Both the position numbers and the translations under genes were made by a program. From Sandaracinobacteroides sayramensis (GTDB lineage Bacteria > Pseudomonadota > Alphaproteobacteria > Sphingomonadales > Sphingomonadaceae), in contig NZ_JAKLSQ010000003.1 in assembly GCF_022014495.1 (NCBI RefSeq), forward strand, positions 1 through 64,000: a stretch of 64,000 bases of DNA. Reading direction: 5' to 3'. Below are positions 1 to 64,000 of the stretch, in pieces. The notes below the pieces were generated by a model that saw nothing but the letters and a program-made list of their open reading frames with translations, searched no databases and was not told the origin of the DNA. How positions within the stretch are numbered: position 1 is the stretch's first letter; every line of letters begins with the position of its first letter.

Positions 1-183
1 GCCAAGGGCATAAGGACACCAAAGCTAACTTATCAGCGGCCTGAAAATGGGGAGCAGGTCAGACGGAATCCAATCATTCAAATATTTTCTTATAGTATCA
101 AAAAGTTAGTTTAGAATAATCTCACAAATCCACCAAACAAAGCCCCATGTTAAAGTAGGTTGTCATCCATTCGTTGCCTCAGG

Positions 184-1014
184 CTAAGAGGCAACAATCA
201 GGCGTAAAGGGCCATCAAACTCCGCTTGTCGGCGAAAGTGTCCATAGCGTCGATCCCATTCGCCAGACGATAGATCGCGCGTCAGTTCCGAAACAAAATG
301 TGCCACGGCAGCGGGCGGAACAAAACTCCATCCGGAACATGCCAGCCGCGCCTCCGCAACGAGTAGCTGTTCTGGCCGACCGTAATAGGCTTCGTTGAAA
401 CCATCCCGACAGTTGAATGGGATAGGCACATGTTGAATCTCCGCGCCGCCCAAAGCCTCTGCAATAGTGGCAATTTTCGGATAGCGAGCACTTTCAGCCT
501 CGGTCACCTCCAGCGCATATTCATGCAGCCAGAAATGATCCAAAGCATCGGGATCACATGTCAGGATAACCACTGGTCCGCGCGTGACCCGACGCATTTC
601 ATCTAGCCCGCGCAGCATATCGCGCCACTGATGAACGGTGAACGTAGCCATGCTGGCGTCAAACTGCTTGTCCGCAAAAGGGAGGTCCTCCGCCGATGCG
701 TCAATTGCCGGCGTCCGGGATGGTGCCCTTTGCTCTCGCATCGAAGCTGAAGGTTCTACCGCGACAACGTCCCGATCTATTGGCTCATAAGAGCCGGCGC
801 CAGCGCCGATATTCAGGACCGTGCGGGCGTCACCGAGCGCAGCCCATATTCGCTTCTCGATGGCAGGCTCAGGCTGGCGGAATCGCGAATAGCTCCCGCC
901 TATCTTGCCGTAGTCGGCATCACCGGCACTGCCGTCCTCATGATCGGATATGACCGCCCTGCCCAAGAGACATAACCTAACCTCCAGCGCAGCAATCTGC
1001 CGCAAATGGAACAT
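184..1014 (-). CDS. class I SAM-dependent methyltransferase
   Basis: A 276-residue protein with a SAM-binding Rossmann core: motif I reads VLNIGAGAGSYEP near residue 67, followed by an acidic VAVEPS strand and a DLPFADKQFDASM post-motif typical of the UbiE/Methyltransf_11 type. The substrate cannot be inferred. The annotated first ~30 residues before the conserved YGKIGGSYSRFR stretch look unlike the family, but no other ATG or GTG in frame precedes that stretch, so the start is uncertain. It lies outside the present tRNA-Cys element, next to the remnant of an older one, so it may be older accessory cargo rather than core. Confidence 0.8.
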   Translation of the reverse strand: MFHLRQIAALEVRLCLLGRAVISDHEDGSAGDADYGKIGGSYSRFRQPEPAIEKRIWAALGDARTVLNIGAGAGSYEPIDRDVVAVEPSASMREQRAPSRTPAIDASAEDLPFADKQFDASMATFTVHQWRDMLRGLDEMRRVTRGPVVILTCDPDALDHFWLHEYALEVTEAESARYPKIATIAEALGGAEIQHVPIPFNCRDGFNEAYYGRPEQLLVAEARLACSGWSFVPPAAVAHFVSELTRDLSSGEWDRRYGHFRRQAEFDGPLRLIVAS

Positions 1015-1083
1015 CTCCGGACGCTAAATGCCTTTGCTCGGCGCGCTAGCCAAGCCTGAGAGAGGGATAGGCTGCCAGGACAT

Positions 1084-1273
1084 TCATCCCATCGCGGCCC
1101 ACGCAGCCTTATCGGCGGCGGGCGCGGGCATAACGGCCTGTGGGATAACGGTTTTCACCTTTCCGGTGCGTTCGTTGATCGCGGATACCAGCTTGTCGCG
1201 ATTGTTGGCGAAGATGGTAGCCGATTCCTTCGTGCGGGATATGCGCGCGTAAAAGGATTTCTGATCGACAAGG
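1084..1273 (-). pseudogene. remnant of the 3' end of a MobF relaxase (TraA-like) gene
   Basis: Read on the minus strand this is an open stretch ending in TGA at 1084-1086 that matches the last ~60 codons of the intact relaxase gene at 35006-37771. Both contain LVDQKSFY, ISR-KESATIF and VSAINER followed by a PQAVMP-PAADKAA tail. The DNA is similar but clearly diverged. Homology stops abruptly near 1273, where it is joined to sequence resembling the integrase leader (43286 onward). Everything that lies between these parts in the intact element is missing, so this is the collapsed relic of a related element. Confidence 0.85.
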
Positions 1274-1426
1274 TGGGGGCCTTGCTTCTGCGGGAGCTTC
1301 GCGAGGCCTCAAAAAGCCCCGATCATCTGCGGCCGCAGGCAAATGGGGACAGTCACCGATAACCGGAGATTGACCTTAACCTAAGGAAAATCAGGGATTT
1401 TTCAACTTTTGGCGGTAACATCCTGG
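1274..1426. mobile_element. degenerate copy of the integrase leader region of the tRNA-Cys element
   Basis: This stretch aligns in order with 43288-43457: GGGGGCCT-GCTTCTGCGGG, the GGCCTC...CCC...ATCATCTGCGGC stretch, then GACCTTAA, then AAATCAGGGATTTTT. In the intact copy the same block sits between the integrase start codon and the tRNA-Cys 3' end. No integrase coding sequence remains beside it. Orientation is the same as in the intact element. Confidence 0.8.
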
Positions 1427-1443
1427 CCGAGCCGGAATCCAAT
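1427..1443. other. candidate distal attachment site (tRNA-Cys 3'-end-like sequence)
   Basis: The sequence GGCCGAGCCGGAATCCAA matches the 3' end of the tRNA-Cys gene (GGCCCGAGCCGGAATCGAA, 43458-43476) with a missing C and one substitution. It sits directly beyond the leader-like block, as the tRNA end does at the other side. This is the best candidate for the distal att site of the present element and its junction with the older remnant. The imperfect match means the exact crossover is inferred. Confidence 0.6.
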
Positions 1444-1700
1444 TCCAAACAGTTCTATCTGAATTTTCAAATGCTTATTAAATATGAGGTGAGCGATAGG
1501 CCCCAAAAAAGGCCCCAGTTCGGCCCCGCTGCAATCGGGAATCACACCCAACGCGCCATACCTATATCACAAGCCGCGAACGAAGGGAGCAGCTCGCGTA
1601 ATCACCACAAGGGCGAAGATATTCACCGCATACCATGCGGTCAATAAAGCGGTTAATCACCGCATTGATCGTGCGGGCTAGTTTGCAAACCCGCGCCGTA
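1444..1700. other. non-coding end region with repeats
   Basis: I see no gene here. It contains AGGCCCCAAAAAAGGCCCC (about 1496-1514), which resembles the AGGCCCCCAAAAAAGGCCCCC part of the integrase leader (43319-43338). It also has CCGCATACCATGCGG and GTTTGCAAAC palindromes, the latter inside a GCGGG...CCCGC pair just downstream of the AIPR stop codon. These could be operator, terminator or recombination-end sequences. Confidence 0.4.
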
Positions 1701-3230
1701 TCAGGCTGCCCTGCGCGGGTGGAGTCCTTCCTCCCGCGCCTTGTCCAGTATCTCCATCAGGATGACGCACTGCTTCTCGGATGGCACCTTGCCAGGAAGC
1801 TGGGCCGCCACGTTCATGATTCCGATTTCCTTCGGAGTGAGAAGGCGGCGGGCCGTCATGCGACCGCGCAGGTCCTGCCAGACATTCCCCGGAATTTCGA
1901 TGATCTGACGTTGTGCCTCGATACCGTTGTCGATCTTCTGCGTCCGCTTTGCGTCCTTGGCATCCGACTTCGTTTCGTCGCCTGAGACAAGGCTTGTCAG
2001 GAACTCTTCGGAGAGACTGTCGGCGATCTCGTCGCACTTCGCGGTGAGCCGTGTCCAGCACCCCTCCTTCTTGGCCCATTCCGAAATGTTGGAAATGCCC
2101 TGAGGTGGCTGGATGATGTCCTCGTTCACGGCAGCAGCGATGATAGCAAGCGCGTCCGTGAGGGTCTGGTCGATGGCCTGCGCAGCCCAAATCTGTTGAA
2201 AATCGACGGATGCCTCGCGCTTTTTCGCAATATCTCCAAGAACGGCAAGCGTGTAGGCGACAATGTTGGCCCGATAGCCGCCGTTATACCAAGGCTGGGC
2301 GGAGACAAGCTTCTCGGTCGCACGGAACAGGATTCCCCTGGCGATGGCACGCTTGAAATACAGTTCATTGAAGCCGTTTGATGACTTCTCCCATTCTCTG
2401 CCGATACGCAAAGCATAACGGGCAAAGTTCTTCTGGCCGCCAAGGTTGACCCACTTGGGATGGTCGTCAAAGACGTTCTCGAACTTGGCGAGATCAGTCT
2501 TCGTGAACATTTGCGGCTTCGGGTATTCCGCCTTGAAACGCTTCTGCTCGGCAGGTGTGAGCTTTGATTGGGCGTCGATATACTGACCTCGCGCCCGTTC
2601 GTAGAACCATTTCGTTTCTCGCTGGGCACCCTGTTGGGCCGGTGCCCAGATGCGCCGCGAGAAATCCGCCATCCGCACATGAAAAGGATGGTTGGAGAAG
2701 AAGTCCGCCGCGTTGACCCGGTTCTGCGTGTTTGCATACTCCGAAATGCGCGGCACGATCATTTCGCTCTGTTCGCTGTCGATCACGGACAGCTTCATCT
2801 GAACGAAAATCCCGGAAAGATCGGCTTTATCCTTCCGCTGGGTATGAAATAGCGATGCAGTTGTCTGACCGCCGTTGACGATCTGGAGGTCCGTCATGCG
2901 GACGATCTGGAGATGGCCGTCCTTGAGTCTCGTCTCCACCTCCTGAGCCGTCGCCGTGATGCCGTTGTTGTATGCAAAGAACATCTGCGGCTCGGTGAGA
3001 ATCGTTGCGCGGATTCCCTTGTTCACCTGGGCGCGAGCTTGAAGGAACGTGCGGACGTTCTGCTCCAGAAGCCTTGCGCTGTAGCGGTCATACAGTTTCG
3101 CGAGGATCGGGGCGGGCATCACGATCAGAAACGACTGGTAGGAGTCCGACCCCAGATTGGCGGGCAGGCAGTTGATCCCGTCGCCGAACATTTCCACGAA
3201 GTCGATATTCAGGGCTTCTTTATGCCCACG
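1701..3230 (-). pseudogene. AIPR family protein, C-terminal fragment (gene split by transposon)
   Basis: About 509 codons of an AIPR-family (abortive-phage-infection-resistance) protein, starting in the middle of the family: GHKEALNIDFVEMFGDG, then FLIVMPAPILAKLYDRYSAR, LLEQNVRTFLQAR, MFFAYNNGITATA and LQIVNGGQTTAS, which are family hallmarks. The reading frame stays open upstream to 3539, but residues upstream of ~3230 do not look like the family and belong to the transposon end. The missing N-terminal 189 codons are at 26857-27426. Together they give ~700 residues, a normal full length. Whether this piece is translated from a transposon promoter cannot be judged; no good start is evident. 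Confidence 0.85.
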
Positions 3231-3262
3231 CGAACTCCGCTGGCTGCTGGGCGCTAGCAAAC

Positions 3263-3311
3263 TGACTCGTTGCAGCGAGACTGAGTGACTCGATCCGGCT
3301 TGGTTGACTCG
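3263..3311 (+). repeat. left transposon end: three TGACTCG repeats
   Basis: TGACTCG occurs at 3263-3269, 3286-3292 and 3305-3311, spaced 23 and 19 bp. The right end has the same spacing in inverted orientation. Such multiple terminal repeats are typical transposase-binding sites of IS21- and Tn7-like elements. Confidence 0.75.
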
Positions 3312-3372
3312 CCTTTCGGGTTTTGCACCTTTCATGCGCGACAAGCGTGAAGCTTCGCGGGAGGTCAGCGGT

Positions 3373-3486
3373 GAGCCGGGGTGGCGCGGAGTTTTCCACA
3401 CAGCGCAGCTCCACCCCGGCTCTGCCCACCGAGTGAAGGGCAGCTCCTTTTTCTTCCCTCCGCGAACTTTTTCTTCCTTCCGCGAA
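3373..3486. repeat. inverted repeat and tandem 20-bp repeat near the left transposon end
   Basis: GAGCCGGGGTGG (3373-3384) pairs with CCACCCCGGCTC (3411-3422) across a 26-nt loop. It is followed by two near-identical 20-nt tandem units beginning CTTTTTCTTCC (3447-3466 and 3467-3486, one mismatch). No gene is evident from 3263 to 3676; this stretch holds the end repeats and these structures. Confidence 0.7.
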
Positions 3487-3676
3487 CTTCGCTGCACAAT
3501 GCAACCCAAGGCAACCCAAGTGCGATGTCCGAGCCGCAACTGGTGTCAGGCCAGATCTCATAGTCCCACGAAAATCGAAAAGAGCGAAGTTGCCCGCTGG
3601 CCGGTTCAATCCATTCGTTGAAATTGATCAATCACGATCTAAACTCACGCGACAACAATAGGCTAGGGGGGAGCTC

Positions 3677-5638
3677 ATGCAGCTCGAAAAAGTCCACGTC
3701 ACCAACTTCAGATCGGTCGATGACAGCCAGGAATTCACGATAGATCCGGTGACGTGTCTCGTAGGGAAGAACGAGGCCGGTAAGAGCGCGATACTCCTAG
3801 CCCTAGCTGCACTAAATCCGCACCCAACGACACCGGCCGTATTCGATAAAGAGCGCGACTATCCGCGAAGGCTGCTCACCCAATACGAGGAGCGTCACGG
3901 GAACAAAGAAGCACTCGCCATCTCGACTAAATGGCGCCTCCAGGCTCGAGACATGGCTAAGATTGAGGCTACCATCGGAAAAGGCGTGATCAAGAATGAT
4001 TTGGTGTCCATCGAGCGCCGCTACGGTATAGAGATTGAGGTCAATGCGCAGCTTAACTTCGCGGCTGGGTTGGCCAACCTGTACGACCGGTTCGCGTTGG
4101 ACGAATCGGAACGTGCTGTTCTCGCCCAGGTAACCAATACATCCGAGTTGATCAGCACTCTCGCAAAACTCTCATCACCGACGGCGCGACATCAGGAACT
4201 CAAGGCGCACATGGCTGCCAACGGCACCATCACGTCCCAGGTTGGCAGTCTGATCAAGTCAATGCTGCCAAAGTTTATGTACTTCTCGTCCTATGATCGC
4301 ATGGATGGCGCAATTCAGTTGGAGCAGACACGTCAGCTAATAGCGAACGGTCAGATCAATACCGAGATGAACCGCGGGGCAAGGCTCTTTTCCGAGTTTC
4401 TCGACTATGCCGGAGTATCGATCGACGAGATAACGAACGTCACCACCTATGAGACGTTCAACGCCCGGCTTCAGGCAGCGTCGAACAACATCACCGACCA
4501 AGTGCTGGAGTATTGGACCCAGAACCCGGACCTCAGCGTCGCGGTTCGCGTGGAGCAGGCGCGCTCGGGAGACCCAGCACCGCTCAACTCCGGCACAATC
4601 GCTTGGGCACGCATTAACAATCACCTTCACCGTGTCGATACGCCGTTCTCGGAGCGCAGCGCAGGCTTCGTCTGGTTTTTCTCGTTCCTCGTGAAATTTG
4701 CGCAGGTGAAAGACGAAGAGACACCAGTCGTATTGTTGCTCGATGAGCCCGGCCTCACTCTGCACGGCAAGGCTCAAGCTGACCTGTTGCGCTTTTTCAA
4801 GGACAAGCTCGCACCGCACCACCAGATCATCTACTCGACCCACTCACCCTTCATGGTTCCCGCAGATGAGTTGGCTTCTGTCCGCATTGTCGAGGATCAG
4901 GTGGAAATGAAGGGCGTGCGGCGTATGCCGCTCGGCACGAAAGTGCGCAGCGATGTACTTACCCGCGACCCTGATACTTTGTTCCCCTTGCAGGGCGCGC
5001 TGGGGTACGAGATCACCCAATCGCTGTTCGTCGGCAAGCATACCATGCTTCTCGAGGGCCCCGGCGATATCCTCTATATCCAAGCACTGTCGGATGCGCT
5101 CAAGCGACGCGGTCGGACAGGTCTCGACACCAGATGGACCCTTTGCCCAGCGGGCGGCATCGACAAGATCCGACCGTTCGTCGCGATGTTTTCGGGCAAT
5201 GCTCTACATATCGCGGTGCTTTCCGACCAGGCTAAGGGCGACAATCGCAAGGTCGACGACCTGAAACGTGCTGAAATCCTGAAGGCTGGCCATTTCTACA
5301 CCATGGCTGATTTCATGGGCCGCCCAGAAGCGGACATCGAGGACATATTCGAGCCGGAATTGTTCGCGGCAATCCTCAACGGGACCTACGGGTTTGACGA
5401 TACGCGCAAGCTGACTGCGGCATCGCTGAAAAAGGCGGGAAACGGCACGGATCGTCTCGTAAAGCAGGCTGAGGCAGCCTTCGCGGTAATGTCCACCGAT
5501 GCCCCCCTATTCGACCACTTTACGCCTGCCGCTTGGCTCATCCGAAACCCCAAAGTGCTCGATCTGAAGACGGGCCCGGTACCAAAGACACTCGATAGGG
5601 CCCAGACAATATTCGATACGTACAACGAGCTGCTCTAG
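3677..5638 (+). CDS. OLD-like ATP-dependent nuclease (AAA ATPase plus TOPRIM)
   Basis: 653 residues. The N-terminal ABC/SMC-type ATPase half has FRSVDD then Walker A GKNEAGKS (residues 30-37), Walker B VVLLLDEPGLTLHGK near residue 355 and a switch-His stretch IIYSTHSPFM. The C-terminal TOPRIM half starts at TMLLEGPGDILYIQAL (Glu near 460) and has VLSDQAKGD further on. This is the overlap-defect (OLD) nuclease layout. No UvrD/GajB-like helicase gene is next to it, so it resembles stand-alone class 1 OLD proteins rather than a Gabija pair. It is the first cargo gene at the left transposon end; upstream GGGGGAGCTC-ATG gives a good ribosome site. Role in phage defence is inferred from the family. 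Confidence 0.85.
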   Translation: MQLEKVHVTNFRSVDDSQEFTIDPVTCLVGKNEAGKSAILLALAALNPHPTTPAVFDKERDYPRRLLTQYEERHGNKEALAISTKWRLQARDMAKIEATIGKGVIKNDLVSIERRYGIEIEVNAQLNFAAGLANLYDRFALDESERAVLAQVTNTSELISTLAKLSSPTARHQELKAHMAANGTITSQVGSLIKSMLPKFMYFSSYDRMDGAIQLEQTRQLIANGQINTEMNRGARLFSEFLDYAGVSIDEITNVTTYETFNARLQAASNNITDQVLEYWTQNPDLSVAVRVEQARSGDPAPLNSGTIAWARINNHLHRVDTPFSERSAGFVWFFSFLVKFAQVKDEETPVVLLLDEPGLTLHGKAQADLLRFFKDKLAPHHQIIYSTHSPFMVPADELASVRIVEDQVEMKGVRRMPLGTKVRSDVLTRDPDTLFPLQGALGYEITQSLFVGKHTMLLEGPGDILYIQALSDALKRRGRTGLDTRWTLCPAGGIDKIRPFVAMFSGNALHIAVLSDQAKGDNRKVDDLKRAEILKAGHFYTMADFMGRPEADIEDIFEPELFAAILNGTYGFDDTRKLTAASLKKAGNGTDRLVKQAEAAFAVMSTDAPLFDHFTPAAWLIRNPKVLDLKTGPVPKTLDRAQTIFDTYNELL

Positions 5639-5669
5639 ATCGCCATCACAAGCGGCTACGGAGGCTACG

Positions 5670-5876
5670 CTACGCTAAGCGCGAAGCGACAAGCTCTTCG
5701 CAAACGTTGGGCTGATCGAAGTAATAAGTGTTCGGGTAGTCCTGAAGAGCGTCAAGATCTTCAATTGACTGCAACTCAATTGTCGCTGTTGCTGCTTCAC
5801 TAGGGGGCTCACCCGCCGGCAAACCGTCCGGTTCGTGGCGCACAAGTAGACGAAATGCGTCGAGCCTAACCGGCAC
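5670..5876 (-). pseudogene. chimeric arsR fragment
   Basis: The first ~22 codons (VRLDAFRLLVRHEPDGLPAGE) match residues 17-37 of the intact ArsR at 21794-22123, with a DNA match over about 60 bp. After that, the DNA-binding helix and metal site are replaced by unrelated sequence (PPSEAATATIELQSI...). The true ArsR start is also missing. It is a recombination scar, not a working repressor. The unrelated C-terminal part may be the tail of another lost gene. Confidence 0.75.
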
Positions 5877-5897
5877 TGTTGCACTGCCCGCAACGAG

Positions 5898-5927
5898 AAG
5901 GGGCGGCGCCTTGCGGCGCCGCCCCTT
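5898..5927. terminator. strong GC hairpin, likely terminator
   Basis: AAGGGGCGGCGCC (5898-5910) pairs perfectly with GGCGCCGCCCCTT (5915-5927) around a 4-nt loop. It lies just after the stop of the minus-strand PEP-CTERM gene, whose transcript it would end; the T-run is short. Confidence 0.7.
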
Positions 5928-5945
5928 TCGTCATGCTACGATCTG

Positions 5946-6524
5946 TCAGGCAGAAACGGCCAGTTTGCCGCTGCGCCGACGCATCGCGGCGCCCACCAGG
6001 CCGAAGCCCGCGATCATCATCGCCCAGGTGGCGGGCTCGGGCACCACATCCTCGGTGCCGCCACCCGTCTGGTACAGCACCCAGCCCGAACTGCCGTTGG
6101 TGGCGAACGGAATGGTCGTCGTGCCGGCGCCGGCATCGAATTTGTAGAAGGCCGTCACATTGCCCAGCACGCTGCCACCGCCGAAGTGGATGCCGAAGAT
6201 GGTGATCCCCGTCATCAGCGGTGCAGGCGGAGACGTGACATCGGCGCCGTTCAGGCTGTCGATCTTGAAATAGCTGTTGAAATCGAAGCCGGTGACATCG
6301 AAGCCCAGCGCCGCCAGCGCATCCTTCTGCGAATCCACGCCGTTGGCGCTGTTGTTCAGGACATTCTTGTCATAGCCGCCCGAGCACTCGAGGTAGCTGA
6401 AGGGCGCATCGAACACCCCGGCCGTGCCGCAATTGCCGTAGTTCGTCACGACAGCCGCCATGGCGCCGGACGCAGGGAACAGGGCCGCGCATGCAAGCGC
6501 ACCTGCCGTCAGAATATGTTTCAT
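5946..6524 (-). CDS. PEPxxWA-CTERM sorting-signal exported protein
   Basis: 192 residues. The start is placed at ATG 6522-6524, because MKHILTAGALACAALFPASG followed by AMA is a clear Sec signal peptide, while the upstream extension is not. The body is a small secreted domain of unknown function with two Cys near the N-terminus (NYGNCG, YLECSGG). The C-terminus is the PEP-CTERM tripartite signal: VPEPATWAMM, a hydrophobic segment IAGFGLVGAA, then MRRRSGK. The PEPxxWA variant is characteristic of sphingomonads, where an exosortase recognises it. It lies in the transposon but is not an obvious metal gene. Confidence 0.85.
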   Translation of the reverse strand: MKHILTAGALACAALFPASGAMAAVVTNYGNCGTAGVFDAPFSYLECSGGYDKNVLNNSANGVDSQKDALAALGFDVTGFDFNSYFKIDSLNGADVTSPPAPLMTGITIFGIHFGGGSVLGNVTAFYKFDAGAGTTTIPFATNGSSGWVLYQTGGGTEDVVPEPATWAMMIAGFGLVGAAMRRRSGKLAVSA

Positions 6525-6947
6525 GGTTCCAACCCTCAAAACGAAGCCGGCACGGATCCACCCCATATGGATCGCGAACCGCCAAAATCCGTATAAGGGA
6601 AATTCATAAAATGAAAAAGGCGGAATATTATTAATGATCTTTCATTGTTTTCAGGTGGTGAGTATTGCAAAAGGTGGCGTCCAATAGATCCGATTGCCCA
6701 ATCTTAATATTGATTCTCATCTGCACTTAATGGTGCGAACTCTCTAGCTTTGTGGGTGACTAGCAATGCTGCACCAAAGCATGGCTGCAGAATCAAGTCT
6801 GCTGGCAAAAACTGCCTTCCATGCCATGGCGCCACGCAGGCATTGACAACAGTTGTCCGTCTGGCAAATCTCCACGTATGGGGCTTGCGATCTCCCCATG
6901 AGGCTTCGTGCTGAAGTATCGTCTCCTGACCTGACTTGGGGACGCGC
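6525..6947. other. intergenic region without a recognisable gene
   Basis: This 420-bp divergent spacer lies between the PEP-CTERM gene and the chromate genes. It has an AT-richer part (6595-6725) likely to hold promoters for one or both sides. I recognise no coding, RNA or repeat feature in it. Confidence 0.4.
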
Positions 6948-7781
6948 ATGCCTGCACCGAATGCCATATCTGCGGACAAGCTGAAGCGCCTGATCGGCCT
7001 GCCATCAGGGCCGCTGATACTTGATGTGCGCGCGCAACACGACGGACAGCTTCTGCCAGCCTCGGTCGCATGGCCCGAAGGACATGGTCCAAGTCCGCAC
7101 CTTCCGGAGGGGCGTGGCGTCGTGGTCGCCTGCGGGGATGGGCGGGCGCTGAGCCAGAGTATCGCTGCCCTGTTGCGACAGCGGAGTGTGGCGGCCGAAG
7201 TGCTGGAGGGTGGTGTCTCGGCCTGGGCGGCTGAAGGGCTACCGCTGATCCCGTCCAGCCTCTTGCCGCCACGCGATGCCTTGGGCCGTACGCTCTGGGT
7301 CACACGCGCCCGGCCCAAGGTGGACCGTATCGCGTGCCCCTGGCTGATCCGCCGCTTCGTCGATCCGCTGGCGGCCTTCCTGTTTGTGCCTCCCTCCGAT
7401 GTTCCGGCTGTCGCCGTGCGGCTGTCAGCGGAACCGTTCGATATCGAAGGTGTGCGCTGGAGTCATTCGGGTGACAGGTGCAGCTTCGACGCGCTGGTGG
7501 ACGGCCTTGGCCTAGGCGCCTTCGAAGCGCTTGGCCGGCTGGCGGTGGTGGTGCGCGGGGCCGACACCGGGCACCCCGAACTGGTGTCCGAAGCTGCGGG
7601 ACTTCTCGCCGCCTCGCTCGGCCTTTCGCGCATGTTCGACGACGACAATGCGCAGCTCGAAGCGGGCATGCTGCTGTATGACGCCCTCTATCGCTGGAGC
7701 CGCGACGCGACCGGCGAGACCCACAATTGGGACTCGCACCAGCCGGCAAGCGCACGCGGGCGTGGAAAGGCACGACCATGA
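6948..7781 (+). CDS. chrB: rhodanese-ChrB fusion, chromate resistance protein
   Basis: 277 residues. Residues ~1-105 are a rhodanese domain (LILDVRAQHDG, catalytic-loop Cys in VVVACGDGRALS, then EVLEGGVSAWAAEGLPLI). The rest is the ChrB C-terminal domain (WVTRARPKVDRIACPWLIRRFVDP, FDIEGVRWSHSGDRCSFD). ChrB-family proteins sense chromate or support ChrA; the rhodanese part suggests a thiol or sulfane-sulfur role. The ATG at 6948 is chosen over an upstream TTG (6936) because GGGGA sits at proper distance. Its stop overlaps the chrA start (ATGA), so the two are translationally coupled. Confidence 0.88.
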   Translation: MPAPNAISADKLKRLIGLPSGPLILDVRAQHDGQLLPASVAWPEGHGPSPHLPEGRGVVVACGDGRALSQSIAALLRQRSVAAEVLEGGVSAWAAEGLPLIPSSLLPPRDALGRTLWVTRARPKVDRIACPWLIRRFVDPLAAFLFVPPSDVPAVAVRLSAEPFDIEGVRWSHSGDRCSFDALVDGLGLGAFEALGRLAVVVRGADTGHPELVSEAAGLLAASLGLSRMFDDDNAQLEAGMLLYDALYRWSRDATGETHNWDSHQPASARGRGKARP

Positions 7782-8992
7782 ACCGCTCCGCCGAAGTGTC
7801 CGGCTCTGCGATTGACTTCCGTCCGCCCAAGCTGAGCTATCCCGCGCTGTTCTGGCGCTTCCTGAAGTTCGGCGCGATGGCGTTCGGCGGCCCGGTGGCG
7901 CAAATCGCCATGATCCGGCGCGAGTTGGTGGACGAGGAGAAGTGGATCTCCAGCGGCCATTTCAACAGGCTGATTGCGGTGATGCAGGTGCTGCCCGGTC
8001 CGGAGGCGCATGAGCTGTGCGTGCATCTGGGCATTCGGGCAAAAGGTCGTCTCGGCGGCCTGCTGGCGGGGCTGGGCTTCATGCTGCCCGGCCTGTTGCT
8101 GATGCTCGCGCTCGCCTGGGCCTACACGCGCTTTCCCATCGATGGGACGGTGCTGGGCGCCTTGTTCCTTGGGGTGCAGGCAGCGGTCATTGCGCTTATC
8201 GTTCGCGCCGTGCACCGGATCGGCGAGCATGTGCTGGCAGACCGCTGGCTGTGGCTGACGGTGGTGCTGGCGGCTGCCGCATCGCTGGCGGGAGCCAGCT
8301 TCTGGATCGTGCTGTCGGCTGCCGGGATTGCCTATGCCTTCGCCGCCTCTGGCAGGCTGTGGTGGGCGGCGCTGGTGCTGGCACTTGCGGCTGTGGTGGC
8401 GACCGCCCTCCATCTGGGGCCGGCAGGCGCCATTCAGGCAAAAGTCGCCGCCGCATCCCCGACGCCGCTGGCGCTGTTCTGGTCCGGCCTGAAAGGGGGT
8501 CTTCTCACCTTTGGCGGGGCCTACACCGCCATCCCGTTCATCCGCAACGACACGGTGGGACGTGGCTGGATGACCGACGCCCAGTTTCTCGATGGCCTTG
8601 GCCTCTCCGGTATCCTGCCTGCCCCGCTCGTCATCTTCGCCACGTTCGTCGGCTTCATCAGCGGCGGATTGTGGGGCGCGCTTGCCGTCACGGCGGGCAT
8701 GTTCCTGCCGGCGTTCGCCTTCTCACTGTTGTTCTATGAACGGCTGGAGGCCGTTGTGGACGACAGCCGGTTGCAGCATGTCCTGGCAGGCGTCGCGGCC
8801 GGCGTGGTCGGGCTGATCGTGGTCACTCTCATCAGCCTTGCACGTTCGGCGGCCGAGGCGAGCAACAACATCTGGATCAGCCTGGGCATCGCCGCGGCAT
8901 CGCTGCTTCTGCTCTACCACTGGAAGCACAGGCTCGTGCCGCTCGCGGTGGTCGGGCTGGGGGCGTCGGCAGGATTGCTTCTGCTCCGCTAG
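7778..8992 (+). CDS. chrA: chromate efflux transporter ChrA
   Basis: 404 residues of the long, two-domain CHR family. Two homologous halves each contain the CHR signature: FLKFGAMAFGGPVAQIAMI near residue 28 and LKGGLLTFGGAYTAIPFI in the second half, with VLPGPEA and GILPAPLVIF after them. About ten hydrophobic segments indicate an inner-membrane protein that expels chromate. The start at 7778 overlaps the chrB stop, and the residues before it (in frame from 7727) are the chrB 3' end read in another frame. Confidence 0.93.
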   Translation: MNRSAEVSGSAIDFRPPKLSYPALFWRFLKFGAMAFGGPVAQIAMIRRELVDEEKWISSGHFNRLIAVMQVLPGPEAHELCVHLGIRAKGRLGGLLAGLGFMLPGLLLMLALAWAYTRFPIDGTVLGALFLGVQAAVIALIVRAVHRIGEHVLADRWLWLTVVLAAAASLAGASFWIVLSAAGIAYAFAASGRLWWAALVLALAAVVATALHLGPAGAIQAKVAAASPTPLALFWSGLKGGLLTFGGAYTAIPFIRNDTVGRGWMTDAQFLDGLGLSGILPAPLVIFATFVGFISGGLWGALAVTAGMFLPAFAFSLLFYERLEAVVDDSRLQHVLAGVAAGVVGLIVVTLISLARSAAEASNNIWISLGIAAASLLLLYHWKHRLVPLAVVGLGASAGLLLLR

Positions 8993-9002
8993 GGGGGGCG
9001 CC

Positions 9003-9258
9003 TAACCGGGCCAGCAGGGATGAATTTCGTCAATCACATAGGCGTGCGAGGCGCGCCCGTCGCCATGGCCTTCCCGCAGGTGTGGATGATCTGCTGGAAG
9101 GTCATCCTGATGATGCTCGACGATGTCCGGATCGGTGGCCGGCCAGAGCATCAGCGCGACGATTGTTCCCAGAAGCGCCAACGCGGCAGCGCCGCCGAGC
9201 GCGACACCTATTCCGAACTTCGCGCCCGATTGCCCCGCCAGCGGATAGGCCGCCCTTC
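9003..9258 (-). pseudogene. MFS transporter, C-terminal remnant
   Basis: On the minus strand an open stretch reads YPLAGQSGAKFGIGVALGG, then a membrane helix ALALLGTIVALMLWPAT, and ends HAYVIDEIHPCWPG followed by TAG at 9003-9005. The His-rich tail with a VIDE-H-WP ending is typical of major facilitator proteins found in metal resistance islands. An in-frame stop precedes position ~9250 and there is no start, so only the last ~80 codons survive. Confidence 0.7.
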
Positions 9259-9549
9259 AAGTCAACCGCGCATTCTCCTCTTCGAGAGTCCGCAGATGTC
9301 ATGTCCGGGATACCCTATCGTCAGGATGCGGTCAGGTTCGCCATGTAGCCAGCATGGGGTGACGGAAGCGATACTGTCGACAAGACCAATGATAAGCATG
9401 CTTTGGCCCCAGGCTGAGGCTTGCAAGTGAATGATAGTCGGATCGGAAGAAGCACCGGAATATTGGTTCAGAGCCATGCGCCGGCCAGCTTGGGCGTATG
9501 TTCCCTCAAACCTTAAACGAGACCGAGGCGATGTCGGAGGCGGAGCAGT

Positions 9550-10101
9550 ATGATGAGCGGAAGCCTAAAACTCGAACGTTATGGCGGTCTGAGCATCGCG
9601 CTGCATTGGCTAATGTTGCTGCTGATTGCGGCCGTTTACGCCTGCATCGAGCTACGCGGATTCTATCCCAAGGGGAGCGACATCCGAGAAGGAATGAAGG
9701 CGTGGCATTTCATGTTGGGCCTGGCAGTCCTGGCCTTGGTCATCATCCGTGTGATCGCGCGTGTCGCTGGCACGACACCTCGGATCACGCCCGAACCAAA
9801 AGCATGGCAGAACTTCCTGGCGCGCTCCGTGCATCTGGCATTGTATCTTTTCATGATTTGCATGCCGGTAGCCGGCTGGCTGGTTTTGAGCGCATCGGGA
9901 AAGCCAATCCTATTCTTCGGTCTCGCCCTTCCTCCGCTTATAGGAGAAAACAGAGATGTCGCTGGCCAGATCAAGGAATTGCACGAAGCGGTGGGGAGCT
10001 TTGGCTATTATCTCATCGGCATTCATGCCTTCGCTGCACTCGTCCATCACTATGTCATGAAGGACGATACGTTGCGCAGGATGCTGCCGTGGCGCACCTA
10101 G
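9550..10101 (+). CDS. cytochrome b561 family protein
   Basis: 183 residues, four membrane helices, with the b561 pattern: LHWLMLLLIAAVYACIELRG, then WHFMLGLAVLALVIIRVIAR, LHEAVGSFGYYLIGIHAFAALVHHYV, ending in the usual LRRMLPWR. Conserved His residues in helices 1, 2 and 4 would bind two b hemes. The family moves electrons from quinol to periplasmic or other acceptors, including superoxide. In this cargo it follows the chromate genes. ATG at 9550 and 9553 are both possible starts. Confidence 0.9.
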   Translation: MMSGSLKLERYGGLSIALHWLMLLLIAAVYACIELRGFYPKGSDIREGMKAWHFMLGLAVLALVIIRVIARVAGTTPRITPEPKAWQNFLARSVHLALYLFMICMPVAGWLVLSASGKPILFFGLALPPLIGENRDVAGQIKELHEAVGSFGYYLIGIHAFAALVHHYVMKDDTLRRMLPWRT

Positions 10102-10132
10102 ACACTAAGCCAAGTCACATCGGGACGAAGCC

Positions 10133-10834
10133 ATGAGCAGACTACGAACTCATCCCGAGCGCCACGCTGTGGGCCGCATAGGCTGGTTGCGGGCTGCCGT
10201 GCTGGGCGCCAATGACGGGATCGTGTCGACGGGGAGCCTGATTGCCGGTGTCGCTGCCTCCGGCGCAGGCAAGGCCGACATTCTGATTGCAGGCGTCGCG
10301 GCGCTGGTTGCCGGCGCAATGTCCATGGCAGCGGGTGAGTATGTTTCTGTCAGCTCGCAAGCGGACACTGAGGAAGCCGACCTTGCAAAAGAGAAGCGCG
10401 AACTCTCGGATCAGCCTGTTTCCGAACGTCAGGAATTGGCGAATATCTATGTCGCACGAGGACTCGATGTTGATCTTGCCATGAAGGTTGCGGATCAACT
10501 CATGGCCAAGGACGCATTGGGAGCGCATGCTCGCGACGAACTTGGTATTTCGGAAGTCTCGACCGCGCGCCCTCTACAAGCGGCGCTCACCTCGGCGGTG
10601 ACCTTCAGCGCCGGAGCTGCGGCGCCCTTGGCCGTCATCGCGTTAGCCCCGCAACAGTCACTGATCCCGCTGGTGATTGTCACATCGCTGGTTTGTCTGG
10701 CTGTGCTTGGCGTGCTCGGTGCCCAAGCGGGCGGAGCTGCGCCTGTCCGCTCTGTTATCCGGGTCACTTTCTGGGGGGCGCTGGCGATGGCTCTGACGGC
10801 GGGTATCGGACATCTGTTCGGGACATCTCTTTGA
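10133..10834 (+). CDS. VIT1/CCC1 family iron/manganese transporter
   Basis: 233 residues. N-terminal GWLRAAVLGANDGIVSTGSLIAGVAASGAG is the VIT signature, followed by the AGAMSMAAGEYVSVSSQADTE helix-loop, a charged cytosolic stretch with E-rich helix (residues ~80-140) that in the family binds metal, and three C-terminal membrane helices. It would export Fe(II) or Mn(II) from the cytoplasm. It sits 31 bp after the b561 gene in the same direction, so co-transcription is likely. Confidence 0.9.
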   Translation: MSRLRTHPERHAVGRIGWLRAAVLGANDGIVSTGSLIAGVAASGAGKADILIAGVAALVAGAMSMAAGEYVSVSSQADTEEADLAKEKRELSDQPVSERQELANIYVARGLDVDLAMKVADQLMAKDALGAHARDELGISEVSTARPLQAALTSAVTFSAGAAAPLAVIALAPQQSLIPLVIVTSLVCLAVLGVLGAQAGGAAPVRSVIRVTFWGALAMALTAGIGHLFGTSL

Positions 10835-11068
10835 ATTTGGCATCGCATTGAGAGGTCTCTTTCGGTTCGGATCTCCAACGTCAGATTGACGTCAACTTTG
10901 AAATGACATGGCGACGAGAGTCCTTCGTCCAAACTTGCTGGCAGCGTTGAATGCTGATCATCTTCTCCCGAGGGTCAGCCGGTATCCATGCGATTTCCGT
11001 CATGGTGATCGAACAACGCAGGTCGAAACACTACAGAGTCTGAACTGTAGATTGGAGAGTTCTCCCTC

Positions 11069-11743
11069 ATGAGGGTGCTTATCGTCGAGGACAATGACCG
11101 ACTGGCAAAGCTGATGGCCGAGGGGCTTCAGCGCCGTGGCTTCTCTTGCGACGTCGCCGGCAATCTCACCGATGCGGACAGCGCTATGGATGGAGCCGCC
11201 TACGACGCGATCATCCTCGATCTTGGCCTGCCGGACGGTGATGGCATCGACTGGCTTGGTGCAAGACGCCGCGCACAACATGTCGCACCGGCGCTCATCG
11301 TGACGGCGCGCGGCGCGCTGGAGGACAGGGTCGCGGGACTCGATGGCGGCGCGGACGATTATGTCGTGAAGCCGATCGAGATCGAGGAACTCGCGGCACG
11401 GGTCCGAGCACTGCTGCGCCGTCCCGGTCCACGAGCGCAGACTGTGATAGAAATAGGGGCGCTAAGTTTCGACACGGCGGCCAGAGCGGCGCGTTACGAA
11501 AACAATGCGATCGACTTGTCCCGCCGTGAAGCCGATCTTCTGGAACTGCTGATGCGGCGCGCGGGCACGGTTGTCCGACGCGGCGCCATCGAGGACGCGC
11601 TCTACAGCTTCAACGAGCCAGTCACGCCTAATGCGGTGGAAGCCGCAATGTCGCGATTGCGACGGAAACTCGACGAAGCTGGGGCGGGCGGCAAGCTGAA
11701 TACGATACGGGGCATAGGCTACATGCTGCGAGAAACGGCATGA
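11069..11743 (+). CDS. OmpR-family response regulator (CzcR/CopR-like)
   Basis: 224 residues. Receiver domain with acidic pocket VEDND, phospho-acceptor Asp51 in IILDLGLPDGDG, Thr in VTARG and Lys in DYVVKPIE, followed by a winged-helix Trans_reg_C domain ending in TIRGIGYMLRE. It overlaps the sensor kinase start by 4 bp and directly precedes the RND efflux operon in the same direction, so metal-responsive control of that operon is the natural reading. Confidence 0.93.
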   Translation: MRVLIVEDNDRLAKLMAEGLQRRGFSCDVAGNLTDADSAMDGAAYDAIILDLGLPDGDGIDWLGARRRAQHVAPALIVTARGALEDRVAGLDGGADDYVVKPIEIEELAARVRALLRRPGPRAQTVIEIGALSFDTAARAARYENNAIDLSRREADLLELLMRRAGTVVRRGAIEDALYSFNEPVTPNAVEAAMSRLRRKLDEAGAGGKLNTIRGIGYMLRETA

Positions 11744-12759
11744 CGCATCGGCGATCCGTTTCCCGGCGTCTCGCGAGAGGGCTCGGTCTGGTCGGATTGA
11801 TCGGCTCGATCCTTTTGCTTGCTGCCGTTGTCTTCTTCTACCGCCTTTCATTTGTCGATCTCAACGCAAAGCAGGCCACGGCACGCGCGATCAATGAAAT
11901 GCTTGAACATGTCGGTCTGCCGGTCCTTGTCCTGATGGTGCCAATGGCGTTTGTCGGTCTCAGGGTCATCCGGCAGGCCTTCATGCCGCTGGAAGAGGCC
12001 GCCGTGGAGATCGAGGCGGCGCGCGGGCATGAGCGCGGATACCGGATCGACACGTCGCGGATGCCTGCCGAAGCCTTGCCGTTCACGGATGCCGTCAACG
12101 ATCTGCTTGCGCGGCTGGACGACGCGGCGGCACGACAGGAAGCGTTCGCCGCCGATGTGGCGCACGAATTGCGCGCCCCGCTCGCGGTGCTATCGCTCGA
12201 ACTCGACCGGCTCGACCATACCGAGGCAAGTCGCCTGAAAACCGATGTGGCGGCAATGCGACGGCTGATCGATCAATTGATGCTGCTCGCCCAGATCGAC
12301 GCGGCGACGGCGGCGCAACTGGCACCCGAGGCCGTGCCGTTGACCGATGTAGCGACCGATGTCGTTAGCTTATTGGCGCCGGGCGTGATCGCGGCCGGCA
12401 AGACGATCGCCCTGGAAGCCGGGGCGGAATCGCCTATCGTGCGTGGCCGGCGCGAAGCGATAGCGGCGGCGCTCCGCAATCTGGTGGAGAATGCGGTGCG
12501 CGCAACGCCTGCTGGTGGCGCCGTGCAGGTGTTCGTCGGCCCTGGGTGTGCCATCCGGGTCAAGGATCAGGGGCCGGGCCTGTCTTCTGATCGGCTGCAT
12601 GATCTGATCCGGCGCCACAGCCGCGCTGACCATGCCAGCAAGGACGGCGCGGGCCTCGGGCTCGCGATCGTCGAGCGGATCATGGCCGCGCATGGCGGCT
12701 CGCTCACCACCGATCCGGGCGCACGCGAACTGACATTGCGGTTTCCGGAGAGTAGCTGA
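11740..12759 (+). CDS. sensor histidine kinase of the metal efflux locus
   Basis: 339 residues. Two membrane helices (about residues 15-33 and 51-70) enclose only a very short periplasmic loop (~20 residues), far shorter than in CzcS or CusS. A HAMP-like linker, the H-box with His142 in DVAHELRAPL, an N-box LRNLVENAVRAT, and G-boxes VKDQGPGLS and GAGLGLAIVERI follow. The short loop suggests sensing within the membrane or through a partner rather than by a periplasmic metal domain. Confidence 0.9.
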   Translation: MTHRRSVSRRLARGLGLVGLIGSILLLAAVVFFYRLSFVDLNAKQATARAINEMLEHVGLPVLVLMVPMAFVGLRVIRQAFMPLEEAAVEIEAARGHERGYRIDTSRMPAEALPFTDAVNDLLARLDDAAARQEAFAADVAHELRAPLAVLSLELDRLDHTEASRLKTDVAAMRRLIDQLMLLAQIDAATAAQLAPEAVPLTDVATDVVSLLAPGVIAAGKTIALEAGAESPIVRGRREAIAAALRNLVENAVRATPAGGAVQVFVGPGCAIRVKDQGPGLSSDRLHDLIRRHSRADHASKDGAGLGLAIVERIMAAHGGSLTTDPGARELTLRFPESS

Positions 12760-12808
12760 ATCTCCTTGCCGTCAGGGAGCCGTCAGTTTGCGCCTCTAGG
12801 CGAAGGGC

Positions 12809-13936
12809 ATGAACAGCCGAGCCTATCTTTCCTTTGGCGCCATAGCAGCGGTCGGCATCGTATCCGGCGTGTGGTGGATCGCTGGAGACTTGAACTCGCC
12901 GACGGCCCCTGCGGCGCGGCCGGGGACGGTCCAAGAAAATGCAGGAGCCGTCCCCGGCGATCTTAGAGTGAATGTCAAACAGGCGGCACAACTGGACATC
13001 CGGCTGGCTCCTGCGGTCGCTGTTGAAGACGCGCCGCTGGCGATCGTGCCGGCGGTGATCCAGCCTCCCGCGAATGCGCGTGTCGCGGTGGCGGCGACCT
13101 TCCCCGGCGTGGTGATGCGCACGCTGGTCGTCGAGGGCGACACTGTGCGGCAGGGACAGCCGCTAGCGGTTATTTCCAGCCGCGAGGTGTTGATGATGGG
13201 GGCTGATCTGACGCGCGCGAATGCACGTCTCGGAATCGCCAGGTCGAACGCCGCCCGCCTGTCACAACTCAGCCGCGAGGGTATCGTTGCCGGCGCTCGC
13301 GCCGACGAGGCCAGCGCAATGGCCGTGGAAGTCAACGCCGACGTTTCCGAGAAAGTGCGGATCCTGCGCATGGTCAACGGTCATAGCGCGAGCGGCACCT
13401 ATACGCTGACGGCTCCCATCGCAGGCCGTATCACGACCGCCAGCATCCAAACAGGAGGTTCGGTGGACGGAACGACCGCGCCTTATGTGATCGACGCGGT
13501 GAACCGCTACGAAGTGCTCGGCCAGTTGCCCGAACGACTGGTGGGGCTGATCCGCCCCGGAATGACCGTGCGGATCGACCCAGACATAAGGGGGCGCGTG
13601 ACGGCGGTAGGATCGACGATCGATCCGGCAACCCGATCAGCCAGTGTGAAGGCCGAAATCGCCGCTGGTTCAGGCATCATGGCCGGGCGGGCGATCAGTC
13701 TGTCGATTGCTGGCCCGGCGCCTGCCGGCGCGGTTGGCGTGCCGGCTACCGCAATCGCCACGGTGGACAACAGGACCGTCGTCTTCGTCGCCACCACGGG
13801 TGGCTTCGCAATGCGCGACGTAGAGATCGGCGGGACGGGCGGCGGCCAGGCCGTATTGCTGTCCGGCGTGAGGCCCGGCGAGCAGGTCGTCATCGCCGGC
13901 ACGAGCGCGCTCAAAGCGCTCGCCCTGTCGCGGTAA
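12809..13936 (+). CDS. RND efflux periplasmic adaptor (CzcB-like)
   Basis: 375 residues. N-terminal membrane anchor (YLSFGAIAAVGIVSGVWWIA), a barrel-sandwich hybrid domain (VAVAATFPGVVMRTLVVEGDTVRQGQ... and TYTLTAPIAGRITTASIQTGG), a short alpha-hairpin, and a beta-barrel plus C-terminal domain. It bridges the inner-membrane pump and the outer-membrane channel encoded next. It begins 49 bp after the kinase gene and ends 7 bp before the pump gene. Confidence 0.92.
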   Translation: MNSRAYLSFGAIAAVGIVSGVWWIAGDLNSPTAPAARPGTVQENAGAVPGDLRVNVKQAAQLDIRLAPAVAVEDAPLAIVPAVIQPPANARVAVAATFPGVVMRTLVVEGDTVRQGQPLAVISSREVLMMGADLTRANARLGIARSNAARLSQLSREGIVAGARADEASAMAVEVNADVSEKVRILRMVNGHSASGTYTLTAPIAGRITTASIQTGGSVDGTTAPYVIDAVNRYEVLGQLPERLVGLIRPGMTVRIDPDIRGRVTAVGSTIDPATRSASVKAEIAAGSGIMAGRAISLSIAGPAPAGAVGVPATAIATVDNRTVVFVATTGGFAMRDVEIGGTGGGQAVLLSGVRPGEQVVIAGTSALKALALSR

Positions 13937-13943
13937 TCGGCCA

Positions 13944-16900
13944 ATGCTTCGCTCGCTGGTCGCGACTGCCCTGTCCTATCGTCTGCTCGTTCTTGCTCTG
14001 GCCCTGACAGTTGCGGGTCTCGGTGCCTGGGCATTCGTGAACCTGCCGGTCGATGCCTATCCGAACATCGCCCAGACGCAGGTCAAAATGATCCTGAAGG
14101 CACCCGGCATGACGCCCGAGGAGGTGGAGAGCCGCGTCATCACGCCGATCGAGATGGAGATGCTCGGCATCCCCAACCAGGCGATCCTACGCTCGACCGC
14201 CAAATATGCCATTGCCGACATCACTATCGACTTCACCGATGGGACCGACATCTACTGGGCACGCCAGCAGGTCGCCGAGCGCCTCTCCGGCGTGCTGGCC
14301 GACCTGCCGGCTTCGGTCAGCGGCGGCCTCGCGCCGATTTCGACGCCGTTGTCCGACGTCTATATGTTCACGATCGAAGGGCCACTCAATCTCCAGCAGA
14401 AGCGCGAGTTGCTCGACTGGACGATCCGGCCCGCGCTCAGGACCGTGCCCGGCGTCGCCGACGTCAATGCGCTGGGCGGTTATGTGCGGACATTCGAGGT
14501 CAGGCCCGATCCGGTGGCGCTCGCCAGCGCGAAGCTCTCGATCGCCGACGTGCGCGGCGCGATCGAGAGCGGCAACCGCAATGACGGCGCGGGCCGGCTC
14601 ACGGCCGGCGAGGAATCGCTGATCGTGCGCGCTGTCGGCGCGATCCGCACGGTCGATGATCTCCAGTCGCTGGTCATCGCCAGTCGAGACGGCCGCATCA
14701 TCCGTCTGGGCGATGTCGCGGCAGTCGGAACCGGCAGTCTCACTCGCTACGGCGCCGTCACCAAGAACGGCAAGGCCGAGGCGGTCGAAGGACTGGTCAT
14801 TGCTCTGCGCGGCGCCGATGCCCGCCAGGTCGTCGACGGGGTGCGTGCCCGGCTGGAGGAAGTCGAAAAGACCCTGCCGGCCGGCACCCATATCGATGTC
14901 TTCTACGACCGATCCGACCTCATCGGCCGCGCCGTCGGCACGGTCGAGGAAGCACTGCTCGAAGCCACGATCCTCGTCGTCGTCCTGCTCATCCTGTTCC
15001 TGGGCGACTGGCGAGCCGCCGCGATCGTCGCCGCGACCCTGCCGATGGCGGCGCTCATCACCTTCCTGTTCATGCGCGGCATGGGCCTGTCCGCCAATCT
15101 GATGAGTCTGGGCGGCCTGGCCATCGCGATCGGGATGCTGGTCGATGGCGCGGTGGTGGTGGTCGAGAATATCGTCGAGCGGCTTGGGCGCGCGCATGAG
15201 GAAGGCCATCCGCGCCTCAATCAGATTTTCCAGGCGTCAAGCGAGGTCATCGTGCCGGTCTCGGCTGGCATCGTCATCATCGCACTCGTCTTCCTGCCGC
15301 TGCTCGCTCTCCAGGGTCTCGAAGGCAAGCTGTTCGCGCCGGTCGCACTCACCATCGTCTTCGCGCTCGCTGGATCGCTGCTGCTGGCGCTGACGCTGGT
15401 TCCCGTCCTGTCGTCGTTCGGACTCAAGAGCGGTCATCATGGCGAGCCGTGGATCATGCGCCAGCTCTCGCCGCGCTATCATGCGCTGCTGGAAACTGCG
15501 TTCGCCCACAAGCGGGTGGTCTATGGCCTGGCGGCGGCGGGCCTGGTGATCGCCGGCATGGCCTATGGCGCGGTCGGCAAGACCTTCATGCCGACGATGG
15601 ACGAGGGCTCGGTGATCGTCCAGCTCACCAAGTTGCCGTCGATCAGCCTCGATCAGTCGGTGACGGGCGACATGGCGGTGCAGCGCGCGCTGCGCGCCGT
15701 GCCCGAGGTGCAGGATGTGATCGCCCGCGTCGGCTCCGACGAGATCGGTCTCGATCCGATGGGGCCGAACGAGACCGACAGCTTCGTGCGCTTGAAACCG
15801 CAGTCCGAGTGGCGCGGCGATAAGGACTTCGTGGTCGGCGAAATGCGCAAGGCGATCGAGGGACTGCCCGGCATCCAGCCGAGCTTCACCCAGCCGATCG
15901 AGATGCGCGTGTCCGAGATGTTGACCGGCGCGCGCGGCGATCTTGCCGTCAAGATATTCGGCCCGGACCTGGCGACGCTCGGTGATCTTGCCGGGCAGGT
16001 CCAACACGCGCTCTCGGGCATAAGCGGCGCCTCGGAAGTCCTGACCGTCGCCAATGACAGTGTTGATTATCTTCAACTCGACATCGATCGCGCGGCCGCC
16101 GGACGCTTCGGGATGCCGGTCGACCAGATGCAGGATGCGCTTCGCGCTCAGGTCGAGGGGGTTCGGGCCGGCATCGTCGCCGAGGGACAGAAGCGCGTGC
16201 CGATCGTCATCCGTGGAGACGAGAGCCTGCGCTCCGATCCCGCCCGTTTTGCCGACCTGCAATTGCGCACGCCGGATGGAGGGTTGGCGCGCATCAGCGA
16301 CATGGCTCGGGTTGAGACGACACAGGGTCCGGTCAAGCTCGATCATGAGAACGGCTCCCGCTTCGCGCTGGTGCAGGCGTTCGTGTCTGGCCGCGATCTG
16401 GTGGGTTATGTCGATGAGGCCAAGGCGGCGGTCGCCGTAAAGGTGAAGCTGCCGGCCGGATACCGCATTGTCTGGGGCGGCCAGTTCGAGAACCAGCAAC
16501 GCGCCTCAGCCCGGTTAATGCTGGTCATCCCGGTGGCACTGCTGCTGATTTTCTTCGTGCTCCTGGCGACGCTCCGGTCGCTGCGCGCCGCGATCCTCAT
16601 CCTGCTCAACATCCCGTTCGCGATGGTGGGGGGTGTCGTTTCGCTCTGGGCGTCGGGCGAATATCTCTCGGTGCCCGCGTCGGTCGGGTTCATCGCTTTG
16701 CTCGGCATCGCCGTCCTCAACGGCCTCGTGCTGGTGGCCTATTTCCGCCAACTGCTGGCCGAGGGCTACGGCATGGCCGAGGCCGTTCGGCAAGGTGCGG
16801 AGCGCAGGCTGCGCCCGGTGCTGATGACAGCGAGCATCACTGCCTTCGGCCTGGTGCCGCTCCTGTTCGCCAGTGGGCCGGGATCGGAAATCCAGCGTCC

Positions 16901-17015
16901 GCTTGCCATCGTCGTCATCGGCGGCCTCATCACCTCCACGCTACTGACGCTCGTGCTGTTGCCCATCCTGTTCGAGCGTTTTGGCGAGAGCGCCGGGGAA
17001 ACCGAAAATGCCTGA
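13944..17015 (+). CDS. heavy-metal efflux RND pump (CzcA/CusA family)
   Basis: 1023 residues with twelve membrane helices and two large periplasmic loops; N-terminal FVNLPVDAYPNIAQTQVKM and the PGMTPEEVESRVITPIE porter motif are those of the heavy-metal RND family. The helix-4 motif reads AIGMLVDGAVVVVEN (Asp401, Glu408). The first acidic residue of the CzcA-type DFG...D...E motif is an Ala (395), as in CusA-like pumps. The metal is therefore uncertain: a monovalent-type or unusual divalent pump. It overlaps the next small gene by 8 bp. Confidence 0.92.
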   Translation: MLRSLVATALSYRLLVLALALTVAGLGAWAFVNLPVDAYPNIAQTQVKMILKAPGMTPEEVESRVITPIEMEMLGIPNQAILRSTAKYAIADITIDFTDGTDIYWARQQVAERLSGVLADLPASVSGGLAPISTPLSDVYMFTIEGPLNLQQKRELLDWTIRPALRTVPGVADVNALGGYVRTFEVRPDPVALASAKLSIADVRGAIESGNRNDGAGRLTAGEESLIVRAVGAIRTVDDLQSLVIASRDGRIIRLGDVAAVGTGSLTRYGAVTKNGKAEAVEGLVIALRGADARQVVDGVRARLEEVEKTLPAGTHIDVFYDRSDLIGRAVGTVEEALLEATILVVVLLILFLGDWRAAAIVAATLPMAALITFLFMRGMGLSANLMSLGGLAIAIGMLVDGAVVVVENIVERLGRAHEEGHPRLNQIFQASSEVIVPVSAGIVIIALVFLPLLALQGLEGKLFAPVALTIVFALAGSLLLALTLVPVLSSFGLKSGHHGEPWIMRQLSPRYHALLETAFAHKRVVYGLAAAGLVIAGMAYGAVGKTFMPTMDEGSVIVQLTKLPSISLDQSVTGDMAVQRALRAVPEVQDVIARVGSDEIGLDPMGPNETDSFVRLKPQSEWRGDKDFVVGEMRKAIEGLPGIQPSFTQPIEMRVSEMLTGARGDLAVKIFGPDLATLGDLAGQVQHALSGISGASEVLTVANDSVDYLQLDIDRAAAGRFGMPVDQMQDALRAQVEGVRAGIVAEGQKRVPIVIRGDESLRSDPARFADLQLRTPDGGLARISDMARVETTQGPVKLDHENGSRFALVQAFVSGRDLVGYVDEAKAAVAVKVKLPAGYRIVWGGQFENQQRASARLMLVIPVALLLIFFVLLATLRSLRAAILILLNIPFAMVGGVVSLWASGEYLSVPASVGFIALLGIAVLNGLVLVAYFRQLLAEGYGMAEAVRQGAERRLRPVLMTASITAFGLVPLLFASGPGSEIQRPLAIVVIGGLITSTLLTLVLLPILFERFGESAGETENA

Positions 17016-17307
17016 CCTGCTTCTGACCTTCCATTGCGCGATCCGGGATACGGAGACGATCGTGGAAGCAATCCGCACCGTCGCGCGCGCGCCGATCCAC
17101 GTCCGGGAAGATGCGGTGCGCGGCCGGGATTTCAGCGACGCGCGAACCGCCGAGCAGGTGACGGGCAATCTCCGGCGAAATGCGGTCGAGTTGATCGTCG
17201 CGGACACTATCCAGGACGATGTGATCCGCGCGGTGACGAACTCACGCCACGAGCGCCCGGTGCGTTGGCGCGCCGTATCGGTCGTCAGTTGCGGGAGGAT
17301 CGCATGA
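17008..17307 (+). CDS. DUF3240-like small PII-fold protein of the RND operon
   Basis: 99 residues, start ATG at 17008, overlapping the pump stop by 8 bp and the next start by 4 bp (ATGA), which shows it is part of the operon. The pattern LLLTFHCAIRDTETIVEAI...RNAVELIVADTIQDDVIRAVT resembles the DUF3240 proteins often found in CzcCBA-type operons, which have a PII-like (ferredoxin) fold. A role in sensing metal or modulating the pump is inferred from this association only. Confidence 0.65.
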   Translation: MPDLLLTFHCAIRDTETIVEAIRTVARAPIHVREDAVRGRDFSDARTAEQVTGNLRRNAVELIVADTIQDDVIRAVTNSRHERPVRWRAVSVVSCGRIA

Positions 17308-18548
17308 GACTGACCGCACTGGCTCTGGCCATGCTGCTGATGCTTGCGCCGGGCATGCTGCATGCCCGACGGGCCGACCTACCGCCGGTCGAGAAAGTGA
17401 ATGAAGCACTCGACAACCATCCGACCGTCATGGCCGCCGCCGCACGGGTCGAGGCGGCGCGCGCACGGGGGGACATGCTGCGTAAAGGCGCCCATGAGAC
17501 GACGGTCGCGGGCGGCTATGTTCGCCGCAGCGTCGACCGCGACGGCGGCTATGATGAGTTTGACGCGACCCTGTCCCGTCCGTTCCGTCTTCCCGGCAAG
17601 GCTGCGCTTGACCGCGAATCGGGTTCGGTGGGTATCGAGGTCGCGGAAAACCAGATGGAGGATGCCCGCCATCAGGCGGCGTTGATCCTGTCGGCACTCT
17701 GGCATGATTGGTTGACCGCTGGCAGCCACTATCGCAACGACCTCGACACGGTGCACTCGCTGGAAGCAGCTCTTACCGCCTTGCGTCGTCGCGTCCAGCT
17801 ACGTGACGCCTCGGCGCTCGATCTCGACCAGGCGTCTGCTGCGCTGGCGCAGGTTCAAGCTCAGGCTGCTGCATCGCTCTCTACGCGCGAGCAGGCGCGC
17901 GTGATTCTGGTCGCGACGTTTCCGGAGATACCGCTTCCTCCTGAGCCGGACGAACTCGCCTTGCCCGAACTGCCGACACAGAATCTCGAAACCATGCGGG
18001 CGCTGGTTGTCGAGCGCAGTCACGAGATTCGCGCCGCTGATCGCGAGGCGCAGCGATTGGCCGTCGTTGCGCGGCGGGTTCGGGCAGATCGGATAGCCGA
18101 TCCCTCCTTTGGAGTCCGCTTGTTCAGCGAGCGTAGCGGCATGGAGCGAGGAGCAGGTGTGGTAGCATCCATCCCGTTAGGGGGCGGCTATCGCCGGGCG
18201 GCCACCGATGAGGCTTCGGCCGAGGCGAATGCCGCCCGTCTCGAACTTGCGAATATCCAGCGATCGGTCGCGGCTATCGCCGACGCGGACCTGTCCAATG
18301 CACGCACCCGACTGGAGGCATGGCGAAGCGGGCAGGCATCGGCGCAAAGCGCCGCCGCCGCCGCCGGGAGGATGGAACGCGGCTATCAGCTAGGCCAGAT
18401 CGATCTCGTCGACCTGCTCTATGCCCGTCGCCAGGCGAACGACGCCCGCCGATCCGAGATTGACGCGCGATCGGAAGCGTCGCGGGCGCTACTGAAATTG
18501 CAGATCGATTCCCACAGTATTTGGGTTCCCGATGACGACCAAAATTGA
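17304..18548 (+). CDS. outer-membrane efflux protein (CzcC/TolC-like)
   Basis: 414 residues. Signal peptide MRLTALALAMLLMLAPGM ending near LHA, then long helical repeats rich in Ala, Arg and Glu with duplicated N- and C-halves as in the outer-membrane efflux (OEP) family (EALDNHPTVMAAAARVEAA... and GYQLGQIDLVDLLYARRQANDARR). The start at 17304 has GGAGGATCGC upstream. It completes the three-part export system with the two preceding genes. It lacks the lipoprotein Cys of many CzcC proteins. Confidence 0.88.
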   Translation: MRLTALALAMLLMLAPGMLHARRADLPPVEKVNEALDNHPTVMAAAARVEAARARGDMLRKGAHETTVAGGYVRRSVDRDGGYDEFDATLSRPFRLPGKAALDRESGSVGIEVAENQMEDARHQAALILSALWHDWLTAGSHYRNDLDTVHSLEAALTALRRRVQLRDASALDLDQASAALAQVQAQAAASLSTREQARVILVATFPEIPLPPEPDELALPELPTQNLETMRALVVERSHEIRAADREAQRLAVVARRVRADRIADPSFGVRLFSERSGMERGAGVVASIPLGGGYRRAATDEASAEANAARLELANIQRSVAAIADADLSNARTRLEAWRSGQASAQSAAAAAGRMERGYQLGQIDLVDLLYARRQANDARRSEIDARSEASRALLKLQIDSHSIWVPDDDQN

Positions 18549-18591
18549 GCTGATCTGCCCCCCAGCTTCGTCTTCACCTTGCGCCTGGCGT

Positions 18592-18790
18592 CCAATTGCG
18601 ATTGTCCATACGGTCGCCTGACGACCTTCGATACTGCTTATACCGCAGTTTGTCAGGAAGTTGGGCTACAACTGATCAGCGCCATGTAGCTTTCACCTCC
18701 ATCTCGGTTTCCTGCGCAGGGTCACTCGGTCCAATCGAGCAGCCACGGTTCGGCAGGAAACAAGTGCGCCTTGTCCGGTAATTCTGACCG
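18592..18790 (-). pseudogene. 3'-end remnant of a paralogue of the 253-residue transposon protein
   Basis: Aligns over ~200 bp with 23020-23222, including the region after the stop (ATTG-GGTTGTCCAT, CTGATCAGCGCC, TTTCCTGCGC-GGGTCACTCGGTCCAATCGAG). Read on the minus strand it ends PDKAHLFPAEPWLLDWTE, against PDKAHLFPSAPGILDWTE in the intact protein. It is diverged, so this is a relic of a related element, not a fresh duplication. The rest of the 18549-19001 gap shows no gene I can recognise. Confidence 0.8.
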
Positions 18791-19001
18791 CCAACATCGG
18801 CCTCCATGGCGCGCTCTCCCATTTTGCGAACGGTATACATAGACTATGGGTGGAAAACAGGTGTTCAACTCACTCATCGGCCAAGGCGGCCGTCGTCGCT
18901 ATTGCGACACCATCCTCCCGAACCCTATCTTCTGTATAGCCGACACAGTTTTAAGCAAGGCTCAGTGGACAAATGGGCCAGATGCCAACCGTCAGTAGCG
19001 G

Positions 19002-19742
19002 CTACGAACGAGCCAATTTCGCGAACTCAACCGGTGTATCCACCGGTTCATTCCTGTCTTTCCTTTCGGAGTAACGATCAACCATCTGGACAGCATGCGG
19101 CCGCAGCAACACTGTGAACCGCACAAGCTCCTCCATCACATCGACGATCCGGTCATAATAGCTGGACGGCTTCATGCGCCCGTTGCCGTCGAACTCATCG
19201 TAGGCCTTGGCGACGCTGGACTGGTTGGGAATGGTGACCATCCGCATCCAGCGGCCGAGGATGCGCAGATTATTGACGCTGTTGAACGACTGCGAACCGG
19301 CATTGACCTGCATGACCGCAAGCGTTCGGCCCTGCGTTGGTCGAACCCCCTTCATAGCAAGCGGCAGATGATCGATTTGCGCCTTCATGATGCCGGTGAT
19401 CTGCCCATGGCGTTCCGGGCTGCACCAAACCTGGCCTTCCGACCAGATCGAATGCTCGCGCAGTTCGTGGACCGCTGGATGATCATCGTAGGCGATGAGA
19501 TCGGGGGGCGGGAGGTCGGATGGATCGAAGATGCGCGTCTCGCAACTAAACAGTTGCAGCAGTCGCGCAGCCTCCTCCACGGCGAGCCGCGAGAACGAAC
19601 GATCCCGCAGCGAGCCGTAGAGTAGCAGGATGCGCGGTGGTGGGTCGAGTTCGCCAAGACCCAGCGCAGGCAGGCGGTGCACATACTCGGGCCTCAGAGC
19701 CGGAAAATGATCGGGGTCCGGAAGTGTACGCAAACGGCTCAT
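19002..19742 (-). CDS. arsH: ArsH, NADPH-dependent FMN reductase for organoarsenicals
   Basis: 246 residues, start ATG 19740-19742, which overlaps the acr3 stop by 4 bp. FMN-binding [20 protein letters not shown] near residue 42 is the flavodoxin-like signature, followed by the ArsH-specific stretch [33 protein letters not shown]. ArsH oxidises trivalent organoarsenicals with NADPH. Last gene of the ars operon. Confidence 0.95.
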
Positions 19743-20818
19743 GCAATATCCTTGGCGGAAAGGCTGGGCGTGGTAGCGGGGAACCATCGGCGGCCCAGCC
19801 AGAAGGCGACGTTCACCAACAGGATCAGCACCGGCACCTCGACAAGCGGGCCGATGACGGCTGCAAAGGCGACCGGCGATGCAAGGCCAAAGGCCGCGAT
19901 GGCAACGGCAATTGCCAGCTCGAAATTGTTGCCGGCTGCTGTGAACGCAACGGCGGACGTGCGGGGATAATCCGCCTCGATCAGTTTCCCCATCCAGAAG
20001 CTGATGAGGAACTGGACAACGAAATAGATGACGAGCGGGATGGCGATGCGGATCGCGTCACCCGGCAGGGTCAGGATATCCTGACCCTTCAGGCTGAACA
20101 TGGCGACGATCGTGAACAGCAGCGCCAGCAGCGTGACGGGGCCGATCTTTGTAAGGAAGCGCTGTTCATACCAGTCGTTGCCCTTGCGTGCGACCAACAC
20201 GCGTCGGGTTAGGAAGCCGGCAGCGAATGGGATGCCGAGATAAATGAGGACCGCCTGTGCAATGGTCCAGAAGCTGATGTCGATGACACTGCCTTCCAGC
20301 CCCAGCAGCGGCGGCAGGAACGCGAGGAAGAACCAGGCGTAAATACTGAAGAAGAGGATCTGGAACAGCGAGTTGAACGCGACCAATGCCGCTACATACT
20401 GGTTATCACCCTTCGCCAGCTGGTTCCAGACAATCACCATCGCGATGCAGCGGGCGAGGCCGATAAGGATCAGCCCGGTCATGTATTCGGGGTGATCGCG
20501 CAGGAAGATGACGGCGAGCGCGAACATCAGCACCGGGCCGATGATCCAGTTTTGGACGAGCGAGATGGCCAGAATGCGCTTGTCGCGGAACACCAGGGGC
20601 AGTTCCTCATAGCGAACCCGGGCGAGAGGCGGATACATCATCAGGATGAGCCCGACGGCGATAGGCAGGTTGGTGGTGCCGATGCTGAAGCTGTCGATCG
20701 TTGCCGGCAGCGCCGGAAACAGCGCGCCAAGGGCGACGCCCGCCGCCATTGCGAGGAAAATCCACAGCGTCAGATAGCGATCGAGGAAGGAGAGACGTGC
20801 GCGGGCAGAACTGCTCAT
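19739..20818 (-). CDS. acr3: arsenite efflux permease, ACR3 family
   Basis: 359 residues, ten hydrophobic segments. Conserved ACR3 features include [43 protein letters not shown] with the essential Cys of helix 4, and [17 protein letters not shown]. It exports arsenite across the inner membrane. Its start overlaps the arsC stop by 4 bp. This is ACR3, not the ArsB/12-helix type. Confidence 0.96.
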
Positions 20819-21258
20819 GGTTGCCCAGGCTCCAAACGATTACCATCGGCGTCGATGACTTGTTCGCCGTCTTCCTTGGTGAACGCGCCCTGCTGTGGCG
20901 CTGGCAGTAGGTCGAGCACTTCCTCTGACGGACGGCACAGCTTCACACCCAATGGCGAGACGACGAGCGGTCGGTTGATGAGGATCGGGTGCGCCATCAT
21001 GGCGTCGATCAGCTGTTTGTCAGTAAGTTCGGGGTTGCCAAGGTTGAGGTCCGCATAGGGTGTCCCCTTCTCCCGCAGCAGGTCGCGGGGCGTAATGCCG
21101 GCCCGCTCGATCAGGCTTTCCAGCAGCGTCCGTGACGGCGGGGTCTTCAGATACTCGATGACATGCGGCTCAATCCCGGCGTTACGGATGAGACCGAGCG
21201 TGTTGCGCGACGTTCCGCACTCGGGGTTGTGATAGACGATGATATCGGTCGCCATCAC
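20815..21258 (-). CDS. arsC: glutaredoxin-dependent arsenate reductase ArsC
   Basis: 147 residues of the ArsC/Spx thioredoxin-like family: catalytic Cys14 in [13 protein letters not shown], then [32 protein letters not shown] with the conserved Arg residues, and the usual C-terminal KEDGE. It reduces arsenate to arsenite using glutathione and glutaredoxin, feeding ACR3. Start overlaps the upstream phosphatase-type reductase gene by 4 bp. Confidence 0.95.
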
Positions 21259-21782
21259 GCAGCACTCACGCGCGGCGAAGACGCGCCCTCAGCCTTTCCG
21301 ATTTCATTTATCTTGGCGTGCAGCGTTGATGCCTGCAGCTTGTCGATCGGCAGGGCCAACAGCAGGCTGATGCGGTTCTCGAGATATCGAAGCGCCGTCG
21401 CGAACGCCTGCACACGCTCTATCTCACTGCCTTCAACTCGTGATGGGTCCTCTATACCCCAATGGGCGGTCATCGGATGGCCCGCCCAGACGGGGCAACT
21501 TTCCCCTGCAGCGTCGTCGCAAACGGTGAAGATGAAATCCATTTTGGGTGCGTCGGGGCCGGAAAACTCGTCCCAGCTCTTCGAGCGCAACCCCTCGGTC
21601 GGATAGTCTAGACCCTTGAGCAGCCGGATCGTTTCGGGATGAACCACTCCTTTGGGAAAACTGCCGGCCGAGAAGGCGCGGAACCGATCGCCCCCGTTTT
21701 TCCGCAAGGCGCTTTCAGCCAGTATGGAACGAGCAGAATTGCCGGTGCACAGAAAGAGAACATTAAACGGCTTATCGGACAT
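21255..21782 (-). CDS. arsenate reductase of the LMW phosphotyrosine phosphatase fold
   Basis: 175 residues. The P-loop CTGNSARS (Cys12, Arg18) near the N-terminus and SAGSFPKGVVHPETIRLLKG, FIFTVCDDAAGESCPVWAG are those of the thioredoxin- or mycothiol-type ArsC class with the second Cys pair. Two distinct reductase folds in one operon give redundant electron sources. Eleven bases separate it from arsR upstream. Confidence 0.92.
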   Translation of the reverse strand: MSDKPFNVLFLCTGNSARSILAESALRKNGGDRFRAFSAGSFPKGVVHPETIRLLKGLDYPTEGLRSKSWDEFSGPDAPKMDFIFTVCDDAAGESCPVWAGHPMTAHWGIEDPSRVEGSEIERVQAFATALRYLENRISLLLALPIDKLQASTLHAKINEIGKAEGASSPRVSAA

Positions 21783-21793
21783 GCTTCACTCCA

Positions 21794-22123
21794 TCAGCAG
21801 CAGGTGAGTTCTGCCAACAGCGGCTCGCAAAGCTCGGGGCGCCCCTGGCAGCAGTCTTTGGCAAGAAACAACATCAGCGCCCGCAAGCCATCGACATCAG
21901 CGCGGTATTGGATGACGCGACTATGCCGTTCGGATGTGACGAGACCGGCTCGCGAAAGAATGGCCAGGTGGGTAGAAAGAGTGTTGGCCGGCACCTGAAG
22001 ATCGCGGGCAATCTCGCCCGCCGGCAAACCGTCAGGCTCGTGGCGCACAAGCAGTCGAAATGCGTCGAGCCTCGTCTCCTGAGAGAGGGCCGCAAGGGCG
22101 TCGAGTGCGTTCTTTGAATCCAT
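21794..22123 (-). CDS. arsR: ArsR family arsenite-responsive repressor
   Basis: 109 residues, winged helix with NTLSTHLAILSRAGLVTSERHSR recognition helix. The metal site is C-terminal: Cys91, Cys92 and Cys99 (KDCCQGRPELC), similar to the Acidithiobacillus-type ArsR rather than the E. coli helix-3 type, plus a terminal Cys pair (108, 109). First gene of the minus-strand ars operon, and it should repress it from the palindrome at 22131-22146. Confidence 0.95.
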   Translation of the reverse strand: MDSKNALDALAALSQETRLDAFRLLVRHEPDGLPAGEIARDLQVPANTLSTHLAILSRAGLVTSERHSRVIQYRADVDGLRALMLFLAKDCCQGRPELCEPLLAELTCC

Positions 22124-22130
22124 AATTCCG

Positions 22131-22146
22131 GATATATCGAAATATC
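22131..22146 (-). promoter_or_regulatory. candidate ArsR operator
   Basis: GATAT-ATCGAA-ATATC, an inverted repeat 8 bp upstream of the arsR start codon, where an autoregulatory operator is expected. The remaining spacer up to 22498 shows no recognisable gene. Confidence 0.5.
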
Positions 22147-22498
22147 AGGGAGGCGCAATAGGCGCCATGCTTTGCCGCTCCACTGCCTGCAAATTGTCGA
22201 CATCCTGCCCAGAGTCAGTCCGCTCTGCCGCTCCGACGCAAATTCGCTGCAATTCGCAACAACTGCCAAGGCAGCTGGACTGATGACATCATAGCATCAG
22301 GCTGCAATAAGACCGTTGCTGCGGCGCACATGGCTGCAGTGGGGCTTGGTAACCCCGACGCGCGACTGAGGCTTGGCCAGGTTCTGGCCGGGTCGCCGTC
22401 GTGCATGTCCAAGGCTTCGCCCAAAGACGGCGGCGCATTCGGACTCAGTCGCGGATGTTACCAAGGCCCGGCTTTCTGGGTCTGGGATATGGCGACGT

Positions 22499-22795
22499 AT
22501 GAAGATCACACTCGGCGGTCGATACACGATAGCGGAATTTGCTGATGTGCTGGCCGAAACGCTCTTCGCGCTTCAGGACAATGGGGTGGAAGAGGTCCAA
22601 GGTGCCAGCCTCTACCTCCAAACCTATTCGGATCGGCGTCAGTTCTTCCTGCTGAACGAAAGTGGCCGGCGCATTGAGCATCTCGATTATGATGGGGCAC
22701 ATGCGCGCACGTATCAGAGTAGATCAGAGCATCTGAACGTTGTGGAGGAGGGGCCCGTTGAGCGCCGCTTCTCGGATCGCCGCGGTGCCAAGTAG
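22499..22795 (+). CDS. hypothetical protein
   Basis: 98 residues starting MKITLGGRYTIAEFADVLAETLFALQDNGVEEVQGASLYLQTYSDRRQ... (shown in part). The frame is open further upstream, but the start at 22499 gives a natural alpha/beta N-terminus. Soluble, ends with a basic RRFSDRRGAK tail. I recognise no family. It may be a transposon-associated protein, as it lies among genes of unknown role next to istA/istB. Confidence 0.6.
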   Translation: MKITLGGRYTIAEFADVLAETLFALQDNGVEEVQGASLYLQTYSDRRQFFLLNESGRRIEHLDYDGAHARTYQSRSEHLNVVEEGPVERRFSDRRGAK

Positions 22796-22801
22796 CAAAT
22801 A

Positions 22802-22999
22802 TTATGAGTCGTCGATCTGGACCGAGTATTTTTTGGTCTCTGGGTTGCGAACGATCTTCGCCTTGTGCCCTGCGGCGCGGATAGCGAGAAACTCCCTGTT
22901 GAGACGCGAGACCTCGTCATATCCTCCGACCTTGTTAAGAAACTTAACGAACTTCGCCTGATCTGATGGCGACACTGGACGAATGCATATCCCTCGCAT
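22802..22999 (-). CDS. hypothetical small protein
   Basis: 65 residues, convergent with the preceding gene (6 bp between stops). Lys-rich, with FVKFLNKVGGYDEVSRLNREFLAIRAAGHKAKIVRNPETKKYSVQIDD (read in part), a helix-beta pattern that looks like a genuine small protein. No family recognised. Confidence 0.5.
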   Translation of the reverse strand: MRGICIRPVSPSDQAKFVKFLNKVGGYDEVSRLNREFLAIRAAGHKAKIVRNPETKKYSVQIDDS

Positions 23000-23150
23000 G
23001 GTCGAAAACCTAGGTCGTCGAATTGCGGTTGTCCATGTGCCCCTCTGGCGAAGCTGAAAAGCAGATTATGTCGTATTTTATCAGACACTCGGCATGCATC
23101 TGATCAGCGCCTAATTGGCCGGCACCTCAATCTCGATTTCCTGCGCCGGG

Positions 23151-23912
23151 TCACTCGGTCCAATCGAGGATCCCGGGTGCAGAGGGAAACAAGTGCGCCT
23201 TGTCCGGCAGTTCCGATCGCCAGGGGAAGAATACATCGAGCTTACGCGTCGAGCGGACAAACAGCCATTGCCTGTAGCGATTGCCGATCGCGTCAAAGAG
23301 ATGACCAAAATTTGTATCGAGCGCCGGTATCTCCGAAATGCGTCGCAAATTGCCAAAGTAGAGATCAATCGCCTTTATGCGCAGGTCATGTGAATTGATC
23401 GTTTGCGAAAGCTCGAGATAGAGGAGCGTCAACTCCAGCAGATCCAGCCCGTCAATTCGCCCGATGGCCGCTACTGCTATGTCGTCGAGCTCGGCGAGTT
23501 CCCAAGCGGGCGCCCAATGCTGCTCGAATAGAATGGGGCGCAGAAGCTCGTGAGCCCAGAGGGCGGCCTCGACATCACCGCGAGTCAATTTTCCTTCCAG
23601 GGCATTCCAGATCGGGCTTCTGAACCAGCGGGCTGTGCCAGCTGCCGCGGCTTCGGCCAGATTGACGGAATTGTCATCATCGTCTCGATCAATCGGGACA
23701 CTCTTGCCCGCTTTGTATTTGTCCCACTTGCGGGGCCGAAACACCCCATCGGGTCCGGCCTTGACCTTGTCTGGTTCCAGGCGGCGCTCCACGGCATAGG
23801 AGGACGAAACTCCCAGCCCCAACTCGACGGAGCGGTACCAAATGCGAGTCCGCAGTCGCCGCACCTCGGCGGTCTTCCGTCGTCCGCGCGCCGGCTTCTC
23901 CCCGGGATTCAT
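23151..23912 (-). CDS. hypothetical protein associated with the transposon
   Basis: 253 residues, start ATG 23910-23912. The N-terminus is basic (RGRRKTAEVRRLRTRIWYRS), followed by a middle region with an acidic DRDDDDNS patch and a helical C-terminal half (ELTLLYLELSQTINSHDLRIKAIDLYFGNL). No catalytic motif recognised. The last ~25 codons and the 3' flank occur again, diverged, at 18592-18790, so it travels with this element type. It is divergent from the small gene at 24001, which suggests the pair plus istA/istB form the element's own module. Confidence 0.65.
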   Translation of the reverse strand: MNPGEKPARGRRKTAEVRRLRTRIWYRSVELGLGVSSSYAVERRLEPDKVKAGPDGVFRPRKWDKYKAGKSVPIDRDDDDNSVNLAEAAAAGTARWFRSPIWNALEGKLTRGDVEAALWAHELLRPILFEQHWAPAWELAELDDIAVAAIGRIDGLDLLELTLLYLELSQTINSHDLRIKAIDLYFGNLRRISEIPALDTNFGHLFDAIGNRYRQWLFVRSTRKLDVFFPWRSELPDKAHLFPSAPGILDWTE

Positions 23913-24000
23913 GGGGTACAGAAAATCAACATTTCGGTTCGGGTTTTAGCGAATCGAAATCCGGGCGCAACCAGGCGCAACCGAGCAGCGGAGAGCGCAC

Positions 24001-24285
24001 ATGACCGAAAGCAAGGCAAACAATCATGCCCACCTCGCCGATACGCATGGCCGACTGCGAGCGGAGTTCCTCGAACTTTATGGTCCGGTCGTAGGCGGAG
24101 CGGATTTGGTGCGGGCGCTCGGCTACAGCAACGCGGCGGCTTTTCGCCAGGCACGTCGTCAGGGCCGCATCAGCCTCAACATATTTACGCTGCCGGCCCG
24201 CCGCGGTTCATTCGCGCTGAGCACGGATGTAGCCGACTGGCTCATCGCCGCCCGCCAAACTGGGAAGGAGAAGGACATGCCATAA
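24001..24285 (+). CDS. small putative DNA-binding protein
   Basis: 94 residues. The stretch GGADLVRALGYSNAAAFRQARRQGRISLN looks like an excisionase or MerR-type winged HTH start, and FALSTDVADWLIAARQ resembles the end of such domains. It lies 140 bp before istA in the same direction and could regulate or assist transposition. Assignment is by pattern only. Confidence 0.55.
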   Translation: MTESKANNHAHLADTHGRLRAEFLELYGPVVGGADLVRALGYSNAAAFRQARRQGRISLNIFTLPARRGSFALSTDVADWLIAARQTGKEKDMP

Positions 24286-24426
24286 AGCTCGACCATTCGC
24301 GGAGTTCATCCGCCAGAAGCCGAACATTTCGAGCTGGAAAATGCGACGGGCTTCGATGCGACAACATCGAAGCCCGGCAACGAAGGTCCAAACCTTACAC
24401 CGACCTTCTCCTCGCATCACCGGCAG

Positions 24427-26025
24427 ATGTCAAGCTGGGACGCTGTCCCGGAATTGGAAGGGCGCGCCCTGGCCGCCCGGAGGAGTAATATCGTGCAATC
24501 GAACCTGAGGGCCGTTCTACGGCAGATTCTTACCACAAACCATTCGCCCAACTTCATCGCCGAACAGAGAGGCATGTCACACAATACCGTGCGTAATTGG
24601 CGCAGGATCCTGGAGGAGAAGGAGATCACCTCCACGCAGCTTGATCTAATGACTGACCAGCAACTGGATAGTTTCATCCGCCGCCGTAGGCCCGCATTGA
24701 GGGGTACAGCGTTGCCAGATTGGGACGACGAGGTTCGGGCCATTCGTTCTGGCCTCAACAGGCTGGAAACCCACGCGATCTACGTGGGTCGGGTAGGTGA
24801 AGATTGTGCGATGGCTTACCGCACGTATTGTGAGCACCTTCGCCTTCACCTGCAAGCACTTGATCCGATATTGCGTCTTGATCATGTCCCAGGCTACGCC
24901 AATCAAACTGACTATGCAGGCTATATGCCGGAGGGTCGAGAAAACGGCGGGCACGAGCGCCGAAAATTTAAGCTCTTCGTTGCAGCCCTACCGTTTTCGC
25001 GGCTGATTGCCGCCGCGATCGTTCGCAGCGAAACCGTCGGCGACCATATCGAAGGCAATCAGCGAGCGTTGCACTATTATGGTGGCGTGCCGGCCATCCT
25101 GGTTCCCGACAATCTGAAAGCGGCGGTGATCTCAAGGCCCAAGTACGGGCCGCCGAGGCTGCAGGAACAATACCAGGCCTTTGCTGACCACTATGGTGCT
25201 GCAGTGGTACCGGCACGTCCCGGCCGACCGCAGGACAAATCGGCAGTCGAGAATTCCGTTAAGTTGGTGCAGCGGCTGCTCGGTATTCGCCTATCCCAGC
25301 GGCCGCTGCTCGAAATCGACGAGATGCAGCGCGTGCTCGACGACATCGTGGAGCAGTTGAACAATCGGCCGATGAGGCGCGCGAACGGACATTCGCGTCG
25401 GTCATTGTTTGAGGCTGAAGAACGGATGCACCTGAAACCGCTCCCCGCACAGCGGTTCGAACTGCGTGAGCCGACGGTCTCCCGCAAGATCGCGAAGGAC
25501 TATCACGTCGAGTACAAATCCAACTACTATTCCGTCCCGCATCGGCTTGTCGGCCAAAACGCAGACGTGCGGGCTACCGGGAGCCTCGTCGAGCTGTTTG
25601 TTGATGGGCTCTCGGTTGCCGTCCACACGAGAGCCTATTCGCTTAACTGCAGGATCACGAACGACCAACATCGGCCACCAAGCCACTCCTTTGCCTCCCA
25701 GACAGACCTCATGGAATGGGCAAAACGCTACACGGCCGACGTCGAAAAGCTGGCCGAAGTTGAAGTCATGCGGACCGAACTTCCTGAGATCCAGCGGCGC
25801 CAGCGCATTGCATGGATACAGAACCTGCCGAGAATCCACGGACGGCAAAGATTCGAGCAAGCCTGCCGGCGGGCTAACAGCTTCCAGGACCTTAGGTTCG
25901 ATCACGTCCGCAACGCGCTCGACAAAGGCATTGAGTCCTCGATGCCGGAGCCTTTGGCCCAGGCGGCGCCGCCAAAGCCTCAGCGGAACGTTCGGGGCGC
26001 TCGCTACTTTGGCAAGAAGGGGTAA
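24427..26025 (+). CDS. istA: IS21-family-like transposase IstA
   Basis: 532 residues. N-terminal HTH (SPNFIAEQRGMSHNTVRNWRRIL), then an integrase catalytic core with DDE residues Asp162 (NQTDYAGY), Asp228 (LVPDNLKAAV) and Glu275 (DKSAVENSVKLVQRLLG), and a C-terminal beta-barrel with YYSVPHRLVG and RKIAKDYHVEY. This is the IstA layout. It ends 4 bp before istB. It is longer at its N-terminus than most IstA proteins, and the exact start is not certain. Confidence 0.92.
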   Translation: MSSWDAVPELEGRALAARRSNIVQSNLRAVLRQILTTNHSPNFIAEQRGMSHNTVRNWRRILEEKEITSTQLDLMTDQQLDSFIRRRRPALRGTALPDWDDEVRAIRSGLNRLETHAIYVGRVGEDCAMAYRTYCEHLRLHLQALDPILRLDHVPGYANQTDYAGYMPEGRENGGHERRKFKLFVAALPFSRLIAAAIVRSETVGDHIEGNQRALHYYGGVPAILVPDNLKAAVISRPKYGPPRLQEQYQAFADHYGAAVVPARPGRPQDKSAVENSVKLVQRLLGIRLSQRPLLEIDEMQRVLDDIVEQLNNRPMRRANGHSRRSLFEAEERMHLKPLPAQRFELREPTVSRKIAKDYHVEYKSNYYSVPHRLVGQNADVRATGSLVELFVDGLSVAVHTRAYSLNCRITNDQHRPPSHSFASQTDLMEWAKRYTADVEKLAEVEVMRTELPEIQRRQRIAWIQNLPRIHGRQRFEQACRRANSFQDLRFDHVRNALDKGIESSMPEPLAQAAPPKPQRNVRGARYFGKKG

Positions 26026-26029
26026 GGCG

Positions 26030-26749
26030 ATGTACAGCACAAGAGAGCGACTTGTGTCGCTACACCTCGCAGGCATGGTGAAAGCCTTTGATCAGCAGTT
26101 GGGCTCATCCGCGTTTTCGGCGATGCCGTTCGAGGAACGGCTCGACCATCTTGCCGCTATGGAGGAGCACGAACGCGACCATCGGACACGTCGACGGCTT
26201 CTGCGGCAAGCCAAGTTCAAGATTGTGGCTGACCCGCGTGAGATCAACTTCGAGGCCCAACGCGGCCTTGATCGCGCCTATGTAGCGGAATTGCTGACCT
26301 GCGGGTGGATCCGACGCTGCGACAACGTACTGATCACCGGCCCGGCCGGCTCCGGGAAGTCATTTCTCGGTTCCGCATTCGGGGCGGCAGCGATAGATTG
26401 CGGCCTGTCGGTTCGCTACGTTCGCACCAATCCGATTCTCGAACAGATGGCGCTGGCGCACATCGATGGCTCGATCAGCAAGCTGCGCCATTCCCTGATC
26501 TCAGCATCGTTGTTGATCTTGGACGATTTTGGGATCGCGCCGATCACCCTCCGCGCCAAGGAGGATTTACTCGAACTGTTAGAAGGCAGGATAGACGCAG
26601 GATCGACCATTGTTATGGGTCAGCTGGCCCCTGAGGAGTGGCACGACTATCTCGACGCGCCGCACCTTGCCGACGCCATCATTGATCGGCTCTTTCAACG
26701 GTCACACCGTTTTGCACTGAAAGGCACATCAATGCGAATGCGGCTGTGA
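26030..26749 (+). CDS. istB: IS21-family-like transposition ATPase IstB
   Basis: 239 residues; start ATG 26030 preceded by GGGGTAAGGCG. AAA+ ATPase related to DnaC: Walker A GPAGSGKSFLG, Walker B SLLILDDFGIAP, and the family N-terminus RERLVSLHLAGMVKAFDQQL. It would form an oligomer that bends target DNA and activates IstA. Immediately followed by a hairpin and the right transposon end. Confidence 0.95.
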   Translation: MYSTRERLVSLHLAGMVKAFDQQLGSSAFSAMPFEERLDHLAAMEEHERDHRTRRRLLRQAKFKIVADPREINFEAQRGLDRAYVAELLTCGWIRRCDNVLITGPAGSGKSFLGSAFGAAAIDCGLSVRYVRTNPILEQMALAHIDGSISKLRHSLISASLLILDDFGIAPITLRAKEDLLELLEGRIDAGSTIVMGQLAPEEWHDYLDAPHLADAIIDRLFQRSHRFALKGTSMRMRL

Positions 26750-26756
26750 TTGCGGG

Positions 26757-26797
26757 GCAGACCTGCTGCGGCGGCACTGCCGCCACGGCAGGTCTGC
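26757..26797 (+). terminator. hairpin after istB
   Basis: GCAGACCTGC (26757-26766) pairs with GCAGGTCTGC (26788-26797), with an inner GGCGGCA/TGCCGCC pair. It can form a strong hairpin downstream of istB. No T-run, so a terminator or a transposon end structure are both possible. Confidence 0.55.
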
Positions 26798-26806
26798 TCG
26801 CAACGC

Positions 26807-26855
26807 TAAGTCAGCAACGCCACGTCGAGTCTCGATACCGCGCAACATGGAGTCA
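26807..26855 (-). repeat. right transposon end: three TGACTC-like repeats
   Basis: Reading inward on the minus strand: TGACTCC at 26855, AGACTCG at 26832 and TGACTTA at 26813. The spacing (23 and 19 bp) equals that of the left end at 3263, 3286 and 3305, in inverted orientation. Confidence 0.75.
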
Positions 26856-26856
26856 T

Positions 26857-27426
26857 TCAGCCCGCCGCCGCTAACTGGCGCTGAAACCGGGCAATGTCCC
26901 AGATATGATGGGTGGCTCGAATGCCGCCAATGGTGTTGTCCGGGAAAGCCTGAAAGCGGTCGCTGAGGACGCGCTCTGAAACGAGGAAGAAATTGACCTG
27001 TCGGATCGCGGCGCGACGGTCGGCGATCTGCCGAACGAGGCCATATTCCGGGGTGGTCACGTCCGGTTCCAGCGATCCGTCAAGGCTCGCCTCGAAGAAG
27101 TTCATCACCCGCTTGAAGATGGCGTCAACATCCGTCCGGGTGAGCGTTTCAAGTTCCCTGCGGCAGTCGAAATCGGCAATGAATATGTCAACGGCACCTT
27201 CGTCATTGAACCAGTATCCATCCACACGCATCCCCTTTGGAGCGCGGTAATGGCAATGTTCGAAGCCTTCGACGAAGCCGGTTTCGACAAGTTCATTGGA
27301 AACGGAGTCCATGAACGCTTCAAGCTGATAGGTGCTTCCGGCCTCTGCATCGGCCAGCATTTCCTGCCGGAAGCCATGAAAGAATTCTTCAACCGTCTGT
27401 TCCATCAACCGCTCCGAAAACAACAT
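26857..27426 (-). pseudogene. AIPR family protein, N-terminal fragment (gene split by transposon)
   Basis: 189 codons with the AIPR family N-terminus: MEQTVEEFFHGFRQEMLADAE, RVDGYWFNDEGAVDIFIADF, TRTDVDAIFKRVMNFFEASL and THHIWDIARFQRQLAAAG. The frame ends at a TGA (26857-26859) lying 1 bp from the transposon end repeat, so the stop belongs to the insertion junction. The rest of the protein is at 1701-3230. Its start overlaps the upstream PD-(D/E)XK gene by 38 bp (17 bp if ATG 27405 is used). As the last gene of the operon its loss leaves the five upstream genes untouched. Confidence 0.88.
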
Positions 27427-28363
27427 CTCCGCTGCAACTATACGGCTCGATACTTTCCAATCTTATATCATAACCGATGCGCCCGACGCCTGCCGGTATC
27501 TGCGACCGGACCAAACGGGGAAAATCGCCTTCGACGCAATATGTGCGGACCTCACTGACAACGAAACGCGGCTCGTCATATTCGGGAAGTGGTGCATAGG
27601 AATGGGCCACCAGCTTGCGGTCGAACGCTTCGACCGCCTGCGCGTCGTCGAGCGCCCGCTGCACCTCCAGAATGATCTGATTCAGGGAGCGGGCGGCGGG
27701 AGAGTCTGGAAGATCACTCAACCGATAGATACGGAGGTAGAGCATGTCATTCAGGGATTCGAGTTGATCCTCAGAAGAGATGCGGACCGTGTTTCTTTCG
27801 GCTCCCGATAGCGATTTCACCTCGATGGAGGTATTCCCAAAGATGAAATCCTGATGCGATTTTTCCGGTCCCATCCATGAATCGACGGCGGACGCTGCCG
27901 GGCGATGGCCAAGCAATTCCAGCAGAAAGACAAGTTCGGCGAACAGACCCCGGACCTCCTCGGCGGACAGGTGCTGGCCGCGACCGGACATGAAGGTTTT
28001 CCACCGTTTCAGGTGCGCAAGAGCTATCGCCAGCGAAACGGCTGAGGTTCCGGCATTTTCAAGTGATCCGGTGAGTGTCCGGCACAACCCCTCGAAAAGA
28101 TCGCGGTCGACCTGTTTTTCCAGTGTCAGCACAAGTCGTTGCTGGCCGCCTTCGGTTCGTAGATCCGTTCCGATACCGTTGACCCGGACGGCGTTCTTCC
28201 GAAACTCGGCGGCATGGTCGCCTTCAAGTTCCATGATGAACAGGCAAGCACCGGAAGCATCCCGCCCCCAATAACAGGGGACAGCCATCGTTCCGGGAAC
28301 AAGCTTCACATGGTAGCCCGCTTCTGGAATGCCGATGTCATCCCAAGGCGATGGCTCAGGCAT
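27389..28363 (-). CDS. PD-(D/E)XK motif protein (DUF4420-like) of the Z1 defence operon
   Basis: 324 residues; start ATG 28361-28363, overlapping the Z1 gene by 8 bp. The nuclease motif is Asp172 in SHQDFIFGN and Glu181-x-Lys183 in TSIEVKSLSG, with the helix AEEVRGLFAELVFLLELL before it, as in restriction-fold DUF4420 proteins that accompany Z1 ATPases. Predicted to be the cutting or recruiting subunit of the system. The longer upstream reading frame (to 28489) is out-of-frame overlap with the Z1 gene. Confidence 0.85.
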   Translation of the reverse strand: MPEPSPWDDIGIPEAGYHVKLVPGTMAVPCYWGRDASGACLFIMELEGDHAAEFRKNAVRVNGIGTDLRTEGGQQRLVLTLEKQVDRDLFEGLCRTLTGSLENAGTSAVSLAIALAHLKRWKTFMSGRGQHLSAEEVRGLFAELVFLLELLGHRPAASAVDSWMGPEKSHQDFIFGNTSIEVKSLSGAERNTVRISSEDQLESLNDMLYLRIYRLSDLPDSPAARSLNQIILEVQRALDDAQAVEAFDRKLVAHSYAPLPEYDEPRFVVSEVRTYCVEGDFPRLVRSQIPAGVGRIGYDIRLESIEPYSCSGDVVFGAVDGTDG

Positions 28364-31004
28364 CGTAATCCTCTTCGTCGTCGGGGTCGTCGGGATTCCC
28401 CTGCATCTGCTCCAACCATACCTGGTTCGCCACGACTTCGATTTCCGTGTCGTAGTGTCCGGGCGGGAAGCTGACGCCGAAGGCGGCAATTGGCCCCATC
28501 ACTCGGGTTCCGTCGCCCGGTTGCAAGCTGTGGATCATCAGGAGAGGCTTGTTTCGGATTTCCCTGTAATGCGTGTCCGAAGGTTCGACCGGCTTCGGGC
28601 CGGAAGCCGCCAATGTTGCGGCCTTTGCCTGCTCGTCGTCGGTGAGGCCCAGTTTCTCGTCGCCCCGCGAGGCGACACGATCCTTGTTCAACTGCCAGGC
28701 TGTTCCCGACAGCCTTTCGACCGCTCGAACCTGATTGTTCAGGGTGAAAGGTTCTTCGTTTCCGCCGCGAGGCGAGATGAGCAGCACATCTCCGACCGGG
28801 TGCCGCTCCGCCAGCGTCCGCAGATAGGCGATGATGTCCGCCTTGCGATCCGCGAAATTGCTGTGGGCCTCGAATTTCAGGAGAAAATCTTCGATCTGCT
28901 CCACGGAAACATCGCGGAGAATGAAACCTTTGGTGGTTGGCTCAACTTCCCTACCGCCGAATCCGCCCTGCCATGCGCGCTCTATCAGTGTGAAATTCCC
29001 AGCGTTCACGTCAGCGTCCGTGGACACGATGTAGCTTTCGAGCATTCGCCCGCTGAAATTCTGCCGGAACGTAACCTTCTCACCCGCCCTCATCTTGTTC
29101 GTCGCGGTAATCAGAAGCCGGTCGGGGTGGGCCATGACGTATAGGCCGAATTGCCTCGGACTGAGGCCGTCCCGGCGCATTCGCTTGACCTGCTGCGTCA
29201 ATTCCTCCGCCGCGTTGGCGATATGAGCATACCAGTTGATGGAATCCCTGGAGAGATGGACGCGGCATAGGTCCTCGAAATTCGGACGATACCCGAACCA
29301 GCGGCCCATCTGCATGAGCGTGTCATACATCCGGGTATTCCGATACATGTAGCTGTTGGTCAGACCTTCGATGGTCAGACCGCGTGATAGGCTCAGGCCG
29401 CCGATGGCGATGGCAGTCAGCCCGACACCTTCCTTCTCATATTTCGTGTAGTCGAGAACCTCGTCACTCTTGCTGTTGATGACGTAGACGTGAAGATGAT
29501 CGAAAACGCCGTTCAATGCGGCCTTGACCTGTTCCCACGAAAATCCAGCATCGCTGAACTCGGAATCATAGGTTTCCCGAAGTTCCCGCATGTATGTGTT
29601 CTGGGAGGAAACCGATTCCGGCATCATGTAGTTCGCCTTTACGGCCTCGCTGATCTTCTTCTCCCGGAGGCTGATAAAATCCCGGACTGTTTTCTGAACC
29701 GCCACGAAGCGGGAGACATTGACCATCATTGAGCAATGTTTCTTCGCTTGCCCACGAAGGTTGCGAATAGCCCGAGCGACAATGAACTCGTTCAAGGCCC
29801 GGTAAAGGCTGGGCGGTAGCTCGGGAACCTCATATTCCCGCTTGTGCGAATAGGGCAGCAGGTCTTCGCAATCGTCGATGGGTTTGACGATTGTGGAACT
29901 TGTATCGTCGTTGAGAAAAACCTTCTCCGCACCGAAATATGTTGTCGGCGCGTCCAAGCAGTAGATGAAATCACTTGGAAAAAGCTCGTTTCTTACATCC
30001 TCGTCATAGGCTTCTGGATTGATGAAGATGTTGGCAAACGGCGTCGCCGTATAGCCAATATAACAAGACTTGGCGAACAGGCTGAGAATCCGACGGATCA
30101 TCGCGTTCGTGCGGGTCGGGTCCAAGTCCTCTTTGTTGGTATTGATCGACGCATTATCGGCTTCGTCGTCGATCATCAGCATCGGCACATCGGAAATTCG
30201 CCCGTCACCCGAGGCATTGAGTTCCTTCAACCATTTGTGAAGCGCGCTGAGCGTGGTGACGTTTTTCTTGATGACAAGGATGATCGGCTTGCTGAAATCG
30301 TTGATCTTCCAGCCGCTCTTTTCGTCCGATTTCTTGTTGAAATCCTCGTTGATATTGGTGAGCGTCGCAGGGTGCGGATAACCCGGCGCTGTCCCGACGC
30401 CGATATTCCGGCGGTCATTAGGGTCACTTGACCGGCCGATGAACGCCTCGTCGATGCGCTCCTGCGTCTGCTTGCGCAGATTGTTGTGGATGCCGGCAAT
30501 GACGATGATGAACTTGTAGCCCGCGTCGGCGGCGCGGGCGATCAGCCCCGTGTAATTCGCAGTCTTACCGGACTGGACATGGCCGATGACCAAGCCCCTC
30601 CGGTCCCAAGTGGTCCCTTCGCTGGTCGGATCTTGCAGATGTCCCAGAATCCGGCCCGTGACGTCACTGAGGGACTGGACCATCTGGGGAGGCCAACCGT
30701 CCTGCCGGAGAAATTCCTCATAGGCGCTCGAATAGGTCCAGCTTATGTCGTCGCGCTTGTGGACCCACTGATCGTCATGTTGCGCGGCAACGTCCACGAG
30801 AGACACGCCCGCGCCCATGCTGGTCACAACGGAAATCATTGCCTGCCCGACGACGTTCCGCAAATCCCCATCATAGCCGAACAGAGCCGCGAGGCTCTGC
30901 GCCTTTTCCTCGACCTGCTCCTGCGTCGGGATGTCGGGCAGAAGCGCAAGAGCCGAAATCAGGGCGTTGGTAAGATTCTTCTCCTGCGCAGATTCGGCAG
31001 TCAT
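28356..31004 (-). CDS. Z1 domain ATPase (superfamily II-like)
   Basis: 882 residues. Walker A GHVQSGKT (141-148), the helicase motif Ia-like IIVIAGIHNNLRKQTQ, Walker B MLMIDDEADN (Asp279-Asp283), and CYIGYTATPFANIFI (motif III-like) define the P-loop part. The Z1 domain proper follows (VSRFVAVQKTVRDFI, GLTAIAIGGLSLSRGLTIEGLTNSYMYRNTRMYDTLMQMGRWFGYR). Z1 proteins occur with GHKL ATPases, DNA methylases and nucleases in predicted restriction-like systems and are thought to move along DNA. Start overlaps the GHKL stop by 4 bp. Confidence 0.93.
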   Translation of the reverse strand: MTAESAQEKNLTNALISALALLPDIPTQEQVEEKAQSLAALFGYDGDLRNVVGQAMISVVTSMGAGVSLVDVAAQHDDQWVHKRDDISWTYSSAYEEFLRQDGWPPQMVQSLSDVTGRILGHLQDPTSEGTTWDRRGLVIGHVQSGKTANYTGLIARAADAGYKFIIVIAGIHNNLRKQTQERIDEAFIGRSSDPNDRRNIGVGTAPGYPHPATLTNINEDFNKKSDEKSGWKINDFSKPIILVIKKNVTTLSALHKWLKELNASGDGRISDVPMLMIDDEADNASINTNKEDLDPTRTNAMIRRILSLFAKSCYIGYTATPFANIFINPEAYDEDVRNELFPSDFIYCLDAPTTYFGAEKVFLNDDTSSTIVKPIDDCEDLLPYSHKREYEVPELPPSLYRALNEFIVARAIRNLRGQAKKHCSMMVNVSRFVAVQKTVRDFISLREKKISEAVKANYMMPESVSSQNTYMRELRETYDSEFSDAGFSWEQVKAALNGVFDHLHVYVINSKSDEVLDYTKYEKEGVGLTAIAIGGLSLSRGLTIEGLTNSYMYRNTRMYDTLMQMGRWFGYRPNFEDLCRVHLSRDSINWYAHIANAAEELTQQVKRMRRDGLSPRQFGLYVMAHPDRLLITATNKMRAGEKVTFRQNFSGRMLESYIVSTDADVNAGNFTLIERAWQGGFGGREVEPTTKGFILRDVSVEQIEDFLLKFEAHSNFADRKADIIAYLRTLAERHPVGDVLLISPRGGNEEPFTLNNQVRAVERLSGTAWQLNKDRVASRGDEKLGLTDDEQAKAATLAASGPKPVEPSDTHYREIRNKPLLMIHSLQPGDGTRVMGPIAAFGVSFPPGHYDTEIEVVANQVWLEQMQGNPDDPDDEEDYDA

Positions 31005-32479
31005 GCAAAAGCCTCTCTTGAATATCTCTCGGCAGTATCGAGTTGCCCGTCGAAGAGTCGAGTGGAGCGCACGACCTGCATGAACGCCTGCGGATCGCCG
31101 GGGCCGTCGCCGAAGATCGCATGATGCAGGCCCTTGAGCCGGTCGATCACCTCGATCTCATCGGTCGGGCTTTGACTGACTTCTCGCGGGTGGGTGGAAT
31201 AGTCGGAATAGATCATCTCGACCGGAAGCGATGCGGCTATCGAGTCCATCAGCACCTGAAAACCGCGCGCGTCGTCCGATGACATTTTTGCCGTAAGCGA
31301 CTGAATCAGGGGATGCTGCATGTTGACGGCGTATCGGATACCACCGTGGTCGGCGTATCGCTCCCAGACGGGAGCTTGCGTCTCCTGAAAGAGCTTCACT
31401 CCGCGTCCCCGGTGAACGGTGACGCTGCGGGCGGTGATCTTCTGAATGATCTGACGCAGACGTTCGCGCACGGCGACGGGCGGACGCGCGCGGGATTTCT
31501 TGATGTCGATGGTCCAAGCTTCGTCCAAGCTGTTAGAGAAGTCGATCTGAACTCTGGCAAGCTTGGTGGGTTCGCCCTTTGGGACCAACCGGAACCAGTC
31601 GCCCCAAGCCATGAGCCGCCCGTTGCGATAGACATAGGCTCCCTGGTTGGAGATGAAATCGCTGCGGTTCTGATAGAAGTCATATTCCGACGCAGACAGA
31701 CGGCTGTGATGCGGAAGAATGTAGGGCTGCATCACCACGGCGGCGTCGCCGATCCAGACGGTTTCTTCCGGCAGCATCTGCGTTGCTGGATTCTTCCGGC
31801 AGAAGGGATCGAAGGCAGCAACCGGATGCCCGTTGATGCTGATTGAGATTTTCTTCCGGCCCCTGACATCCCCGGAAAGGAAGCGATGAAACACCAGCGA
31901 GAGGTGACGCTCGACGAGGTTCAGCTTCTCATTGACGATTTCATCGCGCTTCTGGCCTGTCTCGTCCTCGAAGAGACGGTCAAGATCGCGCCAGATGACG
32001 ATTGTGCCGGTGTCCCCGAGGGTTTCGATGAAAGGCTCGTCTGCGATTTCGTCCGGTTCCAGAACGGAAACAAACCAGTCATCCACGTCCTCCAGCTTAG
32101 TCAGATTCCATTCCGCGCCGCTGCGTTCCCCATTCCGGCTGCTGATGACGGTCAGCCTGCGGCATTGGGAGAACGAAGCCGTCTTGAGTCCAAGCCCGAA
32201 CCTGCCCAGGTCTTTGGGGCTGCGCTCCTTCCGAGGATCGGTTGAGCCGTGACGCATGGCGGCGATCACCTCGGCCTCGTTCATGCCGCGCCCGTTGTCC
32301 GTGATCGCCAAGGCGGGCGTGTCCCCGCTGGCAACGCAGAATATCCTGATGTCGGTCGCGTCGGCGGAGATACTGTTGTCGATCAGGTCGGCAACAGCCG
32401 TTTCCAGCGAATAGCCGAGGTCACGCAGGGAGGCAGAAAGCGAGGCCGCGCTCGGCGGAAGATGAAAAGGCTTCGCCAT
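31001..32479 (-). CDS. GHKL ATPase (MutL/MORC/Hsp90-like) of the defence operon
   Basis: 492 residues. GHKL ATP site: AVADLIDNSISA (Asn35), ITDNGRGMNEAEV (Asp61), RFGLGLKTASFSQ (95-103). C-terminal half contains the S5-type fold seen in MutL/MORC relatives (AWGDWFRLVPKGEPTKLARVQIDFS). Such stand-alone MORC-like ATPases in prokaryotic restriction-like clusters were described as relatives of the source of eukaryotic MORC proteins. It should act as an ATP-driven clamp or switch for the Z1 and nuclease partners. Stop of vsr and this start share a base (TGATG). Confidence 0.92.
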   Translation of the reverse strand: MAKPFHLPPSAASLSASLRDLGYSLETAVADLIDNSISADATDIRIFCVASGDTPALAITDNGRGMNEAEVIAAMRHGSTDPRKERSPKDLGRFGLGLKTASFSQCRRLTVISSRNGERSGAEWNLTKLEDVDDWFVSVLEPDEIADEPFIETLGDTGTIVIWRDLDRLFEDETGQKRDEIVNEKLNLVERHLSLVFHRFLSGDVRGRKKISISINGHPVAAFDPFCRKNPATQMLPEETVWIGDAAVVMQPYILPHHSRLSASEYDFYQNRSDFISNQGAYVYRNGRLMAWGDWFRLVPKGEPTKLARVQIDFSNSLDEAWTIDIKKSRARPPVAVRERLRQIIQKITARSVTVHRGRGVKLFQETQAPVWERYADHGGIRYAVNMQHPLIQSLTAKMSSDDARGFQVLMDSIAASLPVEMIYSDYSTHPREVSQSPTDEIEVIDRLKGLHHAIFGDGPGDPQAFMQVVRSTRLFDGQLDTAERYSREAFA

Positions 32480-32901
32480 CAGTCATCCCCTCTCAGCGCA
32501 ACCGAAAGGCGCTGCACGACCTGCTCAGGATCGGCTTTCAGTTCACATTCCCATACGGTGAGAACATTCCAGCCTGCGGCTTCCAGGGCAGCACTGTTTC
32601 TCGCGTCGCGCTCCACATTGGCGTCAAATTTATCCTGCCAGAACTCGCGTCGCGTCGATGGCGTGGTGGCGTTTCTGCAACCGGGATGACGGTGCCAGAA
32701 ACAGCCATGCACGAACACGGCGGCATGGTATTTCGGAAGAACGATGTCCGGTCGCCCCGGTAGTTTCGCTGCGTGGAGGCGAAAGCGGAATCCCGCCTTG
32801 TGCAGCGCGGAACGGAGCAGAAGCTCGGGCTTGGTGTCCCGGCTTCTGATGCGAGACATATTCTGGCTACGCCGCTCGGCGGAGATGGTATCAGCCATCA
32901 C
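32479..32901 (-). CDS. vsr: Vsr-like very short patch endonuclease
   Basis: 140 residues: MSRIRSRDTKPELLLRSAL, LPGRPDIVLPKYHAAVFVHGC (catalytic Asp52), FWHRHPGC (His70) and the C-terminal WNVLTVWECEL strand. All are Vsr hallmarks, with the Zn site Cys/His set. It nicks at T:G mismatches arising from 5-methylcytosine deamination and always travels with a C5 methylase, here the overlapping upstream gene (ATGA). Confidence 0.95.
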   Translation of the reverse strand: MMADTISAERRSQNMSRIRSRDTKPELLLRSALHKAGFRFRLHAAKLPGRPDIVLPKYHAAVFVHGCFWHRHPGCRNATTPSTRREFWQDKFDANVERDARNSAALEAAGWNVLTVWECELKADPEQVVQRLSVALRGDD

Positions 32902-34526
32902 TGCCGAACCTTGATAGCGGCAAGGACTTCCGCGACGATCTCCGCGATCTGTCGTGCGAGTTGCGGCGGCACGGCGTTCCCGACCTGATGATATTGAGCC
33001 GTGCGCGGCCCAGCAAAAAAATAGTTATCGGGGAATGTCTGCAACCGCGCAGCTTCTCGCACGGTCAGACTCCGGCACTGAGCCGGGTCATAGTGAATGA
33101 AGTAGTGTCCATCCTTTGAGATATGCGAAGTTATGGTGGTCGAAACCTGATCGGCAAGCTGGACCCGGAAGCGATCCGAGAACATCTTGCCGGTTCGACC
33201 GAGTTCTACATTTTTATGGTTGGGTAGCAGCGTCGCCGGAAAATCGGCCAGTTTGGGGCTTTGCCCGGTTTCCTGAGCAAATGTCGCGGCAAACAAGTAT
33301 CGCCGCAAGTCAGATGCCATGTGTCCGCGTGCTTCGTGCGAAGTGAGAACGGGCAGCCGATCATCATAGAGACTGCTGAGAACGGGATGGTTGGGTTTGC
33401 GTAATGGATAGTGATCGGATGCGCTCATTTGCGGTGAACGCATATCGGCCAGACTCTCTAAGCTGAGGTTACTGGCAACGTCGCCCGCATAGCGCGCGCC
33501 ATTTAGCTGACGGCGGATGTTCATGTCGGAAATGCTTCGGATTTCTTCCATCCAGGCGGCATAGGTGTCCTTCCCTCTGGACAGGCCGCTGCGGATGGAT
33601 GGAAGGGAACTGATGGTGTCCTTTACGGTGGGGCTGTCCAGCTTTTTCAGGATGCCCGGCCTGACCGGAAGGTCGCCACGGATACCGACGATGAACATCC
33701 GGTGCCTCGCTTGAGGGATTCCGTGTTCCTCTGCGCGGACGATGAAAAGGCGAGGATCAACCTCGCCCTCCGCCATATCCTGCTCGGACAGAGAATAGAG
33801 CTTGTAGGTGAGGTCGCCCGGAGCGCCATGAATGGCACGTCCCGGTTGCGAAAGGTCCGCCACGATCCGATTAATCGCGGACTTGCCTTCGATGGTGGCG
33901 GAAAGCAGCCCCTTCACGTTTTCCATGACGAAGACGGGTGGGCGGTGATCCACGATAATGCGGAGATATTCGAGATAGAGGGTGTGGCGCTCGTCCCGCT
34001 CGAAATCGGGCTTGCCCATCATGCGGGAGCGTCCGACAAGGGAATACGCTTGGCAGGGCGGGCCGCCGACAAGCGCCCATTTTTCGGCCCCCGCCAGCCG
34101 ATCGCGGATTACGCGCCGCACTGTGGAGTCAGAATCTGGCCCCAGCGTGATTTTCAATGCGCTTTGCTGAGCGTCGGCATGTGCGTCAGGATAAGATGCA
34201 AAGAGTTCGTTCAGCGAAATGCGGCGGGCGAGAAAATCATAATACTCGTCCGGCGCTTCACCGCTGGAGAAATGCCGGAAGAAATGTCGAAGCAAGAGAG
34301 TCTGATGGGAAAAGTCATCCTTCTCGATGGAAACCACGCTGCGAAAACGGGGCTTTCCATCGGGAGCGAGTGCGGACGCAAAACCCTCGCCCAGCCCACC
34401 GGGGCCTGCGAAAAGGTCGATCACCGGGAATGAAGTCGTCGATTGCGGACGGCGATTATTCCGTCGCGTTTTATGGTTCACCCATTTGACCCTGTGCTGA
34501 TGCCTCCAGTCCTTCATTCTAAACAT
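32898..34526 (-). CDS. DNA (cytosine-5-)-methyltransferase
   Basis: 542 residues with C5-MTase motifs in order: I VIDLFAGPGGLGEGF, IV GGPPCQAYSLVGRS (catalytic Cys), VI VMENVKGLLS, VIII QARHRMFIVGIR, a target-recognition region, then IX/X SLTVREAARLQTFPDN and QVGNAVPPQLARQIAE. The first ~30 residues are basic and may not be translated; MFRMKDW (34526) and MKDW (34517) are possible starts. First gene of the defence operon; it presumably marks self DNA. Its target sequence cannot be read from the protein by eye. Confidence 0.95.
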   Translation of the reverse strand: MFRMKDWRHQHRVKWVNHKTRRNNRRPQSTTSFPVIDLFAGPGGLGEGFASALAPDGKPRFRSVVSIEKDDFSHQTLLLRHFFRHFSSGEAPDEYYDFLARRISLNELFASYPDAHADAQQSALKITLGPDSDSTVRRVIRDRLAGAEKWALVGGPPCQAYSLVGRSRMMGKPDFERDERHTLYLEYLRIIVDHRPPVFVMENVKGLLSATIEGKSAINRIVADLSQPGRAIHGAPGDLTYKLYSLSEQDMAEGEVDPRLFIVRAEEHGIPQARHRMFIVGIRGDLPVRPGILKKLDSPTVKDTISSLPSIRSGLSRGKDTYAAWMEEIRSISDMNIRRQLNGARYAGDVASNLSLESLADMRSPQMSASDHYPLRKPNHPVLSSLYDDRLPVLTSHEARGHMASDLRRYLFAATFAQETGQSPKLADFPATLLPNHKNVELGRTGKMFSDRFRVQLADQVSTTITSHISKDGHYFIHYDPAQCRSLTVREAARLQTFPDNYFFAGPRTAQYHQVGNAVPPQLARQIAEIVAEVLAAIKVRQ

Positions 34527-34603
34527 CGACCTTCAAAGTATATCCTGCTGCGCCGCGTCGCGCCTGTTTCATTATCTTATGAAGACTTAAAATTCTTGTT
34601 CGA

Positions 34604-34933
34604 TCAGGCCGCAACGTGCGGCTCTACCGGCTTGCCTTTGAACGGCATCACCTTGATCTCGCCTTCACGCTTGCGGGTCTGCGCGATGTCGTAGCTGCTT
34701 TGCATCCGCACGAGGGTGTCCATCGACACGCCGAACGCCTTTTCGATACGCAGCGCCATTTCCGGCGACAGGTTCGCGCGCTCATTGAGCAGGCATGAAA
34801 GCGTCGCGCGCGTCACGCCCAGCACGTCCGCCGCCGCCGTGACGGACAAACCCAGCGGCTCGATGATCTCATGCTTGATGAAACCGCCGGGATGCGCCGT
34901 TTCCTTCAAGCGAATGTCTGCAATCGTGGCCAT
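34604..34933 (-). CDS. HigA-type antitoxin without an adjacent toxin
   Basis: 109 residues, start ATG 34931-34933 with GAGGTGG upstream. HigA/VapI signature: HPGGFIKHEIIEPLGLSVTAAADVLGVTRATLSCLLNERANLSPEMALRIEKAFG, a complete XRE helix-turn-helix (quoted in parts). A HigB toxin gene normally precedes it, but only ~70 bp separate it from the relaxase stop and no HigB-like sequence is visible. It may be an orphan or a regulator of the defence operon that follows 78 bp downstream. Confidence 0.88.
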   Translation of the reverse strand: MATIADIRLKETAHPGGFIKHEIIEPLGLSVTAAADVLGVTRATLSCLLNERANLSPEMALRIEKAFGVSMDTLVRMQSSYDIAQTRKREGEIKVMPFKGKPVEPHVAA

Positions 34934-35005
34934 AGCCACCTCCCCCTGCATCGTGCGCCGTTCGGCGACGCTATACAGAAGTCGGAGGACGGACAAACCC
35001 TATCT

Positions 35006-37771
35006 TCATCCCAGCCCGGCCCCCGCCGCCTTGTCGGCGGCAGGCGTCGGCATGACGGCCTGTGGTGCGATGGCGGTCTGCACCTGTCCGGCGCGCTCGT
35101 TGATCGCGGATACCAGCTTGCCGCGATCGTTGGTGAAGATGGTGGCGGATTCCTTGGCGCGGGAAATCCCGACATAGAAGCTCTTTTGATCGACAAGGTT
35201 GGTCGCCTTGCTGTCGGCATGGATCATTACATGATCGGCGGTGCGGCCTTGGGTGGCGAAGATGGTGTCCACATAGGCATGGACAATATGCCGGTCGCGG
35301 GCCGCATCGAGATTAAGCGCCTCGGTCCTGCCGTCCGGGGTCTGGATGGTGGCGGTGCGGGTCTGCTCGTCCACCGCGATCACCTCGCCGCGCCCGCCGT
35401 TGATCCGGCCCGCCTCGCGGTCGTTGCGGGTGAACCGGATGGCATCGCCGGTTTTCAGGTCCATCGGCTGCGGCGTGAAGGTCTGCACCTTGCCCGCGCC
35501 CCATTGCCGCAAGCGCCAATCCACCTCGCGCCCATCCTCCGATTTCAGGGTTATCGCGGCTTTCGCCGGGTCGATGCGCTCCACCCTGTAGGCTTCGCCC
35601 CGCGTCACACCCTTATCGGCATAGTCGCGGGTGAAGAGGACGACATCGCCCTTGTCGTAATTTAGGGGATCGCGGGCCTCGGCGCGGGTCAGCCCCTTGC
35701 TGGCAAGACTCTCCACGGCGACGGCGGGGCCGGTCAGCGCGCCCGATCTGGTGAGGGCATCACGAATATCGGCGGTCAGGGCGTCGCGCCCTTCGCGCGA
35801 CGGCTCTATAACAAGAGTGCGGGCGCGACCGGCCTTGTCCAGCGCCGCATATCGCTCGGCAATGGCGGCAAAGCGTGTCGAGCGGTCGGCACTTTCGATG
35901 ATCCGGCCGCCGCCCCGATCCAGCGCGGCCAGCGCCTTTCTGGCGTCCCCCTCGATGGACGCCAGAACCGCGTCTTTCGTCGCCGCGTTGGTCTGCCGCA
36001 CGATTTCGGCCAGCTTCGCGGTTTCCATTCCCGCGCCCTGCAACTGGGCGAAGGCCGCGCCTGCCTCGACCGAACCCAACTGCTTCACGTCGCCGACAAG
36101 GATGATGCGGGCATCATGCTTGTCGGCCAGGTCGAACAGCCGCGCGGTATCGCGGGCGGATAATAAGGAGGCCTCGTCCACGATCCACACGGCGGGGCGT
36201 GTGGGGTCGGGCCGCTCCGGCGATAGCAGATGACGGGCGACGGTATCGCCGCGCGTGTCCAGCGCTCCGCCCAGCACCATCGCCGCCGATGCGGTCGGCG
36301 CAAGCGCGACGATGGACACGCCCCGTGCTTCGGCCTCGCGGGAGAAGGTTGCAAGAACGGTTGTGGTCTTGGCGGTGCCAGCATAGCCCTGCAAGGCGGT
36401 GACGCGGTTGCGGCTGGTCAATAGCTGCTCGGTCGCGCTGCGCTGGTCGGCGTTCCAGCTATGGCCCGCACGCTCCGATTGCGCGGCGGCGCTGGCGATG
36501 GCCTTGGCGGCGGCAAGGTCCGACGCGATGGGGGAAATTGCGCCGCGTCCCTCCGCCTCGATCCGCAACATCTTCGCTTCGGTTTCGACATTCTGCCGGG
36601 TGGTGAATCCGGCGAACTCCGCGCCGCGCCGGTCCTGAAAGGTCCGGTCGATCAAGTCGCCCTGTTTGGCCGCGGCCTCGATGGCGGCCCCGATCTGGGC
36701 ATAACCGATCTTGCCCAGCCCGATACGCCCCGCTTCCTCCTGCAAGGCGGCGGCGGAAAACACCGATTGCCGTTCGCCCAGCTTGTCGGCGGCATGGGCG
36801 ACGGCGCGGGCGGCGGCACTCTCGCCCTGCATGTCTATGGCGGCACGGTGGGCGGGATCGGCGGCTTTCGCTTCGGCCTCCCTAACTATCGCCAGCCGCG
36901 CCTCCGGCCCGAACCCGGCTCCGCTCGCCGTCTCCCGCCAGTCCGCGACAAGGGAAGCATGATCGGCGGCGACCTTGGCTTCGCGGGTGTCGAGCGCGGC
37001 AACCTGCTTTTCCAACGCGCTGGCGGCCTCGCGGGACGTGCCGCGTTCGGCAAGCGCCGCCTCGATCTCGGCGCTGCGGGTGCTGAACGCCTCTATCACC
37101 TCGCCGGAAACGCCCTTGATCTCGAACATGGACTCTTTCTGCGTCTCGATCTCATAGCCCAGTTCGCGCACCTTCACGGCCAGTTCCTGCCGGTAGATCG
37201 CCCCGATCTGCTTTTGAAGCTGATAGAGGGCGCGGGGTTCGAGACTACGCCATGTGCCGTCCCCGTCCCGCGTGGCGTTCATGATGACGTTGTGGGTATG
37301 AAGCTGCGGGTCTTGCGCGCGGCTGGTGCCGTGCTGGAAGCTGGCGATTATCAGATTGCCGGTGGCCTCGCGGGCGACGGTGCCGCCGTCACGAATGCGG
37401 GTGGCGGCCATGTGCTTTTCTATATGGGCCATCGCGGTTCTGACCGCTTCGCCATGCGCCGCGACCAAGCGCCGGTCGCCCGCGACCTCGGCCATGATCG
37501 ACACCGACTTGGGGGCGCTCAAGGTCACATCCCAGCCGGGGCGATGCTCAAGCTGGCCGTCGCGATAGGTGCCAAGCTGCTGATCGCCGATCCTGCCGTC
37601 CAGCAAGTCCCGGAACTGCTCGCGGTCCACCTCGCCGGACAGGCCCAGCGCCTCCGCGCCCGCGCCCTGCCATTCGGAAGGCGACAAGCCGCCTTCCGAA
37701 TAATAATCGTCGGCCTCGTAATAGCTGGCGGCCTGCGCCGAACTGGTGAGCGCGGAAACGGACGCGACCAT
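35006..37771 (-). CDS. MobF family conjugative relaxase/helicase (TraA-like)
   Basis: 921 residues; start ATG 37769-37771 overlaps the coupling-protein stop (TAATG). The relaxase domain has N-terminal Tyr pairs (17-18, 23-24) and the His triad FQHGTSRAQDPQLHTHN (His147, His158, His160). The helicase domain has Walker A-like GYAGTAKTTTVL (~462), Walker B VWIVDEASLLS, LVGDVKQLGSVEAG and the C-terminal AYVDTIFATQGRTADHVMIH and FYVGISRAKESATIF motifs. In Walker A the usual GTGKT is GTAKT. It nicks oriT and unwinds the strand to be transferred. A degraded 3' end of a related gene is at 1084-1273. Confidence 0.94.
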   Translation of the reverse strand: MVASVSALTSSAQAASYYEADDYYSEGGLSPSEWQGAGAEALGLSGEVDREQFRDLLDGRIGDQQLGTYRDGQLEHRPGWDVTLSAPKSVSIMAEVAGDRRLVAAHGEAVRTAMAHIEKHMAATRIRDGGTVAREATGNLIIASFQHGTSRAQDPQLHTHNVIMNATRDGDGTWRSLEPRALYQLQKQIGAIYRQELAVKVRELGYEIETQKESMFEIKGVSGEVIEAFSTRSAEIEAALAERGTSREAASALEKQVAALDTREAKVAADHASLVADWRETASGAGFGPEARLAIVREAEAKAADPAHRAAIDMQGESAAARAVAHAADKLGERQSVFSAAALQEEAGRIGLGKIGYAQIGAAIEAAAKQGDLIDRTFQDRRGAEFAGFTTRQNVETEAKMLRIEAEGRGAISPIASDLAAAKAIASAAAQSERAGHSWNADQRSATEQLLTSRNRVTALQGYAGTAKTTTVLATFSREAEARGVSIVALAPTASAAMVLGGALDTRGDTVARHLLSPERPDPTRPAVWIVDEASLLSARDTARLFDLADKHDARIILVGDVKQLGSVEAGAAFAQLQGAGMETAKLAEIVRQTNAATKDAVLASIEGDARKALAALDRGGGRIIESADRSTRFAAIAERYAALDKAGRARTLVIEPSREGRDALTADIRDALTRSGALTGPAVAVESLASKGLTRAEARDPLNYDKGDVVLFTRDYADKGVTRGEAYRVERIDPAKAAITLKSEDGREVDWRLRQWGAGKVQTFTPQPMDLKTGDAIRFTRNDREAGRINGGRGEVIAVDEQTRTATIQTPDGRTEALNLDAARDRHIVHAYVDTIFATQGRTADHVMIHADSKATNLVDQKSFYVGISRAKESATIFTNDRGKLVSAINERAGQVQTAIAPQAVMPTPAADKAAGAGLG

Positions 37772-39633
37772 TACACCGGCCCCTGACTGGTGGGCGGTGG
37801 AGGCGGCGGCGATGGTTGCGGTGGGGCCAGCCCCATTTGCTCCCAAAGCGTCATGCCCGGTTTGCCCGCGACGAATCCGGGCTGGCGGGCAGGCCCGCGC
37901 CGTTTGACATGATCGGCGGTCAAGCTGATCTTTGCTACGGGCAGGCCATCGGGGAACAGCAAATACCCCTGATAGGCTGGAAGCCGCAATTCGCTTTCCA
38001 GCACAGCGGGCCGGTCCCTGCGTATCCGGCCCAAGGTGGTGCGGGCGTCGTTGTCCCCATCGGCCAGCGCGTCGGTCATGGTCTGGATCTCGACTTCCTG
38101 ACTGCCAATGGCATCGCTCGCCCACTGCCGGGTTTCCGCGTCGATGGTTTGCAGGAACAGCTTGGTGTTGCAGCAGCCCAGCATCGACTCCGCGATCTGC
38201 GGGCCATAGCGGTTCTGCATCTGGCCCAAAGCCTGAAAGGTCAGCACGACCCCCGCACCGAACTTGCGGCCTTCGGGCAGCAGCCGCGCAAGGTTATCGA
38301 CGCGAGGCAAGTCGGCCAGCTCGTCCAGCACGAACCAGATGCGCCGGTCGGGCGATGGGGGAAGCCCAAGCACGGCGCTGGCCGCACATTCCAGCCAGCA
38401 GGCGAGCAAGGGTTTCGACGCCTCGAAATAATCCTCCTTGCGGGGGACGAATATCCACGGGCGCGGGCCTTCGCGTTTGTCCAGCCCGTGAATGAAATTG
38501 CGGAAGGCGAAGGGCTTGCCGCCGCTGTCCTCGACGCGGAGAAACTGGATCAGGTCAGCGGCCTTGGCGAGCATGAACAACACGCTGCCCGTTGCCCGGT
38601 CGGCGTCGTCGGCGAAGGTGCGGGCCGACGACGTGCCTTTCAGCCGTTCCTTCAATTCCTCCTTGGTCATATTCTGCAACATGGTCAGCAGGTCGGCCAA
38701 TGAGGGCCTGTCCTGTGTGGGCTTGTCCTGCTTCCAGAGGTCGCGAAGGATATTGGCGACAAGGATGCGGCTGATCTCCACCCATACATCGTTATCGTGC
38801 TGGCCGTGCGCGTCGGTGATGAAATGGTGCGCGATGCGGGCCGCGTCGGCGGGATGGGCGATCTCGGCAAAGGGCGTCCAGAAGGCGCAGCGATCATCGA
38901 AGGGATTGAGGATCACGTCGCCGCGCGCCGGATTATAATAGTGCGCGATGAACTCACCGCTGGTGTCATAGACCAGCGCCGCCTCGCCGCGCGCCTCGAT
39001 CCCGTCGAGCAATTGCCGCAAGGCCGTGGTCTTGCCGCTGCCGGTCGTGCCGATCATCGCCATGTGGCGGGTTTCCAGCTTCGCGGGGATTGGCACCTTG
39101 CCGATGGCGAGTGCATGGGGACCTGCTTTCCCGATGGTCAGCTTCGCCAGCTTCTTCTCCGGTATCACCCGTGTTCCGGTGATGACGCGATCCTGCAAGG
39201 CGCGCTCGCGCCGCCGCCGCATGGCTCCATGAAACAGGAACAGGCCGGACAGCCACACGGCAAAGCCCAGCCAGCCGCCGCGCATCATATAGGACAGGGT
39301 GAGGTTGACCGACTGGCGATAATAGGGATGCGCGATGGTCGCGCGGACGGACTTGCCGTCAAGGGTCTGGCCTTGGAAGCGAATGCTGATGGGAGCATCG
39401 GCGTTCCTGCCGAACGTAACGGCCAGCTTGGCCTTTGCCGTGGCATAGGCGGCTATGGCGTCCGTGCGGTCCTCGTCCAGCATTACATAGGGCACGGCGA
39501 CCGCGCCCAGGGCGACCGATGATGCCATGATGACGCAATGCCGCTTGAAGCGGTCCCACTGGCTCTTGCGATATTGCTGGCGCAAGGCATCGGCATGGAT
39601 GCGCCGGTCATGGGGTTGGCTGCGCGCGGTCAT
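37771..39633 (-). CDS. type IV coupling protein (TraD/TrwB-like)
   Basis: 620 residues. Two N-terminal membrane helices (about 35-52 and 118-136), Walker A IGTTGSGKTTAL (195-202), ALVYDTSGEFIAHYY, and Walker B RRIWFVLDELADLPRVDNLARLLPEGRKFGAG, the VirD4/TrwB signature (quoted in parts). It links the relaxase to a secretion channel. Gene order coupling protein-relaxase with overlapping ends is typical of MobF modules. A proline-rich C-terminal tail is present. Confidence 0.93.
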   Translation of the reverse strand: MTARSQPHDRRIHADALRQQYRKSQWDRFKRHCVIMASSVALGAVAVPYVMLDEDRTDAIAAYATAKAKLAVTFGRNADAPISIRFQGQTLDGKSVRATIAHPYYRQSVNLTLSYMMRGGWLGFAVWLSGLFLFHGAMRRRRERALQDRVITGTRVIPEKKLAKLTIGKAGPHALAIGKVPIPAKLETRHMAMIGTTGSGKTTALRQLLDGIEARGEAALVYDTSGEFIAHYYNPARGDVILNPFDDRCAFWTPFAEIAHPADAARIAHHFITDAHGQHDNDVWVEISRILVANILRDLWKQDKPTQDRPSLADLLTMLQNMTKEELKERLKGTSSARTFADDADRATGSVLFMLAKAADLIQFLRVEDSGGKPFAFRNFIHGLDKREGPRPWIFVPRKEDYFEASKPLLACWLECAASAVLGLPPSPDRRIWFVLDELADLPRVDNLARLLPEGRKFGAGVVLTFQALGQMQNRYGPQIAESMLGCCNTKLFLQTIDAETRQWASDAIGSQEVEIQTMTDALADGDNDARTTLGRIRRDRPAVLESELRLPAYQGYLLFPDGLPVAKISLTADHVKRRGPARQPGFVAGKPGMTLWEQMGLAPPQPSPPPPPPTSQGPV

Positions 39634-40001
39634 CGGCGCTTCTCCTGTGAAAGCCGCCGCTGGCGGTCATAGGCCGCGTTGATCTCGGCGGTGATGGTGT
39701 CGTCATTCGTGCGCGCGCCCAGCGCCGCGCTGCGGGCGTAGCAATAGGCGGCGCAGGCGGTGAACAAGGCCCGGTCCAGCATCCGCTCAACATCGACAAT
39801 GCGGGTGCTGACCGATGCCAGTTCGGCAACGATCTCGCGGGTGTCGATCTGGTTGCCGGTCCCGTGAATGAGGCTCGCAAGGCCCGCGTCCACGACACGG
39901 GCGAGCATCGCGTATTCGCTCAATCCGCGCTGCTTGGCGAAGGCGACAAGGGCGCGCTGCTGCGGCGGGGTGAGCCGCACGGTCTGGGCGCGGGCGCTCA
40001 T
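39630..40001 (-). CDS. mobilization accessory protein (small TraD/MobC-like)
   Basis: 123 residues, overlapping the coupling-protein start by 4 bp. RLTPPQQRALVAFAKQRGLSEYAMLARVVDAGL resembles a ribbon-helix-helix DNA-binding start of relaxosome accessory proteins; the rest is helical with VSTRIVDVERMLDRAL. Probably helps the relaxase at oriT. The upstream spacer (40002-40208) with its palindromes is the likely place for oriT and the promoter. Confidence 0.6.
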   Translation of the reverse strand: MSARAQTVRLTPPQQRALVAFAKQRGLSEYAMLARVVDAGLASLIHGTGNQIDTREIVAELASVSTRIVDVERMLDRALFTACAAYCYARSAALGARTNDDTITAEINAAYDRQRRLSQEKRR

Positions 40002-40016
40002 CGCACCGCTCCCGGC

Positions 40017-40099
40017 GAGATGCTATTAGCCATCGCATGAAATGGCGGAATTGCGCCATTTCTCCGCCGCTGCATTTGGGGAGATGCTATCAGCATCTC
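40017..40099. promoter_or_regulatory. palindromic operator/oriT-like region of the mobilization operon
   Basis: GAGATGCTATTAGC (40017-40030) is repeated as GAGATGCTATCAGCATCTC (40081-40099), a palindrome with 8-bp arms and a 3-nt centre. Between them AAATGGCG (40040-40047) pairs with CGCCATTT (40054-40061). The cluster lies directly upstream of the mobilization operon, where an oriT or regulator sites are expected. Confidence 0.5.
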
Positions 40100-40208
40100 G
40101 TCAAACCCGCAGAAAAGCTGGATGCACCCGTGCGTGAGGTGTGTATCTGAATTGCTGGCTCGATGCGTAGCATCGCAGCCCCACAACCTTGCCTTACGGC
40201 GCTCCGGC

Positions 40209-40757
40209 TCAACCATGATCCGGCCCTTCCGCGTCGTCATCGGCAACCGGGCGAATCCGCTCCTGCCGCGCCGCCCAGTCCGCGATTTTCGCCTTGGCTT
40301 TGCTGTTTGCCTTGCGCCGGTCGAACTCCACCGGGACCGGGGCAAGGTCGTGAAGATCATGATCGGCGATCCATTGCCGGATGGCCTGCTCGACGGCCCA
40401 TTCCATATGCTCTTGCAGTTCCCGCGCCTCGAACGGGTCAAGGTGAGCGGTAACGCCGGGGGAGAGGATCAACCCGCCCAGTGGAAAGGAACGATCCTTC
40501 ACCCACTGGCGCGGGCCGTCGATCCGGCAAAAGCTGGTCTCGCCATGATAGAGGGCGAGCGGCGGGCGTTCGGCCCTGCGCCAGTCGGTCAGCGCGGCGC
40601 GGTAGGTCACGCCGTCCTCATCCTCGGCCAGCATGGCGTTGATGATCGGCAAGGCGAAACAGGCGGTGCGATATTCGGCGACGAAGCGCAGATTGATCTT
40701 GCGACCCGTCCAGCGCCAATCGGCGATCCGGTCCAGAACACGGTGAATGATGGACAT
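40209..40757 (-). CDS. hypothetical protein of the mobilizable element
   Basis: 182 residues; start ATG 40755-40757 with AGAGGAG upstream. Soluble, with IHRVLDRIADWRWTGRKINLRFVAEYRTACFALPII at the N-terminus and a charged, Lys/Arg/Asp-rich C-terminus. I do not recognise a family. Placed between the AlpA-like regulator and the mobilization genes, it may be a replication, regulation or transfer accessory protein. Confidence 0.65.
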   Translation of the reverse strand: MSIIHRVLDRIADWRWTGRKINLRFVAEYRTACFALPIINAMLAEDEDGVTYRAALTDWRRAERPPLALYHGETSFCRIDGPRQWVKDRSFPLGGLILSPGVTAHLDPFEARELQEHMEWAVEQAIRQWIADHDLHDLAPVPVEFDRRKANSKAKAKIADWAARQERIRPVADDDAEGPDHG

Positions 40758-40870
40758 AGAAACTCCTCTCGTGAATCTCACGATTGTTCGGGTTCATGGG
40801 ATGGGGGGTGAGCCGCAGGCGCGGAGCGGCCCGCCAACTCAAAAGGCTGGGGCCGTGGAGCGCCTGCGGG

Positions 40871-41044
40871 TCAGATGACGGTTCGGGATTGAGCCAAGCG
40901 CCGGATGGATTCGGTGGTCAGCAGGGTTCGCCTGCCGATCTTGATGGCGTCCAGTCCACCGGACTTTATCAGCGCGTAAACTGACGATCTTCCAACGCCC
41001 AGCGCCTTGGCGGTGTCATTGATGGATATGGCAACGGGTTCCAT
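40871..41044 (-). CDS. AlpA/excisionase-like helix-turn-helix protein
   Basis: 57 residues, start ATG 41042-41044 (GGAGACGCAC upstream). AISINDTAKALGVGRSSVYALIKSGGLDAIKIGRRTLLTTESIRR is the MerR-type excisionase fold (quoted in full length here only in parts: the HTH is ALGVGRSSVYALI). Such proteins direct excision by P4-type integrases or activate element genes. The longer frame upstream has no coding character. Confidence 0.85.
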   Translation of the reverse strand: MEPVAISINDTAKALGVGRSSVYALIKSGGLDAIKIGRRTLLTTESIRRLAQSRTVI

Positions 41045-41212
41045 GTGCGTCTCCTTGCTTGCCGATTCGCTTCGGGAGACACGTCCATTTGCAGACGTTC
41101 GCGAACATTTCCAACGGTGTGCCAAAGTCTCGGAAACAGCCGGTAACGCGGCTTCCTCGGTAATTACTCCGTAATCGCGATGGCTGATTTCCGCCATTTA
41201 TCGACATTGGAG

Positions 41213-42067
41213 TCAGGAATCCGCCGCGCGATTTTTCACAATGACGTCCTGAATCATCGACGCATAATGGCCCAGTCGTTCGTCACTCGGAGATGTCTGT
41301 CGCTTTCCGACATACCAATCTCGTAGAAGGCCGACGATTTTGGTCTTACTGCCATGTTTGCGCGGGTCGATATTTCGAATCACCGGATGCTCGATCAAGG
41401 ACATAACCGCATCGGTGTAATCATATGTCTTTTTCGGCCCCGCACGATTCGGCTTGGCTTTGGCTTGCGCGATCAAAGCGGCAACATCGGCTTCCATGAA
41501 AAGCTCGCGGGAAAACCACGCGCCGCCGGGAGAAAAGAACATATCCCGAAACGGCTTCTCCTTGGACACTAACGCCGCGCGCAGGGTGCCAAAGAAATAG
41601 CGTTCGTCGATATGGCAAACCCCTCCGTTCTTTAGCCGGTAGAACGTGCGAGGCGTGGTTTCCAATTGCAGCAGCGCGAAGAAGCGTTCCAGATTACGCA
41701 CGGTGGGGTCATCAGGGTCCGCGTATATTGCTGTTTGTGGCTTGCGCGCGGTCATGCCGCCATATTGGAGGATACGCCAGCGGCAAAGAATCCCAAATAA
41801 AAGGCCAAAGGGGATCAACCCTATTAGCGCCACAACGTCGCCGCCCTTGACGCCGAGAAAGGTAAAGGCAATCCCCGGAAGCAAGGTTATAAGAGTAGCA
41901 AACGCGGCTACCGTGAGTGCGGACCAAAAGCGCATATATTGCCAGTAAACGCGGCGATATATATCCGCTGTGATACGGTCTATCTCATCTAAGCCTTCCT
42001 GCTCGTTGGTGCTGATAAAGCGAGCCGCAATAACTCTAAGAGGGAGAGTTTCCTTCTGATTATCCAT
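41213..42067 (-). CDS. two-helix membrane protein of unknown function
   Basis: 284 residues; start ATG 42065-42067 overlaps the integrase stop by 8 bp. Two close membrane helices (about residues 48-70, SALTVAAFATLITLLPGIAF, and 78-98, VVALIGLIPFGLLFGILC), then a ~185-residue soluble domain with a helical C-terminus. No family recognised. Translational overlap with the integrase suggests element-specific function, possibly exclusion or defence. Confidence 0.7.
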   Translation of the reverse strand: MDNQKETLPLRVIAARFISTNEQEGLDEIDRITADIYRRVYWQYMRFWSALTVAAFATLITLLPGIAFTFLGVKGGDVVALIGLIPFGLLFGILCRWRILQYGGMTARKPQTAIYADPDDPTVRNLERFFALLQLETTPRTFYRLKNGGVCHIDERYFFGTLRAALVSKEKPFRDMFFSPGGAWFSRELFMEADVAALIAQAKAKPNRAGPKKTYDYTDAVMSLIEHPVIRNIDPRKHGSKTKIVGLLRDWYVGKRQTSPSDERLGHYASMIQDVIVKNRAADS

Positions 42068-43286
42068 GATGATCTCCTCCGTGATGGAAATTGACGTTAC
42101 CTCCATCCCGCAGTTCATCCAGATAGTCGCTCCACCATTGCGCCATTTCAACGCGCTCTCGCCAATAGGCCGATTGGTTGTAGATGCGCCGCACGCTACC
42201 CGCGACCATATGCGCCAGCGCCCGCTCAATGGCGTCGGGGTTCCATTTGCCGGATTCGTTCAGCAACGAGGAGGCTGACGTGCGGAAGCCGTGCGCGGTC
42301 ATCTGGTCCTTGGAATAGCCCATGCGCCGCAAGGCAGCGTTGATCGTGTTATCGCTAATCGGCCTTGCCCGTGTCCTGATCGACGGGAACACATATCGCC
42401 CGGAACCGGACAGGGAGCGCATATCGGTGAGGATCGCCAGCGACTGCCGGGACAGCGGCACCGAATGGGGCTGGCGCATCTTCATCTTTGCGTCCGGGAT
42501 GATCCAGACCGCCTTATCAAAATCCACCTCCGTCCATTCCATCTGCCGGATTTCGCCCGGACGCTGGAAAACATGGGGTGTCAATTTCAGGGCATACATT
42601 ACGGCAGGATCGCCCTGATAATCCTCGATGGCCCGGAGCAATGCGCCAAAAGCGACCGGATCGGTGATCGCGGGGAAATGCTTGACCTTCGCTGTCGTCA
42701 GCGCGCCAATTAGCAGTTGGGCCGGGTCGCGCTCGGCCCGCGCTGTCGCCACGGCATAGCGAAACACGCGGCTGGCGAACGCCCGGAGAAGATTCGCCGT
42801 CTCCAACCGGCCCCGCCGCTCATGCTTGCGCAGTTCATGCAACAATTCCTGCGGCGTGATGTCCGTGACGGGGCGCTTGCCGAAATCACCGCCAAGCAGC
42901 TTCACGAACCAGCGCATCTTTTCCAGCGTCGGCTCCGCCAGTCCCTCGCGTGTCTTCTTCTCAATCAGTTCCTCGGCCACAGTGGCGAAACTGTTGCTGG
43001 CGCGGATACTCGCCTCAATCCGGGCCTGCCGCTTGGCGACGTTGGGATCGACCGCATGGGCGAGTTGCCTGCGCGCCGCATCACGCGCCGAACGCGCCTC
43101 GGCCAGTGTAATTTCAGGATACGACCCCAGCGCCAGCTTTCGCTCCACGCCGTTGATCCGATATTTCACACGCCAAAGTTTGCTGCCCCTCGGATTGACC
43201 AGCAGATAAAGCCCCTGCGCGTCCGTGACTTTATAGGGCTTTTCTTTGGGCTTGGCGTTTCGGATTGCGGTGTCGGTCAGCGCCAT
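42060..43286 (-). CDS. P4-type tyrosine integrase
   Basis: 408 residues from MALTDTAIRNAKPKEKPYKV, the standard start of this family (DUF4102 arm-binding domain). A longer frame to 43343 runs into the repeat-rich leader and is less likely. Catalytic residues: Arg242 (FQRPGEIRQMEW), Lys near 269, His332 and Arg335 (AHGFRTSASSLLNE), His359 (LAHMV) and Tyr374 (NQSAYWRER). It should recombine at the 3' end of tRNA-Cys, 170 bp upstream of its start. Confidence 0.94.
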   Translation of the reverse strand: MALTDTAIRNAKPKEKPYKVTDAQGLYLLVNPRGSKLWRVKYRINGVERKLALGSYPEITLAEARSARDAARRQLAHAVDPNVAKRQARIEASIRASNSFATVAEELIEKKTREGLAEPTLEKMRWFVKLLGGDFGKRPVTDITPQELLHELRKHERRGRLETANLLRAFASRVFRYAVATARAERDPAQLLIGALTTAKVKHFPAITDPVAFGALLRAIEDYQGDPAVMYALKLTPHVFQRPGEIRQMEWTEVDFDKAVWIIPDAKMKMRQPHSVPLSRQSLAILTDMRSLSGSGRYVFPSIRTRARPISDNTINAALRRMGYSKDQMTAHGFRTSASSLLNESGKWNPDAIERALAHMVAGSVRRIYNQSAYWRERVEMAQWWSDYLDELRDGGNVNFHHGGDHHG

Positions 43287-43288
43287 TT

Positions 43289-43338
43289 GGGGGCCTCGCT
43301 TCTGCGGGGGCCTCGCGAGGCCCCCAAAAAAGGCCCCC
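43289..43338. promoter_or_regulatory. G-rich palindrome cluster in the integrase leader
   Basis: A perfect 20-bp palindrome, GGGGGCCTCGCGAGGCCCCC (43306-43325), is flanked by another GGGGGCCTCGC (43289-43299) and AGGCCCCC (43331-43338). It covers the integrase start region and could be an operator or attenuator, or an arm-type recombinase site. The same block survives, degraded, at 1274-1320. Confidence 0.5.
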
Positions 43339-43453
43339 ATCATCTGCGGCTATAGGCAAACAGAGGCCATCACTGACAACCAGCGAATGACCTTAAACTA
43401 GCGGAAATCAGGGATTTTTTTCAACCATCAGCATACACTGGCTGACAGGATTT

Positions 43454-43527
43454 TGGAGGCCCGAGCCGGAATCGAACCGGCGTGCACGGATTTGCAGTCC
43501 GCTGCGTCACCACTCCGCCATCGGGCC
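43454..43527 (-). tRNA. tRNA-Cys (GCA)
   Basis: 74 nt including encoded CCA. Acceptor GGCCCGA pairs with TCGGGCC, the T-arm reads GCCGGTTCGATTCCGGC, and the anticodon loop is CTGCAAA with GCA (43493-43495). The gene is intact; the integrated element begins at its 3' end, so it is the attachment site. It marks the boundary between accessory and core DNA. Confidence 0.97.
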
Positions 43528-43643
43528 TCACGAGAAGTGGAGGGGGCCTTTAGCAGGCGGTTTGCGCCATGCAAAGCCCAGATGCGCGCGGAGGCGTTGA
43601 CACGATCCTGTCCGGCCGCCCCAGTTCAGGCGCGGCCGGGGAT

Positions 43644-43955
43644 TCAGGGGTTGGCCTTCAGATGCGCGCCGATCTCGTCGAAGAAGCGCTCAAGCTGGTG
43701 CAGGACATTCAGCTTGAAAGCGTAGTTCACATCGGCGGAATTGCTTTCGATGATGGTCGATTCGTCCACCTTCTCGGCGTAGGCGTCGGCCAGGCTCTGC
43801 ACATAGGCCGCGTTCAACTCGATGTGGCCGCGCTCGGCCAGCAGGCGAAGCTGCACCACCATCATCTGGCGAACGAGCATTTCCAGCGTAGTGATTCGCG
43901 CGACGATCACAACCGGGTCGAGTTCGATCTGCTCTTCTGGGCGATCGTCGGACAT
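43644..43955 (-). CDS. conserved hypothetical protein
   Basis: 103 residues, acidic, helical: VIVARITTLEMLVRQMMVVQLRLLAERGHIELNAAYV, then an Asn/Val-rich region and HQLERFFDEIGAHL. No family recognised. It lies 9 bp downstream of the DUF1232 gene in the same direction, so the two probably form an operon; a CCGGCCGCC/GCGGCCGG hairpin (43612-43639) after its stop may terminate it. Confidence 0.7.
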   Translation of the reverse strand: MSDDRPEEQIELDPVVIVARITTLEMLVRQMMVVQLRLLAERGHIELNAAYVQSLADAYAEKVDESTIIESNSADVNYAFKLNVLHQLERFFDEIGAHLKANP

Positions 43956-43964
43956 GGGCTGCTC

Positions 43965-44351
43965 CTACCAGTAACGCAGCGCCCATATCTGGAGCGCGAT
44001 GAATGTGCCGATAATGGCCCAAAGGGCGATGATGATCGCCGCCCCAAGCCGGCTGACCGGACGCTGGACCGCCACGTCCGCCGCATCGCGGAATTCCGCC
44101 ATCAGCGGCTTGGGCACCAGCATCACGGCGATCGCCAGCCCGATCGGCACCAGGATCAATTCGTCCAGAAGGCCCAGTATCGGCACGAAGTCCGGGATGA
44201 AGTCGATCGGGGAAAGGGCGTAGGCGGCGATCAGCCCGCCCACCAGCTTCGCGGCAAGTGGCGTGCGCGGATCGCGCGCGGCGATCCACAGCATATGCGC
44301 ATCCCGCCGGAGGCGGTGGGAGGTTCGTTTGGCCCAACTGACAAGACCCAT
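43965..44351 (-). CDS. DUF1232 (YkvA family) membrane protein
   Basis: 128 residues. The DUF1232 core is KLVGGLIAAYALSPIDFIPD followed by FVPILGLLDELILVPIGLAIAV, with a further C-terminal membrane helix AAIIIALWAIIGTFIALQIW. Function of the family is unknown. Its start faces the epimerase gene 38 bp away. Confidence 0.9.
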   Translation of the reverse strand: MGLVSWAKRTSHRLRRDAHMLWIAARDPRTPLAAKLVGGLIAAYALSPIDFIPDFVPILGLLDELILVPIGLAIAVMLVPKPLMAEFRDAADVAVQRPVSRLGAAIIIALWAIIGTFIALQIWALRYW

Positions 44352-44389
44352 GGCTTCTCCCTAGCGGCGCCGGCGTCCGGGCGCTAGGC

Positions 44390-45379
44390 ATGGAGGCCAT
44401 GCGGGAGTTGATTGCGCGCATCGAGCGCTGGGAAACGGCCAGACCCTTCGTGATTGCGCGGGGCGCGAAACACCATGTGGACGTGGTCGTGGCGGAAATC
44501 CGCGACGGCGCGCTGCTGGGGAGAGGCGAGGGGACGCCCATCTATTATAAGGGCGACACGCCGGAGCTGGCGCTTGCCGCCTTGCAGGCGATGGCCGGTG
44601 CGATCGCCGACGGCACGGGCCGCGTGCAGCTGCTGGATTTGATGCCTCCGGGCGCTGCGCGCAACGCTCTCGATTCGGCGCTTTGGGATCTGGAAGCGAA
44701 ACAGGCGGGAAAACGTCTCTGGGAGCTGGCCGGGCTTCCGGCGCCGAAGCCGTTGTTGACGGCCTACACCATCAGCCTGGGCGAGCCGGGCGAAATGGCC
44801 GATGCCGCCCGTGAGGCCTCTGGGCGGGAGTTGCTGAAGCTGAAGCTGGGAGGCGAAGGCGATGTGGAGCGGATAGCCGCCGTCCGCTCTGCCGCGCCGG
44901 ATGTGAGGCTTATAGCTGATGCGAATGAATCATGGAATAATATTGATATTGAAAAGATATGTTCTGAAATTCTGCCTTATCGCGTGGAGTTGGTGGAACA
45001 GCCCTTGCCCGCCGGGCGGGATGGCGATCTCCGACATTTGAGCCCAGCGATTCCCTTGGCGGCCGACGAAAGCCTGCAAAGCCGGGCCGAACTGGGGGAG
45101 GTGGTCGGCCGCTATCGCTTCATCAATGTGAAGCTGGACAAGTGCGGCGGCCTGACGGAGGCGCTGGCCCTTTCGCATGCGGCGCGGCTGCGCGGACTGG
45201 GGCAGTTGACGGGGTGCATGCTTTCAACCTCGCTGGGGGTGGCGCCGGCCTTTGTGGCAGCCTCGCAAGGGCATTATGCCGATCTCGACGGGCCGTTGCT
45301 GCTGGCGAGGGATCGGCCGCACGGCCTTTGCTTCCATGGCAGCGATGTCGATCCGCCGGAGGTTGCACTCTGGGGCTGA
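44390..45379 (+). CDS. dgcA: dipeptide epimerase-like / N-acetyl-glutamate racemase-like enolase superfamily enzyme
   Basis: 329 residues of the mandelate-racemase-like branch of the enolase superfamily. Catalytic Lys pair in ELLKLKLGGEGD, metal ligands in LIADANESW (Asp), VELVEQPLP (Glu), LAADESLQSR (Asp) and the second general base in FINVKLDKCGG (Lys). The short 20s-loop form fits L-Ala-D/L-Glu epimerases and the DgcA type of N-acetyl-D-Glu racemase; the choice between these two activities is not settled by sequence. ATG 44390 and 44399 are both possible. Confidence 0.85.
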   Translation: MEAMRELIARIERWETARPFVIARGAKHHVDVVVAEIRDGALLGRGEGTPIYYKGDTPELALAALQAMAGAIADGTGRVQLLDLMPPGAARNALDSALWDLEAKQAGKRLWELAGLPAPKPLLTAYTISLGEPGEMADAAREASGRELLKLKLGGEGDVERIAAVRSAAPDVRLIADANESWNNIDIEKICSEILPYRVELVEQPLPAGRDGDLRHLSPAIPLAADESLQSRAELGEVVGRYRFINVKLDKCGGLTEALALSHAARLRGLGQLTGCMLSTSLGVAPAFVAASQGHYADLDGPLLLARDRPHGLCFHGSDVDPPEVALWG

Positions 45380-46717
<1,338 letters not shown>

Positions 46718-46877
46718 GTTGACCCCAAGGCACGAGAGCAGAAAATCTTCATATTTTAGTTTAACTAAAAGTTATTCAATAAAATCAATTTATTGATTTA
46801 GTTTATTTGATCCAAATATCCGAATTTGATGACGAGCGCGCAGCAATCCGTGCTCATGGGTTTTCGGAAAAGGAAAT

Positions 46878-46907
46878 GGGCCCGGCGGACAGGGATCGCC
46901 GGGCCCG
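46878..46907. terminator. bidirectional terminator between eno and the exported protein gene
   Basis: GGGCCCGGCG (46878-46887) pairs with CGCCGGGCCC (46898-46907) and is followed by AATTTTATTG on the plus side and by T-rich ATTTCCTTTTC on the minus side. It serves the convergent genes on both sides. The AT-rich 46740-46805 stretch before it holds TTTTAGTTTAACTAAAA. Confidence 0.8.
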
Positions 46908-46944
46908 AATTTTATTGTTGGTTACTCAGGGTTGGAAGGTGCGC

Positions 46945-47229
46945 TCAGGCTGCGACCGATTGCCTGCGCGCAGCAACACCGACCAGGCAGATTCCCGTGA
47001 TCAGCATTGCCATTGTGCCGAGTTCCGGCACTGGCGACATTTGCTTGCCGCTCTTGCTGTTAACGGCCGTTGTTTCGACCGATTGTTGAGCCGCCTGATA
47101 GGTGACGGTCTGGTATTGGGCCTGGTTGCCGGCCGCCAGGTCTGACGCCTGGATCTGAGCGGCAGCCAAAGGAACATTGGCCAAGAAGAGAGCGACGGCG
47201 GCGCCTGCCTTAACAGCTTGAATGAACAT
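46945..47229 (-). CDS. small exported protein with a PEP-CTERM-like tail
   Basis: 94 residues. Signal peptide FIQAVKAGAAVALFLANVPLAAA, an Ala/Gln-rich middle, and a C-terminal VPELGTMAMLITGICLVGVAARRQS, which matches the exosortase sorting pattern (Pro-Glu-x motif, membrane helix, Arg cluster). Function unknown. The following 47230-47658 spacer is AT-rich, holds its promoter, and shows no other gene. Confidence 0.75.
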   Translation of the reverse strand: MFIQAVKAGAAVALFLANVPLAAAQIQASDLAAGNQAQYQTVTYQAAQQSVETTAVNSKSGKQMSPVPELGTMAMLITGICLVGVAARRQSVAA

Positions 47230-47658
47230 GGCGTTATCTCCGTTCTCGCGGGGCGACCCTTATTATCTTTCGCCCTCGCCACCTCTTCTAGCGGATGATG
47301 AACGGACGTTAAAGATATGAAATTGCATATTTACACTGGTTGACGTTTGGCGGTTTTTTGTGGTGCAAATATGCAACATATTAAAATTAATATATTAAAA
47401 ACAATGTAATATGATCAATTGTGAATGTTAATCTTCTCATTTTGGATGAGCTTTCCTTTGGCCGGGTTGGTTAACTTTTTGTTGCCATGGGCTCCGGTTG
47501 GAAAATTATGTCTCATGAAATGCCGTTTGTGCGAATCGAGTCGCTTCTCTTTTTGAAGCCTCTTTTGCTCCATTCCGGACGAATCCGCCGGCCCGAGTTG
47601 TGGGGCAGCTTGGCAGCCATGCCCTTGACGAGGAAGGGCGCCCGTGATTCTGTGGGCC
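47230..47658. other. AT-rich intergenic region
   Basis: This 430-bp divergent spacer between the exported protein gene and ftsB is markedly AT-rich around 47320-47430. I see no gene, RNA or repeat in it; promoters for both sides are expected here. Confidence 0.4.
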
Positions 47659-47985
47659 ATGCAACCCGTGGCCCTTCTGGATTTGATGAAACGCGCAGCG
47701 CTTCCGGCGCTGTGCCTGCTCATCATTCTCTATTTCGGGACACATGCTCTGGTGGGCACCTCCGGTTATCTGGCGCTCGACGATATCCGCCAGGATCGCG
47801 CCGAGCTCGAAGCGCGCAAGCTCGTGCTCGAGAAACGCCGCGCGGCGCTGGAGCGGGATATCGCCCTTCTCGATCCGAAGGGGGCTGACCCCGATTATGC
47901 CGATGAACTGGTCAGGCGCCATCTGGGCGTGATCCGCCCGGACGAAGTGATCGTGCCGATCCAGCCGCAAACAGGCGGCAAGTAG
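47659..47985 (+). CDS. ftsB: septum formation initiator FtsB/DivIC-like
   Basis: 108 residues: N-terminal membrane helix (ALPALCLLIILYFGTHALVG), a coiled coil DIRQDRAELEARKLVLEKRRAALERDIALL (quoted in part), then the family's ADPDYADELVRRHLGVIRPDEVIVP. It is the small single-span divisome linker. A GTG at 47644 would add five residues; ATG 47659 is preferred. The location after eno supports the call. Confidence 0.85.
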   Translation: MQPVALLDLMKRAALPALCLLIILYFGTHALVGTSGYLALDDIRQDRAELEARKLVLEKRRAALERDIALLDPKGADPDYADELVRRHLGVIRPDEVIVPIQPQTGGK

Positions 47986-48192
47986 AACGCCGCTTCATCG
48001 CCTTACCGCGAGGTCGCCGGGGGAGGCCGCAGTGGCGGGTTCCGCGATTGCCTGACAATCAATTCTGTCGACCGACGTTTCCGCGAGGTGGCGGTTGAAA
48101 GTTGATGCGCTCCGGCTAGAACGGGCTCGGACGAGGTTGAAGACGCCGGCCGGCCGGTGGGGCTTCATCGCACAGTATGAAGGGAAAGCGTC

Positions 48193-49248
48193 TTGGCAAA
48201 GGCGAGCGTGGCGAGCACGCGGCGCGGGAGCGCTGGCAAAGGGGGCCTGGAAAAGCTTCCGAACATCGGGCGGCACTCGGCCTCGCAAGAGGAGTATCGC
48301 GACTTCTATCAGATGATGCTACTGATCCGCCGCTTCGAGGAGAAGGCCGGACAGCTTTACGGCATGGGGCTGATCGGCGGTTTCTGTCACCTGTATATCG
48401 GCCAGGAGGCCGTGGTGACCGGCCTGCAGGCCGCCATCACCCCCGGCAAGGACAGTGTGGTGACCGGCTATCGCGACCATGGCCATATGCTCGCCTGCCA
48501 TATCGACCCGAAGGTGATCATGGCCGAACTGACGGGGCGCGCCGCCGGAATCAGCCGCGGGAAGGGCGGCTCGATGCACATGTTCTCGGTGGAGCAGGGC
48601 TTCTTCGGCGGCCATGGGATCGTCGGCGCGCAGGTGCCGATCGGCGCCGGCCTTGCCTTCGCGCACAAATATAAGGGCGATGGCGGCGTTTCCCTTGCCT
48701 ATTTCGGCGATGGCGCCGCCAACCAGGGGCAGGTCTATGAGGCCTTCAACATGGCCGAGTTGTGGAAGCTGCCGGTGATCTTCGTGATCGAGAACAACCA
48801 ATATGCCATGGGCACCTCGGTGAACCGGGCTTCCGCCGAGGACCAGCTTTATCGCCGGGGCGAAAGCTTCCGCATCGAAGGGTTGCAGGTGGACGGGATG
48901 GACGTGCTCGCCGTTCGCGACGCGGCGACCGTCGCCCTGGACTGGGTGAAGAGCGGGCGCGGGCCGATCCTTCTGGAAATGAAGACCTATCGCTATCGTG
49001 GCCACTCCATGTCGGACCCGGCGAAGTATCGCTCGCGCGAGGAAGTGCAGTCGGTCCGGGAGAATCGCGATCCCATCGAGCATGCGAAGCGGGAAATGCT
49101 GGAACTGGGCTTCGCGGACGAGGCCTGGTTCAAGGAAGTCGAAAAGCAGGTGAAGGCGCAGGTGGCCGAGGCGGCCGACTTCGCGGAGCAGGCGCCCGAG
49201 CCGGAAGCCGGCGAACTCTACACCGACGTTCTGGTGGGGAATTACTGA
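48193..49248 (+). CDS. pdhA: pyruvate dehydrogenase E1 component, alpha subunit
   Basis: 351 residues. ThDP-binding [20 protein letters not shown]...PVIFVIENN, phosphorylation-loop-like [15 protein letters not shown], and [20 protein letters not shown] are those of the alphaproteobacterial E1-alpha. The start is a TTG (48193) with AAGGGAAAGC just before; no in-frame ATG gives the complete N-terminus. Its stop overlaps the next start by one base (TGATG). Confidence 0.96.
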
Positions 49249-50633
49249 TGGAGATCAAACTGCCCGCCATGTCCCCGACGATGGAGGAGGGGACGCTTGC
49301 GAACTGGCTGGTGAAGCCCGGCGACGAGGTGAAGCCCGGACAGGTGATCGCCGAGATCGAGACCGACAAGGCGACTATGGAACTGGAAGCCGATGAGGGC
49401 GGAACGGTCGTCAGCCTGGAAGTGGCCGCCGGCACCGATGGGGTGAAGGTGGGAACGCTGATCGCGGTGATCGCCGGCGAAGGCGAAGAGGTGGCGGCGA
49501 GGCCGGCCGCAGCGCCGCCGGCCGCGAAGGCCGAGCCTGAGCCGGCGCCGACTCCTGAACCGGAACCATCTTCCAAGCCGGAGGCCGGGGCAGAAGCTCG
49601 GCCAGAGGCGCCGAAGCCGGTGGAGCTGACCCCGGCGACCGTGGCGGCCTTCTCGGGCGCGACTCGCAAGCAGACGGTGCGCGAAGCGCTTCGCGACGCC
49701 ATGGCCGAGGAAATGCGCGCCGACGAAACGGTGTTCGTGATGGGCGAGGAAGTCGCCCAGTATCAGGGCGCCTACAAGGTAACGCAGGGCCTGCTGGACG
49801 AGTTCGGCGACAAGCGGGTGGTGGACACGCCGATCACCGAATATGGCTTTGCGGGGCTGGGCGTGGGCGCGGCGATGGGCGGCCTGAAGCCCATCGTGGA
49901 GTTCATGACCTTCAACTTCGCCATGCAGGCGATCGACCACATCATCAATTCCGCCGCCAAGACCAACTATATGTCGGGCGGGCAGATGCGCTGCCCCATC
50001 GTCTTTCGCGGGCCGAACGGCGCCGCCAGCCGGGTGGCGGCGCAGCACAGCCAGAATTACGCGCCCTGGTATGCCAATGTGCCGGGCCTGCTGGTGATCG
50101 CGCCTTATGACGCGGCGGATGCCAAGGGCCTGCTGAAAAGCGCCATCCGCTCGCCGGATCCGGTTGTGTTCCTGGAGAATGAGCTTCTCTACGGCCACAG
50201 CTTCGAGGTGCCCGAGGGCGAGCATGTGGTGCCGATCGGCAAGGCGCGCCTCTATCGCGAAGGCAGCCATGTCACGCTGGTGTCCTACTCCATCGGCGTG
50301 GGGGTGGCGCTGGAAGCGGCGGCGCAACTGGCCGCCGACGGCATCGAATGCGAGGTGCTGGACCTGCGCACCCTTCGTCCGCTGGACGAGGCGGCGGTGC
50401 TGGCGTCGCTGAAGAAGACAAATCGCATGGTGGTGGTGGAGGAGGGCTGGCCGGTGTGCAGCATCTCCAGCGAGATCATCGCCATCGCCATGGAAAAGGG
50501 CTTCGACGACCTGGATGCGCCGGTGCTGCGCGTCACCAACAAGGACGTGCCCTTGCCCTATGCCAATAATCTGGAAAAGCTCGCTCTGGTGAAGGCGGCC
50601 GATGTGGTTGCCGCCGTCCGCTCGATCGTCTGA
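49248..50633 (+). CDS. pdhB: pyruvate dehydrogenase E1 beta subunit with N-terminal lipoyl domain
   Basis: 461 residues. Residues ~1-80 are a lipoyl domain (lipoyl Lys41 in [12 protein letters not shown]), followed by an Ala/Pro/Glu linker (~83-125), then the E1-beta transketolase fold ([64 protein letters not shown]). A lipoylated E1-beta is characteristic of alphaproteobacteria. ATG at 49248 is chosen; an in-frame upstream extension is only the pdhA gene read in another frame. Confidence 0.97.
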
Positions 50634-50642
50634 GGAGGCGAA

Positions 50643-51941
50643 ATGGCCATTGATATTACCATGCCGGCGCTTTCGCCCACGATGGAGACGGGCACGCTTG
50701 CCAAGTGGCACATCAAGCCCGGAGACAAGGTGAAAGCCGGCGACGTGATCGCCGAGATCGAGACCGACAAGGCCACCATGGAAGTGGAAGCCGTGGACGA
50801 AGGCGTGGTCACCGAGATTCTGGTTCCGGAAGGAACGGAGGATGTGAAGGTGAATGCGGTGATCGCGCGGCTGGCCGGCGAAGATGAGGATGTGAAGCCG
50901 GCGGCGGCCCCGAAAGCGGCGACCGACGCGCCCGCTGCTCAGGCTGCGCCCGAACCGGCCGCCAGGCCGGCGGCCGAAACCGCCCCGGTCGCCCCCGCGC
51001 CAGTTCCCGCCGCGGTTCAGGCCGCCCCCCGTTCGGGCGAGCGGCAGATCGCCAGCCCGCTTGCGCGCCGGGTGGCGCAACTGGCGGGTGTCGATCTGGC
51101 GAACGTGAAGGGCACAGGGCCGCATGGCCGGATCGTGAAGGCCGATGTGGAAGCCGCGGCCGGCAAGGCGCCGGCGCCACAACCCGCCGTCAGCATCGCC
51201 CCCGCCAGCACTCCGCCGGCAGCGGCCAGCGCGCCGCTTGCGCCGACCGATGTGCCGTTCGAGCCGGTCAAGCTTTCGAACATGCGCAAGACGATCGCCC
51301 GCCGCCTGACCGAATCGAAGCAGACGGTGCCGCATTTCTATCTGACGGTGGATGTGAGGCTGGATGCGCTGCTGAAACTGCGGACGGAACTGAACAAGGC
51401 GCTGGAACTGCAAGGCATCAAGCTGTCCGTCAACGACATGCTGGTGAAGGCCGAAGGGCTGGCGCTGGCGCAGGTGCCGGACGCGAACGTCAGCTTCGCG
51501 GGCGACCATCTGCGCAAGTTCAGCCGGGCCGATGTCTCCGTTGCCGTTGCCATCCCGGGCGGCCTCATCACCCCCGTGATCCGCGACGCCGCCAACAAGC
51601 GGCTGAGCCAGATCGCCACCGAGATGAAGGATCTTGCCGCGCGGGCTAAGGAAGGGAAGCTGCAACCGCCCGAGTATACCGGCGGCACCGCGAGCATCTC
51701 CAACCTCGGCATGTTCGGAATCAAGCAGTTCGACGCGGTCATCAATCCGCCGGAAGGGCTGATCCTGGCCGTGGGGACGGGCGAGAAGCGGCCCTATGTC
51801 GTGGACGATGCGCTGGCGATCGCCACCGTGATGAGCGCGACGGGCAGCTTCGACCATCGCGCCATCGACGGCGCGGTGGGCGCGGAGTTCATGAGCGCCT
51901 TCAAGGCGCTGGTGGAGAACCCCCTTGGTATGCTGGCTTGA
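50643..51941 (+). CDS. pdhC: dihydrolipoamide acetyltransferase (E2)
   Basis: 432 residues. One lipoyl domain (Lys43 in [12 protein letters not shown]), an Ala/Pro linker, a peripheral-subunit-binding domain ([34 protein letters not shown]) and the catalytic domain ending in [18 protein letters not shown] with the active His. Transfers acetyl to CoA in the pyruvate dehydrogenase core. Ten bp after pdhB. Confidence 0.97.
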
Positions 51942-52588
51942 CGGGATCGGTATCCCTTTCAAATCTCATACTGATCGTTGGGATCGTTGCCGGGCTGGCT
52001 TTGATCCTGGGCGCGGGGCTGCGCCCGCTTCTGGAGGATCTGCTCGACAGGTTGAGCCGGCGCTTGCGGATCGAGGTGCGCGACGACCGCAAGCTGGTGC
52101 TCTATATTCCAGACGGCATCGACCTGCTGTGGCGCGGGGCACATCTGCAGCGCGTGGTGCAGCAGGAAGTGATCCTGGAGAACAACACGCAGGTGGTGTT
52201 CGACAATGTGCGGCTGCGGCTGCGCTTCAAGCCCTACAACGCCGCCGCCCTGGGCGAGAAGCTGTTGCTGGGCGCGGTGATCCTGCCCTCGCCGGAGGCC
52301 GAAGCGGTGCTGCTGCCCGACACGGCCGAGGGCGAGCGGATCATGCAGTTCAAATATATCTCGCCGCAATCCCGGGCCGAGATGCGCGTGTTCACCAATG
52401 TGGACGGTGAGATCGAGTTCGACACGCTGTGCGACAAGGAAGTCGTCGTGCGCCATACCGGCGTGATGTTCTCGGAAACCGCGCGCAATGTGATGCCGAC
52501 ATGGATGGCCGTGCTGAAGCCGGTCGTCCTTCCCTTTACGATCGTGGCCGTGTTGCGGCAGCGCCTGCGCAGGAGCAGACAGAAATGA
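51938..52588 (+). CDS. uncharacterised membrane-anchored protein within the pdh operon
   Basis: 216 residues, probable TTG start overlapping the pdhC stop (TTGA), and stop overlapping the lpdA start (ATGA). N-terminal membrane helix ([22 protein letters not shown]), a ~150-residue soluble domain with beta-rich stretches ([31 protein letters not shown]...), and a second hydrophobic stretch near the end ([20 protein letters not shown]). No known family. Its double overlap indicates it is translated with the complex, but the role is unknown. Confidence 0.75.
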
Positions 52589-53955
52589 GCGAGCAGTTCG
52601 ACCTGGTGATCATCGGCTCCGGCCCCGGCGGTTATGTCGCCGCGATCCGGGCCAGCCAATTGGGGCAGAAGGTGGCCATCGTCGAGCGCGAGCGGCTGGG
52701 GGGCATCTGCCTCAACTGGGGCTGCATTCCGACGAAGGCGCTGCTGCGCTCGTCCGAGATCAAACATTATCTGGACCATGCTTCCGCTTACGGGTTGAGC
52801 GCCGGCGCGGTGGGCTTCGATCTGGTGCAGGTGACCGAGCGCAGCCGCAAGGTTGCCAACCAGCTGAACGCCGGCGTGAAGGGGCTGATGAAGAAGAACA
52901 AGGTGACGGTGGTGGAGGGCGTCGCGACATTGGCGTCGGCAACCTCTGTGAAGGTCGGCGAGCGGACTCTGGTGGCGAAGAATGTGATCGTCGCGACCGG
53001 CGCCCGTGCCCGCGAACTGCCACATCTGAAGGCGGATGGCGAACGGGTGTGGACCTATCGCCATGCGCTGGTACCGCCCGCCATGCCGACCGAGCTTCTG
53101 GTGATCGGATCGGGGGCGATTGGGGTAGAGTTCGCCAGCTTCTACAACGATATGGGAGCGAAAGTTACCATCGTCGAGATGCTGGAGCGGATCCTGCCGG
53201 TCGAGGATGAGGAGGTGTCAGCCTTCGTTGAGAAGTCTTTGAAGAAACAGGGGATGGATATCCGCACCAAGGCTTCGGTCGAAAAGCTGGAAGTGAAGGC
53301 GGACGGGGTGACGGCGACCATCAACGGCGAGGCGCATCGCTTCAGCCATGTGATCGTCGCCATCGGCATCGCCCCCAACAGTGAGAATCTGGGGCTGGAA
53401 GCGCTGGGCGTGAAGCTGGACCGTGGCCATATCGTCACCGACGAATGGGGCCGCACCAATGTGCCGGGCCTCTGGGCGATCGGCGATGTGACGGGCGCCC
53501 CCTGGCTGGCGCACAAGGCGAGCCATGAAGGCATTGTGGCGGTGGAGAAGATCGCGGAAGCGCCGCACGCCCATCCCATGGACAAGTCCAACATTCCGGG
53601 CTGCACCTACAGCCGGCCGCAGGTGGCCTCCGTCGGCCTGACGGAGGCGAAGGCCAAGGCCGCCGGGCATGAAGTGAAGGTGGGCCGCTTCCCCTATATC
53701 GGCAACGGCAAGGCGATCGCGCTGGGCGAGACCGAGGGATTCATCAAAACGGTGTTCGACGCGAAGACCGGCGCGCTGCTGGGCGCGCATCTGGTGGGGG
53801 CCGAGGTGACGGAGCTGATCCAGGGCTATGTGATCGCCCGCCAGTGCGAGGCGACGGAGGCCGAACTGATGGCCACCATCTTCCCGCACCCGACCCTGTC
53901 CGAAATGATGCACGAAAGCGTGCTCGACGCTTATGGCCGGGTGATCCACATGTAG
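52585..53955 (+). CDS. lpdA: dihydrolipoyl dehydrogenase (E3)
   Basis: 456 residues. FAD-binding VIIGSGPGGYVAAIRASQLG, redox disulfide GGICLNWGCIPTKALL (Cys42, Cys47), NAD-binding LLVIGSGAIGVEFASFYNDMG, WAIGDVTGAPWLAHKASHEG, and the C-terminal HPTLSEMMHESVLDAYGR with the catalytic His-Glu. Re-oxidises lipoamide of the PDH complex. Confidence 0.98.
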   Translation: MSEQFDLVIIGSGPGGYVAAIRASQLGQKVAIVERERLGGICLNWGCIPTKALLRSSEIKHYLDHASAYGLSAGAVGFDLVQVTERSRKVANQLNAGVKGLMKKNKVTVVEGVATLASATSVKVGERTLVAKNVIVATGARARELPHLKADGERVWTYRHALVPPAMPTELLVIGSGAIGVEFASFYNDMGAKVTIVEMLERILPVEDEEVSAFVEKSLKKQGMDIRTKASVEKLEVKADGVTATINGEAHRFSHVIVAIGIAPNSENLGLEALGVKLDRGHIVTDEWGRTNVPGLWAIGDVTGAPWLAHKASHEGIVAVEKIAEAPHAHPMDKSNIPGCTYSRPQVASVGLTEAKAKAAGHEVKVGRFPYIGNGKAIALGETEGFIKTVFDAKTGALLGAHLVGAEVTELIQGYVIARQCEATEAELMATIFPHPTLSEMMHESVLDAYGRVIHM

Positions 53956-54005
53956 CACTGGAGGGGCAGGGCGCCCCTCCGCCACGACAGGCCGTCCTTC
54001 AAATT

Positions 54006-54039
54006 CCCCCTGCCTTCCCCAGATCGGGAAGGCAGGGGG
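54006..54039 (+). terminator. terminator after lpdA
   Basis: Perfect 14-bp arms CCCCCTGCCTTCCC (54006-54019) and GGGAAGGCAGGGGG (54026-54039) with a 6-nt loop, followed by TTTCCTTT. A typical Rho-independent terminator of the pdh operon. Confidence 0.9.
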
Positions 54040-54061
54040 TTTCCTTTAGGGAGATGAAGGC

Positions 54062-54244
54062 ATGAAACTGATCGAGAGGTTGAAGCTCCGCCACGCGCGT
54101 CTGGAGCATGAACTGGCCGTCGAACAGGCGCGGCGCCTGCCCGACGAGGAGCGAGTAGCCCGGTTGAAGAAACTGAAGCTGGCCGTGAAGGACCGGATGC
54201 AGGCGCTGCTGCCGAACCCGGGCCGGCATCCGCTGCCGGCCTGA
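54062..54244 (+). CDS. DUF465 (YdcH) family small coiled-coil protein
   Basis: 60 residues, nearly all one amphipathic helical pair: LKLRHARLEHELAVEQARRLPDEERVARLKKLKLAVKDRMQAL (quoted in part), the DUF465 pattern (K-R.H..LE.E...E...PD...I..LK..KL..KD). ATG with GGGAGATGAAGGC upstream. Function unknown. Confidence 0.75.
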   Translation: MKLIERLKLRHARLEHELAVEQARRLPDEERVARLKKLKLAVKDRMQALLPNPGRHPLPA

Positions 54245-54248
54245 GGCG

Positions 54249-54893
54249 TCAGAGATCGATGGCGACGGGCTTGAACTGGCCCGTCGCGCGGTCCAGGATT
54301 TTCAGTGCGCCTTCGCCGATATCGAAGATGACTCCGTGCAGTTGCAGCTGTCCGGCCTTTTCGGCGTTGGCGACGAACGGATAGCTGCCCAGATTCTCGA
54401 TACCCAGCCGCACATTGGCCTGTTCCAGCGCCCTTTGGGCATCGACATCGGGCGAGAGCGCGCAGGCGGCCTTCACCGCATCCCGGGCGGGGGCGATGAA
54501 TTCCATCCAGGCATGGACATGCTTGCCGGCGACCGGATTGTCGAAATCTCCGGCCAGCGCCGCGGCGATCCCGCCACAGCGCCCATGCCCGAAGACCACG
54601 ATATGCTCCACCTTGATGCCGGCAACGGCATATTCGACCGCCGCCGCGACGCTGGACTGGCCGGAAATGGCGGAGAAGGGCGGCACGAGATTGGCGATGT
54701 TCCTGAGCACGAATATCTGCCCGGGCGCGGCGTCGAACACGCGGGTCGGGTCGACGCGGCTGTCGGAGCAGGCGATTACCATCACCTTGGGCGACTGGCC
54801 CTGGGCAAGCTGGTCATAGCGTTCCCGCTGCTCGCGATAGGGGCCAAGGCGGAAGCGGCGATAGCCGTCGATCAGCACATCAAATTCGGACAT
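54249..54893 (-). CDS. beta-class carbonic anhydrase
   Basis: 214 residues from MSEFDVLIDG (an upstream ATG at 54905 adds four). Zn ligands and dyad: Cys42-x-Asp44-x-Arg46 in ACSDSRVDP, His103 and Cys106 in VFGHGRCGG. Also VLRNIANLVPP and SSVAAAVEYAV. Hydrates CO2 in the cytoplasm. Convergent with the DUF465 gene (4 bp between stops). Confidence 0.96.
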   Translation of the reverse strand: MSEFDVLIDGYRRFRLGPYREQRERYDQLAQGQSPKVMVIACSDSRVDPTRVFDAAPGQIFVLRNIANLVPPFSAISGQSSVAAAVEYAVAGIKVEHIVVFGHGRCGGIAAALAGDFDNPVAGKHVHAWMEFIAPARDAVKAACALSPDVDAQRALEQANVRLGIENLGSYPFVANAEKAGQLQLHGVIFDIGEGALKILDRATGQFKPVAIDL

Positions 54894-54999
54894 GCGCCGC
54901 CTCATGCCGGAGACATCGCTTGAGGGGAAGGGGCAATGGGGCGGCTCGAATCCGCGGGCGGCCGTTTTTGCCGGCCCCCTTCACCTTTTGCCAAATCCC

Positions 55000-55089
55000 G
55001 TCACCCCGGGCTTGACCCGGGGACCAGCTTTCTTCCTCAGGCGCTGTGGCGGCAGAAAAGCTGGACCCCGGGTCAAGCCCGGGGTGACG
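55000..55089. repeat. REP-like palindromic element
   Basis: Arms of 33 bp (55000-55032 and 55057-55089, one mismatch) around a 24-nt loop; the core is GTCACCCCGGGCTTGACCCG. A shorter relative is at 62695-62723, and both lie in flanks with shared GGGCGG-TCGAAT-type ends (54940 and 62656 regions). This type of palindrome is common in intergenic DNA of sphingomonads. Confidence 0.85.
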
Positions 55090-55139
55090 TCTGGTGCGAT
55101 TTGAATCGGCCCACTATTGGGAAAGGCTGAACCCTGCCC

Positions 55140-55679
55140 TCAGGCTTTCTGCTTCTCCGCCCTGCGTTCGGCGGCGGAACGCAGGATTTCATAGGCCGCC
55201 TGCGCAGCCTGGAAACGCTTTGCCGCCTCTTCGTCGCCGGGGTTGAGATCGGGGTGGTTCTCCTTCGCCAGCCTCCGGTGCGCGGCCTTGATCGCCGCTT
55301 CGTCGGCGTCGGGCGGCAGGTCCAGATATTTCAGCGCATCCAGTTCCGCGCGGGTGCGGCTGCCGTCGCCTTCGCCCCAGGCCCAGTGGCGCGCGCGTTC
55401 GTAATTGCGCTGGCCGCTTTGTTCCTCGGCCTCCTGCGCGGCGGCTTCCTCTTCCGTCAGCGCGGCGAAATAGTCCCACCCCCTGTTGTATTCGGCGGCA
55501 TGCTCCTCGCAGAACCACCAGCGCTCGGGGCGGTTCGGGGCCTTGGGGGCAGGGCAATTGCCCGGTTTCGAGCAGCCGACCCGGTCGCACAGGCGCTGCG
55601 CTTCGGGCGCCTTTCCGGCCCCGTCATAATCCCGCCAGCGGGGAAAGCCCCAGTCGTTGCTACGCCGCGCGCGCGCCAT
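55140..55679 (-). CDS. J-domain (DnaJ-like) protein
   Basis: 179 residues. The J-domain is at the C-terminal end (residues ~115-170): LDALKYLDLPPDADEAAIKAAHRRLAKENHPDLNPG with the HPD tripeptide. The N-terminal part contains Cys pairs (LCDRVGCSKPGNCPAPKAPNRPERWWFCEEH) that may bind metal. Such proteins recruit Hsp70 to particular clients. Confidence 0.9.
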   Translation of the reverse strand: MARARRSNDWGFPRWRDYDGAGKAPEAQRLCDRVGCSKPGNCPAPKAPNRPERWWFCEEHAAEYNRGWDYFAALTEEEAAAQEAEEQSGQRNYERARHWAWGEGDGSRTRAELDALKYLDLPPDADEAAIKAAHRRLAKENHPDLNPGDEEAAKRFQAAQAAYEILRSAAERRAEKQKA

Positions 55680-55873
55680 CGCACTTTCCCGGAGAATCGA
55701 ACTGGAAGGCAGAACAAGGCATCATGCGAGGTTCCCACGAGCGAGCGCCGGCCTTCAACCCCAAAGAGCGGCCCAGATAGGGGAAAGAAGGCCCAAACGG
55801 AAAATCCGGCGGAAGACCGCCGGATTGCCGATTCCATACCGACAGGGCGAGCCCGCGCTCGCCCTGCTGCAAT

Positions 55874-57469
55874 TCAGGCGGCCGTGGGGGCCGCTTCGCG
55901 CACGCCCTGTTCCACATGCGCCTCGAACTGGGCGAAATTCTCGATGAACATCTTCACCAGCGCGCGGGCCTTTTCGTCATAGGCTTCCGGCGTCGGCCAG
56001 GTGGAGCGCGGGTCGAGGATGGCGCTGTCCACGCCGGGCACGCTGACGGGCACGTCGAAGCCGAAGAAGGGATCCTTGCGGAATTCGGCATTTTTCAGGC
56101 TGCCGTCCAGCGCGGCGTTCAGCAGCGCGCGGGTCACCTTGATCGGCATCCGCTGGCCGGTGCCATATTGCCCGCCCGTCCAGCCGGTGTTCACCAGCCA
56201 GCAGTCGACTCCGCCCCTGGCGATCCGCTCCTTCAGCAGATTGCCATAGACCGAGGGGTGGCGCGGCATGAAGGGCGCGCCGAAGCAGGTGGAGAAGGTG
56301 GCGTCCGGCTCGGTCACGCCGATCTCGGTGCCGGCGACGCGCGCCGTGTAGCCGGAGAGGAAGTGGTACATCGCCTGATCCGGCGAGAGCTTCGCGATCG
56401 GCGGCAGGATGCCGAAGGCGTCGGCCGTCAGCATGATGATGTTCTTCGGAACCGGGCCGAGATTGTCCTTCGACGCGTTCGGAATGAAGTCGATCGGGTA
56501 GGAGCCGCGGCTGTTCTCGGCCAGGCGGTTGTCGTCCAGGTCGATTTCGCGGCTGTCCGCGTCGATCACGACATTTTCCAGCACCGTGCCGAAGCGCCTG
56601 GTGGTGGCGAAGATCTCCGGTTCCGCCGTGGGCGAGAGGCGGATCATCTTGGCGTAGCAGCCGCCTTCGAAGTTGAAGACCGCCGTGTCGGACCAGCCAT
56701 GCTCGTCGTCGCCGATAAGGGTGCGCGAGGCGTCGGCCGAAAGCGTCGTCTTGCCGGTGCCGGACAGGCCGAAGAAGACGGCGGTGTCGCCATCGGGGCC
56801 GATGTTCGCCGAGCAGTGCATGGGCATCACGCCCTTCACCGGCAGCAGATAGTTGAGGATGCCGAATACCGACTTCTTCATCTCGCCGGCGTATTTGGTC
56901 CCGCCGATCAGGATCAGCTTTTCGGTGAAGTTGACGGCGATCACCGTTTCCGAGCGGCAGCCGTGGCGCTCGGGATCGGCGCGGAAGCTGGGCAGGTCGA
57001 TGATGGTGTATTCCGGCGCATAGCTTTCCAGCTCGGCCGCCGTGGGGCGAACCAGCAGCGTGCGGATGAACAGCGAGTGCCAGGCGAGTTCGGTGATCAC
57101 GCGCACGTTCACGCGATGCTCGGGCTGCGAGCCGCCGAACAGATCCTGGACGAAAAGCGTCTCCTTCCGGGCGACGGCGGCGAGGAAATCCTCCTTCAGC
57201 GCGGCAAAGTGCGCGGGTTCCATCGGCTTGTTGGACTTGCCCCACCAGACGCTGTCGGCGGTTTCACCGTCCTTCACGGTGAATTTGTCGTTCGCCGAGC
57301 GGCCGGTGTGCTGGCCGGTTTCCACCACGAAGGCGCCATCCCTGGAAAGCAGCCCTTCTTCGCGGTTCACGGCCTGCTCGATGAGCTGGGCGGTGCCGAG
57401 GTTCCAGTTGAGACGAGCCCCGGTCTTGATGCCCTGGGATTCGAGGCTGACGCCGGTTGTCTTTGCCAC
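55874..57469 (-). CDS. pckA: phosphoenolpyruvate carboxykinase (ATP)
   Basis: 531 residues from a GTG start (57469) preceded by GGAGGGAATATACC; the longer frame to 57574 is not family-like. Kinase-1a loop [47 protein letters not shown] (quoted in parts) and [10 protein letters not shown] identify it. It converts oxaloacetate to PEP. Divergent from chvI with a 207-bp spacer, an arrangement conserved in alphaproteobacteria and consistent with ChvI control. Confidence 0.97.
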
Positions 57470-57676
57470 GGTATATTCCCTCCAGTTGGAACCGCCGGCC
57501 TCGTTGGTGAAGGGCAGGTCGGTTGCAGTGAGACTGCGGTAGCCATGCAGCAGCCGCATATATATGCGCGCCACCCCATATCGAAGCGACAGGTTTCTGT
57601 GAAGCTTTCTGAAGTTGAACCTTTGGAACCGTCGCCGTTAGCAGCTATACGCCAGCGGCATGACCAGTCGTGCCGC

Positions 57677-58411
57677 ATGAAGGGTGACAGCTTGTCCAGC
57701 GAACAGACCCCCACGATCGCGCTCGTCGACGACGACCGCAACATCCTCACTTCGGTCAGCCTCGCCCTGCAGGCGGAGGGCTTCGCCACCCGTGTCTATG
57801 CCGATGGAGCGGCCGGGCTGAAGGGCTGCCTCGAAAATCCGCCCGACCTCGCCGTCGTCGATATCAAGATGCCGCGCATGGACGGGATGGAAATGCTGAG
57901 GCGGCTGCGCGAGAAGTCGGACCTGCCGCTGATCTTCCTCACGTCCAAGGACACCGAGATCGACGAGGCACTGGGGCTGGCGATGGGGGCGGACGATTAT
58001 ATCGGCAAGCCCTTTTCCCAGCGGCTGCTGATCGAGCGAATCCGGGCGGTCCTCCGGCGGACGGCGAGCCGCAGGGGCAATGGGGCGGGAGAAGAGCCTG
58101 CGGCGGAGCCGATCGTGCGCGGCCCGCTGGAGATGGACCCGGCCCGCCATCGCGTCCGCTGGCACGGCAAGGACGTGGCGCTGACGGTGACCGAGTTCCT
58201 GATACTGGACGCGCTCGCGCAGCGCCCCGGATTCGTGAAATCCCGCGACCAGCTTATGGATGTCGCCTATCAGCACGACAGCTATGTGGACGACCGGACG
58301 ATCGACAGCCATATCAAGCGCCTGCGCAAGAAGTTCCGCGTCGCCGATCCCGCCTTCAAGGCCATCGAGACGCTTTACGGCGTGGGCTATCGATTCGATC
58401 TGGACGAATGA
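57677..58411 (+). CDS. chvI: response regulator ChvI
   Basis: 244 residues from ATG 57677. Receiver with acidic pair ALVDDDRN, Asp62 in [12 protein letters not shown] and Lys111 in [10 protein letters not shown], then an OmpR winged helix ending [15 protein letters not shown]. The partner kinase follows 49 bp downstream. ChvI-ChvG responds to acidity and envelope state in alphaproteobacteria. Confidence 0.94.
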
Positions 58412-58460
58412 CGGCGTGATTTCGGGAAAGGTCCAGTAAACGAGGCCAGTAAACGAGGTT

Positions 58461-60074
58461 GTGAGCGAGGTTGTGAACGGGGTTCCTCCACAGACGGACA
58501 TGCTGCGCGCCCGCCGGCGGAGCGGCGGCGCTCCGCGCTTTTCCGGCTGGTCGTCGCTCGTCACCCGAATCCTGGTCGTGAACCTGCTTGCCATTCTCGC
58601 GCTGGCTGGCGCGCTTCTCTACATCGAAAGCTTCCGCACCCGGCTTCTGGAGACGCGGGAACAGGAGTTGCTGCGCCAGGGCGAGATCATGGCGCATTTC
58701 CTGGAGAATCAGGGGGTGGAAAAAGGCCGCCCGGCGATCCTCGACCTGTCCAGCCCGCGCGGCACGCGCATCCGGCTCTACGATGCGTCGGGCCGGCTGG
58801 CCGCGGACAATTGGGACAACCCCGAGACCACGCGCTTCGAACTGGTGGACCCGACGACGGAAGGTTTCCGCCGCGAAAGCGCGATCGTCATCGACCGGGT
58901 CATCGACTTCATCACCGGCCAGCGCGAATTGCCGCCGCTCGACGAGCCGGAGGACGACCGGCGCGGCATCTGGCCGGAGGCGGAGGAGGCCGCGATAACC
59001 GGCGCTGCCGTCACCCGCGCCCGGCAGACGCGGGATCGGCTGGTGGTGCTGCAGGCGGCCGTGCCGGTGGAAATCCCCGGCGAATCGCGCCCCTTTCCCG
59101 TCGTGCTGCTGACGGTAGATACGCCGGACGTTATCGATCTCGTTCGCCGGGAGCGGATGACCTCCTTCCTGGTGTTTCTGAGCATTCTCGGCTTCAGCCT
59201 GGCCCTCAGCCTTTATCTCGCCCGGATCATCGTCGTGCCGCTCAGGCAACTCGCGCTGGCGGCGCATCGGGTGCGACTGGGGCGGCAGCGCGATGTGGTC
59301 GTGCCGCGCCTGCCGCATCGCCGCGACGAAATCGGCGGGCTGGCGCGGGCGCTCGCCGACATGACGGCGGCGCTGCGGCAGCGAATCGACGCCACGGAGG
59401 CTTTCGCCGCCGATGTGGCGCATGAGCTGAAGAACCCGCTCGCCAGCATACGCTCCGCGATCGAGGCGCTGGGAAGCGTGCGGGACGAGAAGGCACGGGC
59501 GCAGTTGTTCGGCCTGATCGAGGAGGATGTGCGGCGGATCGACCGGCTGATCACCGATATTTCCGCCGCTTCCCGGCTGGACGCCGAACTCTCCCGCGCG
59601 CGGCTGCAGCCTGTGGACGTGGGGCAACTGGTCGAAGGGCTGGTGGCGGCAAGGACGGCCGCCGGACCGCTGTGCAATGGTGTCGGCCTGTTCGTGGAAC
59701 CGGTGCGGAAAGGCGAGGCAGTCGCCACCGCGGATGCCGACCGGCTGGCGCAGGTGGTGAACAATCTGCTGGACAATGCGCAGAGCTTCTCGCCTGAGGG
59801 TGGGCGCATCGACGTGAGAGTGCAGCGCAGGGGGCCGATTGTGGAGATTCGCGTGGAGGATGAAGGACCGGGGGTGCCGCAGGAGGCGCGCGACGCGATT
59901 TTCGAACGCTTCTATTCGGAGCGGCCCCGGCATGAGGATTATGGCAAGCACAGCGGGCTGGGGCTGTCGATCGCCCGCTCCATCGTCGAGGCGCTGGACG
60001 GACAGATTCGCGTGGGGGACCGCAAGGACGGCCGGACCGGCGGGGCCTTCCTCGTGACCCTGCCGGCGATCTGA
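58461..60074 (+). CDS. chvG: sensor histidine kinase ChvG
   Basis: 537 residues; GTG at 58461 or ATG at 58500. Two membrane helices enclose a ~190-residue periplasmic domain (second helix near MTSFLVFLSILGFSLALSLYLA), HAMP, H-box His321 in ADVAHELKNPLASIRSA, N-box VVNNLLDNAQSFS, G-boxes VEDEGPGVP and SGLGLSIARSIVEALDG. Length and context (pckA-chvI-chvG-hprK) mark it as ChvG. Upstream 58430-58465 has imperfect AGTAAACGAGG and TTGTGANCG repeats. Confidence 0.93.
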   Translation: MSEVVNGVPPQTDMLRARRRSGGAPRFSGWSSLVTRILVVNLLAILALAGALLYIESFRTRLLETREQELLRQGEIMAHFLENQGVEKGRPAILDLSSPRGTRIRLYDASGRLAADNWDNPETTRFELVDPTTEGFRRESAIVIDRVIDFITGQRELPPLDEPEDDRRGIWPEAEEAAITGAAVTRARQTRDRLVVLQAAVPVEIPGESRPFPVVLLTVDTPDVIDLVRRERMTSFLVFLSILGFSLALSLYLARIIVVPLRQLALAAHRVRLGRQRDVVVPRLPHRRDEIGGLARALADMTAALRQRIDATEAFAADVAHELKNPLASIRSAIEALGSVRDEKARAQLFGLIEEDVRRIDRLITDISAASRLDAELSRARLQPVDVGQLVEGLVAARTAAGPLCNGVGLFVEPVRKGEAVATADADRLAQVVNNLLDNAQSFSPEGGRIDVRVQRRGPIVEIRVEDEGPGVPQEARDAIFERFYSERPRHEDYGKHSGLGLSIARSIVEALDGQIRVGDRKDGRTGGAFLVTLPAI

Positions 60075-60075
60075 C

Positions 60076-60525
60076 ATGGCCGAGCTGCCTGAAACCCTGC
60101 CCGAAACCCTGCACGCCACCGCCATCGACATCGAAGGGCAGGGGGTGCTGCTGCTCGGCCCGTCGGGCAGCGGCAAGTCCGATCTGTCGCTTCGCCTCAT
60201 CGATCGCGGCGCGAAGCTGGTGGCGGACGATCGGGTGATCGTCAGCGCTGCCTTGGGAGGGCTGAAGCTGTCGGCGCCGCCGAACATCGCCGGCAAGATG
60301 GAAGTGCGGGGCCTCGGCGTGCTGGAGCTGCCGGAATCGCTGGTGAGCGAGGCCACGCTCGCCCGGCTGGCGGTCGATCTGTCGGCCGCGCCCGAGCGCT
60401 TGCCGGAACCGGAATATTTCGAACATCTGGGCGTGGCGCTGCCGCTCATCCGCCTCAGCGCTTTCGAGGCGTCCGCGCCCATCAAGCTCGAGTGGGCGTT
60501 GGCACTTCAGCTCGGGGGCGGCTAG
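60076..60525 (+). CDS. hprK: short HPr kinase/phosphorylase-like protein
   Basis: 149 residues, the truncated alphaproteobacterial HprK lacking the N-terminal domain of Gram-positive enzymes. P-loop LLGPSGSGKSDLSLRLI, AKLVADDRV, MEVRGLGVLEL matching the family signature. It begins right after chvG. It would phosphorylate the HPr encoded at 61896. Confidence 0.92.
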   Translation: MAELPETLPETLHATAIDIEGQGVLLLGPSGSGKSDLSLRLIDRGAKLVADDRVIVSAALGGLKLSAPPNIAGKMEVRGLGVLELPESLVSEATLARLAVDLSAAPERLPEPEYFEHLGVALPLIRLSAFEASAPIKLEWALALQLGGG

Positions 60526-60534
60526 AAGGCCCGC

Positions 60535-61458
60535 ATGACCAGCCCGGACAGCATGCGCGACGAGCCGCCCCCGCCCGTGTTGCTGGTGACCGGCATGTCC
60601 GGCGCCGGCAAGTCGACGACGCTGAAGGCGCTGGAGGATCTGGGCTATGAAGCGGTGGACAATCTGCCGCTGTCGCTGCTGGAGCCGTTGCTGGCGCCCG
60701 GCGTGCATCAGAAGCTGGCGATCGGGATCGACACCCGCACCCGCGCCTTTTCCCCGGCCATGGTGCTGGAAGCCATCGCCGCCCATGCGTCCGAGGGGCG
60801 GACCATTCGCATGCTGTTCGTCGACTGTTCCGGACCGGAGCTGATCCGCCGTTTCTCGGAAACGCGCCGGCGCCACCCGCTGGCGCTCGACCGGCCGGCC
60901 GGCGACGGAATCGCGCTGGAGCGGGAGTTGCTTTCCGAACTGCGGCGGGTGGCGGACGTGGTGATCGACACCACCGATTTCAGCAGCAACGACCTGAGGC
61001 GCGCGGTTTCCACCCGCTTCGGCCGGCCCGATGGCAAGGCTTTCACGCTGACGTTGATGAGTTTCGGCTATGCCCGCGGCGTCCCACGCGACGCGGATCT
61101 GGTGTTCGACATGCGTTTCCTGCGCAACCCGCACTGGGTGCCGGAATTGCGCCCGATGACCGGCGTGGAAGCCCCGGTGCAGGGCTATGTGAAGGCCGAC
61201 CCCGCCTTCACGCCGGCTTTCGACGCGATGATGGGGCTTCTAACCCTGTTGCTGCCGGGCTATGCGCGGGAGGGTCGGGCCTATCTGACCGTTGCCTTCG
61301 GTTGCACCGGCGGCCGGCACAGGTCCGTGGCGACGGCGGAGGCGGCCGGCGCCCGGCTGGCGGAAGCCGGCTGGAGCAATGCCGTGGTGCACAGGGATCG
61401 GGCGCATGGCCCGGAACAGGATGCGCTCGAGATCGAGGCGCTGGAAGAGCAGCGCTGA
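60535..61458 (+). CDS. rapZ: RapZ/YvcJ family nucleotide-binding protein
   Basis: 307 residues. Walker A VTGMSGAGKSTTLKALEDLGYEAVDNLP, IGIDTRTR, and the C-terminal domain LTVAFGCTGGRHRSVATAE, RNPHWVPELRPMTG (quoted in parts). In enteric bacteria RapZ controls GlmS via small RNAs; in alphaproteobacteria the exact role is unresolved. Confidence 0.95.
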   Translation: MTSPDSMRDEPPPPVLLVTGMSGAGKSTTLKALEDLGYEAVDNLPLSLLEPLLAPGVHQKLAIGIDTRTRAFSPAMVLEAIAAHASEGRTIRMLFVDCSGPELIRRFSETRRRHPLALDRPAGDGIALERELLSELRRVADVVIDTTDFSSNDLRRAVSTRFGRPDGKAFTLTLMSFGYARGVPRDADLVFDMRFLRNPHWVPELRPMTGVEAPVQGYVKADPAFTPAFDAMMGLLTLLLPGYAREGRAYLTVAFGCTGGRHRSVATAEAAGARLAEAGWSNAVVHRDRAHGPEQDALEIEALEEQR

Positions 61459-61482
61459 GATGCGGGCAGGGAAGGGGTTGCA

Positions 61483-61887
61483 ATGATCGGTTTGGTGCTT
61501 GTGACTCACGGCCGGCTGGCGGCCGAGTTCATCGCCGCCATGGAGCATGTGGTCGGCCCGCAGCAGCAGTGCCTGGCGGTCTGCATCGAGGCGAACGACG
61601 ACATGGAGGAAAAGCGCGCCGAGATCGACCGCGCCGCGGCCGAAGTGGATTCGGGCTCGGGCGTGGTGCTGCTGACGGACATGTTCGGCGGCACGCCGTC
61701 CAATCTCGCCATCTCGCTGCTGGGCAAGCCCAATCTGGAAGTGATCGCCGGGGTGAATCTGCCGATGCTGATCAAGCTCGCCAGCGTCCGAAAGGCGAAG
61801 GGCGTGGGCGAGGCGGTGGATCTGGCGCAGGAAGCGGGGCGCAAATATATCAGCGTCGCCAGCCGTCTGCTCGGCGAAGCTGCCTGA
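61483..61887 (+). CDS. PTS EIIA-Man family protein
   Basis: 134 residues, phosphorylatable His9 in LVLVTHGRLAAEF, then LLTDMFGGTPSNLAISLL. No EIIB or EIIC gene is near, so it belongs to an incomplete regulatory PTS with HprK and HPr. It starts 25 bp after rapZ. Confidence 0.95.
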   Translation: MIGLVLVTHGRLAAEFIAAMEHVVGPQQQCLAVCIEANDDMEEKRAEIDRAAAEVDSGSGVVLLTDMFGGTPSNLAISLLGKPNLEVIAGVNLPMLIKLASVRKAKGVGEAVDLAQEAGRKYISVASRLLGEAA

Positions 61888-61895
61888 GGGCGGGG

Positions 61896-62165
61896 ATGGC
61901 CGGGCCGGTCCTGCTGGAAATCCGCAACCGCCGGGGGCTGCACGCCCGCGCCAGCGCCAAGTTCGTGACACTTGCCACCCAGTTCGACGCCACCGTCACC
62001 GTCTCCAAGGACGGGGCCGATGTGCTGGGAACCTCCATCATGGGCCTGATGATGCTGGCCGCCGCCACGGGGGATTTCATCGAAGTGCGGGCGGAAGGGG
62101 CCGATGCGGAAACCGCGCTCTCGGCGCTTGTCGAGCTTGTGGAAGGCAAGTTCGGCGAGGAGTGA
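61896..62165 (+). CDS. ptsH: HPr phosphocarrier protein
   Basis: 89 residues. His16 in RRGLHARASAKFV and the regulatory Ser region in DVLGTSIMGLMMLAAATGD (Ser in the Ser46-like position, target of HprK). Eight bp downstream of the EIIA gene. EI (PtsP-type) is not in the window. Confidence 0.95.
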   Translation: MAGPVLLEIRNRRGLHARASAKFVTLATQFDATVTVSKDGADVLGTSIMGLMMLAAATGDFIEVRAEGADAETALSALVELVEGKFGEE

Positions 62166-62210
62166 GGCTACCGGCCGCCGGAAGCATCGAGCCCCGGCAG
62201 CCGGCTTTCT

Positions 62211-62468
62211 TCAGCGGTTGTCCAGTTCGCTTCGCACCAGTTCCAGCCCGCGCCGGGTGATGCGATAGGGCTGCCCACCGGTGGAGGCGATCGCCCGCCG
62301 GCGCTTCAGCTTTCGGAACATGGCGAGATCGAAGCCAGAAAGCTTCCAGCCCTCGCGCGTGAAGCAGTCCGCGCCGATGATATGGCCGCGCGCGTCCTTG
62401 ACCGGCCTGATCGCGCCGCCTTGCGCCATCAGGTGCAGGATCCGTTGTTCGGATCGGGAAATGTCCAT
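62211..62468 (-). CDS. yjhX: YjhX family protein (annotated as toxin family)
   Basis: 85 residues that align over their full length with E. coli YjhX: ISRSEQRILHLMAQGGAIR, CFTREGWKLSGFDLAMFRKLKRRRAI, GGQPYRITRRGLELVRSELDNR. Family members are reported as toxins or topoisomerase-modulating; the function here is unknown and no partner antitoxin is seen. Convergent with ptsH. Confidence 0.9.
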   Translation of the reverse strand: MDISRSEQRILHLMAQGGAIRPVKDARGHIIGADCFTREGWKLSGFDLAMFRKLKRRRAIASTGGQPYRITRRGLELVRSELDNR

Positions 62469-62694
62469 CGGGATTGTCCGTGCCGTGGGCAGAGTGCCCC
62501 ATTGCCATTTGCCCTGCTCGCCGGGACGGCAGGGGGCTCAAATGGACGCCTCACTCGACAACGAGTGAGGCTTTAGCGAAGCTCGGACGATTTCATGGAC
62601 ACGCCACGCATATAGGGCGTTCACATGCGCGGGCCAAGCCTGCGCATGTTTCGGTAATGGGTCGGTTCGAATTGGTGGAGAGCGGCTTTCGCCC

Positions 62695-62723
62695 CGTCAC
62701 CCCGGGTCAAGCCCGGGGTGACG
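62695..62723. repeat. REP-like palindrome
   Basis: CGTCACCCCGGG-TCAA-GCCCGGGGTGACG, the compact form of the element at 55000-55089. It sits in the 300-bp spacer between yjhX and bfr, which has no gene. Confidence 0.85.
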
Positions 62724-62771
62724 GAGTGCTTGGTTCTATTCGAACTGCCCCACTCCGCATCTTCCAGTCGT

Positions 62772-63251
62772 TCAGGAACCGGCGGCTTCCGACTGGAGCT
62801 GGATGTAGTTCTGCAGCCCCTGATCCCTGATCATCTGCTGCTGCGTCTCGATGAAGTCGATATGCTCTTCCTCGGCCTCCAGGATTTCGCTCAGCAGTTC
62901 GCGGGTGCCGAAATCGCGGATGGACTCGCAATAGGGAATGGCTTCCTTCAGCAGGTTCAGCGCTTCATACTCGAGGTCGAGGTCGGCTTGGAGGATTTCC
63001 GGCACATTCTCGCCGATGCGCAGGCGATTGAGAGTCTGCAGATTGGGCAGGCCGTCCAGATAGAAGATGCGCTCCATCAGCTTGTCGGCATGCTTCATCT
63101 CGTCGATCGACTCATGATATTCATATTTCGCGAGCTTCGCGACGCCCCAATTGTCCAGCATGCGATAGTGCAGGAAATATTGGTTGATGGCCGTCAGTTC
63201 GCCCTTCAGCACCGCGTTGAGATAGTCGATTACCTTCTTGTCGCCCTTCAT
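62772..63251 (-). CDS. bfr: bacterioferritin
   Basis: 159 residues, ferritin-like four-helix protein. Heme-ligand Met52 (ESIDEMKHADKLMERI), ferroxidase ligands Glu18 (KGELTAINQYFLHYRM), Glu51 and His54, Glu94 (LEYEALNLLKEAI) and Glu127/His130 in EEEHIDFIETQ. It stores iron and binds heme between subunits. No Bfd gene is next to it. Confidence 0.97.
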   Translation of the reverse strand: MKGDKKVIDYLNAVLKGELTAINQYFLHYRMLDNWGVAKLAKYEYHESIDEMKHADKLMERIFYLDGLPNLQTLNRLRIGENVPEILQADLDLEYEALNLLKEAIPYCESIRDFGTRELLSEILEAEEEHIDFIETQQQMIRDQGLQNYIQLQSEAAGS

Positions 63252-63330
63252 GGCCGCATTCCTTCCAATATCCGATTGGCGCCAGAATAGGCATTTTAAT
63301 GATCAAAATCAAGTAAAAACAATATGTTAG

Positions 63331-63359
63331 TTGCGAACGGCTTTGACTAGCATTCGCAA
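63331..63359 (-). promoter_or_regulatory. inverted repeat upstream of bfr
   Basis: TTGCGAA (63331-63337) and TTCGCAA (63353-63359), 15 bp apart, 80-110 bp upstream of the bfr start and also close to the divergent ileS. Could be an iron-responsive or other regulator site; not a clear Fur or Irr consensus. Confidence 0.35.
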
Positions 63360-63405
63360 GGCAGCGGCTTGCAAGGGGCGCGGGATGCTCTAAAGCGTGG
63401 CGCCC

Positions 63406-64000
63406 ATGACCGAGAGCAAAAAGGCGGCAGATTACCGCCACACCGTATTCCTGCCCGAGACGGGCTTCCCCATGAAGGCAGGCCTTGCCCAGACCGAGCC
63501 GCGCCTGCTGGAACGTTGGGCGGCGGAGGGCGCGCACGAGAAGCTGCGCGCGCTTCGCACTGGCGCTCCGCGCTGGATCCTGCACGACGGCCCGCCCTAC
63601 GCGAACGGGGACATGCACCTCGGCCATGCGATGAACCACATCCTGAAGGATTTCGTGGTCCGCACCCGCAGCATGCTGGGCTTCGACAGCCCCTATATCC
63701 CCGGCTGGGACTGCCACGGCCTGCCGATCGAATGGCGGGTGGAGGAACTGAACCGCGAGAAGGGCATCAGGAAGGGCGACATCGAGCCGATGGCCTTTCG
63801 CCAGCAGTGCCGGGACTATGCCGCGCACTGGGTGAATGTGCAGCGCGCGCAACTGAAGCGGCTGGGGGTGTGGGGGGATTGGGATAATCCCTATCTTACC
63901 ATGGATTTCTCATCCGAAGCTACGATTGCGTCGGAGCTGATGAAGTTCGCGGAAAGCGGCCAGCTCTACCGTGGCGCCAAGCCGGTGATGTGGTCCCCCG
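63406..64000 (+). CDS. ileS: isoleucyl-tRNA synthetase, 5' part
   Basis: Starts at ATG 63406 (GGCGCCC upstream, weak site) and runs off the window: ~198 residues of a ~950-residue enzyme. Class I signature [20 protein letters not shown] with HIGH-type HLGH, followed by [10 protein letters not shown]-like [14 protein letters not shown] and [13 protein letters not shown], which identify IleS. Core gene. Confidence 0.96.

Follow-up and report, generated by a model that had tools for sequence, protein, structure and literature searches.

Probable insertion of a 23.6-kb metal-resistance unit with IS21-family transposition genes in a phage-defence gene of Sandaracinobacteroides sayramensis

Within a stretch of 64,000 nucleotides of Sandaracinobacteroides sayramensis (contig NZ_JAKLSQ010000003.1, here called the window), a phage-defence gene seems to have received 23.6 kb of metal-resistance DNA in a single transposition. 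Positions 3245-26873 very probably form a unit transposon with a transposition module of the IS21 family, and the order left end, cargo, istA-istB and right end is best read as the layout of a lineage of such transposons. IS21 and its IstA/IstB pair are usually thought to move about 2.5 kb. An earlier sequence-only reading had proposed one large IS21-like element with cargo, and this is supported by features legible in the DNA itself: its two borders, inverted arrays that match each other, an interrupted target gene whose halves rejoin in frame, the same right end at a second site with another target in a congener, and relatives with remote left arrays and three perfect 7-bp duplications. The features are listed in Table 1.

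Table 1. Position of the element, its target gene and its cargo in the window.
Feature	Position	Strand	Evidence or remark
AIPR/mzaE, C-terminal part (left flank)	1701..3239	-	Pfam AIPR 1e-102; PADLOC MzaE; in-frame join with right part
Probable target duplication CTGGC, left copy	3240..3244	.	5 bp; 5/7 if scored as the 7 bp of the relatives
Left end	3245..3310	+	18 outer nt, then TGACTC at 3263, 3286, 3305
OLD-like AAA ATPase	3677..5638	+	Pfam AAA_15 5e-21; PADLOC Old 4.3e-24, best of 108 families
Protein with PEP-CTERM motif	5946..6566	-	cargo
Chromate module	6875..8992	+	cargo: chrB-a RNA, ChrB, chromate efflux transporter
chrB-a RNA	6875-6950	+	Rfam RF03078
ChrB	6936-7781	+	ChrB_C
Chromate efflux transporter	7727-8992	+	TIGR00937 328.4 bits, cut-off 171.7
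Czc/Cus-type module	11069..18548	+	response regulator, sensor kinase, RND adaptor, CusA/CzcA pump, TolC-like protein
Arsenic module	19002..22123	-	ArsH, ACR3, ArsC, low-molecular-weight phosphatase-type reductase, ArsR/SmtB regulator
Block upstream of small ORF	22363..22474	+	85% identical in G878
istA, 532 aa, IS21-family DDE transposase	24427..26025	+	NCBIfam transpos_IS21 (NF033546) 192.5 bits, cut-off 160
istB, 239 aa, IS21 helper ATPase	26030..26749	+	NCBIfam IS21_help_AAA (NF038214) 207.5 bits, cut-off 200
Right end	26808..26873	-	18 outer nt ending at 26873; inward TGACTC, AGACTC, TGACTT
Probable target duplication CTGGC, right copy	26875..26879	.	one base outside 26873
AIPR/mzaE, N-terminal part (right flank)	26875..27426	-	Pfam AIPR_N 2.1e-40; PADLOC MzaE 1.1e-06

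The element had been placed at 3263-26855. Its termini lie about 18 bp further out, since homology with the congener runs to 26873 and the left ends in a relative (G1041, see below) begin 18 nt outside the first repeat, which gives a length of 23,629 bp (about 3245-26873). The left array sits exactly at the break in mzaE. Excision of 3240-26874 (23,635 bp) in silico leaves 697 codons with the sole stop at the end, a frame of 696 residues, and across the rejoined junction the residue count equals that of the homolog L030. Closure of the target frame, as expected of a single insertion of the whole unit, is likewise seen in G878 and at one G1041 copy. The flanking CTGGC is 5 bp long, imperfect against the 7 bp of the relatives and out of register with 26873 by one base. 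It was not accepted as a target duplication from the repeat alone, since near the ends chance often yields repeats of 5 bp: eight of at least that length, one of them of 6 bp, were counted in a 60 x 60 grid. The argument for insertion rests on the restored frame and on the boundary set from outside. IS21 termini are described as TG..CA. Here TA was found at five of the seven ends listed (one of them a repeat of the window right end), and TG at the left ends of the window element and of G878.

TGACTC-type repeats at 0, +23 and +42 had been reported in inverted orientation at both ends, and they were recovered at 3263 (+), without mismatch, and on the minus strand from 26855, with two mismatches in 18 positions; nothing else in the window is as good. 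When the right-end hexamers were searched on both strands of the window, the second-best site was the left end (2 mismatches), the next best having 6. Among 40 first-order Markov resamplings of the window none reached 2 mismatches, the best value being 3. When the 250 bp that follow istB were matched in inverted orientation, in gapless stretches of 50 nt and blind to the motif, against the preceding 26.7 kb, the top match fell at 3261 (31/50, next 29). Across eight whole genomes the array pattern, at up to 2 mismatches, was confined to G000 (two matches) and the congener G001 (one); the backward pattern, used as a control in the same genomes, matched once, in G022. That equal spacing at both ends exceeds chance thus holds by the resamplings and the motif-blind match, but not as a novelty: according to passages of PMC10122671 equal repeat spacing at the two ends is usual for IS21, it occurs in ordinary relatives, and the window ends, with three sites each, show the family trait of at least two repeated inverted sites. 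The novelty therefore lies in the 21 kb between left end and istA.

Two marks of the IS21 family, an IstA-type transposase and an IstB encoded directly downstream, are present with curated cut-offs passed, and istB starts 5 bp after istA. Within IstA the Pfam domain Mu-transpos_C_2 scores 67, above its cut-off of 27, and rve 30.2, below its cut-off of 32.6. As had been claimed, these are the only transposition genes recognised inside the element, where several ORFs have no family match, and the whole genome gave one istAB match. With 23,629 bp and cargo the element is not an IS21 insertion sequence in the strict sense (transposition genes only, about 2-2.7 kb), and since istA and istB each occur only once in the window, it lacks the IS copies on both sides that define a composite transposon.

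In the congener G001 the right part of the element, about 100% identical, adjoins another interrupted gene, named by eye as a TonB receptor, and the homology stops exactly at 26873; the right boundary is thus set independently by a second genomic site with another target and the same right end. The left part is missing there. G001 was rejected as a copy with another left end, as its left break lies inside arsH and the 52 kb examined hold the right array only, with no left array found; the break inside arsH indicates that recombination has acted on this DNA. An IstA fragment on G001 contig C8 is a short remnant without ends.

The nearest other IstA proteins, at about 49%, occur in two genomes of another genus, G878 and G1041, and form one clade with the window IstA (support 100/100). 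Left ends in both are homologous to that of the window, including the 18 outer nt. Copies with a related istA and other cargo, which the earlier reading had suggested looking for, are represented by G878, where a homologous 0/23/42 array lies 14.6 kb upstream of istA, the cargo consists of helicase and methylase genes, and a perfect 7-bp duplication (GCTTCGC) encloses 16,992 bp; in this only complete relative with known cargo istA has decayed. G1041 has three identical left ends at three sites, each starting 18 nt outside the first repeat, and two of them are paired with right ends by perfect 7-bp duplications (CCTTTCA, ACTGAAG), making three such relative copies in all. The presence of three left ends at three sites lends indirect support to a unit moved by IstA/IstB. 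Right ends in the two genomes show the first and a weaker second repeat, with no clear third (two clear sites in G1041, one to two in G878). The cargo of G1041 was not assembled; contigs C5-C7 were not accepted as such, C5 and C6 sharing an end sequence.

In the cargo of the window element the CusA/CzcA-type pump scores 1006.8 bits with TIGR00914 (cut-off 701.45), and the TolC-like protein falls under its cut-off. The block at 22363-22474 seems to be a cargo module rather than part of the transposon core; as a core site it is doubtful, being also found on a plasmid beside a methylase/helicase pair. The 253-aa ORF at 23151-23912 was dismissed as a core transposon gene, with no counterpart in the G878 stretch or the searched G1041 stretches.

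Among other explanations, a composite-transposon remnant is improbable and yet the best placed. Two IS21 copies would once have lain round the cargo, the left one having shrunk to its outer end, and the whole would now move as a single large element, so that the difference from a unit transposon is more one of origin than of present action. Composite origin is a common route and would account for a left end without adjoining genes. However, tblastn of the window found no second istA/istB or remnant between left end and istA (other matches E at least 0.27), and the homologous left end shared by G878 and G1041 implies that any composite origin predates the split of these lineages.

That a short IS21 lies beside unrelated resistance genes, the left repeats being coincidental, is very unlikely, even though relatives with recognisable ends are short. 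Recognisable ends (at least 34/50 in a 50-nt inverted test; 17 of 18 minus-strand loci tested in the right orientation) were found at 17 of 33 more distant IS21 loci, all 1.8-2.7 kb apart. Three of the 33 were too short to test (L044, L049 and L058, the last in the wrong orientation only), and L070 (50/50, 2.6 kb) was left out of the count because its two arms are identical and at a contig end. As evidence against a large element the earlier reading had named a short IS in other genomes with its left end just upstream of 24427, or the cargo present without these ends; neither was seen for this istA lineage. No left array was found near 24427 (best of 23701-24480: 8 mismatches in 18), nor any short IS with this istA in the genomes searched. 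The left array stands instead at the mzaE break, no resampling was as good, and the layout recurs in G878.

Capture in a single event, the transposase having misread a chance end-like sequence as in IS1380-family transposable modules, is hardly credible: such events are known for ISPme1 and ISEcp1 (passages of PMC9330008), but here the left end surpasses the right, all three of its repeats being perfect, and is homologous with its 18 outer nt in G878 and G1041. We give equally little credence to delivery of the block by an integrase or homologous recombination with istAB as passenger, for which the recombined G001 copy might speak, since no other transposase or integrase was recognised among the inner ORFs searched (some without match), and the arrays and the duplications in relatives fit an insertion of istAB type.

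For the unit transposon we infer that IstA and IstB recognise the arrays and suffice to move the whole unit, the chemistry being assumed to follow that of IS21 elements already studied. In this model the GACTC repeats of both ends would serve as binding sites for IstA, which would bring the ends together and cleave about 18 nt beyond the outermost repeat; with IstB it would then place the whole unit in its target, flanked by a short duplication (7 bp in relatives). As the cargo is bounded by the left end and istA, a single transposase pair would move about 21 kb, comprising chromate, Czc-type and arsenic resistance and the OLD-like gene.

At 10 further IS21 loci, for which 16-20 kb of preceding sequence was available, a search for remote left ends gave none above background in the 50-nt test (best 33/50; L074 without downstream sequence), a test that would miss weak arrays like the 31/50 of the window. 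Outside the 33 loci, a unit of about 6 kb on a Xanthomonas hydrangeae plasmid (LR990732, L098) carries a CTGGAC array towards either end, has three ORFs annotated from the left array to istA, and shows a 7-bp repeat, CCTTGAG, outside both arrays (an estimated 0.1 or so expected by chance in the grid searched); its inverted match, 32/50, is near background. It resembles the window element in arrays and ORFs before istA, but belongs to a different IS21 branch (IstA 33%, IstB 47%) and the evidence is weaker. On balance we lean, with some reserve, to the view that IS21 machinery drives true unit transposons in a Sphingomonadales lineage (GACTC at 0/23/42, termini mostly TA, duplications of 7 bp, and 14-21 kb of cargo for metal resistance or of restriction type) and in this separate Xanthomonas branch, so that cargo carriers arose more than once, as in the Tn7 and Tn402 lines.

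Tn7-like and Tn402/Tn5053 elements combine a DDE transposase with an AAA+ ATPase, repeated end sites and cargo inside. In the window no tnsABD or tniQ-like gene was recognised, and the proteins fall in IS21 models, on which this separation rests. Passages of PMC10122671 note a likeness of IstA to Tn7 and, with passages of PMC11208146, present IstA/IstB as a structural model for AAA+ ATPase-assisted transposition. IS21 and IS5376 share with the window element the istA-istB order, ends with repeated sites and, probably, short target duplications (passages of PMC10122671, PMC11208146). The window element differs in that about 21 kb of cargo separates its left end from istA, and in the mostly TA termini; duplications are 5 bp in IS5376 against 7 bp in the relatives. 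Transporter IS (tIS) and IS1380-type transposable modules likewise join IS machinery to passenger genes, IS21 not being among the families named in the passages of PMC9330008 concerned; in contrast to the IS1380-type modules, the left end of the window lineage is homologous between elements rather than a chance capture. No IS21 unit transposon with cargo was found in the open-licence PMC literature searched.

The handling of long cargo in IstB-dependent transposition would become testable with natural units of 17-24 kb for which ends, duplications and the frames of the empty sites are defined. As an annotation rule, a GACTC array at 0/23/42, 18 nt from the terminus, would find resistance and restriction islands now read as a lone IS beside other genes. 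In the window it is a phage-defence operon that is broken by a metal-resistance unit.

Both ends of the element carry three repeats at 0/23/42 spacing, inverted with respect to each other (see table). When the right-end hexamers were used as query, the left end was the best other site in the window (2 mismatches; next site 6), and 0 of 40 resampled windows reached 2 mismatches. The left end also ranked first in a motif-blind inverted comparison (31/50 versus 29/50 for the runner-up), and the matching triple repeats described in the sequence-only reading are confirmed. No comparable array was found near istA. The data support classification of the 23.6-kb unit as an IS21-family unit transposon, which IstA/IstB would mobilise. 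No precedent for a cargo-bearing IS21 unit transposon was found in the open-licence PMC literature.

Coordinates of the window element, its surroundings and segments shared with other loci
Feature	Position	Strand	Remarks
Left array	3263, 3286, 3305		TGACTC x3, all perfect
Right array	from 26855	minus	TGACTC, AGACTC, TGACTT
Segment removed in silico	3240-26874		23,635 bp
Shared with S. hominis	21771-26873		99.96% identity
Shared with S. hominis	19618-21296		100% identity
Missing from S. hominis copy	21297-21770		474 bp; CTT at junction
Direct repeats in cargo	18638-18793 / 23066-23222		72-85%
Direct repeats in cargo	5808-5867 / 22013-22072		92%; overlaps arsR
Block upstream of small ORF	22363-22474		about 110 bp; also L101:16549-16662, L122:20001-20135
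Mza-type defence operon (MzaB-MzaE) and following cytosine-methyltransferase gene	26875-34526		mzaE broken by transposon

The gene parts on either side are both encoded on the minus strand: the left flank has the C-terminal portion of an AIPR protein (1e-102), the right flank the N-terminal AIPR domain (2.1e-40). PADLOC assigns both parts to MzaE and places MzaD, MzaC and MzaB after them, as far as 32479. Excision joins the parts in frame (697 codons, sole stop terminal), with ten residues at the junction and also ten there in the homolog L030. The direct repeat at the ends of the element, CTGGC (5 bp), is offset by one base from 26873, matches at 5/7 positions when scored as the 7 bp of the relatives, and is the probable target duplication. 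The cytosine-methyltransferase gene after the Mza operon matches DrmMII and type II methylase models.

A single istAB match is present in the window's genome. Homology to the copy in the congener Sandaracinobacteroides hominis (locus L002, taken to be the same contig as G001:C1) ends at 26873. The earlier interpretation as an IS21-type element with cargo is retained with corrected ends, the right one lying 18 bp further out. Beyond 26873 the congener has an open frame resembling a TonB-dependent receptor (named by eye). The left break lies inside arsH, adjoining S30AE-like and Clp-like genes, and the 52 kb examined contain the right array and no other; judged from these sequences, the copy has probably lost its left part. 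The same genome holds a 61-residue IstA remnant (G001:C8, 48% identity). The otherwise near-identical congener copy also lacks one internal segment (see table).

IstA was searched in overlapping sets of 98, 385, 397, 346, 114 and 248 genomes, the last queried with the G1041 IstA. Apart from the two Sandaracinobacteroides genomes, these sets yielded two genomes of another genus, G878 and G1041, whose IstA is 49% identical along almost its full length. Of 4,938 matching PLSDB records, the best 40 places show 32-34% identity. In the IstA tree (22 rows, 21 different) the sequences of the window, G001, G878 and G1041 form one clade (100/100 support) with a long stem; the tree does not place this clade firmly among the other branches.

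G878 has a triple array (two mismatches) 14.6 kb upstream of istA, and the outer 18 nt of this left end are similar to the window's right end. The 16,992-bp unit is bounded by GCTTCGC on both sides, and its excision restores a reading frame, MarR-regulator-like by eye. The element is a fossil, because its IstA contains two stops. Its cargo includes a DEAD helicase and a type III restriction-like pair (N6/N4-type methylase, ResIII helicase).

In G1041 istA is an open reading frame. The left end occurs there three times in identical form, each time at a contig end and with a different flank, and always begins with TAGCGG, 18 nt ahead of the first repeat; these copies are known from their ends alone, the interior being absent from the assembly. 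Two were matched to right ends by the 7-bp repeats CCTTTCA and ACTGAAG, the former copy with a dehydrogenase-like frame (by eye) restored; no partner right end was found for the third. At the right ends in G878 and G1041 the first repeat is present, the second, at +23, is weaker, and a third is not clearly recognisable. A short contig (L114, G1041:C5) of the G1041 genome, the genome with several transposon copies, encodes a CBASS-like set (DncV-like nucleotidyltransferase, ThiF/E2, patatin) and a Tle1-like protein.

Of 33 IS21 loci that are more distant, 17 have recognisable inverted ends, 1.8-2.7 kb apart; at the others, either no ends stood out from the background or too little sequence was available. 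Several have repeats equally spaced at both ends. Arrays are thus usual for IS21, and the cargo load is the unusual part. A Xanthomonas hydrangeae plasmid (LR990732, L098:14781-20833) carries a probable IS21-type unit of about 6 kb from another IS21 branch, with CTGGAC arrays, CCTTGAG outside both arrays and three annotated ORFs ahead of istA, a weaker hint that cargo loading happened more than once. One ORF between its left array and istA is YopJ-family acetyltransferase-like. On the Sphingopyxis macrogoltabida plasmid NZ_CP012701 (L062), resolvase and heavy-metal ATPase genes adjoin an ordinary 2.6-kb IS21 element, outside its ends.

According to passages of PMC10122671 and PMC11208146, the ends of studied IS21 elements consist of two or more repeats and are paired by IstA, IstB is required for correct duplications, and the target repeats of IS5376 are 5 bp. 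By analogy, IstA of the window element would pair the repeat-bearing ends and IstB would be needed for correct duplications, cleavage presumably falling some 18 nt beyond the first repeat. At 5 of the 7 ends listed the terminus is TA, a departure from the TG..CA usual for IS21.

The cargo comprises an OLD-like ATPase, a PEP-CTERM protein, a chromate module with chrB-a RNA, a Czc/Cus module, an arsenic operon and ORFs without assignment. The Czc and arsenic modules are ordinary passengers, since parts of them have plasmid relatives at about 74-79% identity (20 listed of 72 records); none of these 20 covers 80% of the query. The direct repeats within the cargo may be traces of its assembly. The block at 22363-22474 is 85% identical to G878 and 80% to an Erythrobacteraceae plasmid, in both adjoining a methylase/helicase pair. 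It matches no Rfam family at the gathering threshold, has a more stable fold than shuffled versions of the sequence (z -3.5 and -2.2) and is possibly a structured RNA or operator.
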